A DNA stretch of 64,000 nucleotides, taken from the NCBI RefSeq assembly GCF_016097555.1, contig NC_054713.1:16270735-16334734 (forward strand). Reading direction: 5' to 3'. The first letter of the stretch is position 1. The number at the start of each line of letters is the position of its first letter. Both the position numbers and the translations under genes were made by a program. Of this stretch, positions 1 to 64,000 are shown one piece after another. The DNA comes from Gigantopelta aegis (taxonomy: Eukaryota > Mollusca > Gastropoda > Neomphalida > Peltospiridae). Under the pieces are notes generated by a model. The model worked only from the letters and a program-made list of their open reading frames with translations, was not told where the DNA came from and ran no database searches.

Positions 1-10
1 CCGTCATAGT

Positions 11-92
11 GGTAGCGTGGCCGAGTGGTCTAAGGCGCTGGTTTTAGGCACCAGTCTCTACGGAGGTGTGGGTTCGAATCCCACCGCTGCCA
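11..92 (+). tRNA. tRNA-Leu(UAG), unit U1 gene a
   Basis: An 82-nt class II tRNA. The acceptor stem pairs GGTAGCG with CGCTGCC and the discriminator base is A. The anticodon arm is CTGGT-TTTAGGC-ACCAG, placing TAG at 34-36. A long variable arm (CTC-TACG-GAG) is typical of tRNA-Leu, and the T arm is GTGGG-TTCGAAT-CCCAC. Boxes A (TGGCCGAGTGG) and B (GGTTCGAATCC) are intact and a run of five T follows about 8 nt downstream, as expected for a Pol III terminator. It has one base change (GGTGTGG for GGCGTGG) against its sisters. Probably functional. Confidence 0.93.
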
Positions 93-212
93 ATTTATGT
101 TTTTGTCATTATTGTTATTACTTTTTAAATTATTACAATTATTATTATTTATATCATCACCATCATTAGCTGTAGCTGTAGTAGTAGTATAATCACCACC
201 ACCATCATCAGA

Positions 213-510
213 AGTTTGTTTTGTTTAACGACACCACTAGAGAACAGTGATTAATTAATCATCAGCTATTGGATGTCAGACATTTAGTATTTCTGACTAG
301 TAGTCATCGGAGGAAACCTGCTACATTTTTTCTTCGTGCAGCCAGGGATTTTTATATGCTCTTACCCACATACAGGAAAGCACATACCACGGCCTTTGAC
401 CAATTATGGTGCACTGGTTAGAACGCGAAAACCCCCAATCATGTCTGATTTCACTTTGAAAGTCGAGAAGGACCCTTCACACTGGGATATGCCCACGCCT
501 CCCGACATTT
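213..510 (-). mobile_element. tRNA-derived SINE (mollusc type), unit U1
   Basis: The 3' tail lies at the left (TTTGTTTTGTTTAACGACAC) and the body reads leftward from CACGGCCTTTGACC and CACTGGTTAGAACGCG. The same sequence recurs at the same place in U2, U3 and U4, so it was present before the units duplicated. The tRNA-like head is worn or missing. I infer SINE status from its recurrence in both orientations across the window. Confidence 0.75.
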
Positions 511-722
511 AAGAAATCGCTGTAATCTAGTGACGTTGTTAAACACAACACACTACACTAGGTAAGTAGGTTCACCTGCCGATGGGTAAAAGCCACTACA
601 CCGACTTGTCTCTAACTAACCATTATTTAACCGCAGTTCAGATAAATGACATGAGTGCCCAGGGCAGCGTGCTTTCACCTCAATTGCATATAGGCACGAA
701 ACTAAGTCGGATTAATCATAAT

Positions 723-885
723 ATTGCGTCGCAGGATCGAACCACATGGGTGGATTCATTCTACTGATTTTTGTTCCAACCACTGCAACACAACTGATCA
801 AAGGATGTGGTGTGTGCTTTCCTGTCTGTGGGAAGATGCATATAAAAGATTTGATAGTGGTGTCGTTAATCAAAACAGACTTGTT
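723..885 (+). mobile_element. Truncated SINE (plus orientation), unit U1
   Basis: It holds the SINE body from GCGTCGCAGGATCGAACC through ATGCATATAAAAGATTTG to the tail TGGTGTCGTTAATCAAAACA. The segment between GCATATAAAAGA and the tail is deleted, and the same deletion appears in U2 and U3, so it predates duplication. U4 and U5 keep longer versions. Confidence 0.65.
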
Positions 886-943
886 ATAAATAATAACAAA
901 ATGATAGTTCAGTCACGTCTCCTATTTAATTTGTAATAATTGT

Positions 944-1025
944 GGTAGCGTGGCCGAGCGGTCTAAGGCGCTGGTTTTAGGCACCAGTCTCTTCGGAGGC
1001 GTGGGTTCGAATCCCACCGCTGCCA
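944..1025 (+). tRNA. tRNA-Leu(UAG), unit U1 gene b
   Basis: An 82-nt class II tRNA with all stems paired, anticodon TAG and variable arm CTC-TTCG-GAG (a stable UUCG-type tetraloop). The body matches gene a except in the D loop (GAGCGGTC against GAGTGGTC) and the variable loop. Boxes A and B are intact and T-runs follow within about 12-20 nt. Likely functional. Confidence 0.94.
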
Positions 1026-1436
1026 TTATGTTATTTTATTTTTGAAATATTTGGGGTTTTATTTGCACTTTAATACTGTAGGTACGTTTAATATAGAATT
1101 GTAGGTGGGAGGTGAGATTTACGTCACCAGTAAATACAAGTTAAGTAAATCATAAGCGTCAACTTAGTAATGGGAAATTCTCCTTCTGATAGGTCTGTGC
1201 CTTCAGGATAAAAAATGTACGTGTTATTTTTAATTATTATTTATCCTACTCTGTATAAATATAGATAAAAACTATGTTTTCCACGCCCCTCCCCACACAT
1301 ACCCAATTCCAGATATGGTTCCTAGGGTCATATCTTAACCTGCTTCTGGTTTTCGGACAAGTGTTAACGTAGATGAATGTTTGCTGTCAAACTTGAGCGC
1401 ACTAGGATCGTTTCCCTCCACCAGTGTGGAACTCCT
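1026..1436. repeat. Unit spacer after tRNA b, U1
   Basis: AT-rich spacer that is nearly identical to 5267-5690 and 21776-22560 (shared phrases TGTAGGTGGGAGGTGAGATT and TTAACCTGCTTCTGGTTTTC). I see no open frame or RNA gene. In U1 this spacer jumps straight to the end of the satellite block, so the roughly 4-kb SINE-rich spacer seen in U2 and U3 is absent here. Confidence 0.7.
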
Positions 1437-1998
1437 ACGGGCGAAGTAAACACTAGATAATGTGTATCTTTCTTAGGAAGTGGCAGGCGAGTACTTTACC
1501 AGTGTAAGCTTGTTTTAGTGAAACACTCACTATTAGCCTAATTTGTAACACTTGTTTACTGTGGAGTTTCGTTTTCATCTGTAATGGAATTGACAAAAGT
1601 TCTTTCTTTGTCACACGACGTATTGTGTGGCTTTAGTTCGTTTTCACAATGGGGCCCCTTTGTGGATTGAAGCATTTATCTATAGACTCTGTTTGGATCA
1701 GAGAACAAGCATTCTGAGAGTATTGCGAACGGAATGACGAGTCCAACATATTTTGGTATTTCCTAAGTTAAAGGTCCATACTTCTATCAAAACTAGGTAA
1801 ATCACCATGAAAATCAAACCTGATCTGTAATAGTACATGAAAAAAACACACCCTATGCACACAATTTCAGCTCGATATCTCGAGGCATTGCAACAAACGT
1901 ATCCGGAAAACTATACGACAGACTGGCAGAAAACTTTCGTCCCCCCAAACCCGCTTGGACCGGTAGGGGACTAATATACAAAAAAAAGAAAAAAGAAT
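1437..1998. repeat. Last satellite monomer plus conserved pre-tRNA block, U1
   Basis: It begins with a single copy of the 55-bp satellite (GGGCGAAGTAAACACTAGAT) and continues into the block that precedes each tRNA-Leu(AAG) gene (ATGGAATTGACAAAAGTTCT, TCGATATCTCGAGGCATTGC). The block recurs at 9986-10490, 30626-31140 and, more diverged, 54790-55850. It has no coding capacity. The 1960-1998 end provides the T-rich terminator for the minus-strand tRNA. Confidence 0.7.
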
Positions 1999-2080
1999 TG
2001 GCAGCGGTGGGATTCGAACCCACGCCTCCGAGGAGACTGGTGCCTTAAACCAGCGCCTTAGACCGCTCGGCCACGCTACC
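1999..2080 (-). tRNA. tRNA-Leu(AAG), unit U1
   Basis: Read on the minus strand this is an 82-nt class II tRNA with acceptor GGTAGCG/CGCTGCC, discriminator A, anticodon loop TTAAGGC (anticodon AAG), variable arm CTC-CTCG-GAG and T arm GTGGG-TTCGAAT-CCCAC. Apart from the anticodon base 34 and one variable-loop base it equals the UAG gene b, so the two isoacceptors differ by almost nothing. TTCTTTTTTC follows downstream as a Pol III terminator. It is oriented against the UAG genes. Confidence 0.94.
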
Positions 2081-2450
2081 ATGAAAACACTCGACATTAA
2101 TAGACATGACGTCTGCAATCTATGTCAAGATGGTTTCATAACTTAACTTGGGTGTGTTGCTTATGACAGCTAGGAACTGGAGAACAAATAAATGAACTGG
2201 GCTCGATGACGTGTTGGTAAAACTGGTGGTTCAGCTGACTTATTTTACTGACCACTCAGTTCGAATAGCTGTTGTCTGTCTAAACTCTTCATTACAACAA
2301 AATATATGTATAACTCTTATACAAAACAGATAATTTTTTTAATACTATTTTTCACAGTTTAAACAATTAACTGCACAAACCAAAACAATGTCAAACGAGA
2401 AACTGTCCTGTCCGTCCAGTAGCACGTCTGTTCCCAACAGCCGTCTTTGT
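2081..2450. repeat. Conserved spacer between tRNA-Leu(AAG) and tRNA a, U2
   Basis: About 370 bp, repeated with few changes at 20389-20758 and 31225-31593 and partly at 44640-44830. Shared phrases are CATTAATAGACATGACGTCT and TAACTGCACAAACCAAAACA. It lies between two divergent tRNA genes and would contain the 5' flanks of both. No protein-coding signal is visible. Confidence 0.75.
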
Positions 2451-2480
2451 GGTAGCGTGGCCGAGTGGTCTAAGGCGCTG
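2451..2480 (+). pseudogene. 5' fragment of split tRNA-Leu, U2 gene a
   Basis: The first 30 nt of tRNA-Leu (GGTAGCG... up to AAGGCGCTG) including box A. The gene is cut at the start of the anticodon stem by LINE A. The remaining part, with anticodon TAG and box B, is at 4273-4333, now 1.8 kb away, so a functional tRNA cannot be made from this locus. Confidence 0.93.
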
Positions 2481-2489
2481 ACTTCCGGT
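2481..2489 (+). promoter_or_regulatory. ETS-type motif at the LINE 5' terminus
   Basis: ACTTCCGGT is the reverse complement of the ETS-family consensus ACCGGAAGT. It forms the first bases of LINE A and recurs at the starts of D (32548) and E (44861); C carries ACTTCCTGT (20356 down). Because it lies at the transcript start it is a candidate internal Pol II promoter element. The match is seen directly; the function is inferred. Confidence 0.45.
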
Positions 2490-2606
2490 TTGGGTTTTGT
2501 CGATGGAGGACATGTTTCACTTCGGCTCCCGTTTTGGAATTTTTTGAAAGTGTTTTTTGAATTGAGAAGGTGTTTTTTTTTCGGATTTATTTGAAAACCA
2601 GTGGGG

Positions 2607-3710
2607 ATGAGTCAGGGTGGCGATATGGAGAAGGAGGAAGTGAAGAAAGTGGTCTACAAGAAGGAGTGCACGGTCGTCGTTGATGTCGGTGACAATAGAA
2701 AGATGGCGGCTGGCGATGTGATTAAATTCCTTAGTGAACAGGTTGGTGATGTCATTCATGCGTGTGTGCCAAAGGGACCTGACAGGTATGAAGTGACTGT
2801 GGATGATGTTGTACAGGCGAGGATCATTTCGGATAACGATTCCCTGGAACTAAATGGCATGAAAATGAAGGCAAGGTTGTTACATTCGGACAGTGTTGTT
2901 GTTTCCTTTTTGCACTTGCCAGCATATATTTCGGACGAAGAGATAGAGGAGAAATTAAAATCGATGAACATTGAATTAATAACACCTATTTACAGGCGAT
3001 TCTACAAGGGTACTCGCATTGCGGATGGAACCAGGTACGTGCGTGTTAAATTTCCACCTGACGTAAAGAGTTTACCATATTCGATGAAATTTAACACTGT
3101 TGAAGGTGTGGAGTTTTTTCGTGTTTTGCACGACAATCAAATAAAGGTGTGCTATAACTGTATGTCGGATAGTCACGTGATTCGGGATTGCCCGAATATC
3201 ACATGTAATTTCTGCAAAGAGAAGGGACATATTGCCAGGAATTGTAAGAAAACATTTCTGTGTGAAAAATGTGGAAATAAAGAGGATGTGTGTGTATGCA
3301 GTGTGAATGAATACGACAGCGAGCATGTGGATGACAGTGACAGCGACAGTACTGATGATGATAGAATGCAAGAACCAACCCAGGCAAGCCATGAACAAGT
3401 CGAAGTAAGCAAGGGTAACCAAGCTGAGTGGAGAAATGATCACAAAGATGCAACACCGAGTTCGAGAAATGACAAACAGCACGCAAACCGTAATGTGGAG
3501 GAATCGGTGAAGGGAGTGAAAGCAGCCGACTTTCGTGAGAAGGACGCGGACACCATGACAACTGAAACTAAAAACTTTCAACTGCGAAAGTTACGGCGTC
3601 GGTCACAGCTGATCAAACGCCCAGCGGATGAATCGATTCGTCGTGTTGTGTTAAGTAGAAAACAAAAGAGACAAGCTATCCGTGCAAAAGGTGTTGAAGA
3701 GAGTGAATGA
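2607..3710 (+). CDS. LINE A ORF1 protein, zinc-knuckle (gag-like) nucleic-acid-binding protein
   Basis: An intact 367-residue frame. I start at the first ATG (MSQGGDMEKEE); no upstream in-frame ATG exists. The N-terminal half is a conserved domain shared with the ORF1s of C, D and F (VDVGDNRKMAAGDVIKFL, HACVPKGPDRYEVTVDDVVQ). Three Cys-rich knuckles follow: CYNCMSDSHVIRDC at about residues 182-195, CNFCKEKGHIARNC at 200-213 and a Cys cluster from 219 to 231. An acidic Asp/Ser stretch and a basic C-terminus complete it. By analogy with other LINE ORF1s it should bind element RNA in the cytoplasm as an RNP component. It is unbroken, unlike the ORF1s of D, E and F, which suggests recent activity or selection on ORF1 alone. 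Confidence 0.88.
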   Translation: MSQGGDMEKEEVKKVVYKKECTVVVDVGDNRKMAAGDVIKFLSEQVGDVIHACVPKGPDRYEVTVDDVVQARIISDNDSLELNGMKMKARLLHSDSVVVSFLHLPAYISDEEIEEKLKSMNIELITPIYRRFYKGTRIADGTRYVRVKFPPDVKSLPYSMKFNTVEGVEFFRVLHDNQIKVCYNCMSDSHVIRDCPNITCNFCKEKGHIARNCKKTFLCEKCGNKEDVCVCSVNEYDSEHVDDSDSDSTDDDRMQEPTQASHEQVEVSKGNQAEWRNDHKDATPSSRNDKQHANRNVEESVKGVKAADFREKDADTMTTETKNFQLRKLRRRSQLIKRPADESIRRVVLSRKQKRQAIRAKGVEESE

Positions 3711-4272
3711 AGGAAGTATGAGTGAGATAATGTGATTAAATTTATGATAACATGTGCTTATTTAATGACTTTCTTTATATTACAATACACTCAATTGTCA
3801 TTTTGTTTAGATGTTTACTTTAAATATTAATAGATTGAATGGGATTGATTAATTAAATATAGGTTTTGTAATTATTTAAACGTAAATAACCTTTAGTATT
3901 CCTTTTTCTGCACAAATGTATTTTGAATGATTATTTTATTTAAAATACATAAATACTTATGGGAGGGAATGTCAGTTTAAAACAGGTGTGTGTATATTTG
4001 ATATAATATTAAATATTGTTTAATTATATTTTAGGTTTAATGGCTGTCATACTAAAGGACAATTTGATTTTAAGATGTGTAAAAATCATTTATTATATTA
4101 TAAATATTCTTATAGTTTGGAATTACATATGTGTGTATGAATGTGTGTCAAGTGTGTGCGTGCGTGTGTCTTGTGTGTGTTTATTTTTAAATTGTGTTTT
4201 TATATTTATATTGTTATACAAGCATGTGAGCTATATTAATATGTTGATGTTCTGAATAAAAAAAAATAAAAA
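3711..4272 (+). other. LINE A 3' UTR with ORF2 vestige
   Basis: The first 150 bases include a degenerate remnant of the ORF2 start, then AT-rich sequence with a TG-rich stretch (TGTGTGTATGAATGTGTGTC). The TG-rich stretch also occurs in the 3' UTR of LINE F and before the poly(A) of E. It ends with an AATAAA signal in the A-rich tail. Confidence 0.7.
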
Positions 4273-4333
4273 AAGGCGCTGGTTTTAGGCACCAGTCTCT
4301 ACGGAGGCGTGGGTTCGAATCCCACCGCTGCCA
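4273..4333 (+). pseudogene. 3' fragment of split tRNA-Leu(UAG), U2 gene a
   Basis: Starts AAGGCGCTGG directly after the LINE poly(A) and carries the full anticodon arm (TAG), variable arm CTC-TACG-GAG, T arm with box B and 3' acceptor strand. The first 9 bases repeat the end of the fragment at 2451-2480. Box A is missing, so Pol III transcription is unlikely. Confidence 0.93.
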
Positions 4334-4453
4334 ATTTATACTTTTGTCATTATTGTTATTACTTTTTAAATTATTACAATTATTATTATTTATATCATCA
4401 CCATCATTAGCTGTAGCTGTAGTAGTAGTATAATCACCACCACCATCATCAGA

Positions 4454-4745
4454 AGTTTGTTTTGTTTAACGACACCACTAGAGAACAGTGATTAATTAAT
4501 CATCGGCTATTGGATGTCAGACATTTAGTATTTCTGACTAGTAATCATCGGAGGAAACCTCCTACATTTATTCTTCGTGCAGCCGGGGATTTTTATATGC
4601 TCTTACCCACATACAGGAAAGCACACACCACGGCCTTTGACCAATTATGGTGCACTGGTTAGAACGCGAAAACCCCCAATCATGTCTGATTTCACTTTAA
4701 AAGTCGAGAAGGACCCTTCACACTGGGATATGCCCACGCCTCCCA
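4454..4745 (-). mobile_element. tRNA-derived SINE, unit U2
   Basis: The orthologous copy of the U1 SINE at 213-510, in the same position relative to tRNA a, with scattered substitutions. A duplicated passenger of the unit. Confidence 0.73.
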
Positions 4746-4966
4746 ACATTTAAGAAATCGCTGTAATCTAGTGACGTTGTTAAACACAACACACTACATC
4801 AGGTAAGTAGGTTCGCCTGCCGATGGGTAAAAGCCCCTACACCGACTTGTCTCTGATTAACCATTATTTAACCGCAGTTCAGATAAATGACATGAGTGCC
4901 CAGGACAGCGTGCTTTAACCTCAATTGCATATAGGCACGAAACTAAGTCGGATTAATAATATTATT

Positions 4967-5128
4967 GCGTCGCAGGATCGAACCACATGGGTGGATCCAT
5001 TCTTCTGATTTTTGTTCCAACCACTGCAACACAACTGATCAAAAGATGTGGTATGTGCTTTCCTGTCTGTGGGAAGATGCATATAAAAGATTTGATAGTG
5101 GTGTCGTTAATCAAAACAAACTTGTTAT
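4967..5128 (+). mobile_element. Truncated SINE, unit U2
   Basis: Same sequence and same internal deletion as 723-885, confirming that it is part of the duplicated unit. Confidence 0.62.
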
Positions 5129-5184
5129 AAATAATAACAAAATGATAGTTCAGTCACGTCTCCTGTTTAAATTGTAATAATTGT

Positions 5185-5266
5185 GGTAGCGTGGCCGAGC
5201 GGTCTAAGGCGCTGGTTTTAGGCACCAGTCTCTTCGGAGGCGTGGGTTCGAATCCCACCGCTGCCA
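5185..5266 (+). tRNA. tRNA-Leu(UAG), unit U2 gene b
   Basis: 82 nt and identical in every visible position to the U1 gene b (944-1025): paired acceptor, D, anticodon (TAG), variable (CTC-TTCG-GAG) and T arms, with boxes A and B intact and T-runs downstream. Likely functional, and the only uninterrupted tRNA-Leu gene in U2. Confidence 0.94.
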
Positions 5267-5700
5267 TTATGTTATTTTATTTTTGAAATATTTGGGGTTT
5301 TATTTGCACTTTAATACTGTAGGTACGTTTAATATAGAATTGTAGGTGGGAGGTGAGATTTACGTCACCAGTAAATACAGGTTAGGTAAATCATAAGCGT
5401 CAACTTAATAATGGGAAATTCTCCTTCTGATAGGTCTGTGCCTCCAATCCCCCCTCAAAACTTCAGGATAAAAAATGTACGTGTTATTTTTAATTATTAT
5501 TTATCCTACTCTGTATAAATATAGATAAAAAATATGTTTTCCCCGCCCCTCCCCACACATCCCCAATTCCAGATATAGTTCCTAGGGTCATATCTTAACC
5601 TGCTTCTGGTTTTCGGATAAGTGTTAACGTAGATGAATTGCTTGCTGTCAAACTTGAGCGCACTAGGATCGTTTCCCTCCACCAGTGTGGAAATCTAAAG
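5267..5700. repeat. Unit spacer after tRNA b, U2
   Basis: Closely matches 1026-1436 with a small insertion (TCCAATCCCCCCTCAAAACT near 5453) that is also present in U3. No gene is seen. Confidence 0.65.
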
Positions 5701-5894
5701 CATATTGTGCACGAACTGATCCATAGGCTGTAAGTAGCTCTGTGGTAAAGCATGCACGGTGAAGCAGCGGATGCCGGGGAAGAGGGAATAGCCCCCAATT
5801 ATTATGAAAAAAAATGGTAACCATAAATAGTGACCATTACCCCCCGAATTCACCTCGAAACGTGGATGCTTTGCACCCTCGATTCCAGTCAGCA

Positions 5895-5909
5895 CCCCCC
5901 CCCCCCCCC
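5895..5909. repeat. Poly(C) tract
   Basis: Fifteen consecutive C beside the SINE at 5930. A tract of different length sits at the orthologous place in U3 (24870-24884). Confidence 0.95.
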
Positions 5910-5929
5910 AAAGCTTCTATCGTGCCTAC

Positions 5930-6215
5930 AAAGCACTCGTTTCGTGTGTGATCGATCTAGAATCGATTCCCGTGTATGGGCCCATTGGGCCAGTGCTCTA
6001 CAACCGGTATATCGAAAGCCGTGGTATGTGCTATGCTGTATGTGGGATGATGCATATAAAAGGTCCCTCATTAGCAAAGAAAAAAAAAATGTAGCGGGTT
6101 TCCTATCTAAGATTATATGTCAGAATTACCAAATGTTTAACAAAAGTTACATCCAACAGCCGATGAAAAATTAATGAAATGTGCACTAGTGGAGTCGTTG
6201 AACAAAATAAAGTTC
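5930..6215 (+). mobile_element. tRNA-derived SINE, plus, U2
   Basis: It has a tRNA-like box B (AGAATCGATTCCCGTGTATG), the body GCCGTGGTATGTGCTATGC, GATGCATATAAAAGGTCCC and the 3' tail GTGGAGTCGTTGAACAAAAT. The orthologue in U3 is 24910-25190. Confidence 0.78.
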
Positions 6216-6299
6216 TTCTTTTTAATCTTCTCCACCCGTTGTGAATCCTAGGGGATCGGTTGGCCATGGATGTGGCGTAGATAGGGGAGGTGTGTGTGT

Positions 6300-6321
6300 G
6301 GGGGGGGGGGGGGGGGGGGGG
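6300..6321. repeat. Poly(G) tract
   Basis: Twenty-two consecutive G following a short TG repeat. The U3 counterpart at 25275-25287 is shorter, so the tract varies between unit copies. Confidence 0.95.
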
Positions 6322-6554
6322 CTCGGGATTCATGTTCCCTCAATCAAACGTGATTTGTTTATTTTTTACTGTATTAAATTTTATAAAATCGTACATACAT
6401 ACCTACATACATAGTGTGGGTTCCCCCACCCTACACTCCACCACCCAATATAAAATCCTGGCTAGGCAAGTGGGCGATGGACACTGCCTGCTAAAGATTA
6501 TGACAGTCGCAGCCATCATTTTTCATTTCATTTCAACTTATTTTCGTGTTTATA

Positions 6555-6775
6555 GTCAGTTTAGGTTCAAGCTTTGTGTTCTCGGCACACACCTCATCTG
6601 TCTATGCTATCTGACTAGGACAGTTGGTTAGTTGCTAGTGGTTAGTGACAAAGAAGAGGATGTAGTGGTCTTATACCTACCCGTTGAGTCGTGAAAACGT
6701 CCTCTGGGTAGGAGCCCTGTACCTACCAGCCGTACGTCCGATGTCTTAATCTCGACACCGCCGAGGCCGATGAGT
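6555..6775 (-). mobile_element. tRNA-derived SINE, second family, minus, U2
   Basis: Contains GGTTCAAGCTTTGTGTTCTC, GTTAGTGGTTAGTGAC-like and CCTACCCGTTGAGTCGTG phrases and ends at the tRNA-like head (CTCGACACCGCCGAGGCCGA read on +). The same family is at 25515-25720, 38862-39080 and 47650-47885. This copy is partly deleted. Confidence 0.7.
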
Positions 6776-7844
6776 AGCCATCTTCCTATACCTATATAAA
6801 TGAGGGATAACTCCCAATTATTATCATGCATTCCGGGGTTGTCGTTTCGAAATAAACTAACGAAGCGTCTCGCGAATATTCTATACACGAATATACGAAC
6901 TACAAGGGGCGGGAGGTAGCCGGGTGGTCAGGCGCGTACCTGCCTGTACGCAAGTACGCAGTGGCGTCCACATCATAAAAAAAAAACAAAAAAAAAAAAA
7001 AAAACACCAAATTCTTGAAGGAAAAAAAAAAACCCAACGGAAAACCGTGCCCGCGAGAGAAAAGGAAAGGGATAACCAAACTGTAGAATAATGGCACATT
7101 GTCAAGTTCACACATGCACATAGACTAGACTGTCTCACTCTGACGTCATCGAATACAACATGACGCCAAGGTGCATTACGTAAAATGGTTTGTACCCTCA
7201 GGTCAGGTCAGGTCATAGGGTTTTACGTGCACATTCAGAACAAGCTGTTGTAGCGCACGCCTGTCGTGGGCACAAGAGCCGGCCTTGGCCGGCTCCTCCG
7301 TCCATGTCATTGTAACCTCGAGCCCTGATACAAAACATACCAATGACCATGTCGATGTGTTATGGTGTTCTACTATATTTATGTAGGTCTAAGGACTAAA
7401 ATCTCAACTCTCCTATTTACCAGTACATTAATGATCCACTAAATAGATATACAACGTAGATCTATATGCATGTGCAGTTGCTGACAAGGCACAGGTTTTG
7501 ATTGATTGAGTTGGGTTTAATGCCATTTTTCAACCGTATTTCAGTTATATATGGCAGTCAGTTAACCTAAGTGTTCCTGGCAAACCCCAGTACTAACCAG
7601 TTATTTGCAAGTAAAGGCACAGGTAGATCTACATGTAGATGTACTCCGTTTCATACCCGGACTCAGCTAAAGATATTTTAAAGTGAGATGTAACTCAGAC
7701 GATGCACTGATGCTATTTATAGTTCAGACATTTTACAAATTGCCGCATTAAAACTTGCGATTTCCAAGTTTATTTATAGGTGTAAAATTAGTTCTCAAAG
7801 TCGCCAGAGTGCACCATATGACGTCTAGGTTTCAAAACATTTAT
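6776..7844. repeat. Gene-free SINE-rich spacer, U2
   Basis: Matches 25721-27159 of U3 apart from U3-specific insertions. It includes a worn tRNA-like stretch (GGAGGTAGCCGGGTGGTCAG at about 6911) with an A-rich tail and the duplicated AGGTCAGGTCAGGTCA at about 7200. Short open frames are unconserved and I consider them chance. Confidence 0.6.

Positions 7845-7879
<35 letters not shown>
7845..7879. repeat. Poly(G) tract, 35 bases
   Basis: The longest homopolymer in the window. The orthologous U3 tract (27160-27180) is 21 bases. It may fold as a G-quadruplex, and its exact length is doubtful in any assembly. Confidence 0.93.
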
Positions 7880-7881
<2 letters not shown>

Positions 7882-7954
7882 AGACCCCCCTACAACACTC
7901 GCACCTTCAGTGCTCGACTGTAAATTTGGAATCTACATCAAAAATGGCTGGGTA

Positions 7955-8270
7955 CGCCCCTGGTGGTAAAGCGCTCGCTTGATGCGCGATCGGTCTAGGA
8001 TTGATCCCCGTCGGTGGGTCCATTGGTCTATTTCTCGTTCCAGACAGTGCACCATGATTGGTATATCAAAGGCCGTGGTGTGTGCTATCCTGTCTATGGG
8101 ATGCTGCATAAAACATATCCCTAGCTACGAATGGAAAAAAAAAAAAGCTCTAGTGAAAGCCTCACCTAAAATCTGCAGAGCTAGACGACACTCTAGCTAC
8201 GCATGAACACATGACACACACCAGCATACAATTCTCGGACCCATGCCATATGCAGGGCTCGACCTTAGCA
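7955..8270 (+). mobile_element. tRNA-derived SINE with complete head, U2
   Basis: The tRNA-like head runs from GGTGGTAAAGCGCTCGCTTG to GGTCTAGGATTGATCCCCGT (box B-like), then the body GCCGTGGTGTGTGCTATCCT and a distinct tail with GACGACACTCTAGCTACGCA. The orthologue in U3 is 27255-27590; a related copy is at 47995-48330. Confidence 0.75.
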
Positions 8271-8788
8271 GTAGCCAGGGGTGTTTTGGTTACCAATATG
8301 TTGGTCGGCCTAGCAGGTGTCTAAACCCAGTAGTCCGCTCGGCTACTAGATGGTTTTTTGGTACATCCAGTTACTCCGCACTCAACAAGACGCTAAAATC
8401 CTTAAAACACACACCTAAAACAACATGATTAAATAAAAATAAATTGTTTTGCTGTTTACTTTTTTTCTTTTAATTTATTAAAATTATGGGGCTACCATTT
8501 TTTACTGAGGGTTACCAGATTTTATACAGTCTTTAAAAATCACAGAAAAAGGATATTAAGAAATGTGCTGGTTTTATGAGTAGCTATATTTCAATCTTCC
8601 CTTCTTTGCTCCTTTTAACTTTATTTTTACGAACTGTTCTGTGAATATGACAGACATTTGTTTACTGTCTCCATTCAAAAGTCAAATTCATCAAACTATT
8701 CAAATGTATGTACTGTTGCGCACAAACGACGTAACCACCGAAACAGAAACCTCACAAAAACAGGGCAAAGGACGATGTGTGTGCGTCT

Positions 8789-8790
<2 letters not shown>

Positions 8791-8830
<40 letters not shown>
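8791..8830. repeat. (GT)n microsatellite
   Basis: Twenty GT dinucleotides. Absent from the U3 counterpart, where the flanking sequence joins directly. Confidence 0.95.
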
Positions 8831-8832
<2 letters not shown>

Positions 8833-9164
8833 TATTGAATAAACCAGTAAAGTGCGGTGAAAACAGACCCGGTATCAATTAGAGATTCATTGTCGATATC
8901 TGGGTTTGGTCAACTGCCACGGAACCAGAGATGCTATTCCGGTCATATTTATGATTTGAGCAAACGATCTGCGACATCCGAGATTTGAAAGTGATTTCGA
9001 AGTGAAACACACGGATAAGGTGTATTGCACAGAAACGGCTTCTCATAAAATTAATATCTTCCCACAACCATTGTCACCCAAATTGTGGATACAAAAAGGA
9101 AAAGGAGTTAGCGTTGTTCGAGCAATCTCAAATGCCCTAGAGATCTACAATCGTACAGTACACA

Positions 9165-9290
9165 GATAATCCCTGTCATCCAAAGACGTTGTACTTTGGG
9201 TATCTACTTACGATCATAGGCAACCAAAGACGTTGTACATTGGGTAACTACATACGATCATAGGCAACCAAATCTTCGTATGTTTCCAGG
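9165..9290. repeat. Short tandem duplication upstream of the satellite
   Basis: Two near-identical copies of a roughly 49-bp segment containing CCAAAGACGTTGTAC and ACGATCATAGGCAACCAAA. Not seen in U3. Confidence 0.7.
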
Positions 9291-9354
9291 TACACTGGCA
9301 GTCTTCAAACCAGTGAAAGGATAAACACTAGATAAGTGTCATTATTTTCATCAT

Positions 9355-9985
9355 GGAAGTGAAAGTCCTCCTACAGGCGAAATAAAGCTACTATAACAAG
9401 GTGTATGCAATTCCATGGATTTATGTGACAGTCCTCCTACAGGCGAAATAAACACTAGATAAGGTGTATGTTCAGGTAAATGGCAGTCCTCCTACAGGCG
9501 AAGTAAACACTAGATAAGGTGTATGTTCAGGTAAATGGCAGTCCTCCTACAGGCGAAGTAAACACTAGATAAGGTGTATTTTCAGGTAAAAGTGACAGTC
9601 CTCCTACAGGCGAAGTAAACACTAGATAAGGTGTATGTTCAGGTAAATGGCAGTCCTCCTACAGGCGAAGTAAATACTAGATAAGGTTTATCTTCCTTGG
9701 AAGTGGCAGTCCTACAGGCGAAGTAAACACTAGATAAGGTGTATCTTCCGTGGAAGTGACAGTCCTCCTACGGGCGAAGTAAACACTAGATAAGGTGTAT
9801 CTTCCGTGGAAGTGACAGTCCTCCTACGGGCGAAGTAAACACTAGATAAGGTGTATCTTCCGTGGAAGTGACAGTCCTCCTACGGGTGAAGTAGATACTA
9901 GATAAGGTGTATCTTCCGTGGAAGTGACAGTCCTCCTACGGGCGAAGTAAACACTAGATAAGGTGTATCTTTCTTAGGAAGTGGC
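9355..9985. repeat. 55-bp tandem satellite, U2 array (about 11-12 copies)
   Basis: The monomer contains GGCGAAGTAAACACTAGATA, AGGTGTAT, then one of two linkers (GTTCAGGTAAATGG or CTTCCGTGGAAGTGAC) and CAGTCCTCCTAC. The two linker types are grouped, GTTCAGG first and CTTCC later. It occupies the same place as the U3 array (28505-30625) and the single monomer in U1. Confidence 0.9.
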
Positions 9986-10492
9986 AGGCGAGTCCTTTAC
10001 GGTGTAAAGTGTTTTAGTGATACACTCACTATTAAGGTAATTTTTAACACTGGAACTGACAGTTTCGTTTTCACTGTAATGGAATTGACAAAAGTTCTTT
10101 CTTTGTCACACGACGTATTGTTTGGCTTTAGTTCGTTTTCACAATGGGGCCCCTTTGTGGATTGAAGTATTTATCTATAGACTCTGTTTGGATCAGAGAA
10201 CAAGCATTCTGAGAGTATTGCGAACGGAATGACGAGTCCAACATATTTTGGTATTTCCTAAGTTAAAGGTCCATACTTCTATCAAAACTAGGTAAATCAC
10301 CATGAAAATCAAACCTGGTCTGTAATAGTACATGAAAAAAACACACCCTATGGACAAAATTTCAGCTCGATATCTCGAGGCATTGCAACAAAAGTATCCG
10401 GAAAACTATACGACAGACTGGCAGAAACCTTTCGTCCCCACAACCCCGCTTGGACCGGTAGGGGACTAATATACAATTTTTTTTTTTTAAAT
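9986..10492. repeat. Conserved pre-tRNA block, U2
   Basis: Matches 1480-1998 and 30626-31142. Ends in a T-run that would terminate the minus-strand tRNA-Leu. No gene seen. Confidence 0.7.
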
Positions 10493-10538
10493 TGGCAGCG
10501 GTGGGATTCGAACCCACGCCTCCGAGGAGACTGGTGCC
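10493..10538 (-). pseudogene. 3' fragment of split tRNA-Leu(AAG), U2
   Basis: Minus strand: the last 46 nt of tRNA-Leu, including variable arm (CTC-CTCG-GAG), T arm with box B and acceptor 3' strand. It stops at GGTGCC (read on +), then joins LINE C sequence internally at TTAAACGTCTC. The matching 5' fragment is at 20362-20388. The anticodon is lost in this version. Confidence 0.88.
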
Positions 10539-10691
10539 ATTAAACGTCTCTTGAAAACTGATATTCTGTATATTGAGAGCAAAGCATTGATGAATTCATT
10601 TGAGCAGGTTTGTATTTTAAAATAACACCCAAAAAGCAACATTTTATTTTATATTTCTAAAGAAAAACCAGTATCCTTAAACATATAAATA

Positions 10692-11985
10692 TACTAAAAC
10701 GCAAAAGAAACGCAGGTCCTGAAAATGCGAAAGAATTGCACTTTGTAAAGCAGTATCTTTGGTGGAATTGAACCTCAACTGTGTTAAAGGACATGGCACA
10801 CACCCACACCGCAGTCCCACCTGCGTGTCAATTTCATTACCTGTGTGACGTCACGAATTCTCAAAACACGTTGTTTGCACGTGCTGGATCATCCGTATCA
10901 TGAATCCAGTGCAAACACACTCATTGAAATGCTTATAAAGCCTACACACCTGGATTTAATCGCATAAATTCAATTTGAGTAGTGACAGACAACAGAATCA
11001 CATTTTAAAAATGCCGCGACTGACGCAACTCCAGCGAGGGATGGCCATCGGGATGTTGCAAGCCGGACAGACCCGTACTGCTGTAGCCAGACAATTGGGA
11101 TGTCATGTTTCGACAATCGCACGCCTTTCTCAACGTCACCAAATCACTGGATCTGTGAACGATCGACCACGCACCGGCCGCCCGAGGGTGACAACCGCAG
11201 CCCTAGACCGGTACATCCGGGTGACCCACCTTAGGAATCGGATGCTGCCAGCAGCTAACACCGCTCACCAGGTGGCGTGGTCCACCGTGGTCCAGTGTCC
11301 GCCGATACCGTCCGACGCCGTCTGAGGGCAGCAGGACTCCGTAACCGCCGTCCTTATGTGGGACCACCATATTGACCCCTCGGCACCGCCAACAACGTCA
11401 ACAGTGGGCGCAACAACATCAAAGATGGCGACGTGGCCAGTGGCAACAAGTTCTGTTTACTGATGAGAGCCGTTACAATGTTTCCAACGCTGATGGCCGA
11501 ATCCGAGTATGGCGACGTCGACATGAACGTTACTCCGACTGCTGCGTTCTGCAGGCCGACCGATGGGGCGGGGGTAGTGTGATGGTGTGGGTGGGTTCTC
11601 ATTCAACCACAGAACACAACTTCATGTGTTCAGACAACGCGTTAATGCCGCCGTGTACCAAAATGACGTCATCAACAATCACGTCGTTCCCTTCTTTGCC
11701 GCTCACCCACGTGTGCGCTTGCTGCAGCAAGACAATGCCAGGCCGCACACTGCCAGGGCAACACAGGCGTTGCTGGCTCAGCACAACATCCCAACGTTGC
11801 CGTGGCCAGCCTTATCACCGGACATGGCGCCTATCGAACACGTCTGGGATGAAATCGGACGTCGCCTTCAGGCTCGCGGACAACCTCAGAATATGCAGGC
11901 GCTGGAGGCAGCATTGGTCCATGAATGGAACTCACTCCCTCAGGCATTCTTTCAACGGCTTGTCAACTCAATGAGGAGACGTTAC
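10692..11985 (+). mobile_element. Tc1-type transposon inside LINE C (3' truncated)
   Basis: Begins with the terminal repeat TACTAAAACGCAAAAGAAAC at a TA in the LINE. The matching inverted end (TTGCGTTTTAGTA) is present only in the second version at 15481. The coding strand is opposite to the LINE. The copy stops inside the transposase C-terminus, where LINE sequence resumes. Confidence 0.85.
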
Positions 11986-11991
11986 ATATAG
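11011..11991 (+). pseudogene. Tc1-family transposase, frameshifted
   Basis: Starts MPRLTQLQRGMAIGMLQAG with an N-terminal helix-turn-helix (HVSTIARLSQRHQ) and RPRTGRPRVTT. The catalytic region follows in other frames: LFTDESRY (first Asp), GGGSVMVWVG, QQDNARPH (second Asp) and SPDMAPIEHVWDE (Glu). Counting 34 residues between second Asp and Glu gives DD34E, typical of Tc1. At least two frameshifts, near 11325-11372 and near 11590, mean it cannot make an active enzyme. The last residues come from read-through into the LINE junction. Confidence 0.88.
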
Positions 11992-13032
11992 CATCATCGA
12001 AATTGGACATCCCTGTCTAACACCTCTAGTAACAGGAAACAAAGGCTTTAAATGACCATTAATTTTAACATTACTTTTAATATCATTATATAGTATTTTA
12101 ATCCAAGAAATAAATTTATTACCCAAATTAAATTTATTCAAAACTCTGACTATAAAACTATGCGATACCCTATCAAACGCCTTTTATTGATCTATTTCAA
12201 TCAAAAAACCTTCCTGGTTATTCATATCTACAAAATCAATAACATCACGGACTGACATAATATTATCAACTATATCCCTACCCGGAACACAACACGTTTG
12301 TTCAGGAGAAATAACAGATGACAAAACTAATTTTAAACGATTTGCGAGAACTTTGGATATAATTTTATAATCAACATTTAAAAGACTTATCGGCCTAAAG
12401 TTTTTAAGATTTGTTTTATCGCCTTTTTTCTTATAAAAAAGACTGATAATTCCTTTTTTCATACTACGTGATAAATATTCTTCATTTTGGATTGACATAA
12501 CAACTTTATGAAATTTGTTTTTTTTTATTTCTCCCCAAAATTTAAGATTAAAAACTCAACAGTAAGACCATCCATACCTGGTGATTTATTCCTATTCATA
12601 CCTTTCAATGCTTTTTGTAATTCTTCAATCGATATATCATTATCACAAGTTTCACTTTCAAATTCTGTTATTCTATTCGAAATTAAATTTAAGACTTCGT
12701 CTTCTTTAGCTATATCTATATCTTCTTTGGTATATAATTTAGAATAAAAGTCATGTGCACATGCAAGTATATCTTCTGTTTTCCTAGATAATCCATTAAT
12801 TGTATTAAGTTCTTTAACTGAATTTGATTCTTGTTTTGATTTTTTCTAAATTGAGGAAAAAACGTTGTATTTTTAATCAGACTCAAAATTCCATTCCACT
12901 TTTGATCTTAAAATAGCAACATTACATTTAGATTGTTCTATTAACTTTAATTTTTCTTGTAAAATTTGTAAATATGTTAAATCATGTGTTTATTTAAAGC
13001 TAATTTAGAATATTCCCGTTTTAAGCATTTTG

Positions 13033-13232
13033 NNNNNNNNNNNNNNNNNNNNNNNNNNNNNNNNNNNNNNNNNNNNNNNNNNNNNNNNNNNNNNNNNNNN
13101 NNNNNNNNNNNNNNNNNNNNNNNNNNNNNNNNNNNNNNNNNNNNNNNNNNNNNNNNNNNNNNNNNNNNNNNNNNNNNNNNNNNNNNNNNNNNNNNNNNNN
13201 NNNNNNNNNNNNNNNNNNNNNNNNNNNNNNNN
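13033..13232. other. Assembly gap (200 N)
   Basis: Exactly 200 undetermined bases, a round number typical of a scaffold gap of unknown true size. Open frames across it are meaningless. The same LINE locus lies on both sides. Confidence 0.98.
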
Positions 13233-13777
13233 CAGGCCTTTTTTCTTTTTTTTTTTTATTCCTGAAACTAAATTGACTGTAATAAATTTACAAATAAAAA
13301 TAAGAAAAAAGATTCAACAAATCCACACACGTACTTCACATAGAACCACCCACACATTTACACACACACCTCACACAAGCACACCAAAAATTAAAAGAAA
13401 ATTGAGGGTATCGATTTTAAAGCTAAGTAATTTTTTAAAGATATATCAAAATTAAATATCATTTTCAAGTGGGATTTAAAAAAACTAATTATCATTATTT
13501 AGATTTTAAGAATAATTAAATATATTTATAATAAATGCAGGAAATATTTTTAAAGCGTATTGATTTAAAATAAAGAAGTATGTTCTTTTATAAGCTTAAA
13601 AAATTTAAAAAATTTTTAACATTTACCCCCCTTGATTCCACTATTAAACGCTTTAAACTGTTATTCTGTTTTGAGAGCAAAGTGATGAATTCTTTGAGAG
13701 GTTTGATTTTTAAAATAACACCCAAAAAGAACTTTATTTTTAATTTTTAAGAAAAACCGTATCCTTAAAACTAAATA

Positions 13778-15481
13778 TACTAAAAGCAAAAGAAAAGCAG
13801 GCCTGAAAATGGAAAGAAACACTTGTAAAGCAGATCTTTGGTGGAATTGAATCAACTGGTTAAAGGACATGGCACACACCCCACACCGAGGTCCCAAACC
13901 CTGGGTTTCAATTTCATTACCTGGTGACGTCACGATTCTCAAACAGTTTGTTTGCACGTGGGTATCGTATATAATCCAGTGCAAACCATCATTAATGCTT
14001 ATAAAGCCTACACACCTGGATTTAATGCATAATTAAATTTGAGTAGTGACAGAAACAGAACAATTTTAAAAATGCCGCGATGACGCAAATCCAGCGAGGG
14101 ATGGCCTCGGGGTTGCAAGCGGACGACCGTTGCGACCCAGCAATTGGGATGTCATGTTTCGACAATCGCAGCCTTTCTCCCAAAGTCACCAAATCACTGG
14201 ATCGTGAACGATCGACCACGCACCGCCCCGGAGGGTGACAACCGCAGCCTAGACCGGTACAGGGGACCCACCGGAATGGATGCTGCCAGCGCTAACCCGT
14301 CACCAGGGCGTGGTCCCGTGGGTCCAGTGTCCGCCGATACCGTTCCGACGCGTCTGAGGCAGCAGGACTCCCCCGTAACCCCGCCTTATGGGGACCAATA
14401 TTGACCCCTCGGCAACCGCCAACAAACGTCAACGTGGGCGCAACAAACATCATAAGATGGCGACGTGGCCCCCAGTGGCAACAAGTACTGTTAATGATGA
14501 GAAAACCCGTATGTCCATGTTTTCCCACGATGATGGCCTGTTTTGTCCCCCACCCCCCTTCCTTGTTTGACAGAATCAGAGTATGGGCGACGGCGCACAT
14601 GAAACGTTAACTCCGACTGCTGCGTTCTGCAGGACCGACCGATGGGGCGCGGGGGTAGTGTGATGGTGTGGGTGGGGGTTCTCATCAACCATAGAAAAAC
14701 ACAAACTTCATGTGGTTCAGACAACGCGTTAATGCAGCCGTGTACCAAAATGACGTCATTCAACAATCCACGTCGTTCCCTTCGTTGCCGCTCACCCCTG
14801 TGCGCTTGCTGCAGCAAGACAATGCCAGGCCGCACACTGCCAGGTGCAACACGCGAACCGCGCGCTGGCTCAGCACAACACCAAAACTTGCTCGTGGCGT
14901 CAGCTTGATCACCGGACAACTGGAGCCTATCGAACACGTCGGGGATGAAAATCGGACGTCGCACTTCAGGCTCCGCGGACAAAACTCAGAATTGCAGGGC
15001 CGCTGGAGGCAGCATTGGTCCCCATGAATGGACACACTCACTCCCCTAGGCATTCTTGTGCAACGGCTTGTGGCAACTCATGAGGAGAACGGTGACAATG
15101 CCTGTTGGAAGGCCCAGGGTGGTCACACGCGATCCTGACTTTGGACAATGCTACCAGGTCGTCCTTTTTTGTTTTCATGCCACACACACCGACTGGAACC
15201 CTCGCCCTTTTTTTTTTTTTTTTTTTGGCCAGCCTGTTGCATAGATATAGCTCCTACATTTGTAGCGATTCTTATTGTAGAAAAAGGCGACCAAATAGAG
15301 CGCTTACTAACCGGTTAATATTTCAACAACCAAATTTCCCAACCTCAATGTGAGTTTGAGAATTGGTGGAGCTCCAAATCAAATGTTTGCAAATCTTTCA
15401 TTTCGTTTTGTGTGGTTTAATATTTTATATCTGTATTCGACACCAGAGACGCAACCTGCGTTTTCGGTTTGCGTTTTAGTA
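13778..15481 (+). mobile_element. Tc1-type transposon, second version, full length
   Basis: About 1.7 kb between inverted ends TACTAAAAGCAAAAGAAAAG and TTTGCGTTTTAGTA, inserted at TA in the C-terminal part of LINE C ORF2. The transposase (from about 14071) is recognisable (GNLTGH-like N-terminus lost, QDNARPHTA, IEHVGDE) but shattered by many one-base changes in length. Same insertion as 10692-11985, so the same event. Confidence 0.85.
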
Positions 15482-17040
15482 TACCTATTCATAAAACTAG
15501 ACATTAAAATCATAAAGTTCAGCACCATACAACAATAATGAACATATCTTCTTCTTCTTTAAAACCAAACAGGGCATTGGCTATGTATTGATACCTTGCC
15601 ATATTGAAATAATTTAGAGTCTGTGAACATAATGTTAATGAGCAATTTAAACACTAAGTCAACAAAATTTCCGAAGTCTTATCACAGTAATGTATTATTT
15701 TCCAAACTGCTTCCAATCTATAAACAAACATCCAAATATAATGCATTTCGTAATTAAAAAAGAGATGTATTTAAAATTGTGTGAAATTAGTAAGGACTAT
15801 ATTATTAACATTAAATTTATTTACAGTTATGTTTCATTTATTATTAATCAAGAAACAAATTCTTTAACTTGGGACGATTTTTAATATTATCTTAAAATAA
15901 AGTCTTTCCATTCCCGAGGAAGCGCGTTCAGAATTACATAAATAAGCCGGTAGAAATTTCTGCTGCCAACCATATCAGGATATTTGTCTTTTAATAATTT
16001 CGGACAATTGCAGATACCGGTAAAAAATCCCGGGTATAACTTCATATGCAATATCAGCCCCCGTATAATAACACTTTTCATAAAAGAATTAAAAACATAA
16101 TAATTATTTTTGTAATTATAAATGGTTTATGAAATCTTGCTGATATAAGATTTGATCTAAATCTGAGGGGAAAATGCGTTCACGCTTTGACAATGCTGCT
16201 CCCATGCCCAACAAAAACTCAGATTAAAAAGAGTCACCCATGTTAGCCAAAAGCTGGTTTCATCAAAAGTATATTCAAAAAATAATTAAAAGGACAAGTT
16301 TCATATTCAGGTATTTAGCAAGAAATTATCGACATTGTAGGTTTCCAAACAGAACTGAAATCATTATTAAAAATTTCTTTAATTATTTAATACGAAAAGC
16401 ACTTTTCTTTAAGAGATTATCTTGAACAATATTAAGCCAACCTGTACTTTTACTTCCCAATAATAGGCGAATTTTTTTAACATGGTATTGTACAATCCCA
16501 CAGAAAATTTACAAAACAACTTCTGAATTTCTTGTTCAACCCACCTAGGAACATTGGGAATTGCATTACATTATCTACCATATCTAGACATTAATAAGGG
16601 ATTCCACACTGTCGCTTTACCATTAAAGTAAGTTTTCTTTGTTTCAAAATGTTAATCAATGAATTAAAATTTTTCAATTTTATTTTCCAATTTAATCTTT
16701 GCGCACAATGCTTTATTTGGACCTAAATAAATGCCAAGAATTTGGACACCCAATCTTTATTAACCGTAGCAACAGGAAGTGTTAATGCACAAATATTTCT
16801 CCGCGGCTTTACCAAGACAAAAAGTACTTCTGATTTTTCAATATTTACCTTGCACCCGTAGCAAGACAAAAACTAATTGACAGTGCGAAAAAATCACCTC
16901 AACAGATGAGTATCTTGTACAGTGATAGTAGTATCTCAGCATGTTGAAATAATAAAGAATTAAATTCATTATTCAATTTTATTCCATTAATTTTTTGCTG
17001 ACTTTTTAACAAGCTATTAAAGGTTTCAGCAACAATTACA
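15482..17040 (-). pseudogene. LINE C ORF2 C-terminal region (poor sequence)
   Basis: Reverse complement matches D 35840-37290 and F 40520-41900, for example CATATCAGGATATTTGTCTT and GAACATTGGGAATTGCATTA. It encodes the segment from after the HADD motif to the zinc-finger end but carries frequent indels. No other gene is present in this stretch. Confidence 0.75.
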
Positions 17041-18104
17041 TATAGCATCATCGAAATTGAGACATCCCTGTCTAAACACCTCTAGTAACAGGAACAACCA
17101 AAGGCTTTAAATGACCATTAATTTTAACATTACTTTTAATATCATTATATAGTATTTTAATCCAAGAAATAAATTTATTACCCAAATTAAATTTTTCAAA
17201 AACTCTGACTATAAAACTATGCGATACCCTATCAAAACGCCTTTTTATTGATCTATTTCAATCAAAAAACACCTTCCTGGTTATTCATATCTACAAAATC
17301 AATAACATCACGGACTGACATAACTATTATCAACTATATCCCTACCCGGAACACAACACGTTTGTTCAGGAGAAATAAACAGATGACAAAACTAATTTTT
17401 AAAACCGATTTGCGAGAACTTTGGATATAATTTTATGATCAACATTTAAAAGAACTTATCGGCCTAAAGTTTTTAAGATTTGTTTTATCGCCTTTTTTCT
17501 TATAAAAAAGACTGATAATTCCTTTTTTCATACTACGTGATAAATATTCTTCATTTTGGATTGACATAACAACTTTATGAAATTTGTTTTTTTTATTTCT
17601 CCCAAAATTTAAGATAAAACTCAACAGTAAGACCATCCATACCTGGTGATTTATTCCTATTCATACCTTTCAATGCTTTTGTTAATTCTTCAATCGATAT
17701 ATCATTATCACAAGTTTCACTTTCAAATTCTGTTATTCTATTCGAAATTAAATTTAAGACTTCTTCTTCTTTAGCTATATCTATATCTTCTTTGGTATAT
17801 AATTTAGAATAAAAGTCATGTGCACATGCAAGTATATCTTCTGTTTTCCTAGATAATCCATTAATTGTATTAAGTTCTTTAACTGAATTTGATTCTTGTT
17901 TTGATTTTTCTAAATTGAGAAAAAACGTTGTATTTTTATCAGACTCAAAATTCCATTCCACTTTTGATCTTAAAATAGCAACATTACATTTAGATTGTTC
18001 TATTAACTTTAATTTTTCTTGTAAAATTTGTAAATATGTTAAATCATGTTGTTTATTTAAAGCTAATTTAGAATATTCCCGTTTTAAGCATTTTGAATAA
18101 AATA
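17041..18104 (-). pseudogene. LINE C ORF2 reverse transcriptase N-terminal part
   Basis: Contains [40 protein letters not shown] and FRPIS, the fingers region of L1/Tx1-like reverse transcriptases, preceded by an Asn/Lys-rich linker (EKSKQESNSVKELNTI). It is split by a frameshift in the A-rich stretch near 17585 that has a counterpart in D at 35300-35320. The sequence duplicates 11990-13032. Confidence 0.8.
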
Positions 18105-18118
18105 ATATTTTTCAGTTT

Positions 18119-19058
18119 CTAATTTACGTTATTAATAGCAAAATATGTTGCAATTTTTTTCATTTTAAATTTTAAATTATCCCACCATACAAGAGGTTCT
18201 GTCTGAAACAAAGGACAGTCACAAGCATTATCTATAACATTAGAAATCGCATTACAAAAAAGTTCATCATTCAGTAACTCATTATTAAAAATCCAGATAC
18301 CTTGACCCCTCTCCACGCGAGAAAAATCCAACTTAAGAGACACAAAATTATGATCACTAAAGGTGGTATAAGATATGTATGAATTAACAACAAAATGTAA
18401 AATATTTCTAGAGAGTAAAAAGAAATCTATCCTAGACTGTTTTAGGACACTTTGAACAATTTGTGTCCGACTAAACTCTCTCTTGTCAGGATTTCTATAA
18501 CGCCAAATATCTATCAAGTTAAACTTATCAAGAACAGACTGTAATACAGTACTACTTTTCAAATTAAAAGTAGTAGTATTAATTCCAAGATCTAAAGCAG
18601 GATTAAATATATCATTAAAATCTCCAGCCATTATATTATTTTTTAAATCTATAAAGTTACTTAATTCTTTGAAGAAAAAAAACAACTTTTTCATCAATAT
18701 TATTTGGCGCATACACATTAATAAAACTATATATATCATTATCAATGTTTGCATTAATTTTTAAAATTCTGCCTTCAGTGTCAGAACTATTAAAAGTAAA
18801 TTCATATTGACATTCTTTAGATATCAATATAGCCACACCTCTTCTATTTTTATATGGACAATTATTATAAAATATTTTTCCATCCCATAAATGCTTATAT
18901 CTCTCAATAAAATTATCATCCCAAAATGTTTCTTGAAGAAAAATTATATTAGCATGTCTACTTTTAATAGTTGCAAACACTGAATTGAACTTATCAATAT
19001 CCCTCAAACCATTAACATTTAAAGACAATAACAACATTGTAAATAAAAAGAAATTCAT
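18119..19058 (-). pseudogene. LINE C ORF2 APE-type endonuclease domain
   Basis: I start at the ATG at 19058 (MNFFLFTMLLLSLNVNGLRD). Family motifs in order are LNVNGLRD, FLQETFWDD, NVYAPNN, MAGDFNDIF (catalytic GDFND), QSRIDFFLLS and FSDHNFVSLKL, the layout of apurinic-like LINE endonucleases. One frameshift lies in an A/T run near 18665, and a second near 18125 separates it from the reverse transcriptase. ORF2 starts 22 bp after the ORF1 stop, and its frame is open further upstream, overlapping ORF1. This enzyme would be expected to nick the tRNA-Leu target. Confidence 0.85.
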
Positions 19059-19080
19059 AATACAATCCATTTCAAACATT

Positions 19081-20232
19081 TTAAAGCTTACCAACATTCT
19101 CATTATCATTCATTCTTCGCTTATTTACACTATCATCCACACTTTTAGCAATCGCAGCTTGTCTCTTTTGTTTTCTCGTCGTGACCACACTCCAAATCGA
19201 GTCATCAGCCGGGCGTTTAACTAAGCGTGACCGACGCGAAACCCTCCTCTGTTGCGTGTTGTCAATTGTTGTTTCCATGGTGTCCGCTTCCTTCTTAACA
19301 CTATTCTCAGCTGATTTTCCTCCCGTACACTCAACATTTCCAGTCGCCACCACACTTGGCCTTTTCTGTAGCTTGTCTTTGTTCTTGACAGGTGTAATCT
19401 TGTTGTGAGAACGTTTCTCCTCGAGATGACTTTCCTGCTGTCCCGTGACTGTAACCTGGCTCTCTTGCGACACAACATTCATATCATCACTATCATCATC
19501 ATCATCATCAATATATTCATTATCATCATCATGTACACTGCACACGCACTCTTCCTCCTTATTCCCACATCTATCGCACAGAAAGGTTTTATCACAGTCT
19601 TTAACATAATGTCCCTTTTCCTTACAAAAATGGCAAACAATGTTAGGGCAATTTCGAATGACATGACTGTCTGACATACAGTTGTAACACACCTTAAGTT
19701 GGTTGTCATGCAGAACTCGGAAAAATTCAACACCTTCAACTGTCTTAAATTTCATAGAATAAGTCAAACTTTTGATTTTTGGTGGAAATTTTACTCGAAC
19801 ATACCTTGTTCCATCCGCGATGTTTGTTCCCTTGTACAAACGTCTATAAATAGGAGAAATGAGCTCTATCTTCATAGACTTCAACCTGTTTTCAATATCT
19901 TCATCAGTAATGTACGCTGGTAAATGCAAGAACGACACCACAACACTCTCTGAATGTAACAATCTTGCTTTCATCCTAAAGCCATTTAATTCCAACGATT
20001 CACTTTCAGAAATCATCCTTGCCTGCACAACGTCATCAACAGTTACTTCACGTCTATCAGGCCCCTTCGGCACACATGCATGTATCACATCACCCACTTG
20101 TTCAGTCAAAAACTCAATCAACTCACCTGCCGCCATCTTTCTGTTGTCTCCAACATGTACCACCACCGTACATTCTTTTCTGTAAATCACTTTCTTCAAC
20201 TCTCCTCTCTCCACATCACCTTCTTCACTCAT
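19081..20232 (-). CDS. LINE C ORF1 protein, zinc-knuckle type, intact
   Basis: A 383-residue frame from ATG at 20232 (MSEEGDVERGELKKVIYRKE). The frame is open further upstream into the tRNA fragment, but the aligned start in D and A supports this ATG. Shared domain: VHVGDNRKMAAGELIEFL and HACVPKGPDRREVTVDDVVQ. Knuckles: CYNCMSDSHVIRNC, CHFCKEKGHYVKDC and a third Cys cluster (CDRCGNKEEECVC), followed by a long Asp-rich run and a basic C-terminus. It is the best preserved ORF1 of the full-length type and the reference for the damage seen in D. Confidence 0.9.
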   Translation of the reverse strand: MSEEGDVERGELKKVIYRKECTVVVHVGDNRKMAAGELIEFLTEQVGDVIHACVPKGPDRREVTVDDVVQARMISESESLELNGFRMKARLLHSESVVVSFLHLPAYITDEDIENRLKSMKIELISPIYRRLYKGTNIADGTRYVRVKFPPKIKSLTYSMKFKTVEGVEFFRVLHDNQLKVCYNCMSDSHVIRNCPNIVCHFCKEKGHYVKDCDKTFLCDRCGNKEEECVCSVHDDDNEYIDDDDDDSDDMNVVSQESQVTVTGQQESHLEEKRSHNKITPVKNKDKLQKRPSVVATGNVECTGGKSAENSVKKEADTMETTIDNTQQRRVSRRSRLVKRPADDSIWSVVTTRKQKRQAAIAKSVDDSVNKRRMNDNENVGKL

Positions 20233-20361
20233 TTTTACTCCTACACCAGAAAAACTGGACCCAGGCAGCTTTACCACAAAAAAGAACAAACCAAAAACTT
20301 TCCAAACGGGAGCCGAAGTCAAACACGTCCACCTTCGACAATCCCAAACAGGAAGTCCCCA

Positions 20362-20388
20362 CGCCTTAGACCGCTCGGCCACGCTACC
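20362..20388 (-). pseudogene. 5' fragment of split tRNA-Leu, target of LINE C
   Basis: Minus strand GGTAGCGTGGCC...TAAGGCG, 27 nt with box A. Five non-tRNA bases (TGGGG on minus) separate it from ACTTCC of the LINE. Together with 10493-10538 it made the tRNA-Leu(AAG) that closes unit U2. Confidence 0.88.
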
Positions 20389-20758
20389 ATGAAAACGCTT
20401 GACATTAATAGACATGACGTCTGCAATCTATGTCAAGATGGTTTCATAACTTAACTTTGGTGTGTTGCTTACGACAGCTAGGAACTGGAGAACAAATAAA
20501 TGAACTGGGCTCGATGACATGTTGGTAAAACTGGTGGTTCAGCTGACTTATTTTACTGACCACTCAGTTCGAATAGCTGTTGTCTATCTAAACGCTTCAT
20601 TACAACAAAATATATGTATAACTCTTATACAAAACAGATAATTTTTTTAATACTATTTTTCACAGTTTAAACAATTAACTGCACAAACCAAAACAATGTC
20701 AAACGAGAAACTGTCCTGTCCGTCCAGTAGCATGTCTGTTCCCAACAGCCGTCATAGT
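20389..20758. repeat. Conserved spacer between tRNA-Leu(AAG) and tRNA a, U3
   Basis: Nearly identical to 2081-2450 and 31225-31593. No gene. Confidence 0.72.
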
Positions 20759-20840
20759 GGTAGCGTGGCCGAGTGGTCTAAGGCACTGGTTTTAGGCACC
20801 AGTCTCTACGGAGGCGTGGGTTCGAATTCCACCGCTGCCA
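20759..20840 (+). tRNA. tRNA-Leu(UAG), unit U3 gene a, mutated
   Basis: 82 nt, anticodon TAG, but with AAGGCACTGG for AAGGCGCTGG and a T-stem change (GAATTCC for GAATCCC) that breaks one T-arm pair and alters box B. Function is doubtful. Confidence 0.82.
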
Positions 20841-20961
20841 ATTTATGCTTTTGTCATTATTGTTATTACTTTTTAAATTATTACAATTATTATTATTTAT
20901 ATCATCACCATCATTAGCTGTAGCTATAGTAGTAGTATAATCACCACCACCATCATCAGAA

Positions 20962-21255
20962 GTTTGTTTTGTTTAACGACACCACTAGAGAACAGTGATT
21001 AATTAATCATCGGCTATTGGATGTCAGACATTTAGTATTTCTGACTAGTAGTCATCGAAGGAAACCTGCTACATTTTTTCTTCGTGCAGCCAGGGATTTT
21101 TATATGTTTTTTTCCCACAGACAGGAAAGCACATACCACGGCCTTTGACCAATTATGGTGCACTGGTTAGAACGCGAAAACCCCCAGTCATGTCTGATTT
21201 CACTTTGAAAGTCGAGAAGGACCCTTCACACTGGGATATGCCCACGCCTCCCAAT
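20962..21255 (-). mobile_element. tRNA-derived SINE, unit U3
   Basis: Orthologue of 213-510 and 4454-4745. Confidence 0.72.
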
Positions 21256-21469
21256 ATTTAAGAAATCGCTGTAATCTAGTGGTGTTGATAAACACAACAC
21301 ACTACACTAGGTAAGTAGGTTCGCCTGCCGATGGGTAAAAGACACTACACCGACTTCTCTCTAACTAACCATTATTTAACCGCAGTTCAGATAAATGACA
21401 TGAGTGCCCAGGGCAGCGTGCTTTAACCTCAATTGCATATAGGCACGAAACTAAGTCGGATTAATAATA

Positions 21470-21632
21470 ATATTGCGTCGCAGGATCGAACCACATGGGT
21501 GGATTCATTCTACTGATTTTTGTTCCAACCACTGCAACACAACTGATCAAAGGATGTGGTATGTGCTTTCCTGTCTGTGGGAAGATGCATATAAAATATT
21601 TGATAGTGGTGTCGTTAATCAAAACAAACTTG
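21470..21632 (+). mobile_element. Truncated SINE, unit U3
   Basis: Same truncation as in U1 and U2 (723-885, 4967-5128). Confidence 0.6.
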
Positions 21633-21692
21633 TTATAAATAATAACAAAATGATAGTTCAGTCACGTCTCCTGTTTAATTTGTAATAATTGT

Positions 21693-21775
21693 GGTAGCGT
21701 GTCCGAGCGGTCTAAGGCGCTGGTTTTAGGCACCAGTCTCTTCGGAGGCGTGGGTTCGAATCCAAACTGCTGCCA
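21693..21775 (+). pseudogene. tRNA-Leu(UAG) pseudogene, unit U3 gene b
   Basis: 83 nt. The D stem is altered (GTGTCCGAG for GTGGCCGAG) and the T stem no longer pairs (GAATCCAAACTGC for GAATCCCACCGC, including one extra base). The anticodon TAG and variable arm remain. I judge it a pseudogene. Confidence 0.85.
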
Positions 21776-22565
21776 TTATATTATTTTATTTTTGAAATAT
21801 TTGGGGTTTAATTTGCACTTTAATACGTTTAAAATAGAATTGTAGGTGGGAGGTGTGATTTACGTCACCAGTAAATACAGGTTAGGTAAATCATAAGCGT
21901 CAACTTAATAATGGGAAATTCTCCTTCTGATAGGTCTGTGCCTCCCATCCCCCCTCAAAACTTCAGGATAACAAATGTACATGGTGTGTTTTTTATCCAA
22001 CTCCATATAAATATAGATAAAAATATGTTTCCTCTCACTTCAACTGTTCCCCCCGCCCCACATTCCCGATTCCAGATATCGTTACTAGGGTCCATCTTAA
22101 CCTGCTTCTGGTTTTCAGATAAGTGTTAACTGAACTGATCGAGTTTCTTGCGGAGCATTTTTGCTTGCTGTCAAACTTGAGCGCACTAGGATCGTTTCCC
22201 TCCATCAGTGTGGAAAGCTAAAGCATATTGTGCACGAACTGATCCATAGGCAAAGCATGCACGGCGGAGCAGCAGATGCCGGGGAAGAGGGGCTAGCCTT
22301 CAGGATAAAAAATGTACGTGTTATTTTTAATTATTATTTATCCTACTCTGTATAAATATAGATAAAAAATATGTTTTCTCCGCCCCTCCCCACACATCCC
22401 CAATTCCAGATATCGTTCCTAGGGTCATATCTTAACCTGTTTCTGGTTTTCGGATAAGTGTTAACGTAGTTGAATTGCTTGCTGTCAAATTTGAGCGCAC
22501 TAGGATCGTTTCCCTCCACCAGTGTGGAAAGCTAGAACATATTGTGTACCAACTGATCCATAGGC
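21776..22565. repeat. Unit spacer U3 with internal duplication
   Basis: The first part matches U1/U2. A segment starting CTTCAGGATAA (21960) is repeated from 22299, so about 340 bp is duplicated in tandem. The first copy holds a 28-base patch identical to LINE ORF1 (22131-22158). Confidence 0.72.
22131..22158 (+). other. 28-base patch of LINE ORF1 in the spacer
   Basis: Identical base for base to 37588-37615 inside the ORF1 of LINE F, where it encodes part of ELIEFLAEH. U1, U2 and the second U3 spacer copy instead have about 10 bases of ordinary spacer between GTGTTAAC and TTGCTTGCTG. No other LINE sequence flanks it. Confidence 0.85.
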
Positions 22566-22569
22566 TGTA

Positions 22570-24705
22570 GGGTGTATACTACCAAATCAAATCCCATAGA
22601 CGACAATAGTAACATATGTGGCTAAAACTCCTACCTGCAACGTATCAATCGACATAAACGCCACGGATATAAATACTACCACCCCTCACCCTTAAAGTGA
22701 ATCACACAAAAGTGGGTGTCAAGCTGCTCATTTCTGAGATAACGGGTAGCGTCTATGACTACCCTAGTTCCGCACACAATTTGAGTACTTTTTTTTACAG
22801 GTACCCCATACATGTTCCAAGCACAAGGCTATTTGACACAGTGGTACTAGATGAAATAAAATTGCATACATTTTTAGCCCAGATGAAAGTAATTTCTTTT
22901 ACAACCAACACACTCACATTTATAACCAATCACAGGACTTGTGGTGTTCACTTCTCTATCAAAAGTTGGGTGCACCTCGAACTTTGACCCAGCCGGAAGT
23001 TATTTGGTTTAGTACTACCTATACTGATAATATACATTTTTCAAAAAGTGTCCAGCTATGTGTTTTTATGACAACCAGGATCTGGTGTGCTCTGACATAA
23101 AGTGACAGCCTCACTGAAACTGTTGTTTCTACAGTGCAACCTAATATAATGTACACCTCATAAGGCATATATATTGTATACAGTTTTGTAGAAATGCAAT
23201 ATGTCATATTAAACAACAAAATGCTTTAAAATATAACTCCTGAAGATATTTACTGTCAGTTTGGTGTGTGTACTCAGGTATATATGTAGAGAGTACCTCT
23301 ACTCCTTTAAAGTATTCCATTAAAACACATGCACTTGACTGACCCCTAGATTAGGAGACCTGAACAGGTACATCAAAGAAATATCAGTATTAAAAAAATA
23401 CACTGTCTGAGGAAGGAAACACCAACATGACTGTACCTGTATGAAGCAATAACATAATGTTCTGGTGTGCCCGTCTTCAAGTTATCAGGTGTGGGAATTT
23501 CAAATCCATCAGCCATGCTGATTTTCATAATGAACCATCAAAACCATTGGGAGCCACCCATATTCCTGACTATATTTTATTTGTAGCCTACTGTAGTTGG
23601 AGCTTTTAATATTTGTGATATCTGGAATTATCACCCAGCTTTCGCACATTTATTTTTGATTAATTACTTTAAAAAAACTACTTTTAAATGACATAATTAC
23701 CCGAACATCTATTTTATTGCATTATTTTCTAATCCAGATCAATACAATATGTATATTGGATGTATTTCTACAATCAGTAATCCAGCATTTTATTTAGCTA
23801 GTAACATTGGGTAATACAGCTTTAACAATAAAATAAATTACCAACTTACTCCAAGGCAGATAATCAAATCTGAAAAAATTTGGTTCTGAATCCAGTATAA
23901 ACCTAAAATGGTCTTCATGAGAGCAAACTAAGTGATTATTAAGAAAAATATTTGATCTGGAGATCTAAACGTATGTTTAACAAGATTATTGTTGTGTATA
24001 ACTAAGAACAGAAGGCACAATAGTGACAACAAATTTAATTATGTCTTTGGTGAAGTTTTTCTTTAAATTTATTTAAAATTTTGCATAAAACTACAAACTT
24101 GTCTAAAATATAACTTGGCACCCTATAAATATGTCAAAATGACAATAAAAATCAAGTTCTTTACAAATTTGAGTTTTCAGAATTTCATACATGAAAAATT
24201 AACTATGTTAATGGAAACTAAAGACATTAACCCACTATTGACACATGATATTTTTAATATAAAAATAAATTGCTATTAAAATCTTAATTGAGGTTGCTTA
24301 TATATAACACCATATTTAAGAGCAGTTGTATATGGTAAGTCAAATACCATGTAAAAAGAAATTATTGAAATATTTACAGTATGAATTATAGGCCAAAACC
24401 AACTTTTCCTCAGTCCTAACTTTGATTCAAACTCCATTCAGAGCCATGTACAGTGATTATTGTCAAGGTCAAGGTCAGTGTGAACTTGCGTGGTCCAGTG
24501 ACAGCTAATTAATCAACCAGTATAGTTTAATTAAATAAAATCACAAAATCATAATATTTTTTATTATGCACTGAATATGTGCTATAGGGTGTATACTACC
24601 AAATCAAATCCCATAGACGACAATAGTAACATATGTGGCTAAAACTCCTACCTGCAACGTATCAATCGACATAAACGCCACGGATATTATTTGGTTAGTA
24701 CTACC
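22570..24705. mobile_element. 2.1-kb U3-specific insertion with terminal direct repeats
   Basis: Absent from U2, where GGCTG-TAAGTAGC is continuous. Flanked by TGTA on both sides (22566-22569 and 24706-24709), a 4-bp target duplication. A direct repeat of about 110-120 bp lies at each end (22570-22680 and 24587-24705), starting GGGTGTATACTACC and ending TACTACC. No recognisable protein is encoded. The class is unclear: a small element with terminal repeats, or two copies of a MITE-like element bracketing 1.9 kb. Confidence 0.6.
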
Positions 24706-24909
24706 TGTAAGTAGCTCTGTGGTAAAGCATGCATGGCGAAGCTGCGGATGCCGGGGAAGAGGGGATAGCCCCCAATTATTATGAAAAAAATGGTAACCAT
24801 AAATAGTGACCATACCCCCCGAATTCACCTTGAAACGTGGATGCTTTGCACCCTCGATTTCAGTCAGCACCCCCCCCCCCCCCCGCAAAGCTTCTATCGT
24901 GCCTACAAA

Positions 24910-25190
24910 GCACTCGTTTCGTGCGTGATCGATCTATAATCGATTCCCGTGTATGGGCCCATTGGGCCAGTGCCCCACAACCGGTATATCGAAAGCCGTG
25001 GTATGTGCTATCCTGTATGTGGGATGATGCATATAAAACGTCCCTCACTAGCAAAGAAAAACAATGTAGCGGGTTTTCTGTCTAAGATTATATGTCAGAA
25101 TTACCAAATGTTTAACAAAAGTTACATCCAACAGCCGATGAAAAATTAATGAAATGTGCACTAGTGGAGTTGTTGAACAAAATAAAGTTC
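24910..25190 (+). mobile_element. tRNA-derived SINE, plus, U3
   Basis: Orthologue of 5930-6215. Confidence 0.75.
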
Positions 25191-25514
25191 TTCTTTTTAA
25201 TCTTCTCCACCCGTTGTGAATCCTAGGGGATCGGATGGCCATGGATGTGGCGTAGATAGGGGAGGTGTGTGTGTGGGGGGGGGGGGGTGCTCGGGATTCA
25301 TGTTACCTCAATCAAACGTGTTTTATTTATTTTTTACTGTATTAAATTTTATAAAATCGTACATACATAACTACATACATAGTGTGGGTTCCCCCACCCT
25401 ACACCCACTATAAAATCCTGGCTACGCAAGTGGGCGATGGACACTACCTGCTAAAGATTATGACAGTCGCAGCCATCATTTTTCATTTCATTTCAAGTTA
25501 TTTTCGTGTTTATA

Positions 25515-25720
25515 GCCAATTTAGGTTCAAGCTTTGTGTTCTGGGCACACACCTCATCTGTCTAGGCTATCTGACTAGGACAGTTGGTTAGTTGCTAGTG
25601 GTTAGTGAGAAAGAAGAGGATGTAGTGGTCTTATACCTACCCGTTAAGTCGTGAAAACGTCCTCTGGGTAGGAGCCCTGTACGTCCGATGTCTTAATCTC
25701 GACACCGCCGAGGCCGATGA
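25515..25720 (-). mobile_element. tRNA-derived SINE, second family, minus, U3
   Basis: Orthologue of 6555-6775. Confidence 0.68.
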
Positions 25721-26179
25721 GTAGCCATCTTCCTATACCTATATAAATGAGGGATAACTCCCAATTATTATCATGCATTCCGGGGTTGTCGTTTCGAAGT
25801 AAACTAACGAAGAGTCTCGCGAATATTCTATACACGAATATACGAACTACAAGGGGCGGAAGGTAGCCGGGTGGTCAGGCGCGTACCTGCCTGTACGCAA
25901 GTACGCAGTGGCGTCCACATCATTTAAAAAACCCACAAAAAAACCCACAACCAAATTCTTGAAGAAAAAAAAAACCCAACGGAAAACCATGCCCGCGGGA
26001 GAAAAGGAAAGGGATAACCAAACTGTAGAATAATGGCACATTGTCAAGTTCACACATGCACATAGACTATACTGTCTCACTCTGACGTCATCGAATACAA
26101 CATGACGCCAAGGTGCATTACTTATGTTATTAACTTGGCTCTACGATGCCATTTATTTTTTATGCTCAGCGGAGTTGAA

Positions 26180-26472
26180 TGAATGAATGAATGAATGAAT
26201 GAATGAATGTTTAACGACACCCCAGCACGAAAAAGACATCGGCTATTGGGTGTCAAACTATGGTAATGCAAATAAATAAAGTGATGATCAACATCAACAT
26301 AAAAATTCAAGGTTTAAACAAAAACAGTGTAAAGATCTGTGCAAAAATACAAATATCACAGAATTTTACGGACACCGAATTTTACTCTAAATTTCAATTT
26401 GTGCTGTATTGGCCATTCTCAAAGAGAATGTTACACCCCTGCACCACGGTGAGGTTACAGCACGCGCAGGGG
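26180..26472 (-). mobile_element. SINE with (TTCA)n tail, U3-specific insertion 1
   Basis: Flanked by a perfect 13-bp duplication CAGCGGAGTTGAA (26167-26179 and 26473-26485). On the minus strand it begins CCCCTGCGCGTGCTGTAACC (with GTAACCTCACCGTGG) and ends with GTTTAAACATTCATTCATTC-type repeats. The 3' part (TTAACGACACC, TCGGCTATTGGGTGTC) resembles the tails of the other SINEs, suggesting the same partner LINE. Confidence 0.82.
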
Positions 26473-27159
26473 CAGCGGAGTTGAATAAGTAAGATGGTTT
26501 GTAACCTCAAGGTCAAGGTCAAAGGGTTTTACGTGCACGTTCAGAGCAAGCTGTTGTAGCGCACGCCTGTCGTGGGCACAGTTGCCGGCCTTGGCCAGGA
26601 CAAGACAGGAAATTGTAACCTCGAGCCCTGATACAAAATATACCAATGACCATGTCGATGTGTTATGGTGTTCCATTATATTTATGTAGGTCTAAGGACT
26701 AAAATCTCAACTCTCCTATTTACCAGTACATTAATGATCCACTAAACAGATATACAACGTAGATCTATATGCATGTGCAGTTGCTGACAAGGCACAGGTT
26801 TTCATTCATTGAGTTGGGTTTAACGCCAATTTTCAACAGTATTTCAGTTATATATGGCAGTCAATTAACCTAAGTGTTCCTGGCAAACCCCAGTACTAAC
26901 CAGTCATTTACAAGTAAAGGCACAAGTAAAGGCACAGGTAGATCTACATGTAGATGTACTCCTTTTCATACCGGGACTCAGCTAAAGATATTTTAAAGTG
27001 AGATGTAACTCAGACGATGCACTGATGCTATTTATAGTTCAGACATTTTACAAATTGCCGCATTAAAACTTGCGATTTCCAAGTTTATTTATAGGTGTAA
27101 AATTAGTTCTCAAAGTCGCCAGAGTGCACCATATGACGTCTAGGTTTCAAAACATTTAT

Positions 27160-27180
27160 GGGGGGGGGGGGGGGGGGGGG
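27160..27180. repeat. Poly(G) tract, U3
   Basis: Twenty-one G; the orthologous tract in U2 has 35. Confidence 0.93.
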
Positions 27181-27254
27181 TGCTCCCAGACCCCCCTACA
27201 AAACTCGCACTTTCAGTGCTCGACTGTAAATTTGGAATCCACATCAAAAATGGC

Positions 27255-27590
27255 TGGGTACGCCCCTGGTGTTATAGCGCTCGCTTGATGCGCGATCGGT
27301 CTAGGATTGATCCCCGTCGGTGGGCCCATTGGTCTATTTCTCGTTCCAGACAGTGCACCACGATTGGTGTATCAAAGGCCGTGGTGTGTGCTATCCTGTC
27401 TATGGGATGCTGCATAAAACATATCCCTTGCTACGAATCGAAAAAAAATATATAGCGGGTTTCCTCGTGAGCCCTAGTGAAAGCCTCACCTAAAATCAGC
27501 AGAGCTAGACGACACTCTAGCTACGCACGAATACATGACACACACCAGCATACAATTCTCGGACCCATGTCATATGCAGGGCTCAACCTT
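27255..27590 (+). mobile_element. tRNA-derived SINE with head, U3
   Basis: Orthologue of 7955-8270, with tRNA-like head GCGCTCGCTTGATGCGCGAT and box B GATTGATCCCC. Confidence 0.73.
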
Positions 27591-28152
27591 AGCAGTAGCC
27601 AGGGGTGTTTTGGTTACCAATATCTTGGTCGGCCTAGCAGGTGTCTAAACCCAGTAGTCCGCTGGGCTACTAGATGGTTTTTTAATACATCCAGTTACTC
27701 CGCAATCAACAAGACGCTAAAATCCTTAAAACACACCTAAAACAACATGATTAAATAAAAATAAATTGTTTTGCTGTTTACTTTTTTTCTTTTAATTTAT
27801 TAAAATTATGGGGCTACCTTTTTTTTACTGAGGGCTACCAGATTTTATACAGTCTTTAAAAATCATAGAAAAAGGATATTAAGAAATGTGCTGGTTTTAT
27901 GAGTAGCTATATTTCAATCTTCCCTTCTTTGCTCCTTTTAACTTTATTTTTACGAACTGTTCTGTGAATACGACAGACATTTGTTTACTCTCCCCATGCA
28001 AAAGTCAAATTCATCAAAACATTCAAATGTACGTACTGTTGCGCAGAAACAGACCCGGTATCAATTACAGGTTCATTGTCGATATCTGCGTTTGGTCAAC
28101 TGCCACGGAACCAGAAATGCTAGACAAGATTACAATTGATTTGAGCAAACGA

Positions 28153-28446
28153 TGAATGAATGAATGAATGAATGAATGAATGTTTAACGACACCCCAGCA
28201 CGAAAAATACATCGGCTATTGGGTGTCAAACTATGGTAATGCAAATAAATAAAGTGATGATCAACATCAATATAAAAATTCAAGACTTAAACAAAAGCAG
28301 TGTAAAGAACTGTGCAAAAACACAAATATCACAAAATTTTACGGATACTGAATTTTACTCAAAACTTCAATTTTGTGCTGTATTGGCCATTCTCAAAGAG
28401 AATGTTACACCCCTGCACCACGGTGAGGTTACAGCACACGCAGGGG
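28153..28446 (-). mobile_element. SINE with (TTCA)n tail, U3-specific insertion 2
   Basis: Flanked by an 11-bp duplication TGAGCAAACGA (28142-28152 and 28447-28457). The empty site is intact in U2 near 8955. About 90% like the copy at 26180-26472, so recently active within this locus. Confidence 0.85.
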
Positions 28447-28504
28447 TGAGCAAACGATCTGCGACATTCCGAGATTTGAAAGTGATTTCCGAAGTGAAGG
28501 TCCT

Positions 28505-30625
28505 ACACACTAGATAAGGTGTATCTTCCATGGAAGTGACATTTCTGCTACAGGCGAAGTAAACACTAGATAAGGTGTATGTTCAGGTAAATGGCAGTCC
28601 TCCTACAGACGAAGGAAACACTAGATAAGGTGTATGTTCAGGTATATGGCAGTCCTCATACAGGCGAAGTAAACACTAGATAAGGTGTATGTTCAGGTAA
28701 CAGGCAATCCTCCTACAGGCGAAGTAAACACTAGATAAGGTGTATCTTCCATGGAAGTGACAGTTCTCCTACAGGCGAAGTAAACACTAGATAAGGTGTT
28801 TTTTCAGGTAAATGGCACTTCTCCTACAGGCGAAGTAAACACTAGATAAGGTGTATGTTCGGGTAAATGGCAGTCCTCCTACAGACGAAGGAAAGACTAG
28901 ATAAGGTGTATGTTCAGGTCAATGGCAGTCCTCCTACAGGCGAAGTAAACACTAGATAAGGTGTATGTTCAGGTAAATGGCAGACCTCCTAAAGGGGAAG
29001 TAAAGACCAGATAAGGTGTATGTTCAGGTAAATGGCAGTCCTCCTACAGGCGAAGTAACACTAGAGTAGGTGTATGTTCAGGTAAATGGCAGTCCTCCTA
29101 CAGCCGAAGTAAACACTAGATAAGGTGTATCTTCCTTGGAAGTGACAGTTCTCCTACAGGCGAAGTAAACACCAGATAAGGTGCATGTTCAGGTAAATGG
29201 CAGTCCTCCAACAGGCGAAGAAAACACTAGATAAGATGTATGTTCAGGTAAATGGCAGTCCTCCTACAGGAGAAGGAAACACTAGATAAGGTGTATGTTC
29301 AGGTAAATAGCAGTCCTCCTACAGGCGAAGGAAACACTAGATAAGGTGTATGTTCAGGTAAATGGTAGTCCTACAGGCGAAGGAAACACTAGATAAGCTG
29401 TATGTTCAGGTAAATGGAAGTCTTCCTACATACGAAGGAAACACTAGATAAGGTGTATGTTCATGTAAATGGCAGTCCTACTACAGCGGAAGGAAACACT
29501 AGATAAGGTGTATCTTCCATGGAAGTGACATTTCTCCTACAGACGAAGTAAACACTAGATAAGGTGTATCTTCCATTGAATTGACAGGTCTCCTACAGTC
29601 GAAGTAAACACTAGATAAGGTGTATCTTCCATGGAAGTGACAGTTCTCCTACAGGCGAAGGAAACACTAAATAAGGTGTATGTTGAGGTAATGGCAGTCC
29701 TCCTACAGGCGAAGGAAACACTAGATAAGGTGTATCTTCCATGGAAGTGACAGTTCTCCTACAGGCGAAGGAAACACTAAATAAGGTGTATGTTGAGGTA
29801 ATGGCAGTCCTCCTACAGGCGAAGGAAACACTAGATAAGGTGTATGTTCAGGTAAATGGCAGTCCTCCTACTGGCAAAGGAAACACGAGATAAGGTGTAT
29901 GTTCAGGTAAATTGCAGTCCTCCTACAGGCGAAGTAAAGACTAGATAATGTGTATGTTCAGGTAAATAGCAGTCCTCATACAGACGAGGTACACACTAGA
30001 TAAGGTGTATGCTCAGGTAAATGGCAGTCCTCCTACAGGCGAAGTAAAGACTAGATGTGTATGTTCAGGTAAATGGCAGTCCTCCTACAGACGAGGTAAA
30101 CACTAGATAAGGTGTATGCTCAGGTAAAAGACAGTCTTCCTACAGGGGAAGAAAACACTAGATAAGGTGTATGTTCAGGTAAATGACAGTCCTCCTACAG
30201 GTGAAGTAAATACTAGATAAGGTTTATCTTCCAGGGAAGTGGCAGTCCTACGGGCGAAGTAAACACTAGATAAGATGTATCTTCCGTGGAAGTGACAGTC
30301 CTCCTACGGGCGAAGTAGACACTAGATAAAGTGTATCTTCAGTGGAAGTGACAGTCCTCCTACGGACGAAGTAAACACTAGATAAGGTGCATCTTCCGTT
30401 GAAGTGACAGTCCTACGGGCGAAGTAAACACTAGATAAGGTGGATCTTCCTTGAAAGTGACAGTCCTCCTACGGGTGAAGTAGATACTAGATAAGGTGTA
30501 TCTTCCGTGGAAGTGACAGTCCTGCTACGGGCGAAGTAAACACTATATAAGGTGTATCTTCCGTGGAAGTGACAGTCCTCCTACGGGCGAAGTAAACACT
30601 AGATAAGGTGTATCTTTCTGGGAAG
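28505..30625. repeat. 55-bp tandem satellite, U3 array (about 38 copies)
   Basis: Same monomer as 9355-9985. GTTCAGGTAAATGG-type and CTTCCATGGAAGTGAC-type linkers alternate in blocks, and a two-monomer block near 29640-29810 is repeated, a sign of unequal crossing-over. No open frame spans it in a conserved way. Confidence 0.92.
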
Positions 30626-31142
30626 TTGCAGGCGAGTGCTTTACCAGTGTAAGATTGTTTTAGTGAAACACTCACTATTAGCCTAATTGTTAACACTTGT
30701 TTACTGTGGAGTTTCGTTTTCATCTGTAATGGAATTGACAAAAGTTGTTTCGTTGTCACACGACGTATTGTCTGGCTTTAGTTCGTTTTCACAATGGGGC
30801 CCCTTTGTGGATTGAAGTATTTCTCTATAGACTCTGTTTGGATCAGAGAAGAAGCATTCTGAGAGTATTGCTAACGCAATGACGAGTCGAACATATTTTG
30901 ATATTTCCTAAGTTAAAGGGCCATACTTCTATCAAAACTAGGTAAATCACCATGAAAATCAAACCTGATCTGTAATAGTACATGAAAAAAAACCCCCACC
31001 TATGCACAACATTTCAGCTCGATATCTCGAGGCATTGCAACAAAAGTATCCGAAAACTATATGACAGACTGGCAGAAACCTATAGTCCCCTCAACCCCGG
31101 TTGGACCGGTAGGGGACGAATATACAAAAAAAGAAATAAATT
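30626..31142. repeat. Conserved pre-tRNA block, U3
   Basis: Matches 9986-10492. No gene. Confidence 0.7.
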
Positions 31143-31224
31143 TGGCAGCGGTGGGATTCAAACCCACGCCTCCGAGGAGACTGGTGCCTTAAACCAGCGC
31201 CTTAGACCGCTCGGCCACGCTACC
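31143..31224 (-). tRNA. tRNA-Leu(AAG), unit U3, box B mutated
   Basis: 82 nt on the minus strand with anticodon AAG and all stems paired. The T loop reads TTTGAAT in place of TTCGAAT, changing the nearly invariant C of box B (GGTTTGAATCC). It may be weakly transcribed or silent. Confidence 0.87.
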
Positions 31225-31593
31225 ATGAAAACGCTTGACATTAATAGACATGACGTCTGTAATGTATGTCAAGATGGTTTCATAACTTAACTTTGGTGTG
31301 TTGCTTATGACAGCTAGGAACTGGAGATCAAATCAATTAACTGGGCTCGATGACGTGTTGGTAAAACTGGTGGTTCAGCTGACTTATTTTACTGACCACT
31401 CAGCTCGAATAGCTGTTGTCTGTCTAAACTGTTACTTACAACAAAATATATGTATAACTCTTATACAAAACAGATAATTTTTTAATACTGTTGTTCACAG
31501 TTTAAACAAATAACTGCACAAACCAAAACAATGCCAAACGAGAAACTGTCCTGCCCGTCCAGTAGCTTGTCTATTGCTAGCAGTGGTCTTTTT
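31225..31593. repeat. Conserved spacer between tRNA-Leu(AAG) and tRNA a, U4
   Basis: Matches 2081-2450. No gene. Confidence 0.7.
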
Positions 31594-31675
31594 GGTAGCG
31601 TGGCCGAGTGGTCTAAGACGCTGGTTTTAGGCACCAGTCTCTACGGAGGCGTGGGTTCGAATCCCACCGCTGCGA
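31594..31675 (+). tRNA. tRNA-Leu(UAG), unit U4 gene a, mutated
   Basis: 82 nt with anticodon TAG, AAGACGCTGG for AAGGCGCTGG, and GCTGCGA for GCTGCCA so the first acceptor pair is lost. Probably a decaying gene. Not interrupted, although the SINE and gene b to its right are in the usual order. Confidence 0.8.
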
Positions 31676-31792
31676 ATTTATCCTTTTGTCATTATTATTA
31701 CTTTTTAAATTATTACAATTATTATTATTTATATCATCACCATCATTAGCTGTAGCTGTAGTACTAGTATAATCACCACCACCATCATCAGA

Positions 31793-32090
31793 AGTTTGTT
31801 TTGTTTAACGACACCACTAGAGAACATTGATTAATTAAACATCGGCTATTGGATATCAGACATTTAGTATTTCTGACTAGTAGTCATCGGAGGAAACCTG
31901 CTAAATTTTTTCTTCGTGCAGCCAGGGATTTTTATATGCTCTTACCCACATACAGGAAAGCACACACCACGGCCTTTGACCAATTATGGTGCACTGGTTA
32001 GAACGCGAAAACCCCCAATCATGTCTGATTTCACTTTAAAATTCCAGAAGGACCCTTCACACTGGGATATGCCTACGCCTCCCAATATTT
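31793..32090 (-). mobile_element. tRNA-derived SINE, unit U4
   Basis: Orthologue of 213-510. Confidence 0.7.
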
Positions 32091-32190
32091 AAGAAATCGT
32101 TGTAATCTGGTGGTGTTGTTAAACACAACACCAGGGGCGTAGGCTACGGAGTACGATATAGGCACGACACTATGTCAGAATAATAATAGC

Positions 32191-32450
32191 ATTGCGTCGC
32201 AGGATCGAAGCACCTCGGTGGATCTATTCTACTGATTTTTGTTATCTTGTTCCAACCACTGCAACACAACTTATCAAATGATGTGGTATGTGCTATCCTG
32301 TCTGTGGGAAGATACATATACAATATTTGTTACTGCATTAGGAAAGATGTAGTGGGTTTTCTCAGAATTAACAAATGTTTAACATCCAATAGCCGATGAT
32401 TAGTTAATCAATGTGCTCTAGTGGTGTCGTTAAACAAAAGAAACTTGTTT
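32191..32450 (+). mobile_element. tRNA-derived SINE, plus, U4 (less deleted)
   Basis: From GCGTCGCAGGATCGAAGCAC to TGGTGTCGTTAAACAAAAGA. It keeps the middle (TGGGTTTTCTCAGAATTAAC) that U1-U3 lack, so it shows the ancestral form. Confidence 0.72.
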
Positions 32451-32514
32451 TAAATGATAAATAATAACAAAATGTTAGTTCAATCACGTCTCCTGTTTTA
32501 TCTATTATAAGTAT

Positions 32515-32543
32515 GGTAGCGTGGCCGAGTGGTCTAAGGCGCT
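32515..32543 (+). pseudogene. 5' fragment of tRNA-Leu, U4 gene b, target of LINE D
   Basis: GGTAGCG... to AAGGCGCT, followed by ACAG and then the LINE start ACTTCCGG. It sits at the gene b position (same upstream CAGTCACGTCTCCTGT-like flank... as seen before 944 and 5185). The 3' half is not found downstream because D is fused to F. Confidence 0.9.
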
Positions 32544-32671
32544 ACAGACTTCCGGTTTGGGATTGTCGAAGGTGGACGTGTTTGACTTCGGCTCCCGTTT
32601 GGAAAGTTTTTGGTTTGTTCTTTTTTGTGGCAAAGCTGCCTGGGTCCAGTTTTTCTGGTGTAGGAGTAAAA

Positions 32672-33766
32672 ATGAGTGAAGAAGGTGATGTGGAGAGGGG
32701 AGAGTTGAAGAAAGTGATTTACAGAAAAGAATATACGGTGGTGGTACATGTTGGAGACAATAGAAAGGTGGCGGCCGGTGAGTTGATTGAGTTTTTGACT
32801 GAACAAGTTGGTGATGTGATACATGCATGTGTGCCGAAGGGGCCTGATAGATATGAAGTAACTGTTGATGACGTTGTGCAGGCAATGATGATTTCTGAAA
32901 GTGAATCGTTAGAATTAAATGGCTTTAGGATGAAAGCAAGATTGTTACATTCAGAGAGTGTTGTGGTGTCGTTCTTGCATTTACCAGCGTACATTACTGA
33001 TGAAGATATTGAAAACAGGTTGAAGTCTATGAAGATAGAGCTCATTACTCCTATTTATAGACGTTTCTACAAGGGAACAAACATCGCGGATGGAACAAGG
33101 TATGTTCGAGTAAAATTTCCACCAGAAATCAAAAGTTTGCCTTATTCTATGAAATGTAAGACAGTTGAAGGTGTTGAATTTTTCCGAGTTCTGCATGACA
33201 ACCAACTTAAGGTGTGTTACAACTGTATGTCAGACAGTCATGTCGTTCGATATTGCCCTAACATTGTTTGCCATTTTTGTAAGGAAAAGGGACATTATGT
33301 TAAAGACTGTGATACAACCTTTCTGTACGAAAGATGTGGGAATAAGGAGGAAGAGTGCGTGTGCGGTGTACATGATGATGATAATGAATATATTGATGAT
33401 GATGATAGTGATGATATGAATGTTGAGTCGCAGGAGAGCCAGGTTACAGTCACGGAACAGCAGGCAAGTCATGTCGAGGAGAAAAGTTCTCACAACAAGA
33501 TTACACCTGTCACGAACAAAGACAAGCTACAGAAAAGGCCAAGTGTGGTGGCGACTGGAAATGTTGAGTGTACGGGAGGAAAATCAGCTGAGAATAGTGT
33601 TAAGAAGGAAGCGGACACCATGGAAACAACAATTGACAACACGCAACAGAGGAGGGCTTCGCGTCGGTCGCGCTTAGTTAAACGCCGGCTGATGACTCAA
33701 TTTGGAGTGTGGTCACGACGAGAAAACAAAAGAGACAAGCTGCGATTGCTAAAAGTGTGGCGATAG
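32672..33766 (+). pseudogene. LINE D ORF1, C-terminus frameshifted
   Basis: 364 residues from MSEEGDVERGELKK. The conserved domain and zinc knuckles match C (CYNCMSDSHVVRYC, CHFCKEKGHYVKDC), though the third cluster has CDTTFLYERCG where C has CDKTFLCDRCG, losing a Cys. Near 33685 the frame shifts, and the C-terminal basic tail is replaced by unrelated residues. Confidence 0.85.
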
Positions 33767-33836
33767 TGTAAATAAGCGAAGAATGAATGAGAGTGAGAAT
33801 GTTGGTAAGCTTTAAAATGTTTGAAATGATTGTACT

Positions 33837-36800
33837 ATGAATTTCTTTTTATTTACAATGTTGTTATTGTCTTTAAATGTTAATGGTTTGAGGGATATTG
33901 ATAAGTTGAATTCAGTGTTTGCAACTATTAAAAGTAGACATGCTAATATTATTTTTCTTCAAGAAACATTTTGAGATGATAATTTTATTGAGAGATATAA
34001 GCATTTATGGGATGGAAAAATATTTTATAATAATTGTCCATATAAAAATAGAAGAGGTGTGGCTATATTGATATCTAAAGAATGTCAATATGAATTTACT
34101 TTTAATAGTTCTGACACTGAAGGCAGAATTTTAAAAATTAATGCAAACATTGATAATGATATATATAGTTTTATTAATGTGTATGCGCCAAATAATATTC
34201 ATGAAAAAGTTCTTTTTTTCAAAGAATTAAGTAACTTTATAGATTTAAAAAATAATATAATGGCTGGAGATTTTAATGATATATTTGATCCTTCTTTAGA
34301 TCTTGGAATTAATACTACTACTTTTAATTTGAAAAGTAGTACTGTATTACAGTCTGTTCTTGATAAGTTTAACCTGATAGATATTTGGCGTTATAGAAAT
34401 CCTGACAAGAGAGAGTTTAGTCGGACACAAATTGTTCAAAGTGTCCTAAAACAGTCTAGGATAGATTTCTTTTTACTCTCTAGAAATATTTTACATTTTG
34501 TTGTTAATTCATTCATATGTTATACCACCTTTAGTGATCATAATTTTGTGTCTCTCAAGTTGAATTTTTCTCGTGTGGAGAGGGGTCAAGGTATCTGGAT
34601 ATTTAATAATGAGTTACTGAATGATGAACTTTTTTGTAATGCGATTTCTAATGTTATAGATAATGCTTGTGACTGTCCTTTATTTCAGACAGAACCTCTT
34701 GTATGGTGGGATAATTTAAAATTTAAAATGAAAAAAATTGCAACATATTTTGCTATTAATAAACGTAAATTAGAAACTGAAAAATATTATTTTATTCAAA
34801 ATGCTTTAAAACGGGAATATTCTAAATTAGCTTTAAATAAACAGCATGATTTAACATATTTACAAATTTTACAAGAAAAATTAAAGTTAATGGAACAATC
34901 TAAATGGAATGGTGCTATTTTAAGATCAAAAGTGCAATGGAATTTTGAGTCTGATAAAAATACAACGTTTTTTCTCAATTTAGAAAAATCAAAACAAGAA
35001 TCAAATTCAGTTAAAGAACGTAATACAATTCATGGATTATCTAGGAAAACAGAAGATATACTTGCATGTGCACATAACTTTTATTCTAAATTATATACCA
35101 AAGAAGATATAGATGTAGCTAAAGAAGAAGAAGTCTTAAATTTAATTTCGAATAGAATAACAGAATTTGAAAGTGAAACTTGTGATAATGATATATCGAT
35201 TGAAGAATTAACAAAAGCATTGAAAGGTATGAATAGGAATAAATCACCAGGTATGGATGGTCTTACTGTTGAGTTTTATCTTAAATTTTGGGAGAAATTA
35301 AAAAAAAAAAAAAAAAAATCATAAAGTTGTTATGTCAATCCAAAATGAAGAATATTTATCATGTAGTATGAAAAAAGGAATTATCAGTTTTTTTTATAAA
35401 CAAAAGTGGGATAAAACAAATCTTAAAAACTTTAGGCCGATAAGTCTTTTAAATGTTGATTATAAAATTATATCCAAAGTTCTCGCAAATCGTTTAAAAT
35501 TAGTTTTGTCATTTATTATTTCTCCTGAACAAACGTGTTGTGTTCCGGGTAGGGATATAGTTGATAATATTATGTCAGTCCGTGATGTTATTGATTTTGT
35601 AGATATGAATAACCTGGAAAGTTTTTTGATTAAAATAGATCAAGAAAAGGCGTTTGATAGGGTATCGCATAGTTTTATAGTCAGAGTTTTGAATAAATTT
35701 AATTTTGGTAATAAATTTATTTCTTGGATTAAAATACTATATAATGATATTAAAAGTAGTGTTAAAATTAATGGTCATTTAACGCCTTTCTTTTCTGTTA
35801 CTAGAGGTGTTAGACAGGGATGTCCAATTTCGATGATGCTGATAAAATGTTCGATAAAATTGAATAATGAATTTAATTCATTATTATTTCAACATGCTGA
35901 TGAACTACTATCACTGTACAAGATGCTCAGTCTGTAGATTTTCGCACTGTCATTTATTTTTGTATTGCTACGGGTGCAAAGGTAAATATTGAAAAATCAG
36001 AAGTACTTTGTCTTGGTAAAGCCGCGGAGAAAGATTTGTCATTTAACATTCCTGTTGCTGTTAATAAAGATTGTGTCCAAATTCTTGGCATTTATTTAGG
36101 TCCAAATAAAGCATTATGCGAAAGATTAAATTGGAAAATAAAAATTGAAAAATTTAATTCATTGATTAACATGTGGAATTGTAAATGGTAAATGGTAAAG
36201 CGACAGTGTGGAATACCTTATTAACTTCTAGATTATGGTATATAATTAGTGCAATTCATGTTCCCAGGTGGGTTGAACAAGAAATTCAGAAGTTGTTTTG
36301 TAAATTTATGTGGTATGATAGAATACCATTAATAAAATATTCGACTATTATTGGGAGTAAAAGTTCAGGTGGGCTTAATATTCAAGATATCTCTTTAATG
36401 AAAATTGCTTTTCGTATTAAATTATTAAAGAAATATTTTAATAATGATTTCAGTTATATTTGGAAACATACAATGTCTGAATTTCTTGGTAAATACATGA
36501 ATATGAACTTGTCTTTTAATATTTTTAATATAGTTTTTGATGAACCTGCTTTGGCTAACATTAACCCTTTTTATGCTGAGGTTTTGTTGGCATGGGACAA
36601 CATTTCAAAGCGTGAACGCATTTTCCCCTTAGATTTAGATCAAATATTATATCAGCCAATATTTCATAATCCATTTATTAATTACAAAAATAAATTATTA
36701 TGTTTTAATTCTTTTATTAAAAGTGGTATTATAACGGGGGCTGATATTGCATATGAAGTTATACCGGGATTTTTACCGGTATCTGCAATTGTCGAAATTA

Positions 36801-37360
36801 TTAAAGAAAAATATCCTGATATGTTGGCAGCAGAAATTTCTACTGCTTATTATGTAATTCTGAACTCGCTTCCTGGTGAATGGAAACGACTTATTTTAAA
36901 TAATATAAAAAATTCGTCACAAGTTAAAGATTTGTTCTTGATTGATAATAATGAAACAATAAATGTAAGTAAATTTAATTTTAAATTAATATATTCCTTA
37001 CTAATTTCACAAAATTTTAAATTACCTTCTTGTTTAGAAAAATGGCATGATTTGGGTTTTGATATAGATTGGAAGCCAGTTTGGAAAATTATACATTACT
37101 GTGATAAGACTTGGATTTTAAAATTGCTCATAACATTATTTTCACATACTCTAAATTATTTAAATATGGCAAGGTATCATCAAGCCAATGTCCTGTTTGT
37201 TTTAAAGAAGAAGAAAATATGTGTCATTTATTTTTGTATTGTGATGAACTTTATGACTTAATTTCTATTTTTCATGAATTATGTATTTATATGTTTAAGG
37301 ATACTGGTTTTTCTTTAGAAATATTTTTAAAAAAAGTTGCTTTTCGGGTGTTATTTTAAA
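33837..37360 (+). pseudogene. LINE D ORF2: endonuclease, reverse transcriptase, C-terminal CCHC
   Basis: ATG at 33837 (MNFFLFTMLLLSLNVNGLRD). Endonuclease motifs NVYAPNN, MAGDFNDIF, QSRIDFFLLS, TTFSDHNFVS. The reverse transcriptase holds [45 protein letters not shown] (motif A), TRGVRQGCPIS (motif B) and LLFQHADE (motif C, catalytic box HADD in relatives). The C-terminus has CPVCFKEEENMCHLFLYC, a CX2CX7HX4C motif. A TGA replaces the Trp of ETFW at 33972, a long A run (35300-35319) shifts the frame, the second Asp of HADD is altered, and the frame changes again to 36185. About 1,170 codons if aligned to relatives. Confidence 0.88.
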
Positions 37361-38317
37361 ATACAAACCTGCTCAAATGAATTCATCAATGCTTTGCTCT
37401 CAATATACAGAATATCAGTTTTCAAGAGACGTTTAATAGCGGAATCAAGGGGGGTAAATGTTAATATTGTTAAGTTTTTTAAGCATTATATGAGACAGTA
37501 CTTCTTAATACTAGTGAAGAAAGTTGTGTATAAGAAAGAATGCACGGTAGTAGTTGATGAGGGTGATAACAAGAACATGGCGGCCAGTGAACTGATCGAG
37601 TTTCTTGCGGAGCATGTGGATGATGTGATCCACGCATGTGTACCCAAGGGGGCTGACAGGCACGAAGTGACAGTGGACGATGTAGTGCAGGCGAGGATTA
37701 TTGCAGATCAGGATTCTATGGAATTAAATGGGATGAGAATGAAGGCAAGATTATTGCATTCGGAAAGTGTGGTTGTTTCTTTTCTACACTTGCCAGCATA
37801 CTTGCCTGATGAGGTGACCGAGGGACGTTTAAAGTCGATGAACATACAACTGATTTCTCCTATCTACAGGCAGTTTTACAAGGGATCACGTGTTGCAGAT
37901 GGGACAAGATACGTACGCGTATATACGTTTCCTCGTGACATTAAGAGCTTACCTTAGTCCATGAAGTTCAGTACTGACAGCCACGTGATTAGAGACTGCC
38001 TGAATATCACTTGTCGTGTGTAAAGAAAAGAGCCATATTGCCAAAAATTGTGACAAAACCTTTTTGTGTCACAAATGTGGAAGTAAAGAAGAAGAGTGTG
38101 TTTGCAGTTTGGGTGGATGTGAAAATGATTATGTAGATGACAGTGAAAGTGAGAGTAATGCAGGAAGAGACACTGGAGAGCGAAGTAAATCAACGCAAGC
38201 TAAACAAGGTGGAAATAACAAGGATTACAATGCTGTAAAACAGTGTTCGAGCAATGTAGAAATGCATGAAAAACCTATTGTTCAGGCAAAAGAAAAGGTC
38301 GTTGGTATAATATCCGC

Positions 38318-38800
38318 CGGCACCCCCCCCCCCCCCCCCCAATAATATTTGTTAGAATTAGTGTAAGTTTAGGGTTAGGGTTAGGGTTAGTTATATACAA
38401 TACCTTTTTAAACATTTTGTTCTATAAAAGCAACATAATATTTATATTTCGTAATCCAGTATCACTACGTTTTGCCGTTGAAAAATTAGACATTTTGACT
38501 ATTCTTTGTACAATGTCCTCCAATACGGTGCTTTTATTGGTGCTTTTGGTAGAAATATAGCACAGAAGACACAATGAGGCATTATGGGACTAAAGGTTCG
38601 TTTTATTCCGTAAACACTCGGTTCATTCCGTCAAAATACACGTTATGAAATGTAAAACTATTAAAATGCAGTCTCACTTGTTGATCCACTGCGTGGCCGA
38701 ATGGTTACAGTGCTCGGCTACAGTCCCGATGGTCTGGAGTTCGATTCCAGACCCTAGCACTCGATATCGCTAATTCAATACCCCAAATTGGGAGGTGCTG
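38318..38800. mobile_element. Insert in LINE F ORF1 with TTAGGG repeat and tRNA-like SINE head
   Basis: Starts with a C run (38323-38340), carries (TTAGGG)3 at about 38372-38390, AT-rich filler, and ends with a tRNA-like segment (38690-38765: box A TGGCCGAATGG, box B AGTTCGATTCC). Probably a tRNA-derived retroposon inserted on the minus strand or two separate inserts. Class uncertain. Confidence 0.5.
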
Positions 38801-38861
38801 GCGGAAATCTTTCCTCAATTTGGAATGTGGTGTCAACTAGAAAAAAAAATCCAATTAAGGT

Positions 38862-39080
38862 TCAAGCACGCTGTCCTGGGCACACACCTCAGCTATCTGG
38901 GCTATCTGTCCAGGACGGTTGGTTAGTGGTTAGTGAGAGAGAAGAGGGTGTAGTGGCCTTACACCTACCCATTGAGCCCTTAAGAATTCGCTCTGGGTTG
39001 GAGCTGGTACCGGACTGCGAACCCTGTACCTACCAGCCTGTAGTCCGATTGCTTAACTACTGCTCCACCGAGGCCGGTAA
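38862..39080 (-). mobile_element. tRNA-derived SINE, second family, in LINE F ORF1
   Basis: The best preserved copy of the family also seen at 6555, 25515 and 47650: GGTTCAAGCACGCTGTCCTG, GGTACCGGACTGCGAACCCT, CTCCACCGAGGCCGGT head. It lies just after AATCCAATT of the ORF1 remnant. Confidence 0.8.
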
Positions 39081-39161
39081 GCTGCGCGTGCGAAAGCTGT
39101 GGAAGAGGGTTTGAAAGAAAGAAAGATGAGTGATTGTGAAAGTGTGGATAGGCGTTAACAA

Positions 39162-41965
39162 TGGCTATGTTCATATCCTTTCTTTTCTCTATAATGTTGT
39201 TATTGTATCTTAATGTTAATGGGTTGAGGGATATTGATAAATTAAATTCAGTGTTTGCGACTATTAAAAGTAGACATGCTAATGTTATTTTTCTGCAGAA
39301 AACATTTTGGGATAATAATTTTATTGAGAGATATAAACACTTATGAGATGGGAAGATATTTTATAATAATTGTTCATATAAAAATAGAAGAGGTGTGGCA
39401 ATATTAATTTCTAAAGAATGCCCATATGAAATTACTTTTAATAGTTGCGATTAATTAATGCAAAAATTGATAATGATTAATTTAGTTTTATTAATATATA
39501 TGCGCCAAATAATATTGATGAAAGGGTTAGTTTTTTTCAATTAATTAAATAATTTTGTGAACTATAAAAATACCAAAAAAAGTTGGAGATTTTAATTAAA
39601 TATTTGATCCATCTTTAGATCGTGGTATTAATAATACAACTTTCAGTTTGAAAAGTATAAACTACTTTTTTCCCTTAATTTAGAAACAAACTAAACAGGA
39701 ATCAAATTCAATTAAAAAACTTAATACAATTAAAGGATTGTCAAGGAAAACTGAAGATATAATTGAATGTGCTCATGATTTTTATTCTAAATTATATACC
39801 CAAGATGATATTGACTTAGATAAAGAAGAATATATTTTAAATTTAATAACCAATAACATAGCAGAATGTGAAAGTGAAAATTGTGATAAAGATATTTTGA
39901 TTGAAGAATTAACGAATGCGTTGAAAAATATGAATAAAAATAAATCTCCTGGTATGGATGGTTTAACGGTTGAGTTTTATGTCAAATTCTGGGATATTTT
40001 AAAGCCTTTGTTTCAAAAAGTTGTTATCTCAATTCAAAATGAAGAACATTTATCACGCAGTATGAAAAAAGGAATCATTAATCTTTTTTACAAGAAAAAG
40101 GGAGATAAAACTAATCTTTAAAATTTCAGGCCATAAGTCTTTTAAATGTTGATTACAAAATCCTTTCTAAAGTTCTTTGAAATCGTCTAAAGTCAGTAAT
40201 ATCAAATATTATTTCCCCTGAACAAACATGTTGTGTTCCAGGTAGAGATATAGTTGATAACATTATGTCGGTGTGTGATGTTATTGATTTTGTAGATAAA
40301 AATAACAAAGAGGGTTTTTTAATTCAAATAGATCAAGAGAAAGCGTTTGATAGGGTTTCTCATAGTTTTATAGTTAAAGTTTTGAATAAATTTAACTTTG
40401 GATTAAAGTTCTGTATAATGGTATTAAAAGTAATGTAAACATCAATGGTCATTGAACGCCTTTCTTTCCAGTTACTAGAGGTGTTAGGCAGGGATGTCCA
40501 ATTTCGATGATGCTCAATATAATTGTTGCCAAACTTTTAAATAAGTTATTAAAAAGTCAACAAGATATTAAAAGGATAAAAATAAATAATGCATTTAATT
40601 CTTTATTATTTCAACATGCTGATGATACTAAATCACAGCACAAGATGCTCAGTCTGTTGATGTAGTTTTTCACACTGTCAATTCTTGCTACGGGTGCAAA
40701 AGTTAATATTGAAAAATCGGAAGTACTTTGCATTGGTAAAGCTACGAAAAAAGAGTTCTCAGTTAATATTCTCATTGCTATTAATAAAGATTGTGTTCAA
40801 ATTCTTGGAATGTATTTAGGACCAAATAAAGCTTTGTGCGAAATATTGAATTGGAAAACAAAAATTGAAAAAATGAATTCAGTAATTAACATGTGGAAAC
40901 AAAGAAAACTTACTTTAAATGGTAAAGCGACAGTGTGGAATACCTTATTAACTTCTAGATTGTGGTATATAATTAGAGCAATTCATGTTCCTAGGTGGGT
41001 TGAACAAGAAATTCAGAAGTTGTTTTGTAAATTTATGTGGGATGATAAAATACCATTAATAAAATATTCTACTATTATTGGGAGTAAAAGTTCAGGTGGG
41101 CTTAATATGTCTCAATTTCGTGGTAAATACATGACTATGAACTTATCTTTTAATATATTTAATATGTTTTTTGATGAACCAGCTTTGGCTAACATTAACC
41201 CTTTTTATGCTGACGTTTTGTTAACATGGGACAACATTTCAAAGCGTGAACGCGTTTTCCCCTTAGATTTAGATCAAATATTGTCTCAGCCAATATTTCA
41301 TAATTCATTTATTAATTACAAAAATAAATTATTATGTTTTAATTCTTTTATTGAAAGTGGTATGTATTATAATGGTGGCTAATATTACATGTGCAGTTGT
41401 ACCGGGATTTTTACCGGTATCTGCAATTGTCGAACTTATTAAAGAGAAATATCCTGATATGTTGGCAGGAGAAATTTCTACAGCTTATTATGTAATTCTG
41501 AACTCGCTTCCTGATGAATGGAAACAGCTTATTTTAAAGAATATTAAAAATTCGTCACAAGGTAAAGATTTGTTTTTGATTAATAATAACGAAACCATAA
41601 ATGTAAGTAAATTAAATGTTAAATTAATATATTCTATACTAATTTCCCAAAATTTTAAAGTACCTTCTTGTTTAGAAAAATGGGATGATTTGGGTTTTGT
41701 TATAGATTGGAAGCCAGTTTGGAAAAATATACATTATTGTGATAAGACTTCGGAATTTGTTGACTTGGATTTTAAGATTGCTCATAACATTATTTTCACA
41801 TATTCTAAATTATTTAAATATGGAAAGATATCATCTAGCTAATGTTCTGTTTGTTTTAAAGAAGAAGAAGATAAGTGTCATTTGTGATATAATTGATATT
41901 TTTCATGAATTATGTATTTTTATGTTTAAGGATACTGTTTTTTTCTTTAGAATTATAAAAAAATG
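39162..41965 (+). pseudogene. LINE F ORF2 remnant
   Basis: ATG at 39162 (MAMFISFLFSIMLLLYLNVN). The endonuclease starts normally (LNVNGLRDIDKLNSVFATIK) but has stops and a large deletion near 39650. The reverse transcriptase keeps [42 protein letters not shown] and an intact FQHADDT catalytic box (about 40609). The C-terminal domain is deleted by about 45 codons near 41107 and ends normally. Multiple stops make it inactive. Confidence 0.85.
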
Positions 41966-42498
41966 ATGCTTTTTCGGGTGTTATTTTAAAATACAAAACT
42001 GTTCAAATGAATTCATAAATTCTGTGCTCTCAATATATAGAATATCAGTTTTCAAGAGACGTTTAATAGCGGAATCAAGGGGTGTAGATATTAATATTGT
42101 AAAGTTGTTTAAGCATTATATACGTCAGTACTTCTTAATACTTTTAAATCAATATCGCTTTAAAAATAGATTTCCTGCATTTACTAATAAATATATTAAA
42201 AATAATATATTTCTTGATCTAAATAATGATGAATTGTTTTTTAAATACCCACTTGAAAACTGATATTTATATTTAGTATTTTCCTTAAACATTTGTCATT
42301 ATCTTATAAAATTGATATCCCTCAATTTTCTTCTAATGTTTGCGTGTGTTTGTGTGAATGTGTGTGTGTTTGTGATAAATGTGTGAGTGGTTCTATGTGA
42401 GAGTATGTGAGGGGATATGTGTGAATTTTTATTTTTATTTTTATTTGTACATTTTATGTATATATGCAATATTGAGTTTCACGAATAAAAATATAAAA
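41966..42498 (+). other. LINE F 3' UTR and poly(A)
   Basis: Contains the sequence duplicated at the D end (CAGTTTTCAAGAGACGTTTA), a TG-rich stretch, and GAATAAAAATATAAAAAA. Its reverse complement appears, with errors, at 13240-13690, confirming that C and F share a 3' UTR. Confidence 0.8.
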
Positions 42499-42840
42499 AA
42501 GGCCATCGGTCTACAGGCTGGTAGGTTCTGGGTTCGGATCCCAGTCGAGGCATGGGATTTTTAATCCAGATACCGACTCCAAACCCTGAAAGAGTGTTCC
42601 GCAAGGCTCAATGGGTAGGTGTAAACCACTTGCACCAACCAGTGATCCATAACTGGTTCAACAAAGGCCATGGTTTGTGCTATCCTGCTAAAATAACCCT
42701 TGTTGCCTAATCGTAAAAGAATAGCATATGTGGTGACAGCGGGTTTTCTCTACAATAAAAAACCAGTTTCAGAATGACCATATTTTTGACTTCCAATAGC
42801 CGATAAGATTAAAAAAATCAATGTGCTCTAGTGGCGTCGT
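42499..42840 (+). mobile_element. tRNA-derived SINE (third head type), 3' part, target of LINE F 3' end
   Basis: Starts AAGGCCATCGG immediately after the LINE poly(A), then GGTTCTGGGTTCGGATCCCA (box B), CTCAATGGGTAGGTGTAAAC, body GTGCTATCCTGC, and tail TGGCGTCGTTAATTAAAAC. Box A and the first about 20 nt of the tRNA-like head are missing at the LINE junction. Confidence 0.78.
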
Positions 42841-42879
42841 TAATTAAAACAAACTTTACTTTGTTTCTGTGAGGGGGCG

Positions 42880-43180
42880 GGATTTAGCTCGCCTGAGGTG
42901 CTTGCGTCGCAGGATTGAACCACCTCAGTGAATCCGTTCAACTGATTGGATTTTGTTTCGTTCCAACCAGTGCACCACAACTGGACAAAGGCCGTGGTAT
43001 GTGTTTTCCTATCTGTGGTAAAGTGTATATAAAAAAAATCCCTTGCTGCATTAGGAAAATGTAGAGGGTTTTCTCTGTTGACTACGAGTCAGAATTACCA
43101 AATGTTTGACATCCAATAGCCGAAGATTAATTAATCGATGTGCCCCAGTGGTGTCGTTAAACAAAGCAAACTCTAAAACA
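42880..43180 (+). mobile_element. tRNA-derived SINE, plus
   Basis: GGGATTTAGCTCGCCTGAGG head, CGTCGCAGGATTGAACC box B, GCCGTGGTATGTGTTTTCC body and TGGTGTCGTTAAACAAAGCA tail. One of the most complete copies of the main family. Confidence 0.82.
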
Positions 43181-43199
43181 AACTTTGTTTCTGTGAGTG

Positions 43200-44003
43200 A
43201 TACGTTTAGTGGTATACCTTACAGCACAAGCTTTCCAACATAAGATTGTTCAGACTTTTATCAAAACATGTATGTTGTTAAAAAAAGACATGCACCTTAT
43301 AATAATTTATATAAAAAATAAATAAAATAAAAAAAAAAAACCCATAAAAAAAAACCAAACAGATTTTACATATTTTAAGGCAAATTACAAAACTGAGTCC
43401 TTGAGAACCAATGTTAGCAGACAACATTTTAGGAACAGGAATATAGCAATTATCAGGTCGTGCAATCGTGTTATAAGTTGAGCAAATGAATGGCTATAAT
43501 GGTAAAATTATTTGGTTAAAAAGAGTTTGAATAAATATATAAACAGATATTTAAAAATCATAGAAAAATGTATTAAGAAATGTTCTGTGTTTATTAGTGG
43601 GTACATTTCAACCTTGCCTTCTTTGCTCGTTTTAACGTTACATTTACGAACATTTCTGTGAATATGACATACATTTGTTTACTTCCCCCATGCAAAAGTC
43701 AAATTCGTCAAAACTATTCAAATGTACGTACTGTTGCGCACACAGGACGCAACCACCGAAACAGGGCAACGGTGAACCCTCCATCCCTCCCGCCGTGCGG
43801 GCCGGGTGCAGAGCTAGGCGTACGTGCTATGAACGGACCAGTGGTAGCCCCGCTCCAGTCCGGAGTGCTCCATCGGCAAGCCAGATGTAAATAAGGGCTG
43901 CTCTCGATATGTAACCAGGTCCCCAGGTCCGTCCCCGCCCCAAACCCACCCACCCCGATCCCACCATTAAGTATTATAGTTTAGGTTTGGTGGACTGGAC
44001 GAA
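43200..44003. other. AT-rich region, no gene recognised
   Basis: Mostly simple AT-rich sequence with an A-rich stretch near 43310-43360. 43560-43760 resembles 8530-8750 of U2. 43770-43980 is GC-rich (CGCCGTGCGGGCCGGGTGCA) with three overlapping short frames on both strands; none looks like a known protein. Confidence 0.5.
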
Positions 44004-44222
44004 TTAGTAAATGGCTTTAAAGATTTGGTGTTTGATTTTTTTATTTGGTTCAAGTAACATTTTAGGGGTAATATTAGTGGTAGGGTTGGCTTCAAGTAAA
44101 GGTGCTAACATTAGTTTTCTTTGGTTGGCGTGTAGCGTGCAGTCCAGGAGATAGTGTTTCATATCCTCTAGGATGCCACACTTGCAGTTGTTTGAAGTTT
44201 TATTGATTATTGATGCTACCAT
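44004..44222 (-). pseudogene. LINE ORF2 C-terminal fragment (other family)
   Basis: The minus-strand frame has NNCKCGILEDMKHYLLDC, the CXCX6HX4C arrangement found at the ends of several LINE reverse transcriptases, followed by NQRKLML. The 3' end of an unrelated decayed LINE. Only about 72 residues remain. Confidence 0.6.
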
Positions 44223-44640
44223 AGAAACGCTCGACGTTAATGGTAATGATAATAACTAGTTTAACGTGCCCATATACCACTAGGGTTTCGAACACGCCCA
44301 TCCCGAGTCCGACCTCCGATAAGATCGGTGGCCTGACTCGGGATGGAGGGGGGGGGGGGGGGGAGGGGGGTAAAAATGGGCATAATTTCGAAAATAGCAA
44401 TTAGTAAAAAAGTTAATAGAATAAATAAAAAAAATAAAAAGGTTACAAGCCAAAAATAAAAAGAATTGACTGCTCGGCCGGATATTTATATAATTTGGAG
44501 CATTTTAGAAGGACAGTCCAAAATTAAATAAGAGAAAGAAGAGAGGATAGGACTATTTAATAATATTTTTAAAAGAAGGAATTAAGACATACAATTTTGA
44601 ACGCAGATCTAAAAGTTTAAAGTCCGATCGATATGTCCAC
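44223..44640. repeat. Repeat fragment with poly(G) tract
   Basis: Contains AACACGCCCATCCCGAGTCC and CGGTGGCCTGACTCGGGATG (imperfect inverted pair GACTCGGGATG / CATCCCGAGTC) next to a G run at 44348-44363. Then AT-rich sequence with no gene. Confidence 0.5.
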
Positions 44641-44830
44641 GCGAGTTGGGTGCATGACGTCTGTAATCCATATCGAGAAGGTTTTATAACTTAATTTTGG
44701 TTTGTTGCATTTTACAGCTAGAAACTGGAGAACAAATAATTGAACAAGACTCGGTGACGTGTCGGTAAAACTGGTGGATTGTGGGTTCCTACCAAACCAA
44801 AACATGTCTGTTGTCGACAGTCGTCTTTGT
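44640..44830. repeat. Diverged unit spacer before tRNA a, U5
   Basis: Resembles 2100-2450 (GCATGACGTCTGTAAT, AACTGGAGAACAAATAA, GTAAAACTGGTGG) with more substitutions and a deletion. Marks the start of unit U5; the AAG tRNA that should precede it is gone. Confidence 0.65.
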
Positions 44831-44860
44831 GGTAGCGTGGCCGAGTGGCCTAAGGCGCTG
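44831..44860 (+). pseudogene. 5' fragment of split tRNA-Leu, U5 gene a
   Basis: GGTAGCG... to AAGGCGCTG, 30 nt, one change (GTGGCCTAAGG for GTGGTCTAAGG). Cut at the same base as 2480 by LINE E. Confidence 0.92.
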
Positions 44861-46476
44861 ACTTCCGGTTGTGTACTTGTTGTGATAAGACGTGTTTCAG
44901 AGTGCTCTTGGTTTTTTCGGTTTTTATTGTTTGGAGATGTGTGTTTTGTTTTTTACTGAAATGCGAGAGACTTGATCTTTTTTTTGATACGGAAAGTTGT
45001 GTATTGTCAGGGTTTTTTTAGTTTTAAAAAAAATCTGACTTTTGTGATGTCGACTTCGGTCAACGGTGGAGAGAAGAGGCCCATTTTGGGTGCGAGGTAC
45101 AGGAAGGAATGCACAGTTTCTATTGATGTTTTGGATAATCTAAAACACAAGATTGATGACATTTACAAAGCTTTGGAAGATATTACTGGTGAGAATACAG
45201 TTTTGGCGATTGTTCCCAAATATGCTAACATTCTGGATGTGACTTTTGATTGCGAAGAAAATGCGAGGTTGGTAGTCGATGGTTTTTCGTTCAATGGACA
45301 TGATTTTAACTGTAGCATGTTGTTTTCTGACACAGTGGTGGTGTCTTTTATGCATCTACCATCATATGTAACTGATGATGACATTGTCAAGAAACTAAAT
45401 GAATACAAGATTGCGGTAATATCTGACATTAAAAGGCGAAAACATGCTGGACTTCCCATTTTGATGGAACACGTTATGTAAGGGTGAAATTTCCGGAAAA
45501 TGTCAAATCGATGCCATATTCTGTGAAGTTTGATACTGCCGAAGGACCCATGGTTTTTTTCGGGTAATACACAGTGGTCAAACAAAAGTATGCTGGAACT
45601 GTTTATCTGATTCGCATGTCATGAAGTTTTGTCCAGATATTGTGTGCAATTTTTGTAAACAAACTGGCCATATAAAACAGTTTTGTGAAAAGTTAAAGTG
45701 TGGTGAGTGTAACAAGAGACATTCTCAGTGTAGTTGTAAGGACGGTAGAAGTAGTGAGGAATGTGATTCTGATGTGGAATATACAAGTAATGGAGAGGAA
45801 CACAGTTCTGATGAAGAAAATATGGACGATGAGGTAATTAAAAAAGTAATTTCGATCCCTAAAGGAGCCCCGTCAGTGAAGCATGCCAAGCCAGCTACAG
45901 ACAATGAGGAGGTTAGAGGAACAAAGACAAAAGAAGGAAAGAAATTGGACAATACTAGTGTGAAGCGAGTGACTGATTCACCTGTTAAAAACAGAAGCTC
46001 AGATGTTGGGAATGAAAGAACCGAGACAATGGGTGACCGCTTACCACGCACGGACAGAGATCAATCGGAGAACACTGAACACCATGATTCTCAAAACAGA
46101 AAATACAGAAGGAGGAGAATGGTCGATCGACCTAATGAAGCGTTTATCAGGAGGTTAGCCGAGGAAATAAAAAGAAAAGGAATTGACACTGATCCAAATG
46201 GAAAAAAATTAAAACCTGTTTAGAACTTTAATTGCTGGTGTTTATAAAACAGACGTTTGAGAAGTGAATGAAATTACTATTTTTTAATTATTTTTTGAAT
46301 GTTTATAAGAAATGATGATAATATATATATATTAATGGATCAAATCAGTATGAATGAGCGCGAAAGGTCAGAGTAGTTCAGTGAATGGTTCTTGTGTGTG
46401 CGTGTTTATTGCTTTAATATATATTTTATTTATTGAATGTGAATTGTTGAATTTGTAAATAAAAAGATTTTAAAAA
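44861..46476 (+). mobile_element. LINE E: second ORF1-only LINE in tRNA-Leu
   Basis: 1.6 kb, starts ACTTCCGGTT and ends GATTTTAAAAAAA; flanked by AAGGCGCTG (44852-44860) and AAGGCGCTC (46477-46485, one later change). It has ORF1 and a short 3' UTR but no trace of ORF2. Its ORF1 is only distantly related to that of A, C, D and F, so it is a separate lineage with the same target. Confidence 0.87.
45047..46223 (+). pseudogene. LINE E ORF1, zinc-knuckle type, two frameshifts
   Basis: From ATG at 45047 (MSTSVNGGEKRPILGARYRK). The YRKECTVSIDVLDN start and VVSFMHLPSYVTDDDIVKKL align with KECTVVV and VVSFLHLPAYITDEDIENRL of C. Knuckles CWNCLSDSHVMKFC and CNFCKQTGHIKQFC and a third (CGECNKRHSQCSC) are present, then an acidic stretch and basic tail. 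Frameshifts near 45470 and 45550 break it. Confidence 0.84.
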
Positions 46477-46537
46477 AAGGCGCTCGTTTTAGGCACCAGT
46501 CTCTTCGGAGGCGTGGGTTCGAATCCCACCGCTGCCA
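46477..46537 (+). pseudogene. 3' fragment of split tRNA-Leu(UAG), U5 gene a
   Basis: AAGGCGCTCGTTTTAGG onward with TAG anticodon, TTCG variable loop, box B and acceptor end. One change (CGCTC for CGCTG) weakens the anticodon stem. Confidence 0.92.
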
Positions 46538-46919
46538 ATTCCATTTTGTTCTGATTTTTCATTATTATAATTATTTTTTAAGAAATTATTATTATTTATA
46601 TTATTGTCATAATCATCATCATCAATATCATCAACATCGATATTACCATCAGTAGTAAAAGTAGTAGTAGTATCATTATCATCATCAGACGTTTGTATTA
46701 TTTAACGACCATTCACACTGGTCTCCCGATATTAAATACATCAGTGTACTCTAGTGGTGTCGTTAAACAAAACAAACTGCACTGGGTTCGCCTCCCGTGC
46801 TTAGTTGTAAAGCCACTACACCGACCATTATTTAACCGTAGTTCAGATAAATGATATCAGTGCCCAGGCAGCGTGCTTTAACCCTAATTGCAGGAAATTA
46901 AGTCGGAATAATAATAAAT
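46538..46919. repeat. Diverged unit spacer with SINE tail, U5
   Basis: AT-rich with ATCATCATCA repeats, corresponding to 4334-4966; a remnant of the unit SINE is visible (TGGTGTCGTTAAACAAAACA at 46755). No gene. Confidence 0.6.
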
Positions 46920-47205
46920 ATTGCGTCGCAGGATCGAACCGCTTCGGTGGGTTTATTCTACTAATTTCTGTTTTATCTTGTTCCAACCACTGCAACACAA
47001 CTGGTCAAAGGAGGTGGTATGTAATTTCCTGTTTGTGGGAAGAAGCATTAATTTTAAAAGAGCTCTTACTGCATTACAAAAACTGCAGTGGGTTTTCTCT
47101 TATGACTATATGTCAGAATTAATAAATTATTGACATCCAATAGCCGATGATTAGTTAATCAATGTGCTCTAGTGGTGTCTTTAGACAAAACAAACTTGTT
47201 TTATA
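46920..47205 (+). mobile_element. tRNA-derived SINE, plus, U5
   Basis: Same position as 723 and 32191, in the less deleted form (contains GTGGGTTTTCTCTTATGACT). Confidence 0.7.
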
Positions 47206-47264
47206 TTATAAATAATAAAAAATGATAGTTCAGTCACGTCTCTTGTTTAACCTATTAACATTGT

Positions 47265-47346
47265 GGTTGCGTGGCCGAGCAATCTAAGGTGCTGGTTTTA
47301 GGCACCAGTCTCTTCGGAGGCGTGGGTTCGAATCCCACCGCTGCCA
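47265..47346 (+). pseudogene. tRNA-Leu(UAG), U5 gene b, decaying
   Basis: 82 nt with anticodon TAG, but GGTTGCG for GGTAGCG breaks an acceptor pair, GAGCAATC alters the D arm, and AAGGTGCTGG the anticodon-stem base. Uninterrupted but probably not functional. Confidence 0.75.
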
Positions 47347-47649
47347 ATATCTTTTACTTTATTTTTTCGTTAATACAGTCGGTATGTTTAAAACATAAAT
47401 GTAGGTGGGAGGTCCATCCTCCCTCAATCAAAGCTTTTTCTTAATTACTTTTTACTATATTAAATTTTATAAAATCGTACGTACATATCTACATATATGG
47501 TGTGGGTCCTCCACACTCCACTCCCCACCACCCAATATACAATCCTGGCTACGCAAGTGGGCAATGGACACTACCTGCTGAAGATTATGACAGTCGCAGC
47601 CATCATTTTCCACTTCATTTCAACTTATTTTCGTGTTTATATTCAATTA

Positions 47650-47885
47650 AGGTTCAAACTTGCTGCCCTAGGCACACACCACATCTCTCTGGGCTATCTG
47701 ACCAGGCCAGTCTTTTAATTGTTAGTGGTTAGTAGTTAGTGAGAAAGACGAGGGTGTAGTGGTCTTATACCTACCCATTGAGTCATTACAACTTGCTCTG
47801 GGTGGGAGCCGGTACCGGGCTGCGAACCCTGTACCTACCAGACGTATGTCCGATGGCTTAACCACGACACCACCAAGGCCGATGA
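47650..47885 (-). mobile_element. tRNA-derived SINE, second family, U5
   Basis: Orthologue of 6555-6775 in a fuller form (GGTACCGGGCTGCGAACCCT). Confidence 0.75.
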
Positions 47886-47994
47886 GTAGCCATCTTCGGA
47901 TGCCTATGCAAATGGGAGATAACTCCCAATTATTATCATGCATTCGAGGGTTGCCGCGAATTTTCTACACACGAATATACGAACTACAAAGAGC

Positions 47995-48330
47995 TGGAGG
48001 TAGCCGAGTGGCAAAGTGCCCGATTGATGCGCGGTCGGTCTAGGATCGATCTCCGCCTGTGGGCCCATTGGGCTATTTCTCGTTTCGGCCAGTGCACAAC
48101 GTCAGGTGTATCAAAGGCCGTGGTACGTGCTATCCTGCCTATGGGATGCTGCATATAAAAGATCCCTTGCTACTAATGGGAAAAACTACTATCGGGATTC
48201 CTCGTAAGCTACAGTGAAAGCCTCACTTAAAGTCTGCTGAGCTAGACGACACTCAAGCTACGCATAAACACACGACACACACCAGCATAGACTTCTCGGA
48301 CACATGTCATACGGGTAGTTAACAAGTGAA
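47995..48330 (+). mobile_element. tRNA-derived SINE with head, U5
   Basis: GGAGGTAGCCGAGTGGCAAA head, GGTCTAGGATCGATC box B, GCCGTGGTACGTGCTATCC body and ACGACACTCAAGCTACGCAT tail as in 7955-8270. Confidence 0.78.
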
Positions 48331-48799
48331 CAATGGAAATAGGCCACAACCGCTTGAAATTGACCCATTCGTGGTTAATCACAAAAGTACATCTAATATG
48401 TGTTTGTTTGTTTTAAGCTCAATATTGAAGTTCTCAAAAAATCAGAATTTGCGTCTTGGCTTCAAATCCCAGGTGAGAATATAGGCCTACATGGAAAGTT
48501 GCTGATTGGAATCCTTTATACTCCTGCAATAAATTCCCCGTATTTATTAATTTATTTATTTATCTATTTTTCCATATTAATAACTGTTTATTTTTTCTTG
48601 ACCATTCCCTTGTTGACAAATATCAACCCATGCAAAGGGAGAAGACATGGGTTGTTACAGGAATTTTATATATAATTTATACACACATAATGTAGTTACT
48701 ACTTTATAGGCAGACTTAACGAAAATAATATATTCACAAGGACCTGGATTTTAACAAGTATCTAGAGTAAATGAAAGTATATAATGATATATGAAAATG
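48331..48799. other. AT-rich region, no gene recognised
   Basis: No repeat or gene identified; the unit homology stops near 48330. Confidence 0.5.
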
Positions 48800-49180
<381 letters not shown>

Positions 49181-49237
49181 TATTCAACTCTCTCACGAAA
49201 CAAGCCTGTCATGTAGAGAAAAACATACACTTTTTAA

Positions 49238-49240
<3 letters not shown>

Positions 49241-49277
<37 letters not shown>

Positions 49278-49307
49278 ATATATATATATATATATATATA
49301 TATCTAT

Positions 49308-49386
<79 letters not shown>
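49241..49386. repeat. (TA)n microsatellite
   Basis: About 145 bp of TA with three TC interruptions. A TA-rich target fits the Tc1 element that starts at its right edge. Confidence 0.96.
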
Positions 49387-49387
<1 letters not shown>

Positions 49388-49860
49388 TGACACACAATGA
49401 AAACGCAAAACAGATATTTTTTTCAATTTGGACTTAAAATAACAATTTATGAGAGGAAGCCATTGATTGGTACTTTTGTCTTGGTTTTAATCCTGGTTTT
49501 GTTCTCGTTACACATACAATAGCACCTTCAGAGTCCATCCATCAACTATTGGACGACTTGTTGAACGTCATCAACAGACCGGGAGTGTCCGTGATCGACG
49601 TCGACCTGGTCAACGTCCCGTTACGACCCCACGCCAAGATCGGCAGATTCGACGACACCACCTCCGTGACCAGTTCAGAACTGCTACGATGACAGCAAGC
49701 AACGCGATAGGACGTCATGGAAGGCCTATCCATCCGATGACGGTCATCCGTCGATTCAGAACGGCTGGACTCAGATGCAGCCACGTTTGCGCCATCACCG
49801 AAGACCAGGAGGTCCCCTTCTGTTTCAACAAGACAATGCCCGTCCACAAATATGTCTAAT
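49384..49860 (+). mobile_element. Tc1-type transposon remnant, second family
   Basis: Starts TACTGACACACAATGAAAAC, a terminal repeat of Tc1 type, after the TA repeat. The transposase N-terminal part is readable: TIGRLVERHQQTGSVRDR, RPGQRPVTTPRQD, TAGLRCSH. After an internal deletion only LLFQQDNARP (second catalytic Asp) remains. The 3' end is missing. Confidence 0.8.
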
Positions 49861-49969
49861 AGTGAAACAAGGTTTTGGTATGTCAACCACATTTTATTTT
49901 GCAAGACAAAAATATATTTTGTAGGCACACATACCTATTTATAGATAAAATGATATAATGTGCACATAA

Positions 49970-50150
49970 ATAATGCTGTGGCATGTTCTATCCTGTCTGT
50001 GGGATGGTGCATATATAAAGACCCCTTGCTACTAATAGAAAAATGTAGAGGGTTTCCTTGTTGAGACTGTATGTCAAAATTACCAAACGTTTGACATCCA
50101 ATAGCCCATGATTAATGCACCAATGTGCTGTATTGGTGTCGTTAAACAAA
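49970..50150 (+). mobile_element. tRNA-derived SINE, 3' part
   Basis: TGTTCTATCCTGTCTGTGGG, ATGCTACTAATAG-like middle and tail TTGGTGTCGTTAAACAAAAC. Head missing. Confidence 0.75.
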
Positions 50151-50303
50151 ACATTTTTTTATACACAATAATTATACCTATGGTTATGGGTACCTTTTCG
50201 TCAATAATCCAAATTTTAGAAAAATAAATCTGGTCTTGGAAACCCTCCCTACAGTATACATACTGTCTGTCTGTCTGCCCACCCCACCCCCACCCCCACC
50301 CCA

Positions 50304-50427
<124 letters not shown>

Positions 50428-50444
50428 TTTATTCTTACTTACTT

Positions 50445-50645
50445 AATCACCTTTCGTGCTACGAAGCACATAAGGCTGTAAACATAGATCGCTACTGTTG
50501 CCTGTCTTTTGCCAGTTTCTCCATCAGACCCCAGCTCAGACTGCCCTCTCGAATTTCTTCTCAACTGTCCTCCTCCATGTTTCTTTCGGTCTTCCTCGTT
50601 TCCTTTTTCCAGGAAGGGTCCATCGGAGTGTCACTCTTGGAAGGG
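50445..50645 (-). pseudogene. LINE ORF2 C-terminal end (endonuclease-reverse transcriptase), other family
   Basis: Minus-strand pieces read RKRGRPKETWRRTVEKK, SLSWGLMEKLAKDRQQ and [10 protein letters not shown], the familiar C-terminal end of RTE-like mollusc endonuclease-reverse transcriptases. One frameshift and two stops. The 3' end abuts AAGTAAGTAAG, a plausible simple-repeat tail. Confidence 0.68.
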
Positions 50646-50833
50646 CTGTTTGAGGCATTCTGATCCCAGTATTTATACAAAATATATTTACAGATTGGAA
50701 TCATATTAACATTAAGAGTCAAACATAATTCTAGCGAACGTTCCCTGACGCCAATTGAACGTATAGAAAAAGCTGCGTTATTCGCAATTTAGTTGAAGAC
50801 AAAAACACTTCTGACATTCTAACTTGACAAATA

Positions 50834-50978
<145 letters not shown>

Positions 50979-52149
50979 TGTGACGGAAATTGCTCTTAAT
51001 TTTGTTTTCGCCTGTGGCGATATTAATTGTGTTAGAGGGCCGTGTGCAGTTTCATTGCACTTAGCCCAGGTGGGCAACTTGTTACGTAATACTTCTGCGC
51101 CACGGTCCTTGAGCTGTACTTCTAATACACACCCAGCCAGGTGCGGAGGCCATGTGGCGAGTAGTTACGTAATACCTCCGCGAGTGCGGTTTTTACATCC
51201 GTGATTTGGCGAGGATGGCGACAGCCAGTCTGACGATCAGAGAAAAATATACCGACTCTGGAAGAGGTGGAATATCAGATGATAGGTGAGGTACCGCGTT
51301 GTACCCCCAGGCGATATTCGCTGTCTCTGAGAGTTTTGAATAAATAGCTAGGGTTTAGAGATATCGAGGAGAACCATAGGAAGGTATCCCGGGGGAACAT
51401 TGTCCGTTTGGACTTTGGTAAATATATTATTTCTGCTCTGTTGTATAACCTTGATGTGATTGATGTGACCTTACATATTTTAATACTGTATTATACCAAT
51501 ATTCTTTAGAAAGTGTCTTCGGTCATCTGACGAAGTAAATCGTAGTCTTACTGTTCTATATTTATACGAGTATTTGGTAATATAAAGCTTAGCCAGTCAT
51601 CCTAAAAGACCTAGGTAAACTGTAGGTTATTGTCTTTATTATGATAGGTACCAGTATTAATTCTGTGTTACAATGTTACTGAATGAGTAGTTAGGGTTAA
51701 TTAAAAATTAACCAGTTAGGAATAGAGCTGTAATTCCTTTATTAATTAAGTTCCCCGGGAAGCGTTTCTCAATTATCACACGTGTGGGTGTTGTGTCACG
51801 GTGAAGTGATTAGCTTATTGTGTAAACTAGACACCTAGAGATTAACTAATTAAGTGATCAGTCCTGGGTTGTTATTATTGTTGTTATTAATTAACTACTG
51901 CGGCAGTACATTTGTCAGCGTAGGTTAATACAGATTCCAAAGTGTATTGTGTTTTTGTTGTGTTTTCTGGTGAACTAAACGTGCTATAACAATATATACT
52001 TTATATAAGATCGTATCTCTGATCATACCTAGACGAGCCAAAGCGGGTATATTGCCTGTTACGGAGAGATCTAATAGATATACAGTTAGGAGAGATATTT
52101 TGATAATCGTGTTTTATTCAGTTACGAGTATTATAGAATCCCCGTGACA
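50979..52149. mobile_element. Probable solo LTR (fossil LTR element)
   Basis: 1,171 bp beginning TGTGACGG and ending CCGTGACA, so TG...CA ends with a short inverted repeat (one mismatch). CATAC-type repeat flanks both sides, compatible with a 4-5 bp duplication that the microsatellite hides. No internal coding region, tRNA primer site or second LTR is seen, so it reads as a solo LTR. Family is unproven; Gypsy-like is my guess from length and termini. It looks whole as an LTR and its age cannot be judged from a single copy. Confidence 0.55.
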
Positions 52150-52243
52150 CATACATACATAACATACATACATATATAGATACATATATAGATACATACA
52201 TACATACACACATACATATATAGATACATAGCTAGATGGATGA

Positions 52244-52275
<32 letters not shown>

Positions 52276-52481
52276 ACAGACAGACAAACATACAGACAGA
52301 CAGAGAGACAGACATATAGATCGAAGATAGATAGATAGACAGACAGACACAGACAGACAGACATACAGATAGTTAGATATGTAGGCAGGCAGATGGATAT
52401 GAAATAGACAGATAAATCGACTGTCACACAGACAGATAGACATATATATAGATATTAAAATAGTGTCATTTCGTTTGTGGT

Positions 52482-52531
<50 letters not shown>
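52150..52531. repeat. Compound microsatellites (CATA, GATG, GACA, TA)
   Basis: Long mixed tetranucleotide tract to about 52450 and a TA run at 52488-52531. Frames here are repeat artefacts. Confidence 0.93.
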
Positions 52532-52535
<4 letters not shown>

Positions 52536-52783
52536 GACCATCGATGGCTGTAACTGATCTGACTCTTGTGCCATTTCATACTGATATGATCCAGTGTCTC
52601 TCCAACTTTCGCTCATTACTAACTTTCAGCAAATGTTACAAAATGTTTTGCATTTGTTTGTCCTTGTTTTGTTGTTTTCTTTTGTTTTTGTTTTTTGTGG
52701 TTTGTATTTCTTCTTCGTCTTCTTTTTCATTTTGTTCTTCTTGGTTGTTAGTTTTGGGTTATTTTTATTTTAAAAAAACATTT

Positions 52784-52811
52784 GGGGGGGGGGGGGGGGG
52801 GGGGGGGGGGG
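52784..52811. repeat. Poly(G) tract, 28 bases
   Basis: Preceded by a T-rich stretch (52650-52783). No SINE body is obvious on its right side. Confidence 0.92.
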
Positions 52812-53097
52812 ATATGAGAGGGTCGAAGTGACATAAAGTTTGGAGCGAACTGATTGGGGTCTAACTGATATACGAGAAGAACTGGAACAAAGTGGAAGCG
52901 AACTGGCTTGGTGGGGTGAGGGCGAAACATCTGGTTCCCGCCTCGAACGTAATGTCAATATTTAGACACGTTCACGAAAGAGAGCGAACATGTGTTGATA
53001 CGAGCGTCTCGTACGAGAATAGCCACGATAATAGGAGATTATGACAAGACAACATTACGATTTGATCAGATGCAAAATTAACTTAATTGTTTGAATC
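52812..53097. other. No feature recognised
   Basis: Mixed sequence without conserved frame or match to other parts of the window. Confidence 0.5.
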
Positions 53098-53295
53098 AAG
53101 TGGCAGTCCTCATATTGGCGATGTAGATAATAGGTTAGGAGTATATACCCGTGAAATGGCAATACTCCTGCAGGTGAGGTAGGTACTAGATAAGGTGTAT
53201 CTTCCAGGGAAGGGACAGTCCTCCTACATGCAAAGTAGATACTAGATGAGATGTATCTTATTGGGAAGTAGCAGGCATCCTACAGGCGAAAAACC
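53098..53295. repeat. Degenerate 55-bp satellite, U5 (about 4 copies)
   Basis: Diverged monomers (GGTACTAGATAAGGTGTATC, GGCAGTCCTCATATTGGCGA). Position before the U5 AAG tRNA region matches the arrays of U2 and U3. Confidence 0.78.
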
Positions 53296-53529
53296 CAACA
53301 GCTGATCATGATATGAGCAGTCTTGATATTGTTAAAACATCTTTTGACTGCTATGCAGTAATACGATTTTGAAAATGTTCATTAAATGGTTTTATCCTTC
53401 ATATGATATATTTCTCGGCTCACCTTCCGTCTCGTAATCAACGTTTTGCACATGATGCATCACTTTTTCGTCCATTGTGTGATAACTTTCACTGGGTGAT
53501 CAGATTTCATTAAGTTTGGATTAAAGTTT

Positions 53530-53770
53530 GTTGAATTTTTTTTTTTTTTTAACGACACCACTAGAACACATTGATTTATTAACCATCGTCAATTGCATGT
53601 CAAACATTTGGTAATTTAGACATATAGTCTTAAAAGATGAAACCCGATAATTGTTTCCATTAGTAGCAAGGGATATTTTATATGCACCATCATACAGACA
53701 GAATAGCACATTCCACGGCGTTTGGTATACCAGTCGTGGTACACTGGCTAGAACAAGAAATAGCTCCAAA
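53530..53770 (-). mobile_element. tRNA-derived SINE, minus, truncated head
   Basis: TTTAACGACACCACTAG tail, CAAGGGATATTTTATATGCA, CACGGCGTTTGGTATACC; its head stops at a G run (53773-53795). Confidence 0.8.
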
Positions 53771-53772
53771 AC

Positions 53773-53795
53773 GGGGGGGGGGGGGGGGGGGGGGG
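53773..53795. repeat. Poly(G) tract
   Basis: Twenty-three G at the SINE head boundary. Confidence 0.93.
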
Positions 53796-54290
53796 CAGCG
53801 GCGGTCCCTTCTGCGACGCTGCCCCCAGCCCAGCCTGAGCCGACGCGACCAATCCCACGGGAACAGCCGGCGACGACAGGGATCCACTCAACACTGCGGT
53901 GTGTGAGACACCCAACGACCCTCCATCGCCGACCGTCACGTGGCCCAGGCCCGATTAGTCCAAGGACAAGGCAACGCTGTTGGGTGGAGCACTGAACGAG
54001 GAATTACATCACCTCCCTGGTGAAAGCGACTTTGAGTTGCATTCCATCAAGTCTCCAACCGGCAAGGCGGGGCTAGTCGTCACTCAACGCCGAAGAGATG
54101 TGTACCGCCAAGCGATCCTGATCAGCGAAATGGATAGCCATACCATTCATCGGATCATCAAGGCTCTCTTCGGCGACGACTACGGAAGCGTCATCAACCA
54201 TCTACAACACCAGAAATGGAAGCGCTTCATCCCCCGTTTTGCCGCGACTCCACTCATCAGCACGCCGTAGTCAACCTTACCTAGGACAGG
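53796..54290 (+). other. GC-rich segment with unidentified 96-residue frame
   Basis: Much richer in G+C than its surroundings. The frame 53980-54270 (GKAGLVVTQRRRDVYRQA, ISEMDSHTIHRIIKALFGDD, QKWKRFIPRF) looks protein-like in composition, but I cannot assign it. CTAGGACAGGTAACC just after its stop resembles a splice donor. It may be part of an old mobile element or a host exon fragment. Confidence 0.35.
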
Positions 54291-54770
54291 TAACCTCCTT
54301 TTTTGGGCTTAGTTGGACTTTAAATGTTTTGGCCGTGGCTCAAAATGTTATGTTTATTTTGTTTATAAATAGTCCAACGCACTTTACTTTGGCGCCCGTT
54401 CAATTGCTCAAATCACCTTAAAACCTTTTAGGCCGAGCAGTCAAACTTACTTTTGGATTTAATTTCTTAGTCCGGACATGATTGGGGTGCAGGTTATTAT
54501 CCGTAGACTTAGGTTTTGACAGGTATACCCAAGGAGTTCAACTTTAGCCAATTACATCGCGGCTTCTCCTTGGTGTCTACTAGTCGGTCCGCGCACTTGT
54601 TGGACCTTTACTAAAAATTTTATTCCAAATTCTGCCCACTTCAAAATTACCCCCCCCCCCCCCCCCCCCCTCCTGTCCCGGACTTAGTCACTGGCGAAAG
54701 TCAGAGATTAAGCCCGAGATAGGCGTGCGTGAAGCCTTCGTGGCATATATGCACGTAAATACTTTAACTC
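54291..54770. other. Unclassified interspersed sequence with poly(C)
   Basis: Contains a C run at 54652-54670 and a segment (GATTAAGCCCGAGATAGGCG) that I cannot place. No gene recognised. Confidence 0.45.
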
Positions 54771-54789
54771 ACTCACCCAAAACGGAGAT

Positions 54790-55580
54790 CAATTCCAGAC
54801 ATCAGGGGAAAGCTTTAACACTGACGCTTGTAAAACACTCACTATGAAACTACTTTTTAACGCTCGTTTACTGTTGGGTTTCTTTTCCACCTGCACTGGA
54901 ATTGTCAGAAGTTGTTTCTTTGTTACACGACGTATTGTCGGGCTTGGCTCATTTTGAAAATGGGCCCCTTTGTGTATTGACGTCTTCCCCTATAGAGACT
55001 GTTTACTTTTTAAAAAAAACAAGCATTGTGAGAGTACTGCTAGAGAAATACATTTCCCTACCGGATCCAGCAAATTGTCGTACCTCATAAGTTCAGTGAC
55101 CACAAAAGAAGGTCAATCACCATCAAAGTTAAACTCGATCTGTAATAGTACATAATAAAGCTGTGTACAAAATTACGCCCCAATATTTCCAGACATTGCA
55201 AGAAACGTCCGGAAAACAAATTTTCATATAATGGTATTTTTAGTTCAAGAGACATAAGTGTGAAAAATGGCCTTGAAAGTTCAATTTGATCTTTAACAGT
55301 ACATAATAAATTTATAAAAATATGCATTAGTTTTCAACGTCCGGAAACCAAATTTTCATATATCCTATATTGTCATAACTACGTGACAAATTAGTTAATC
55401 GCAACGAAAGTCATACGTAATCAACATGATAGAGGTGTAAACAAACTTTATGCTCAATATCTTAATAACGCTTCGCATCTCCTAAGTTCAAGGGAAATAA
55501 ATCTGTCGGAAATAGGTAAATCGCCGTTGAAATAACACTTGATCTCTTTTCACACAATTCCAGCACAATGTCTGGAGGCA
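54790..55580. repeat. Diverged conserved pre-tRNA block, U5
   Basis: Corresponds to 9986-10490 (TTGTTACACGACGTATTGTC, GGGCCCCTTTGTGTATTGA, CTGGAGGCATTG). A middle segment (ATAATAAAG... to CCGGAAA) occurs more than once, giving internal repeats. No gene. Confidence 0.65.
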
Positions 55581-55688
<108 letters not shown>

Positions 55689-55853
55689 CCTCCCGGAAAA
55701 CTATGTGACAGACGGACAGACGGATAGGTAGACAGACGGACATACGGATAGGTAGACAGACGGACAGAAGATGAATTGTATACAGTATTAATTTATAATA
55801 CCCTCTGGTTGGATCGAAAGGCAACCAATAAACATAAATATATATTTAAAAAT

Positions 55854-55929
55854 TGGCAGCGGTTGAATTCGAACCTACGCCTCCTAGGAGAATGGCGTCT
55901 TAAACCAGCGCCTTAGACCGCTCGGCCAC
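55854..55929 (-). pseudogene. tRNA-Leu(AAG) pseudogene, U5, split by the foldback element
   Basis: Minus strand, tRNA positions 7 to end: GTGGCCGAGCGGTCTAAGG, anticodon region TTTAAGACG, box B GGTTCGAATTC. The anticodon and T stems have lost pairs, so it was already or has become a pseudogene. The first nine bases are at 59459-59467 on the far side of the element. Confidence 0.88.
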
Positions 55930-56061
55930 TGTTGGGCCCATTTTGTAATAACTACCCATTTTGTAATTAGTACCCATAAGTACCCATTTTGTAATAAGTA
56001 CCCATTTTGTAATAAGTACCCATTTTGTAATAACTACCATTTTGTAATAAATACCCATTTT

Positions 56062-56108
<47 letters not shown>

Positions 56109-56580
56109 TAAAAAATTGTAATAAGTACCAATTTTGTAATAAAAAGACCCATTTTGTAATAAAACTAGGTGCCCATTTTGTAATAAAATTGGACCCATTT
56201 TCTAATAAAAATAGGTAACCATTTTGTAATAAATGGGACCCATTTTGTAATAAAAATAGATACCCATTATGTGTGGACTTATAGGCAGACATGATATACC
56301 CCTTTTGATATATTGGGGTGATATTTAGCTCGCCTATTAGACGTTTTCCCGTTCCAACCAGTGCCACACGACTGGTATACCAAAGACCGTGGTATGTACT
56401 CTCCTGTTTATAGAAAAGTGCATATAACATATCCCTTGCTGCTTTTTCGGTAGGATTAGCCCATGATGTGGCGGTAGCGAGGTTCCACTATCATTACCTT
56501 TATGGTCCATAACTATATGTCCAGTCACATATAACCGTAATCACAATTGTTTAGTTCGTTTTTAAATAAAACATTTGTTT
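55930..56580 (+). repeat. Left inverted repeat of the foldback element
   Basis: About 340 bp of (CCCATTTTGTAATAAGTA)n variants with an inserted (ATA)n at about 56066-56108, then SINE-like sequence up to TTTAAATAAAACATTTGTTT. A stretch corresponding to AGTTCACAGGATTGAACCTT of the right arm is deleted. Confidence 0.72.
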
Positions 56581-56714
56581 TGGTATATTTGTGTGTTCCT
56601 TTAAACCTTGTATTTTTCAAACGCAGATCCCGGATTGTCTTGAATGGGGGTTTGGACAAACCCAAACATAAGTACTAAACGTGGGAAAGGTAAAGCAAAG
56701 TAAAAAAAAAAAAA

Positions 56715-56935
56715 AGTTTTTTTTTTTTTATCTTATTATCGACTATTGGACGTCAAACATATGGTAATTTTGACATATTTCTTTAGAGGAAACCCGCTGC
56801 CGCCACATCGGCTACTCTTTCCGATAAGCAGCAAGGGGTCTTTTATATGCACTTTCCCACAGATAGGACAGCACATACCACGGCTTTTTATGAACCAGTT
56901 GTGGACCACTGGTTGTAACGGGAAAACGTAAGAAA
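56715..56935 (-). mobile_element. tRNA-derived SINE inside the foldback element
   Basis: ATTATCGACTATTGGACGTC, AAGGGGTCTTTTATATGCAC, GACCACTGGTTGTAACGGGA. No duplication of the flanks recognised. Confidence 0.7.
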
Positions 56936-58914
56936 GGCGTCATTTTCTGGGTTTCTCGAATCAATACACGACAAATCAATCGATGACGAATTAAAGGGGA
57001 CCGCGGACATCATTCCCGACCCCTATCCCAGTACCAGCGACGGTTATTATTTTTCAGCGGTGATGTTCTTTAAATGAAGTATAGAGTTCAGGTTTCTTCG
57101 AACAAATCCATTATATAATTAATTAGCCGCCAAAGCGTCATATTTAAAAACAAATCGATTTGATGTTCAATTCGAGAGAAGTTGGTGGAGAGGGAGAAAG
57201 GCGGCGTTTTCGTTTTTAAATTTACCCGCGGCAGGATTAAAGAATATGTTAAAACTATTTCCTTTGTAGTTTGTTATTTATTTTAGATTGTTTTTGGACT
57301 TTTTAAATTAACAAACGTATTTATTCCGTGGGGGTTATCAATCGCTGGACTTTCGAAACTGGGCGGAATCTGGCCAGAAGACTGAGTCAGTTATATACAG
57401 AAGACGTTTTTCCGAATTGTCCAAGGTGAAGTATATTTTGCATACCGGTATTCATTTTCTTTTCTTTTTTTAACTAGTTCGACATAAATTACATTAAGAT
57501 CTTGCACCTTATCTGCAACAAAAATATCCTTGCTATTCTGTTTTCAAAAGAATTCTCTATATCTACAAAACAATTTTAGAAAAATAAAATTACTGACTTT
57601 GAATTCTATAAGTTAAACTATACAATGACTATGTTATGTTAAATAGAAAAGGAGTGTTATTATTTGTTTAATTAATAACATTTATCATTTCGATTTTGTT
57701 ACCTTTTGGCCACATTGCTATATATATAATAATAATAAAAATATTTTTTTATTTGGGGATAATCACAGTTTGACAACTTAAACATAAAGAGAATCATTTT
57801 AATTGTTACCTGCCGTTATCTTCGATTGTAGCTAATATAATACAAGGATGGAGTGGGGATTGTTCGATACGTATAAATAAACAGCATATTTAGTAGAGTC
57901 AACACCTTAACCCCACCCCCACCCCCAAAGTTGCTACAAAATGTTTTTACTTGTTTATGGTACTTATGGTCATGGCAAATAACCTTTTAGACTGATTTTA
58001 GACTCTGTAAAGTAAATCATAATAATCTACTTGCACATGCGTCTTACATTAAAACCACGAAAATACCAACTCGCAATAATTTGCAATTACAAAGTTAAAA
58101 GAAAGTTGTGAGTATGTGTTTGTAGTTATCATTGTGGCAGCCGTATATGGACAGCGTTCAACATTTTTGTTCCAATTATTGCATTTGTAAGAAGGTAGAC
58201 GAAAGGGGTAAACGAATGAATGAGTCCAATTTGTATATCTCCACCAACTATTCCGTTGGTTAAACCAAAATGTGCTGATTACATTTGTTTTATAGTTTTA
58301 TTTCTACCAGGTCCTGGTTCCATCCTTGCAGAGGATCGGATCCCCATGACAACAGCAATTACTAACTCCTCCATTAATTTGTCTTGTGCATGTACTTACA
58401 TGTACTGAACAATACTTGCGGTCCCGTTTTATTTATCGACGGGAACGTAAGCTAAATAAGAGTAAAAAAGAAACCTGCCCCCCACCCCCACCCACCCCCA
58501 CCCTACCCACACCCAAGTTCCCTGGTTTCTAACTGCCTGTTCAGAATCAACTCTTTACCATTGTTTTGAAGGAAACTTCTTAAACAAATTATGCTTTCTT
58601 TATCCTTTCAGTTAGGCTAATTATATCCAAACCTTTAATATGCTAGAACAAATAATTTAGAAATGTAACTGGGTTTTTGTTTTTTTTCATTTTGTTGTCA
58701 TAAAGATCCCATCCTAACTCATGCTGACAAGAGGTGAACATATAACTTACAAGGGTATACCTTTAAAAACATATAACATGGGTTTGGAGTGTGGATGTGG
58801 TGGCGGCAGCCAATTCCCTTTTATTTTTAATGCATTTTGGATTGGAATTTTATTTAGATTTTACATCCTGAAAATATTACAGAATTGGCGAAATACATCA
58901 AAGGAACAAGAAAA
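56936..58914. other. Interior of the foldback element, no gene recognised
   Basis: AT-rich with a C/A-rich stretch near 58480-58510. No frame above 70 codons resembles a transposase or other protein. Confidence 0.55.
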
Positions 58915-59458
58915 ATGTTTTATTTAACGGCGCACTAAATTCGTTTGATTACTATTATATGTGGTTAGACACATGGTTACGGGCCACAAAGATAATGAAA
59001 GAAGAAACCCGCTTCCGCCACTTCATGGGCTAATCGTACCGAAAAAAAGCAGCAAGGGATATTTTATATGCACTTTCCTATTTATAAACAGCACGATACT
59101 TGCCACGACCTTTGGTATACCAATCATGCGGCACTGATTGGAACGGAACAAAACTAATAGTAGTCAGGTCCGCCGAGAAGGTTCAATCCTGTGAACTAGG
59201 GATATCAGGCGAGCTAAATACCACCCCAGTATTTCAAACTGGGTATTCCATGTCTGTCTATACGTCCACGCATAATGGCTATCTATTTTTTTAATTACAA
59301 AATGGGTTCAATTTTATTACAAAATGAGCACCTAGTTTTATTACAAAATGGACCTTTTATTATTACAAAATGTGTGCTTATTACAAAATGGGTCTTTTTT
59401 ATTACAAAATGGGTACTTATTACAAAATGGGTAGTTTGTTACAAAATGGGCCCCAACA
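58915..59458 (-). repeat. Right inverted repeat of the foldback element
   Basis: Inverted counterpart of 55930-56580: SINE-like body from TTTATTTAACGGCGCAC, GGCGAGCTAAATACCACCCC, then the (TTACAAAATGGGTACT)n array to GGGCCCCAACA. Confidence 0.74.
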
Positions 59459-59467
59459 CACGCTACC
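59459..59467 (-). pseudogene. First nine bases of the split tRNA-Leu, U5
   Basis: CACGCTACC (GGTAGCGTG on minus). Its first three bases duplicate 55927-55929. Beyond it the sequence no longer matches the unit spacer. Confidence 0.75.
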
Positions 59468-60548
59468 ACCAAAACTGATAGTTTATTGTTTGCCATTGTT
59501 TTGTTCTCAACTGCATTTGCTTGTTAAAAGCAGTCTTTCGTGTTAATATCATTATATTAGGGGTACTGAACATGAACAAGGTGGATGCCATTTTCACATT
59601 TTAATATCCACTGATGGCTGACTGGAACTGAAGTTTACAAAAACACGTTGTATTAAACTTGAACTTATATGATACAGAGATTATTGCCCCCCTGTATTTT
59701 AGTACCGTCAATATCATATATTAGGAATAAAAGCAATGCAATAATAATGTTTATCATATACAAAGCAATAAAATATATAAATCCACAAAAAGATTAAGTG
59801 ATATTCAGTGAAAAGTAATTATATATTTTTTTTGTGTGAATAAATTCATGATTCATTTATATACCTTGTAATATATTACTATCTGACTATTGATGTCTGT
59901 GTCGCGTCATCGTTTTTACGTTTATGATTACCAATGCAACTGATTGTTTTCAAATAAATATTTAATATTATTTTTCTTTCTTTTTTAATTTAAACAACAG
60001 TGCTTATGAAAAAATGAATGCGAAGTGCAATGTCGGTAACATATCTAAAACTGATTGGATACAAAGACACGTCACATAATGGGGACACAATATACTTTCA
60101 TTGAGTGTAAGTTAAAATTTGTCTTCGCGTTCGATTCAAATTGTATTTTTATTTTTTATCAGGTATGTTTTTACAGCAGTATTACTAAACAATTATTAAA
60201 TTAATAATTAAATAATGGTAATTTGTATTAATATTTCTTTTGAAAAGTCCATGGTCAAGTAATGTTGACAAAAATGTTACCGAAACAAATAGATCTATAT
60301 AATGACGTTACATGTTTTCGATAGCATATATTTAACAAAAAGCGGAAGATGTTGTCAAAAATTAGGAAAGATGTATATAATGAATAGACCATTACATTGT
60401 GTTTTTTTCGAATAAAGTGTTTATTTCAACCTGTGATGTGTGAACACTATTCTCAGTCATTGCTTCGCAATTCAAAAAAATCGTATTAAAAACACCCCTC
60501 TATTTTTCTTAGTATACGATATTGACGATACTGAAACAAACTCGGGTA
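59468..60548. other. AT-rich region, no gene recognised
   Basis: No repeat or gene identified. Confidence 0.5.
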
Positions 60549-60666
<118 letters not shown>

Positions 60667-60864
60667 CGACGCGATAGTGACTGTGTTCGCAAAAAGCGAA
60701 AAAATATTGTGAAAACTTAGGAAAGATGCATAGAATAAATAGACCATTTCACGGTGGGAGTTTTCGTGTGTGTACATATTTTATCTTTTCGATACAAACT
60801 CTTTAAACTGTCAATCACATGTCACGTTATTTCCATAGTTGTTGTCATCTCTGTTTTGACATTC

Positions 60865-61092
60865 TCGATCCAGCCGGTGCCACGACTGGCATATCAGAGG
60901 CCGTGGTGTGTGCCTCCCTGTCTGTTGGATGAGGCATATAAAAGATCCCTTGCAACTACCGGTAATCGAAAAATGTATCGGGTTTCCTCTCTAAGACTAT
61001 ATATCGAAATTACTAAATGCTTGACATCCAATAGCCGATGGTTAATAAATCAATATGCTCTAGTGTTGTCGTTAACCAGAACAAACTTTAAC
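60865..61092 (+). mobile_element. tRNA-derived SINE, plus
   Basis: GCCGTGGTGTGTGCCTCCCT, GAGGCATATAAAAGATCCC, tail GTGTTGTCGTTAACCAGAAC. Head partly lost. Confidence 0.8.
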
Positions 61093-61797
61093 TTTTAACT
61101 GTGTTGACAATGATTCACGATAGCATGCCATCACAGCTATACTTATTCCAATGAGTCCTGTCACGTGGCAGTTTTAAGTTACTCAAATAGTCTGGGAGTG
61201 GCAGTCTTCTTTGACTGGTATATATATCAAAGGTCATGTGGATCAATTGAGCACTTTACCACTGGACTACGTCCCGCTCTTTTCATATCTATGAAGCATG
61301 GAAGTACATCTACATTAACATTTTGCGGATCACCCAATATGAGACACGTAATTTATAAGTAGGCATGTTTGTAAAAAAAAAGTGTTTTAAAATAAAATTT
61401 TAAAATATTGGAACTGCTTAAAGTTTGCTGCATTGTAAGATGTTTCCGACTAATCAAATATTTCTACGATTAAACTTACATATTAAATATATTTTCTTGT
61501 TTAGAATATCAGTGTCTGTATATTCAATGTGTTTCTGGTCGTCTTAATATTTGTAAGAAGCCCAAACTGAATTTTGTCTTCAAATACTTTTTTAGGAAAT
61601 AAAATGAAATTTAACCTAGTACAAATATTAGAACGATCAAAAACACATTTAATATACAGCCACTAATGTTTTTGCAGACAGATATATTTGATATGCAATT
61701 ACAGTCGTCAAAAAGTCTCTGTTAAAAATTGCAGCAAACTCGGGAATGTCCCTTTAATAAAATGTTTAGTACACTTTGCTCTTCTCTTGCTTGTTGG
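61093..61797. other. AT-rich region, no gene recognised
   Basis: Short frames only, none recognisable. Confidence 0.5.
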
Positions 61798-62085
61798 GCG
61801 GAACGTAGCACAGTGGTGTAGCGTTCGCTTGATGCGCGGTCGGTCTGGGATCGATCCCTGTCGTTGGGCTCATTGAGTTATTTCTCGCTCCAGGTAGTGC
61901 ACCTCGACTGGTATTTCAAAGGCCGTGGTATGTGTTATCCTGTCAGTGGGATGATGCATATAAAAGATCCATTGCTGCTAATCCAAAAGAGTAGCCCATG
62001 AAGTGGCGACAACGGGTTACCTGTCTCTATATCTGTGTGGTCCTTAGCCATATGTCCGATTACATATAACAGTAAATAAAATGTG
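61798..62085 (+). mobile_element. tRNA-derived SINE with complete Pol III head
   Basis: GGCGGAACGTAGCACAGTGG (box A), GGTCTGGGATCGATCCC (box B), GCCGTGGTATGTGTTATCC, GATGCATATAAAAGATCC, and tail CATATAACAGTAAATAAAAT. The best example in the window of this head plus tail combination. Confidence 0.85.
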
Positions 62086-62339
62086 TTGAGTGCTCAATTT
62101 TCAGGAAATATTTGAAATTGAGTTATAAATAAAAGTCCTTTGTGATTAAATTGCAATCATGTTACGATACTGAAAAAAAGTATGACGGTGACCTAGATTC
62201 GATTATGTAATTAATAATATTTTTGGAACAAAAGTGCACTATTTACACTGACTTGTGATTCCCTGGGGCCAATTATTCAAACCTCAGTTAACGTAACCGG
62301 TAATTAACAGAAACGATCAAAACCAAGGAATGAAAAACA

Positions 62340-62615
62340 AATTGCTTAACGACACCACTAGAACACATTGATTAATTTATCATCGGCTATTGGATGTCAA
62401 ACATTTGGTAATATTGACTCGTAGTCATCAGAGGATAACCACTACGTCTTTGAGTATCAGCAAATAATCTTTTATATGCACTTTCCCCACTGCAGGGAAG
62501 CACTTACCACGGCTTTTGACCAGTTGTGGTGCACTGGTTGGACGAGCAAAAAGCCAGTCAGTTGAATGAATCCAACGAGCGAGCACTCAACCGACTGAGC
62601 TAAATCCCCCCGCCC
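62340..62615 (-). mobile_element. tRNA-derived SINE, minus, with head
   Basis: TTAACGACACCACTAGAACA tail, ATCGGCTATTGGATGTCAAA, ACTGGTTGGACGAGC, and head CTCAACCGACTGAGCTAAAT beside a C run. Confidence 0.83.
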
Positions 62616-63317
62616 TCCCCCCCCCCCCCACCAAGGAATGAAGTAATAAAACTAGTAATTGAAAACAAAAAGTTGAAACGTGATGTAGAAGAACTTAAGA
62701 TCAACTTCAACGTTAATTTTTTATATGTGCAGAAATAATAGAAATAAAACTATTAGACTAGCCCAGGGTTGAAGGGACAGTTTGGTAATTTTTAAACACC
62801 AAGGAATATTGTACACTATTTGAGCCGTTTAAGATCACTGAAATCAAACATTACTTATATGTTATTGTTTAGATTATCCATTTCCGTACAACCGGAGTGT
62901 TTGTGGTCATCCTGGTGTTTCTAATACCACAAAATGCATTTTTCATATTTTTTAAAACGCACGTGCGTCTGAGAACGGAGATGCGTTTTATTCTATTTTA
63001 AATTTATGTCAACGTCACAGACTCTTGTTTCACTCTGTTGTATCCAAATTTGTTACAGGTTTGTGAATTAACCAAACTTACTGTCCATTTTTGCGGGTTG
63101 AAACTAGGGTCTATGTGAAAAATATACCTTATTGTTTAAAAGCTAGGTTCGGTCCCTTTAATATAAGTATACTTTGAGCAACTGGTCCCTAGTATTTTGA
63201 CTTGTATAAAGTCATCCAATCATTTAATTTTAAAAATAGTGATGTTTTATTTTAGAAAGTAAAACCTCAATGTTGGACTTTATCTGCTAATGACACACAA
63301 GTTTTCGATATAACGAA

Positions 63318-63625
63318 AGTTTGTTTTGTTTAACGACACTACTAGAGCAAATTGATTTATTAATCGTCGGTTATTGGATGTGAACTATTTGGTAATTTTA
63401 AAATATAGACTTAAGAGATGAAACCCGCTACATTTTTCCATTAGTATCAAGGGATCTTTTATATGCACCATCCCACAGACAAGATATCACATATCAGGCC
63501 TTCGATATACCACTCATTGTGCATTGGTTGGAACGAAACATAGCCCTCTTTGCCTACCGACCTGGATCGAACCTACTCCGACCGCTCATTAGGCGACCGC
63601 TTTACCAGTGGGCTGCGTTCTTTCT
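63318..63625 (-). mobile_element. tRNA-derived SINE, minus, with head
   Basis: TTTGTTTTGTTTAACGACAC tail, GGGATCTTTTATATGCACCA, TTGGTTGGAACGAAACATAG, and head ACCTGGATCGAACC to TTACCAGTGGGCTGCGTTC (inverse of boxes B and A). Confidence 0.85.
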
Positions 63626-64000
63626 AATGAACACATTGTTTGTCTATTATGCATAACAAATAAAAATCAAACATGGCTACTGCAGATATTGTTTTAATTT
63701 AACGTGTCAGTAATATAGAGACATTACAATAATTATAATCTTTAATTCAAGTCGACGTGTTCCCGTCCTTGACTTTTATTTTCTTCGATTTCTTCTTTCG
63801 AATATCAGTTCAGTTTTTTTTTCTTTCTACAAAACAAAAAGAATGAAAGAAAGAAACATAATCACATTTGTATTACCATTCAGTTTGGAATAAACGCATT
63901 AATGATTCATACAGTTAATGTACATATTACCTAACAAATGAAATCAGGTAATATACATATTACCTAAAATATGTCCAACCGTTTTATACAGATTACATGA
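63626..64000. other. AT-rich region, no gene recognised
   Basis: No feature identified. A short direct repeat (ACATATTACCTAA) lies near the end. Confidence 0.5.

Follow-up and report, generated by a model that had tools for sequence, protein, structure and literature searches.

L1-group LINEs of the gastropod Gigantopelta aegis, together with half-LINEs that keep only ORF1, probably integrate largely within Pol III genes and their SINE derivatives, from inside the gene, and the insertion position suggests that they are tethered there by the Pol III machinery. The elements use one set place in unlike tRNA genes and in 5S rRNA genes, which suggests that targets are found by common features and not by one fixed sequence. 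The analysis started from a window (the whole stretch of DNA analysed) of 64,000 nt, NC_054713.1 positions 16,270,735-16,334,734 in assembly GCF_016097555.1.

Elements in the tRNA-Leu cluster

The preliminary description of the window held that four LINE 5' junctions fall inside tRNA-Leu, with elements starting ACTTCC. This is borne out by blastn and by the sequence, and the junctions lie at tRNA positions 28-31 (Table 1). The two elements preserved on both sides carry exact duplications next to poly(A), as had been described, of 9 bp in A and 8 bp in E. At their right junctions (4273 and 46477), poly(A) is followed by AAGGCGCT(G), and when the flanks are joined ARAGORN calls tRNA-Leu(tag) in both. 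The site-fixed LINE of that description stands, while the ORF1-only nature of A and E and the duplications of 50-110 bp were absent from it.

Table 1. Coordinates of elements, tRNA genes and tRNA pieces in the window
Feature	Position	Strand	Remarks
Intact tRNA-Leu(TAG), duplicate block of A's gene	10..93	+	others: 20758-20841, 31593-31676
Intact tRNA-Leu(TAG), block related to F's left flank	943..1026	+	others: 5184-5267, 47264-47347
Intact tRNA-Leu(AAG), empty-site paralogue of C	1998..2081	-	
tRNA-Leu(TAG) 5' part, positions 1-31, left of A	2450..2480	+	blastn, sequence; junction 2480/2481
Element A, half-LINE (ORF1 only)	2481..4272	+	starts ACTTCCGGTTTGGG; ends AATAAA + poly(A)
ORF1 of A, intact, zinc knuckle (zf-CCHC)	2619..3707	+	
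tRNA-Leu(TAG) 3' part, from position 23, right of A	4273..4334	+	AAGGCGCTG duplicated
tRNA-Leu(AAG) positions 38-84, joined to truncated 3' UTR beyond gap	10492..10538	-	
200-N assembly gap at C's 3' end	13033..13232	.	
Element C	13233..20361	-	ORF1 open, ORF2 decayed, foreign insertion near 3' end
tRNA-Leu 5' part, positions 1-28, at C's 5' junction	20362..20389	-	TGGGG filler; junction 20362/20361
Intact tRNA-Leu(AAG), second empty-site paralogue of C	31142..31225	-	
tRNA-Leu 5' part, positions 1-30, at F's 5' junction	32514..32543	+	ACAG between tRNA and ACTTCC
Element F	32544..37512	+	ORF1 about 32672-33766, frame shifted near end; ORF2 from 33837, broken
Element G, 5'-truncated	37513..42499	+	broken ORF1-ORF2; ends in poly(A)
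tRNA-derived SINE, entered by G at match to tRNA position 22	42500..42720	+	end approximate, by eye
tRNA-Leu 5' part, positions 1-31, at E's 5' junction	44830..44860	+	junction 44860/44861
Element E, half-LINE (ORF1 only), deeply diverged lineage	44861..46476	+	
tRNA-Leu(TAG) 3' part, right of E	46477..46538	+	

The tRNA-Leu cluster is segmentally duplicated, and blastn shows that the duplicated blocks contain tRNA genes without an insertion. A, C and F lie in different paralogous tRNA genes, while A and E occupy the same paralogous position and are deeply divergent in ORF1 (identity to the ORF1 of another copy, L027, is 66% for A and about 34-37% for E, over most of E's length). The insertions in the window are thus independent and not one insertion spread by duplication, in agreement with the preliminary description.

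In C, the poly(A) and AAGGCCTG at 13240-13233 directly adjoin the 200-N gap and are likely its true 3' end. The apparent other side of C, the tRNA piece at 10538-10492, is preceded by a duplicated ORF2/3' UTR block past the gap, and its join to the 3' UTR would reflect either a deletion or an assembly error. An ORF at 11345-11974, first read by eye as a Tc1 transposase, had no Pfam match. F is without a 3' end of its own, being fused to the second element G at about 37512.

Many copies in the genome are ORF1-only half-LINEs, and no ORF2 of their own family was found in the A-type copies taken whole. One copy, L022, contains only an RT of another LINE (24% identical). Between the ORF1 of half and full elements, dN/dS is 0.08-0.13 in five computable pairs, with dS near saturation, and one pair was not computable. 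A and its like thus combine the two marks of a HAL1-like half-LINE, ORF1 without ORF2 and an ORF1 under selection.

In the intact ORF2, Pfam detects an N-terminal Exo_endo_phos domain (E 4.8e-10) plus RVT_1, and no restriction-like endonuclease, the hallmark of the R2/NeSL group, C-terminal of the RT. The protein P0001 carries LNVNG, LQET, GDFN and SDH, which we take to be the APE-type endonuclease motifs with the N, E, D and H residues. The best solved relative of ORF2 is human L1 ORF2p (E 2.7e-86), with R2 at 2.5e-16. For ORF1, zf-CCHC scores 24.8 bits in A, above the cut-off of 20.8; C (19.6) and L027 (18.0) stay below it, and Pfam gave no match for the ORF1 piece of E. Judged from these sequences, the autonomous copies belong to an APE-endonuclease, L1-group LINE, most likely of Tx1 type, and the L1/Tx1-type protein proposed earlier is upheld by the endonuclease, by an RT closer to L1 than to R2 and by the CCHC ORF1. 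The 120 homologues listed, mostly unnamed, include no named Tx1 reference protein, and no relatives were found in viral and prokaryote contig collections.

Targets across the genome

We read 90 element 3' ends in the 1.15-Gb genome. The preliminary description would have been contradicted by copies lying mostly away from tRNA genes; instead, 41 of the 90 are in tRNA genes of 13 amino acids and 5 lie outside tRNA, 5S and tRNA-like sequence altogether. Of the rest, 36 fall in tRNA-like repeats or SINEs derived from tRNA, 4 in 5S rRNA genes, and 4 are undecidable. Leu accounts for 12 of the 41, and the others are Ile, Ser, Gly, Asp, Lys, Val, Ala, Gln, Pro, Glu, Asn and Met; with Thr and Arg from 5' ends, the tRNA targets cover at least 15 amino acids. 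Among the 36 SINE or tRNA-like ends, 22 belong to one SINE type, largely one amplified composite, and tRNA-derived SINEs are entered at the position equivalent to that in tRNA genes. In the E family, 19 of 20 3' ends are inside tRNA or 5S genes.

On the other side, 24 of 73 5' flanks read lack tRNA, 5S and SINE sequence both at the junction and immediately before it. A single 5'-end subfamily (grouped by eye) occurs in Ser, Gly, Leu, Thr, 5S and SINEs, so targets are not allotted one per subfamily. 5S 5' halves stand at L095, L099 and L100, and Rfam matches 5S at three E insertions (51-58 bits); L037 was assigned to 5S by a 14-base match and reading by eye, with no Rfam call.

Most tRNA identities were read by eye from the anticodon and T arm. 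Among 20 uncut flank sources, cmscan scored a single tRNA half over the cut-off (L077) and two under it (L040, L068), besides two tRNA-clan tmRNA matches and chance matches. Cutting the flanks at the junction raised the Rfam tRNA calls to 7 of 20 (2 of these 7 at gathering score), and 4 of 20 E flanks were called. At joined sites ARAGORN found a tRNA in 7 of 17 in a first set (none in the other 10) and 4 of 8 in a further set, all 11 in sense; for L020 it gave Gly(gcc), against TCC by eye.

For a flank test, 50 de-duplicated 3' flanks were used (70 minus 20 suspected duplicates). The T arm is present in 28 of 50 (1.9 expected), and 18 of 50 have the anticodon arm as well (0.9 expected; P about 3e-19). 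The T-arm expectation comes from dinucleotide shuffles, because an A-run null inside the loci is contaminated by true sites. The separate E set shows the T arm 12 times in 20 and both arms 10 times in 20. Two of the 20 E 5' flanks, one within 5S sequence, have an antisense T arm, which is at chance level.

Junction position and proposed integration mechanism

The fixed position in tRNA genes and the short target duplications reported for the window recur among the copies read elsewhere in the genome. The tRNA 3' junction is just past the invariant A21, joined to poly(A); Rfam could place 7 of 20 cut flanks, with 5'-truncated matches, and these put it at tRNA model position 21-24. In 5S it is at about +27/28. 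An A directly precedes the junction in 21 of 22 two-flank sites, which is partly forced because A's common to target and poly(A) were assigned to the target. At the sites identified, insertions run in the sense direction of the gene.

The second cut is variable. Duplications measure 5 to about 110 bp, and where they are longest the tRNA gene upstream of the element is intact (E1 Glu, E9 Pro, E16 Leu and L107 Leu; 4 of 34 left flanks). By alignment, 17 of 34 copies were scored as having a target duplication; this method missed short duplications seen by exact matching (A, E, L013, L016, L025, L026), and E16 (110 bp) and E18 fell short of its threshold because their right flanks begin slightly late. 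L014, with a tRNA-Leu about 240 bp upstream, was rejected as a long duplication, for the flank match ends with the tRNA.

The sequences show a first-strand (template-strand) junction after A21 in tRNA genes and at about +27/28 in 5S, with poly(A) joined to it, as target-primed reverse transcription would leave it. They also place the second cut downstream at a distance of 5 to about 110 bp, and the longest intervals rebuild an intact tRNA gene upstream. It is probably the Pol III machinery, either TFIIIB/TFIIIC or the polymerase, that delivers the particle to the gene; this would fix how far from the transcription start the element lands, and leave the endonuclease to pick a template-strand T within a few bases. 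An equal start-to-junction distance in tRNA and 5S genes assumes the usual tRNA leader length. In the full scheme, an animal LINE lineage would land on the Pol III complex and nick the template strand of any Pol III gene (tRNA, 5S) at a depth of about 28-34 bases; the second cut would be flexible and would now and then restore an intact gene upstream, and autonomous elements and half-LINEs would share this mode. In our judgement the scheme has an even chance of being right.

It is possible, though rather unlikely, that the endonuclease reads the DNA itself, through a degenerate A-box end/D-stem motif (GGTTA/RGC...) common to tRNAs, without a Pol III factor. A21 and the preceding GG recur in tRNA targets, and tRNA-headed SINEs, some probably silent, are often entered. 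Moreover, 3' of the nick, off-target L015 (AGGCTGCATTG) resembles the Leu target AGGCGCTGG and off-target E2 (TCATTACTG) the Val target TCACGTCTG, which favours some sequence recognition; the 5S target GGTTCTCGTC, too, slightly resembles the Pro target GATTCTCGCT. APE-type endonucleases, including Tx1L, cut target-specifically according to PMC8869645. However, 5S has no A-box-like sequence just upstream (CGTTGAAAGCA/CCGG) and still receives 4 of the 90 3' ends and three further 5' ends at one position. The target sequences 3' of the nick are also widely unlike (GGCGCTGG, TCACGTCT, GTATCCCC, GCATGGTT).

That a few true insertions were multiplied with tRNA clusters by segmental duplication is very improbable. 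Besides the duplicated tRNA-Leu cluster, a whole LINE-SINE composite has been amplified together (outer border common to 7 of 8 copies checked), and E11/E13, probably one insertion, L068/L072, L070/L084 and L024b/c look like duplicates; yet genes, flanks, duplication lengths and element lineages differ, and the T-arm excess was obtained after the suspected duplicates had been dropped. Specificity for tRNA-Leu, claimed in the preliminary description and matched by 4 of 4 5' junctions in the window, can practically be dismissed, as the window merely lies within a tRNA-Leu cluster, 29 of 41 tRNA-gene 3' ends are in tRNA genes of 12 other amino acids, and 5S genes and tRNA-derived SINEs are entered as well.

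Comparison with known systems

Work on site-specific LINEs is directed at precise RNA-templated gene insertion, and the ones known to us take a single target sequence. A LINE whose junction is set by gene position, inside many unlike tRNA genes and 5S, would separate sequence reading from Pol III tethering, which is hard with single-target elements. The long duplications, with their whole tRNA gene upstream, hint at how such an element can be tolerated, and the many ORF1-only partners raise the question why ORF1 alone is kept. The literature searched, with Repbase and subscription papers outside its scope, gave no description of a LINE with many tRNA types and 5S as in-gene targets.

Tx1-clade LINEs (Tx1; Keno in U2; Mutsu in 5S), whose ORF1 has CCHC knuckles, likewise have an APE endonuclease and an L1-group RT and are site-specific in multicopy RNA genes. 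To our knowledge they are described for one target each, whereas the targets of the present system comprise 5S and many tRNA genes, entered at one position. The HAL1 elements of mammals are ORF1-only LINE derivatives that are not site-specific; in contrast, the present half-LINEs have the same Pol III target as the full elements. Tx1 types are common in molluscs, according to PMC10294476.

In Dictyostelium, TRE5/TRE3 and NLTR (L1-type) target tRNA genes generally, and TRE5 also extrachromosomal 5S; TRE5 is placed about 40-54 bp upstream and TRE3 40-150 bp downstream, both outside the gene (PMC5911963), while the poly(A) junction of the present LINE falls within the coding sequence (tRNA model position 21-24). 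With the Pol III-tethered retroelements Ty3 and TRE5, the likeness of the present LINE is positional only. NeSL-1_TV (tRNA-Pro), LIN15_SM (tRNA-Arg) and LIN25_SM (tRNA-Glu) are tRNA-specific non-LTR elements, but they are NeSL-related (restriction-like endonuclease group) with one tRNA type each (PMC4640811). Dada DNA transposons enter several tRNA types at TGGCNN near the A box, and also U1/U6 genes (PMC8869645); Dada, however, uses a DNA transposase, and the present element reverse transcription.

LINE insertions in the tRNA-Leu cluster

The window comprises a cluster of tRNA-Leu genes, 8 of them intact by ARAGORN, and segmental blocks recur across it. The four LINE 5' junctions that the preliminary description placed inside tRNA-Leu were confirmed, with cuts at position 28–31, and all four elements share the ACTTCC start it reported, preceded by 0–5 extra bases. 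The short target duplications it noticed in the half-LINEs A and E (ORF1 only) are 9 bp and 8 bp, respectively. In both elements the terminal poly(A) gives way to tRNA sequence from position 23 on, and joining the flanks of either restores tRNA-Leu(tag). A, C and F lie in different paralogous tRNA genes, each with uninterrupted counterparts; A and E have one paralogous site in common, and their lineages are distant. F is fused with a second, 5'-truncated element, G, whose 3' end lies in a tRNA-derived SINE. The 3' end of C is poly(A)+AAGGCCTG, abutting a 200-N gap.

5' junctions of LINE copies in the window
Element	Junction	Strand	Target
A	2480|2481		tRNA-Leu
C	20362|20361	minus	tRNA-Leu
F	32543|32544		tRNA-Leu
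E	44860|44861		tRNA-Leu

Near the 3' end of C, a foreign insertion occupies 10539–11979 and 13643–15088, on both sides of the 200-N gap. The two blocks are 84% alike, and the second may be an assembly duplicate; the open frame at 11345–11974 has no Pfam match. A ~55-bp unit forms a tandem array at 9278–9987 and 28504–30631, two segmental copies beside tRNA-Leu(AAG) blocks.

Targets across the genome

The genome (1.15 Gb, 5216 contigs) was searched with five queries, giving at least 52 (A body), 45 (A 3' UTR), 40 (G 3' UTR), 43 (F 5' end) and 53 (E) rows, which are lower bounds because 40 candidates were scored per search. We read 90 3' flanks, from the A 3' UTR rows reaching the 3' end, 40 of 40 G 3' UTR rows, the 20 longest of 53 E rows, window copies A, G and E, and ends inside loci L024, L025 and L107; a few short E rows reaching the 3' end were omitted, and so was C, since it offers just 8 bases before the gap. 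Read by eye, the 70 ends outside the E set comprise 25 tRNA genes, 1 5S gene, 36 tRNA-derived SINEs or tRNA-like repeats, 4 undecidable cases (L011, L017, L042, L080) and 4 sites that are none of these (L015, L024a, L039, L078). The 20 E-family ends fall in 16 tRNA genes, 3 5S genes and one site that is neither (E2).

The tRNA types at 3' ends are Leu (TAG, AAG, CAG, CAA with intron, TAA), Ile, Ser, Gly, initiator Met, Lys, Asp, Val, Ala, Gln, Pro, Glu and Asn, while Thr and Arg occur at 5' ends only; these names come from anticodon and T arm, compared by eye with tRNA sequences. Leu accounts for 12 of the 41 tRNA-gene 3' ends, so the family is not tRNA-Leu-specific as first proposed. Of 17 joined sites, ARAGORN recognised a tRNA in 7 (Leu x2, Ile x2, Ser, Gly x2), and of 8 joined E sites in 4 (Val x2, Leu, Lys), 3 of the other 4 being 5S. 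Once 17 copies of the composite and 3 duplicates within clusters had been taken out of the 70, a T arm was present in 28 of 50 3' flanks (1.9 expected from dinucleotide shuffles), and T and anticodon arms together in 18 of 50 (0.9 expected; P ~3e-19); for the E set, the numbers are 12 and 10 of 20.

Recurrent targets include a tRNA-like repeat that bears a GTTCGTATC box and may be the head of a tRNA-derived SINE; it is hit at L018, L019, L031, L085 and L087.

Half-LINEs and amplified copies

Locus L027 contains an open ORF1 and an ORF2 frame of 1296 residues with the Pfam domains Exo_endo_phos, RVT_1 and, weakly, zf-RVT. Of proteins with a solved structure, human L1 ORF2p is the nearest, matching over residues 16–909. 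Among 455 homologous proteins, the best of the 120 listed has 75% identity; those listed are mostly unnamed, and the named ones include Mytilus and Patella, in keeping with a mollusc genome. ORF1 is present and an ORF2 of the same family absent in whole A-type copies, E, L024, L025 and L107. Between half-LINE and full-length ORF1, dN/dS is 0.08–0.13 in five comparisons with dS near saturation, two others being incomputable from saturation; between C and the nearly identical full-length L026 it is ~1.0, a value that post-insertion decay of copies would give.

One SINE type is common to 22 copies from the G 3' UTR search. Since 7 of 8 composites checked downstream share ~530 bp ending at one border, these seven were amplified as a unit; the eighth, L116 (a copy of L073), is not part of it. 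Composites of LINE 3' UTR and SINE with a common outer border are repeated in the genome (L049–L063 and others; L109–L115). By eye, the end resembles a hAT terminal repeat, so the insertion may have travelled with a DNA transposon. L024 (G000:C8:19213500-19223400) holds 3 half-LINE copies spaced ~2.5 kb from one another within an array of tRNA-Leu genes, one of which is a tRNA-Leu(CAA) with an intron; the pattern looks like co-amplification of element and tRNA unit. The E copies at C12:15032386 and C276:3447, both in 5S arrays with an identical 50-bp duplication, are probably one insertion on two assembled contigs.

Junction position, insertion mechanism and known relatives

When 20 flanks were cut to begin exactly after poly(A), 7 of the 20 sources matched the Rfam tRNA model, 5'-truncated, from positions 21, 21, 22, 22, 22, 23 and 24; two, at 36.8 and 30.0 bits, reached the 29-bit gathering score, and the others scored 19.5–28.5 bits (E 0.0023–0.7). 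One Ala half was matched instead by the tmRNA model, which belongs to the same clan. For the other 12 (iMet, decayed 5S, decayed Pro, two undecidable, seven SINE or tRNA-like) Rfam gave no meaningful match. In the 20 uncut E flanks, Rfam found tRNA in 4 (23.1–30.4 bits) and 5S in 3 (51.1–58.2 bits). Three non-E 5' flanks align with the opening ~38 bases of the 5S gene of this genome (86–97% over 29–36 bases), and L037 adjoins the 3' side of a decayed 5S (by eye; 14-base match). Poly(A) joins the target at A21 (tRNA) or +27/28 (5S), and the second cut is variable.

On the 5' side, 73 flanks were read (4 window, 22 from loci L009–L028, a further 10 + 17, and 20 E-family): 49 carry tRNA, 5S or tRNA-SINE sequence at the junction or immediately before it; the other 24 do not, part of these being 5'-truncated or rearranged copies. 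Duplications range from 5 to about 110 bp. That of L107, at ~110 bp, starts at tRNA position 22, extends 48 bp beyond the gene and leaves an intact tRNA-Leu(AAG) upstream. The same arrangement is seen in E1 (Glu), E9 (Pro) and E16 (Leu; right flank starting slightly late), where ARAGORN finds an intact tRNA gene in the left flank. Therefore, the first-strand position shifts by no more than a few bases, and the second is unconstrained.

Extra G-rich bases (G, TG, GG, GGG, AGG, TGG) often precede ACTTCCGG at 5' junctions (E, L009, L013, L016, L020, E3, E5, E14, E19) and could be cap-templated. ACTTCCGG, kept in both the A and the E lineage despite their distance, resembles an ETS factor site.

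All 11 joined sites called by ARAGORN carry the element in sense orientation. The element's own endonuclease would start target-primed reverse transcription, half-LINEs being served in trans, and the Pol III complex would recruit the machinery to its target; we lean slightly towards such tethering. That the endonuclease recognises the target DNA itself is the less likely reading. Off-target sites L015 and E2 resemble tRNA sequence 3' of the nick, pointing to some sequence preference; the absence of an A box upstream of the 5S insertion site argues against reading of the A box alone.

Tx1 LINEs are described as common in molluscs (PMC10294476) and as present in gastropods (PMC11203168, whose text has 0 occurrences of the term tRNA). 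TRE elements insert outside tRNA genes (PMC5911963), whereas the elements here insert inside. According to PMC4640811, NeSL-1_TV, LIN15_SM and LIN25_SM each use a single tRNA type, in contrast to the many tRNA types and 5S targeted here. Dada elements are reported in PMC8869645 to target several tRNA types, as here, but they are DNA transposons, whereas the present elements are LINEs.
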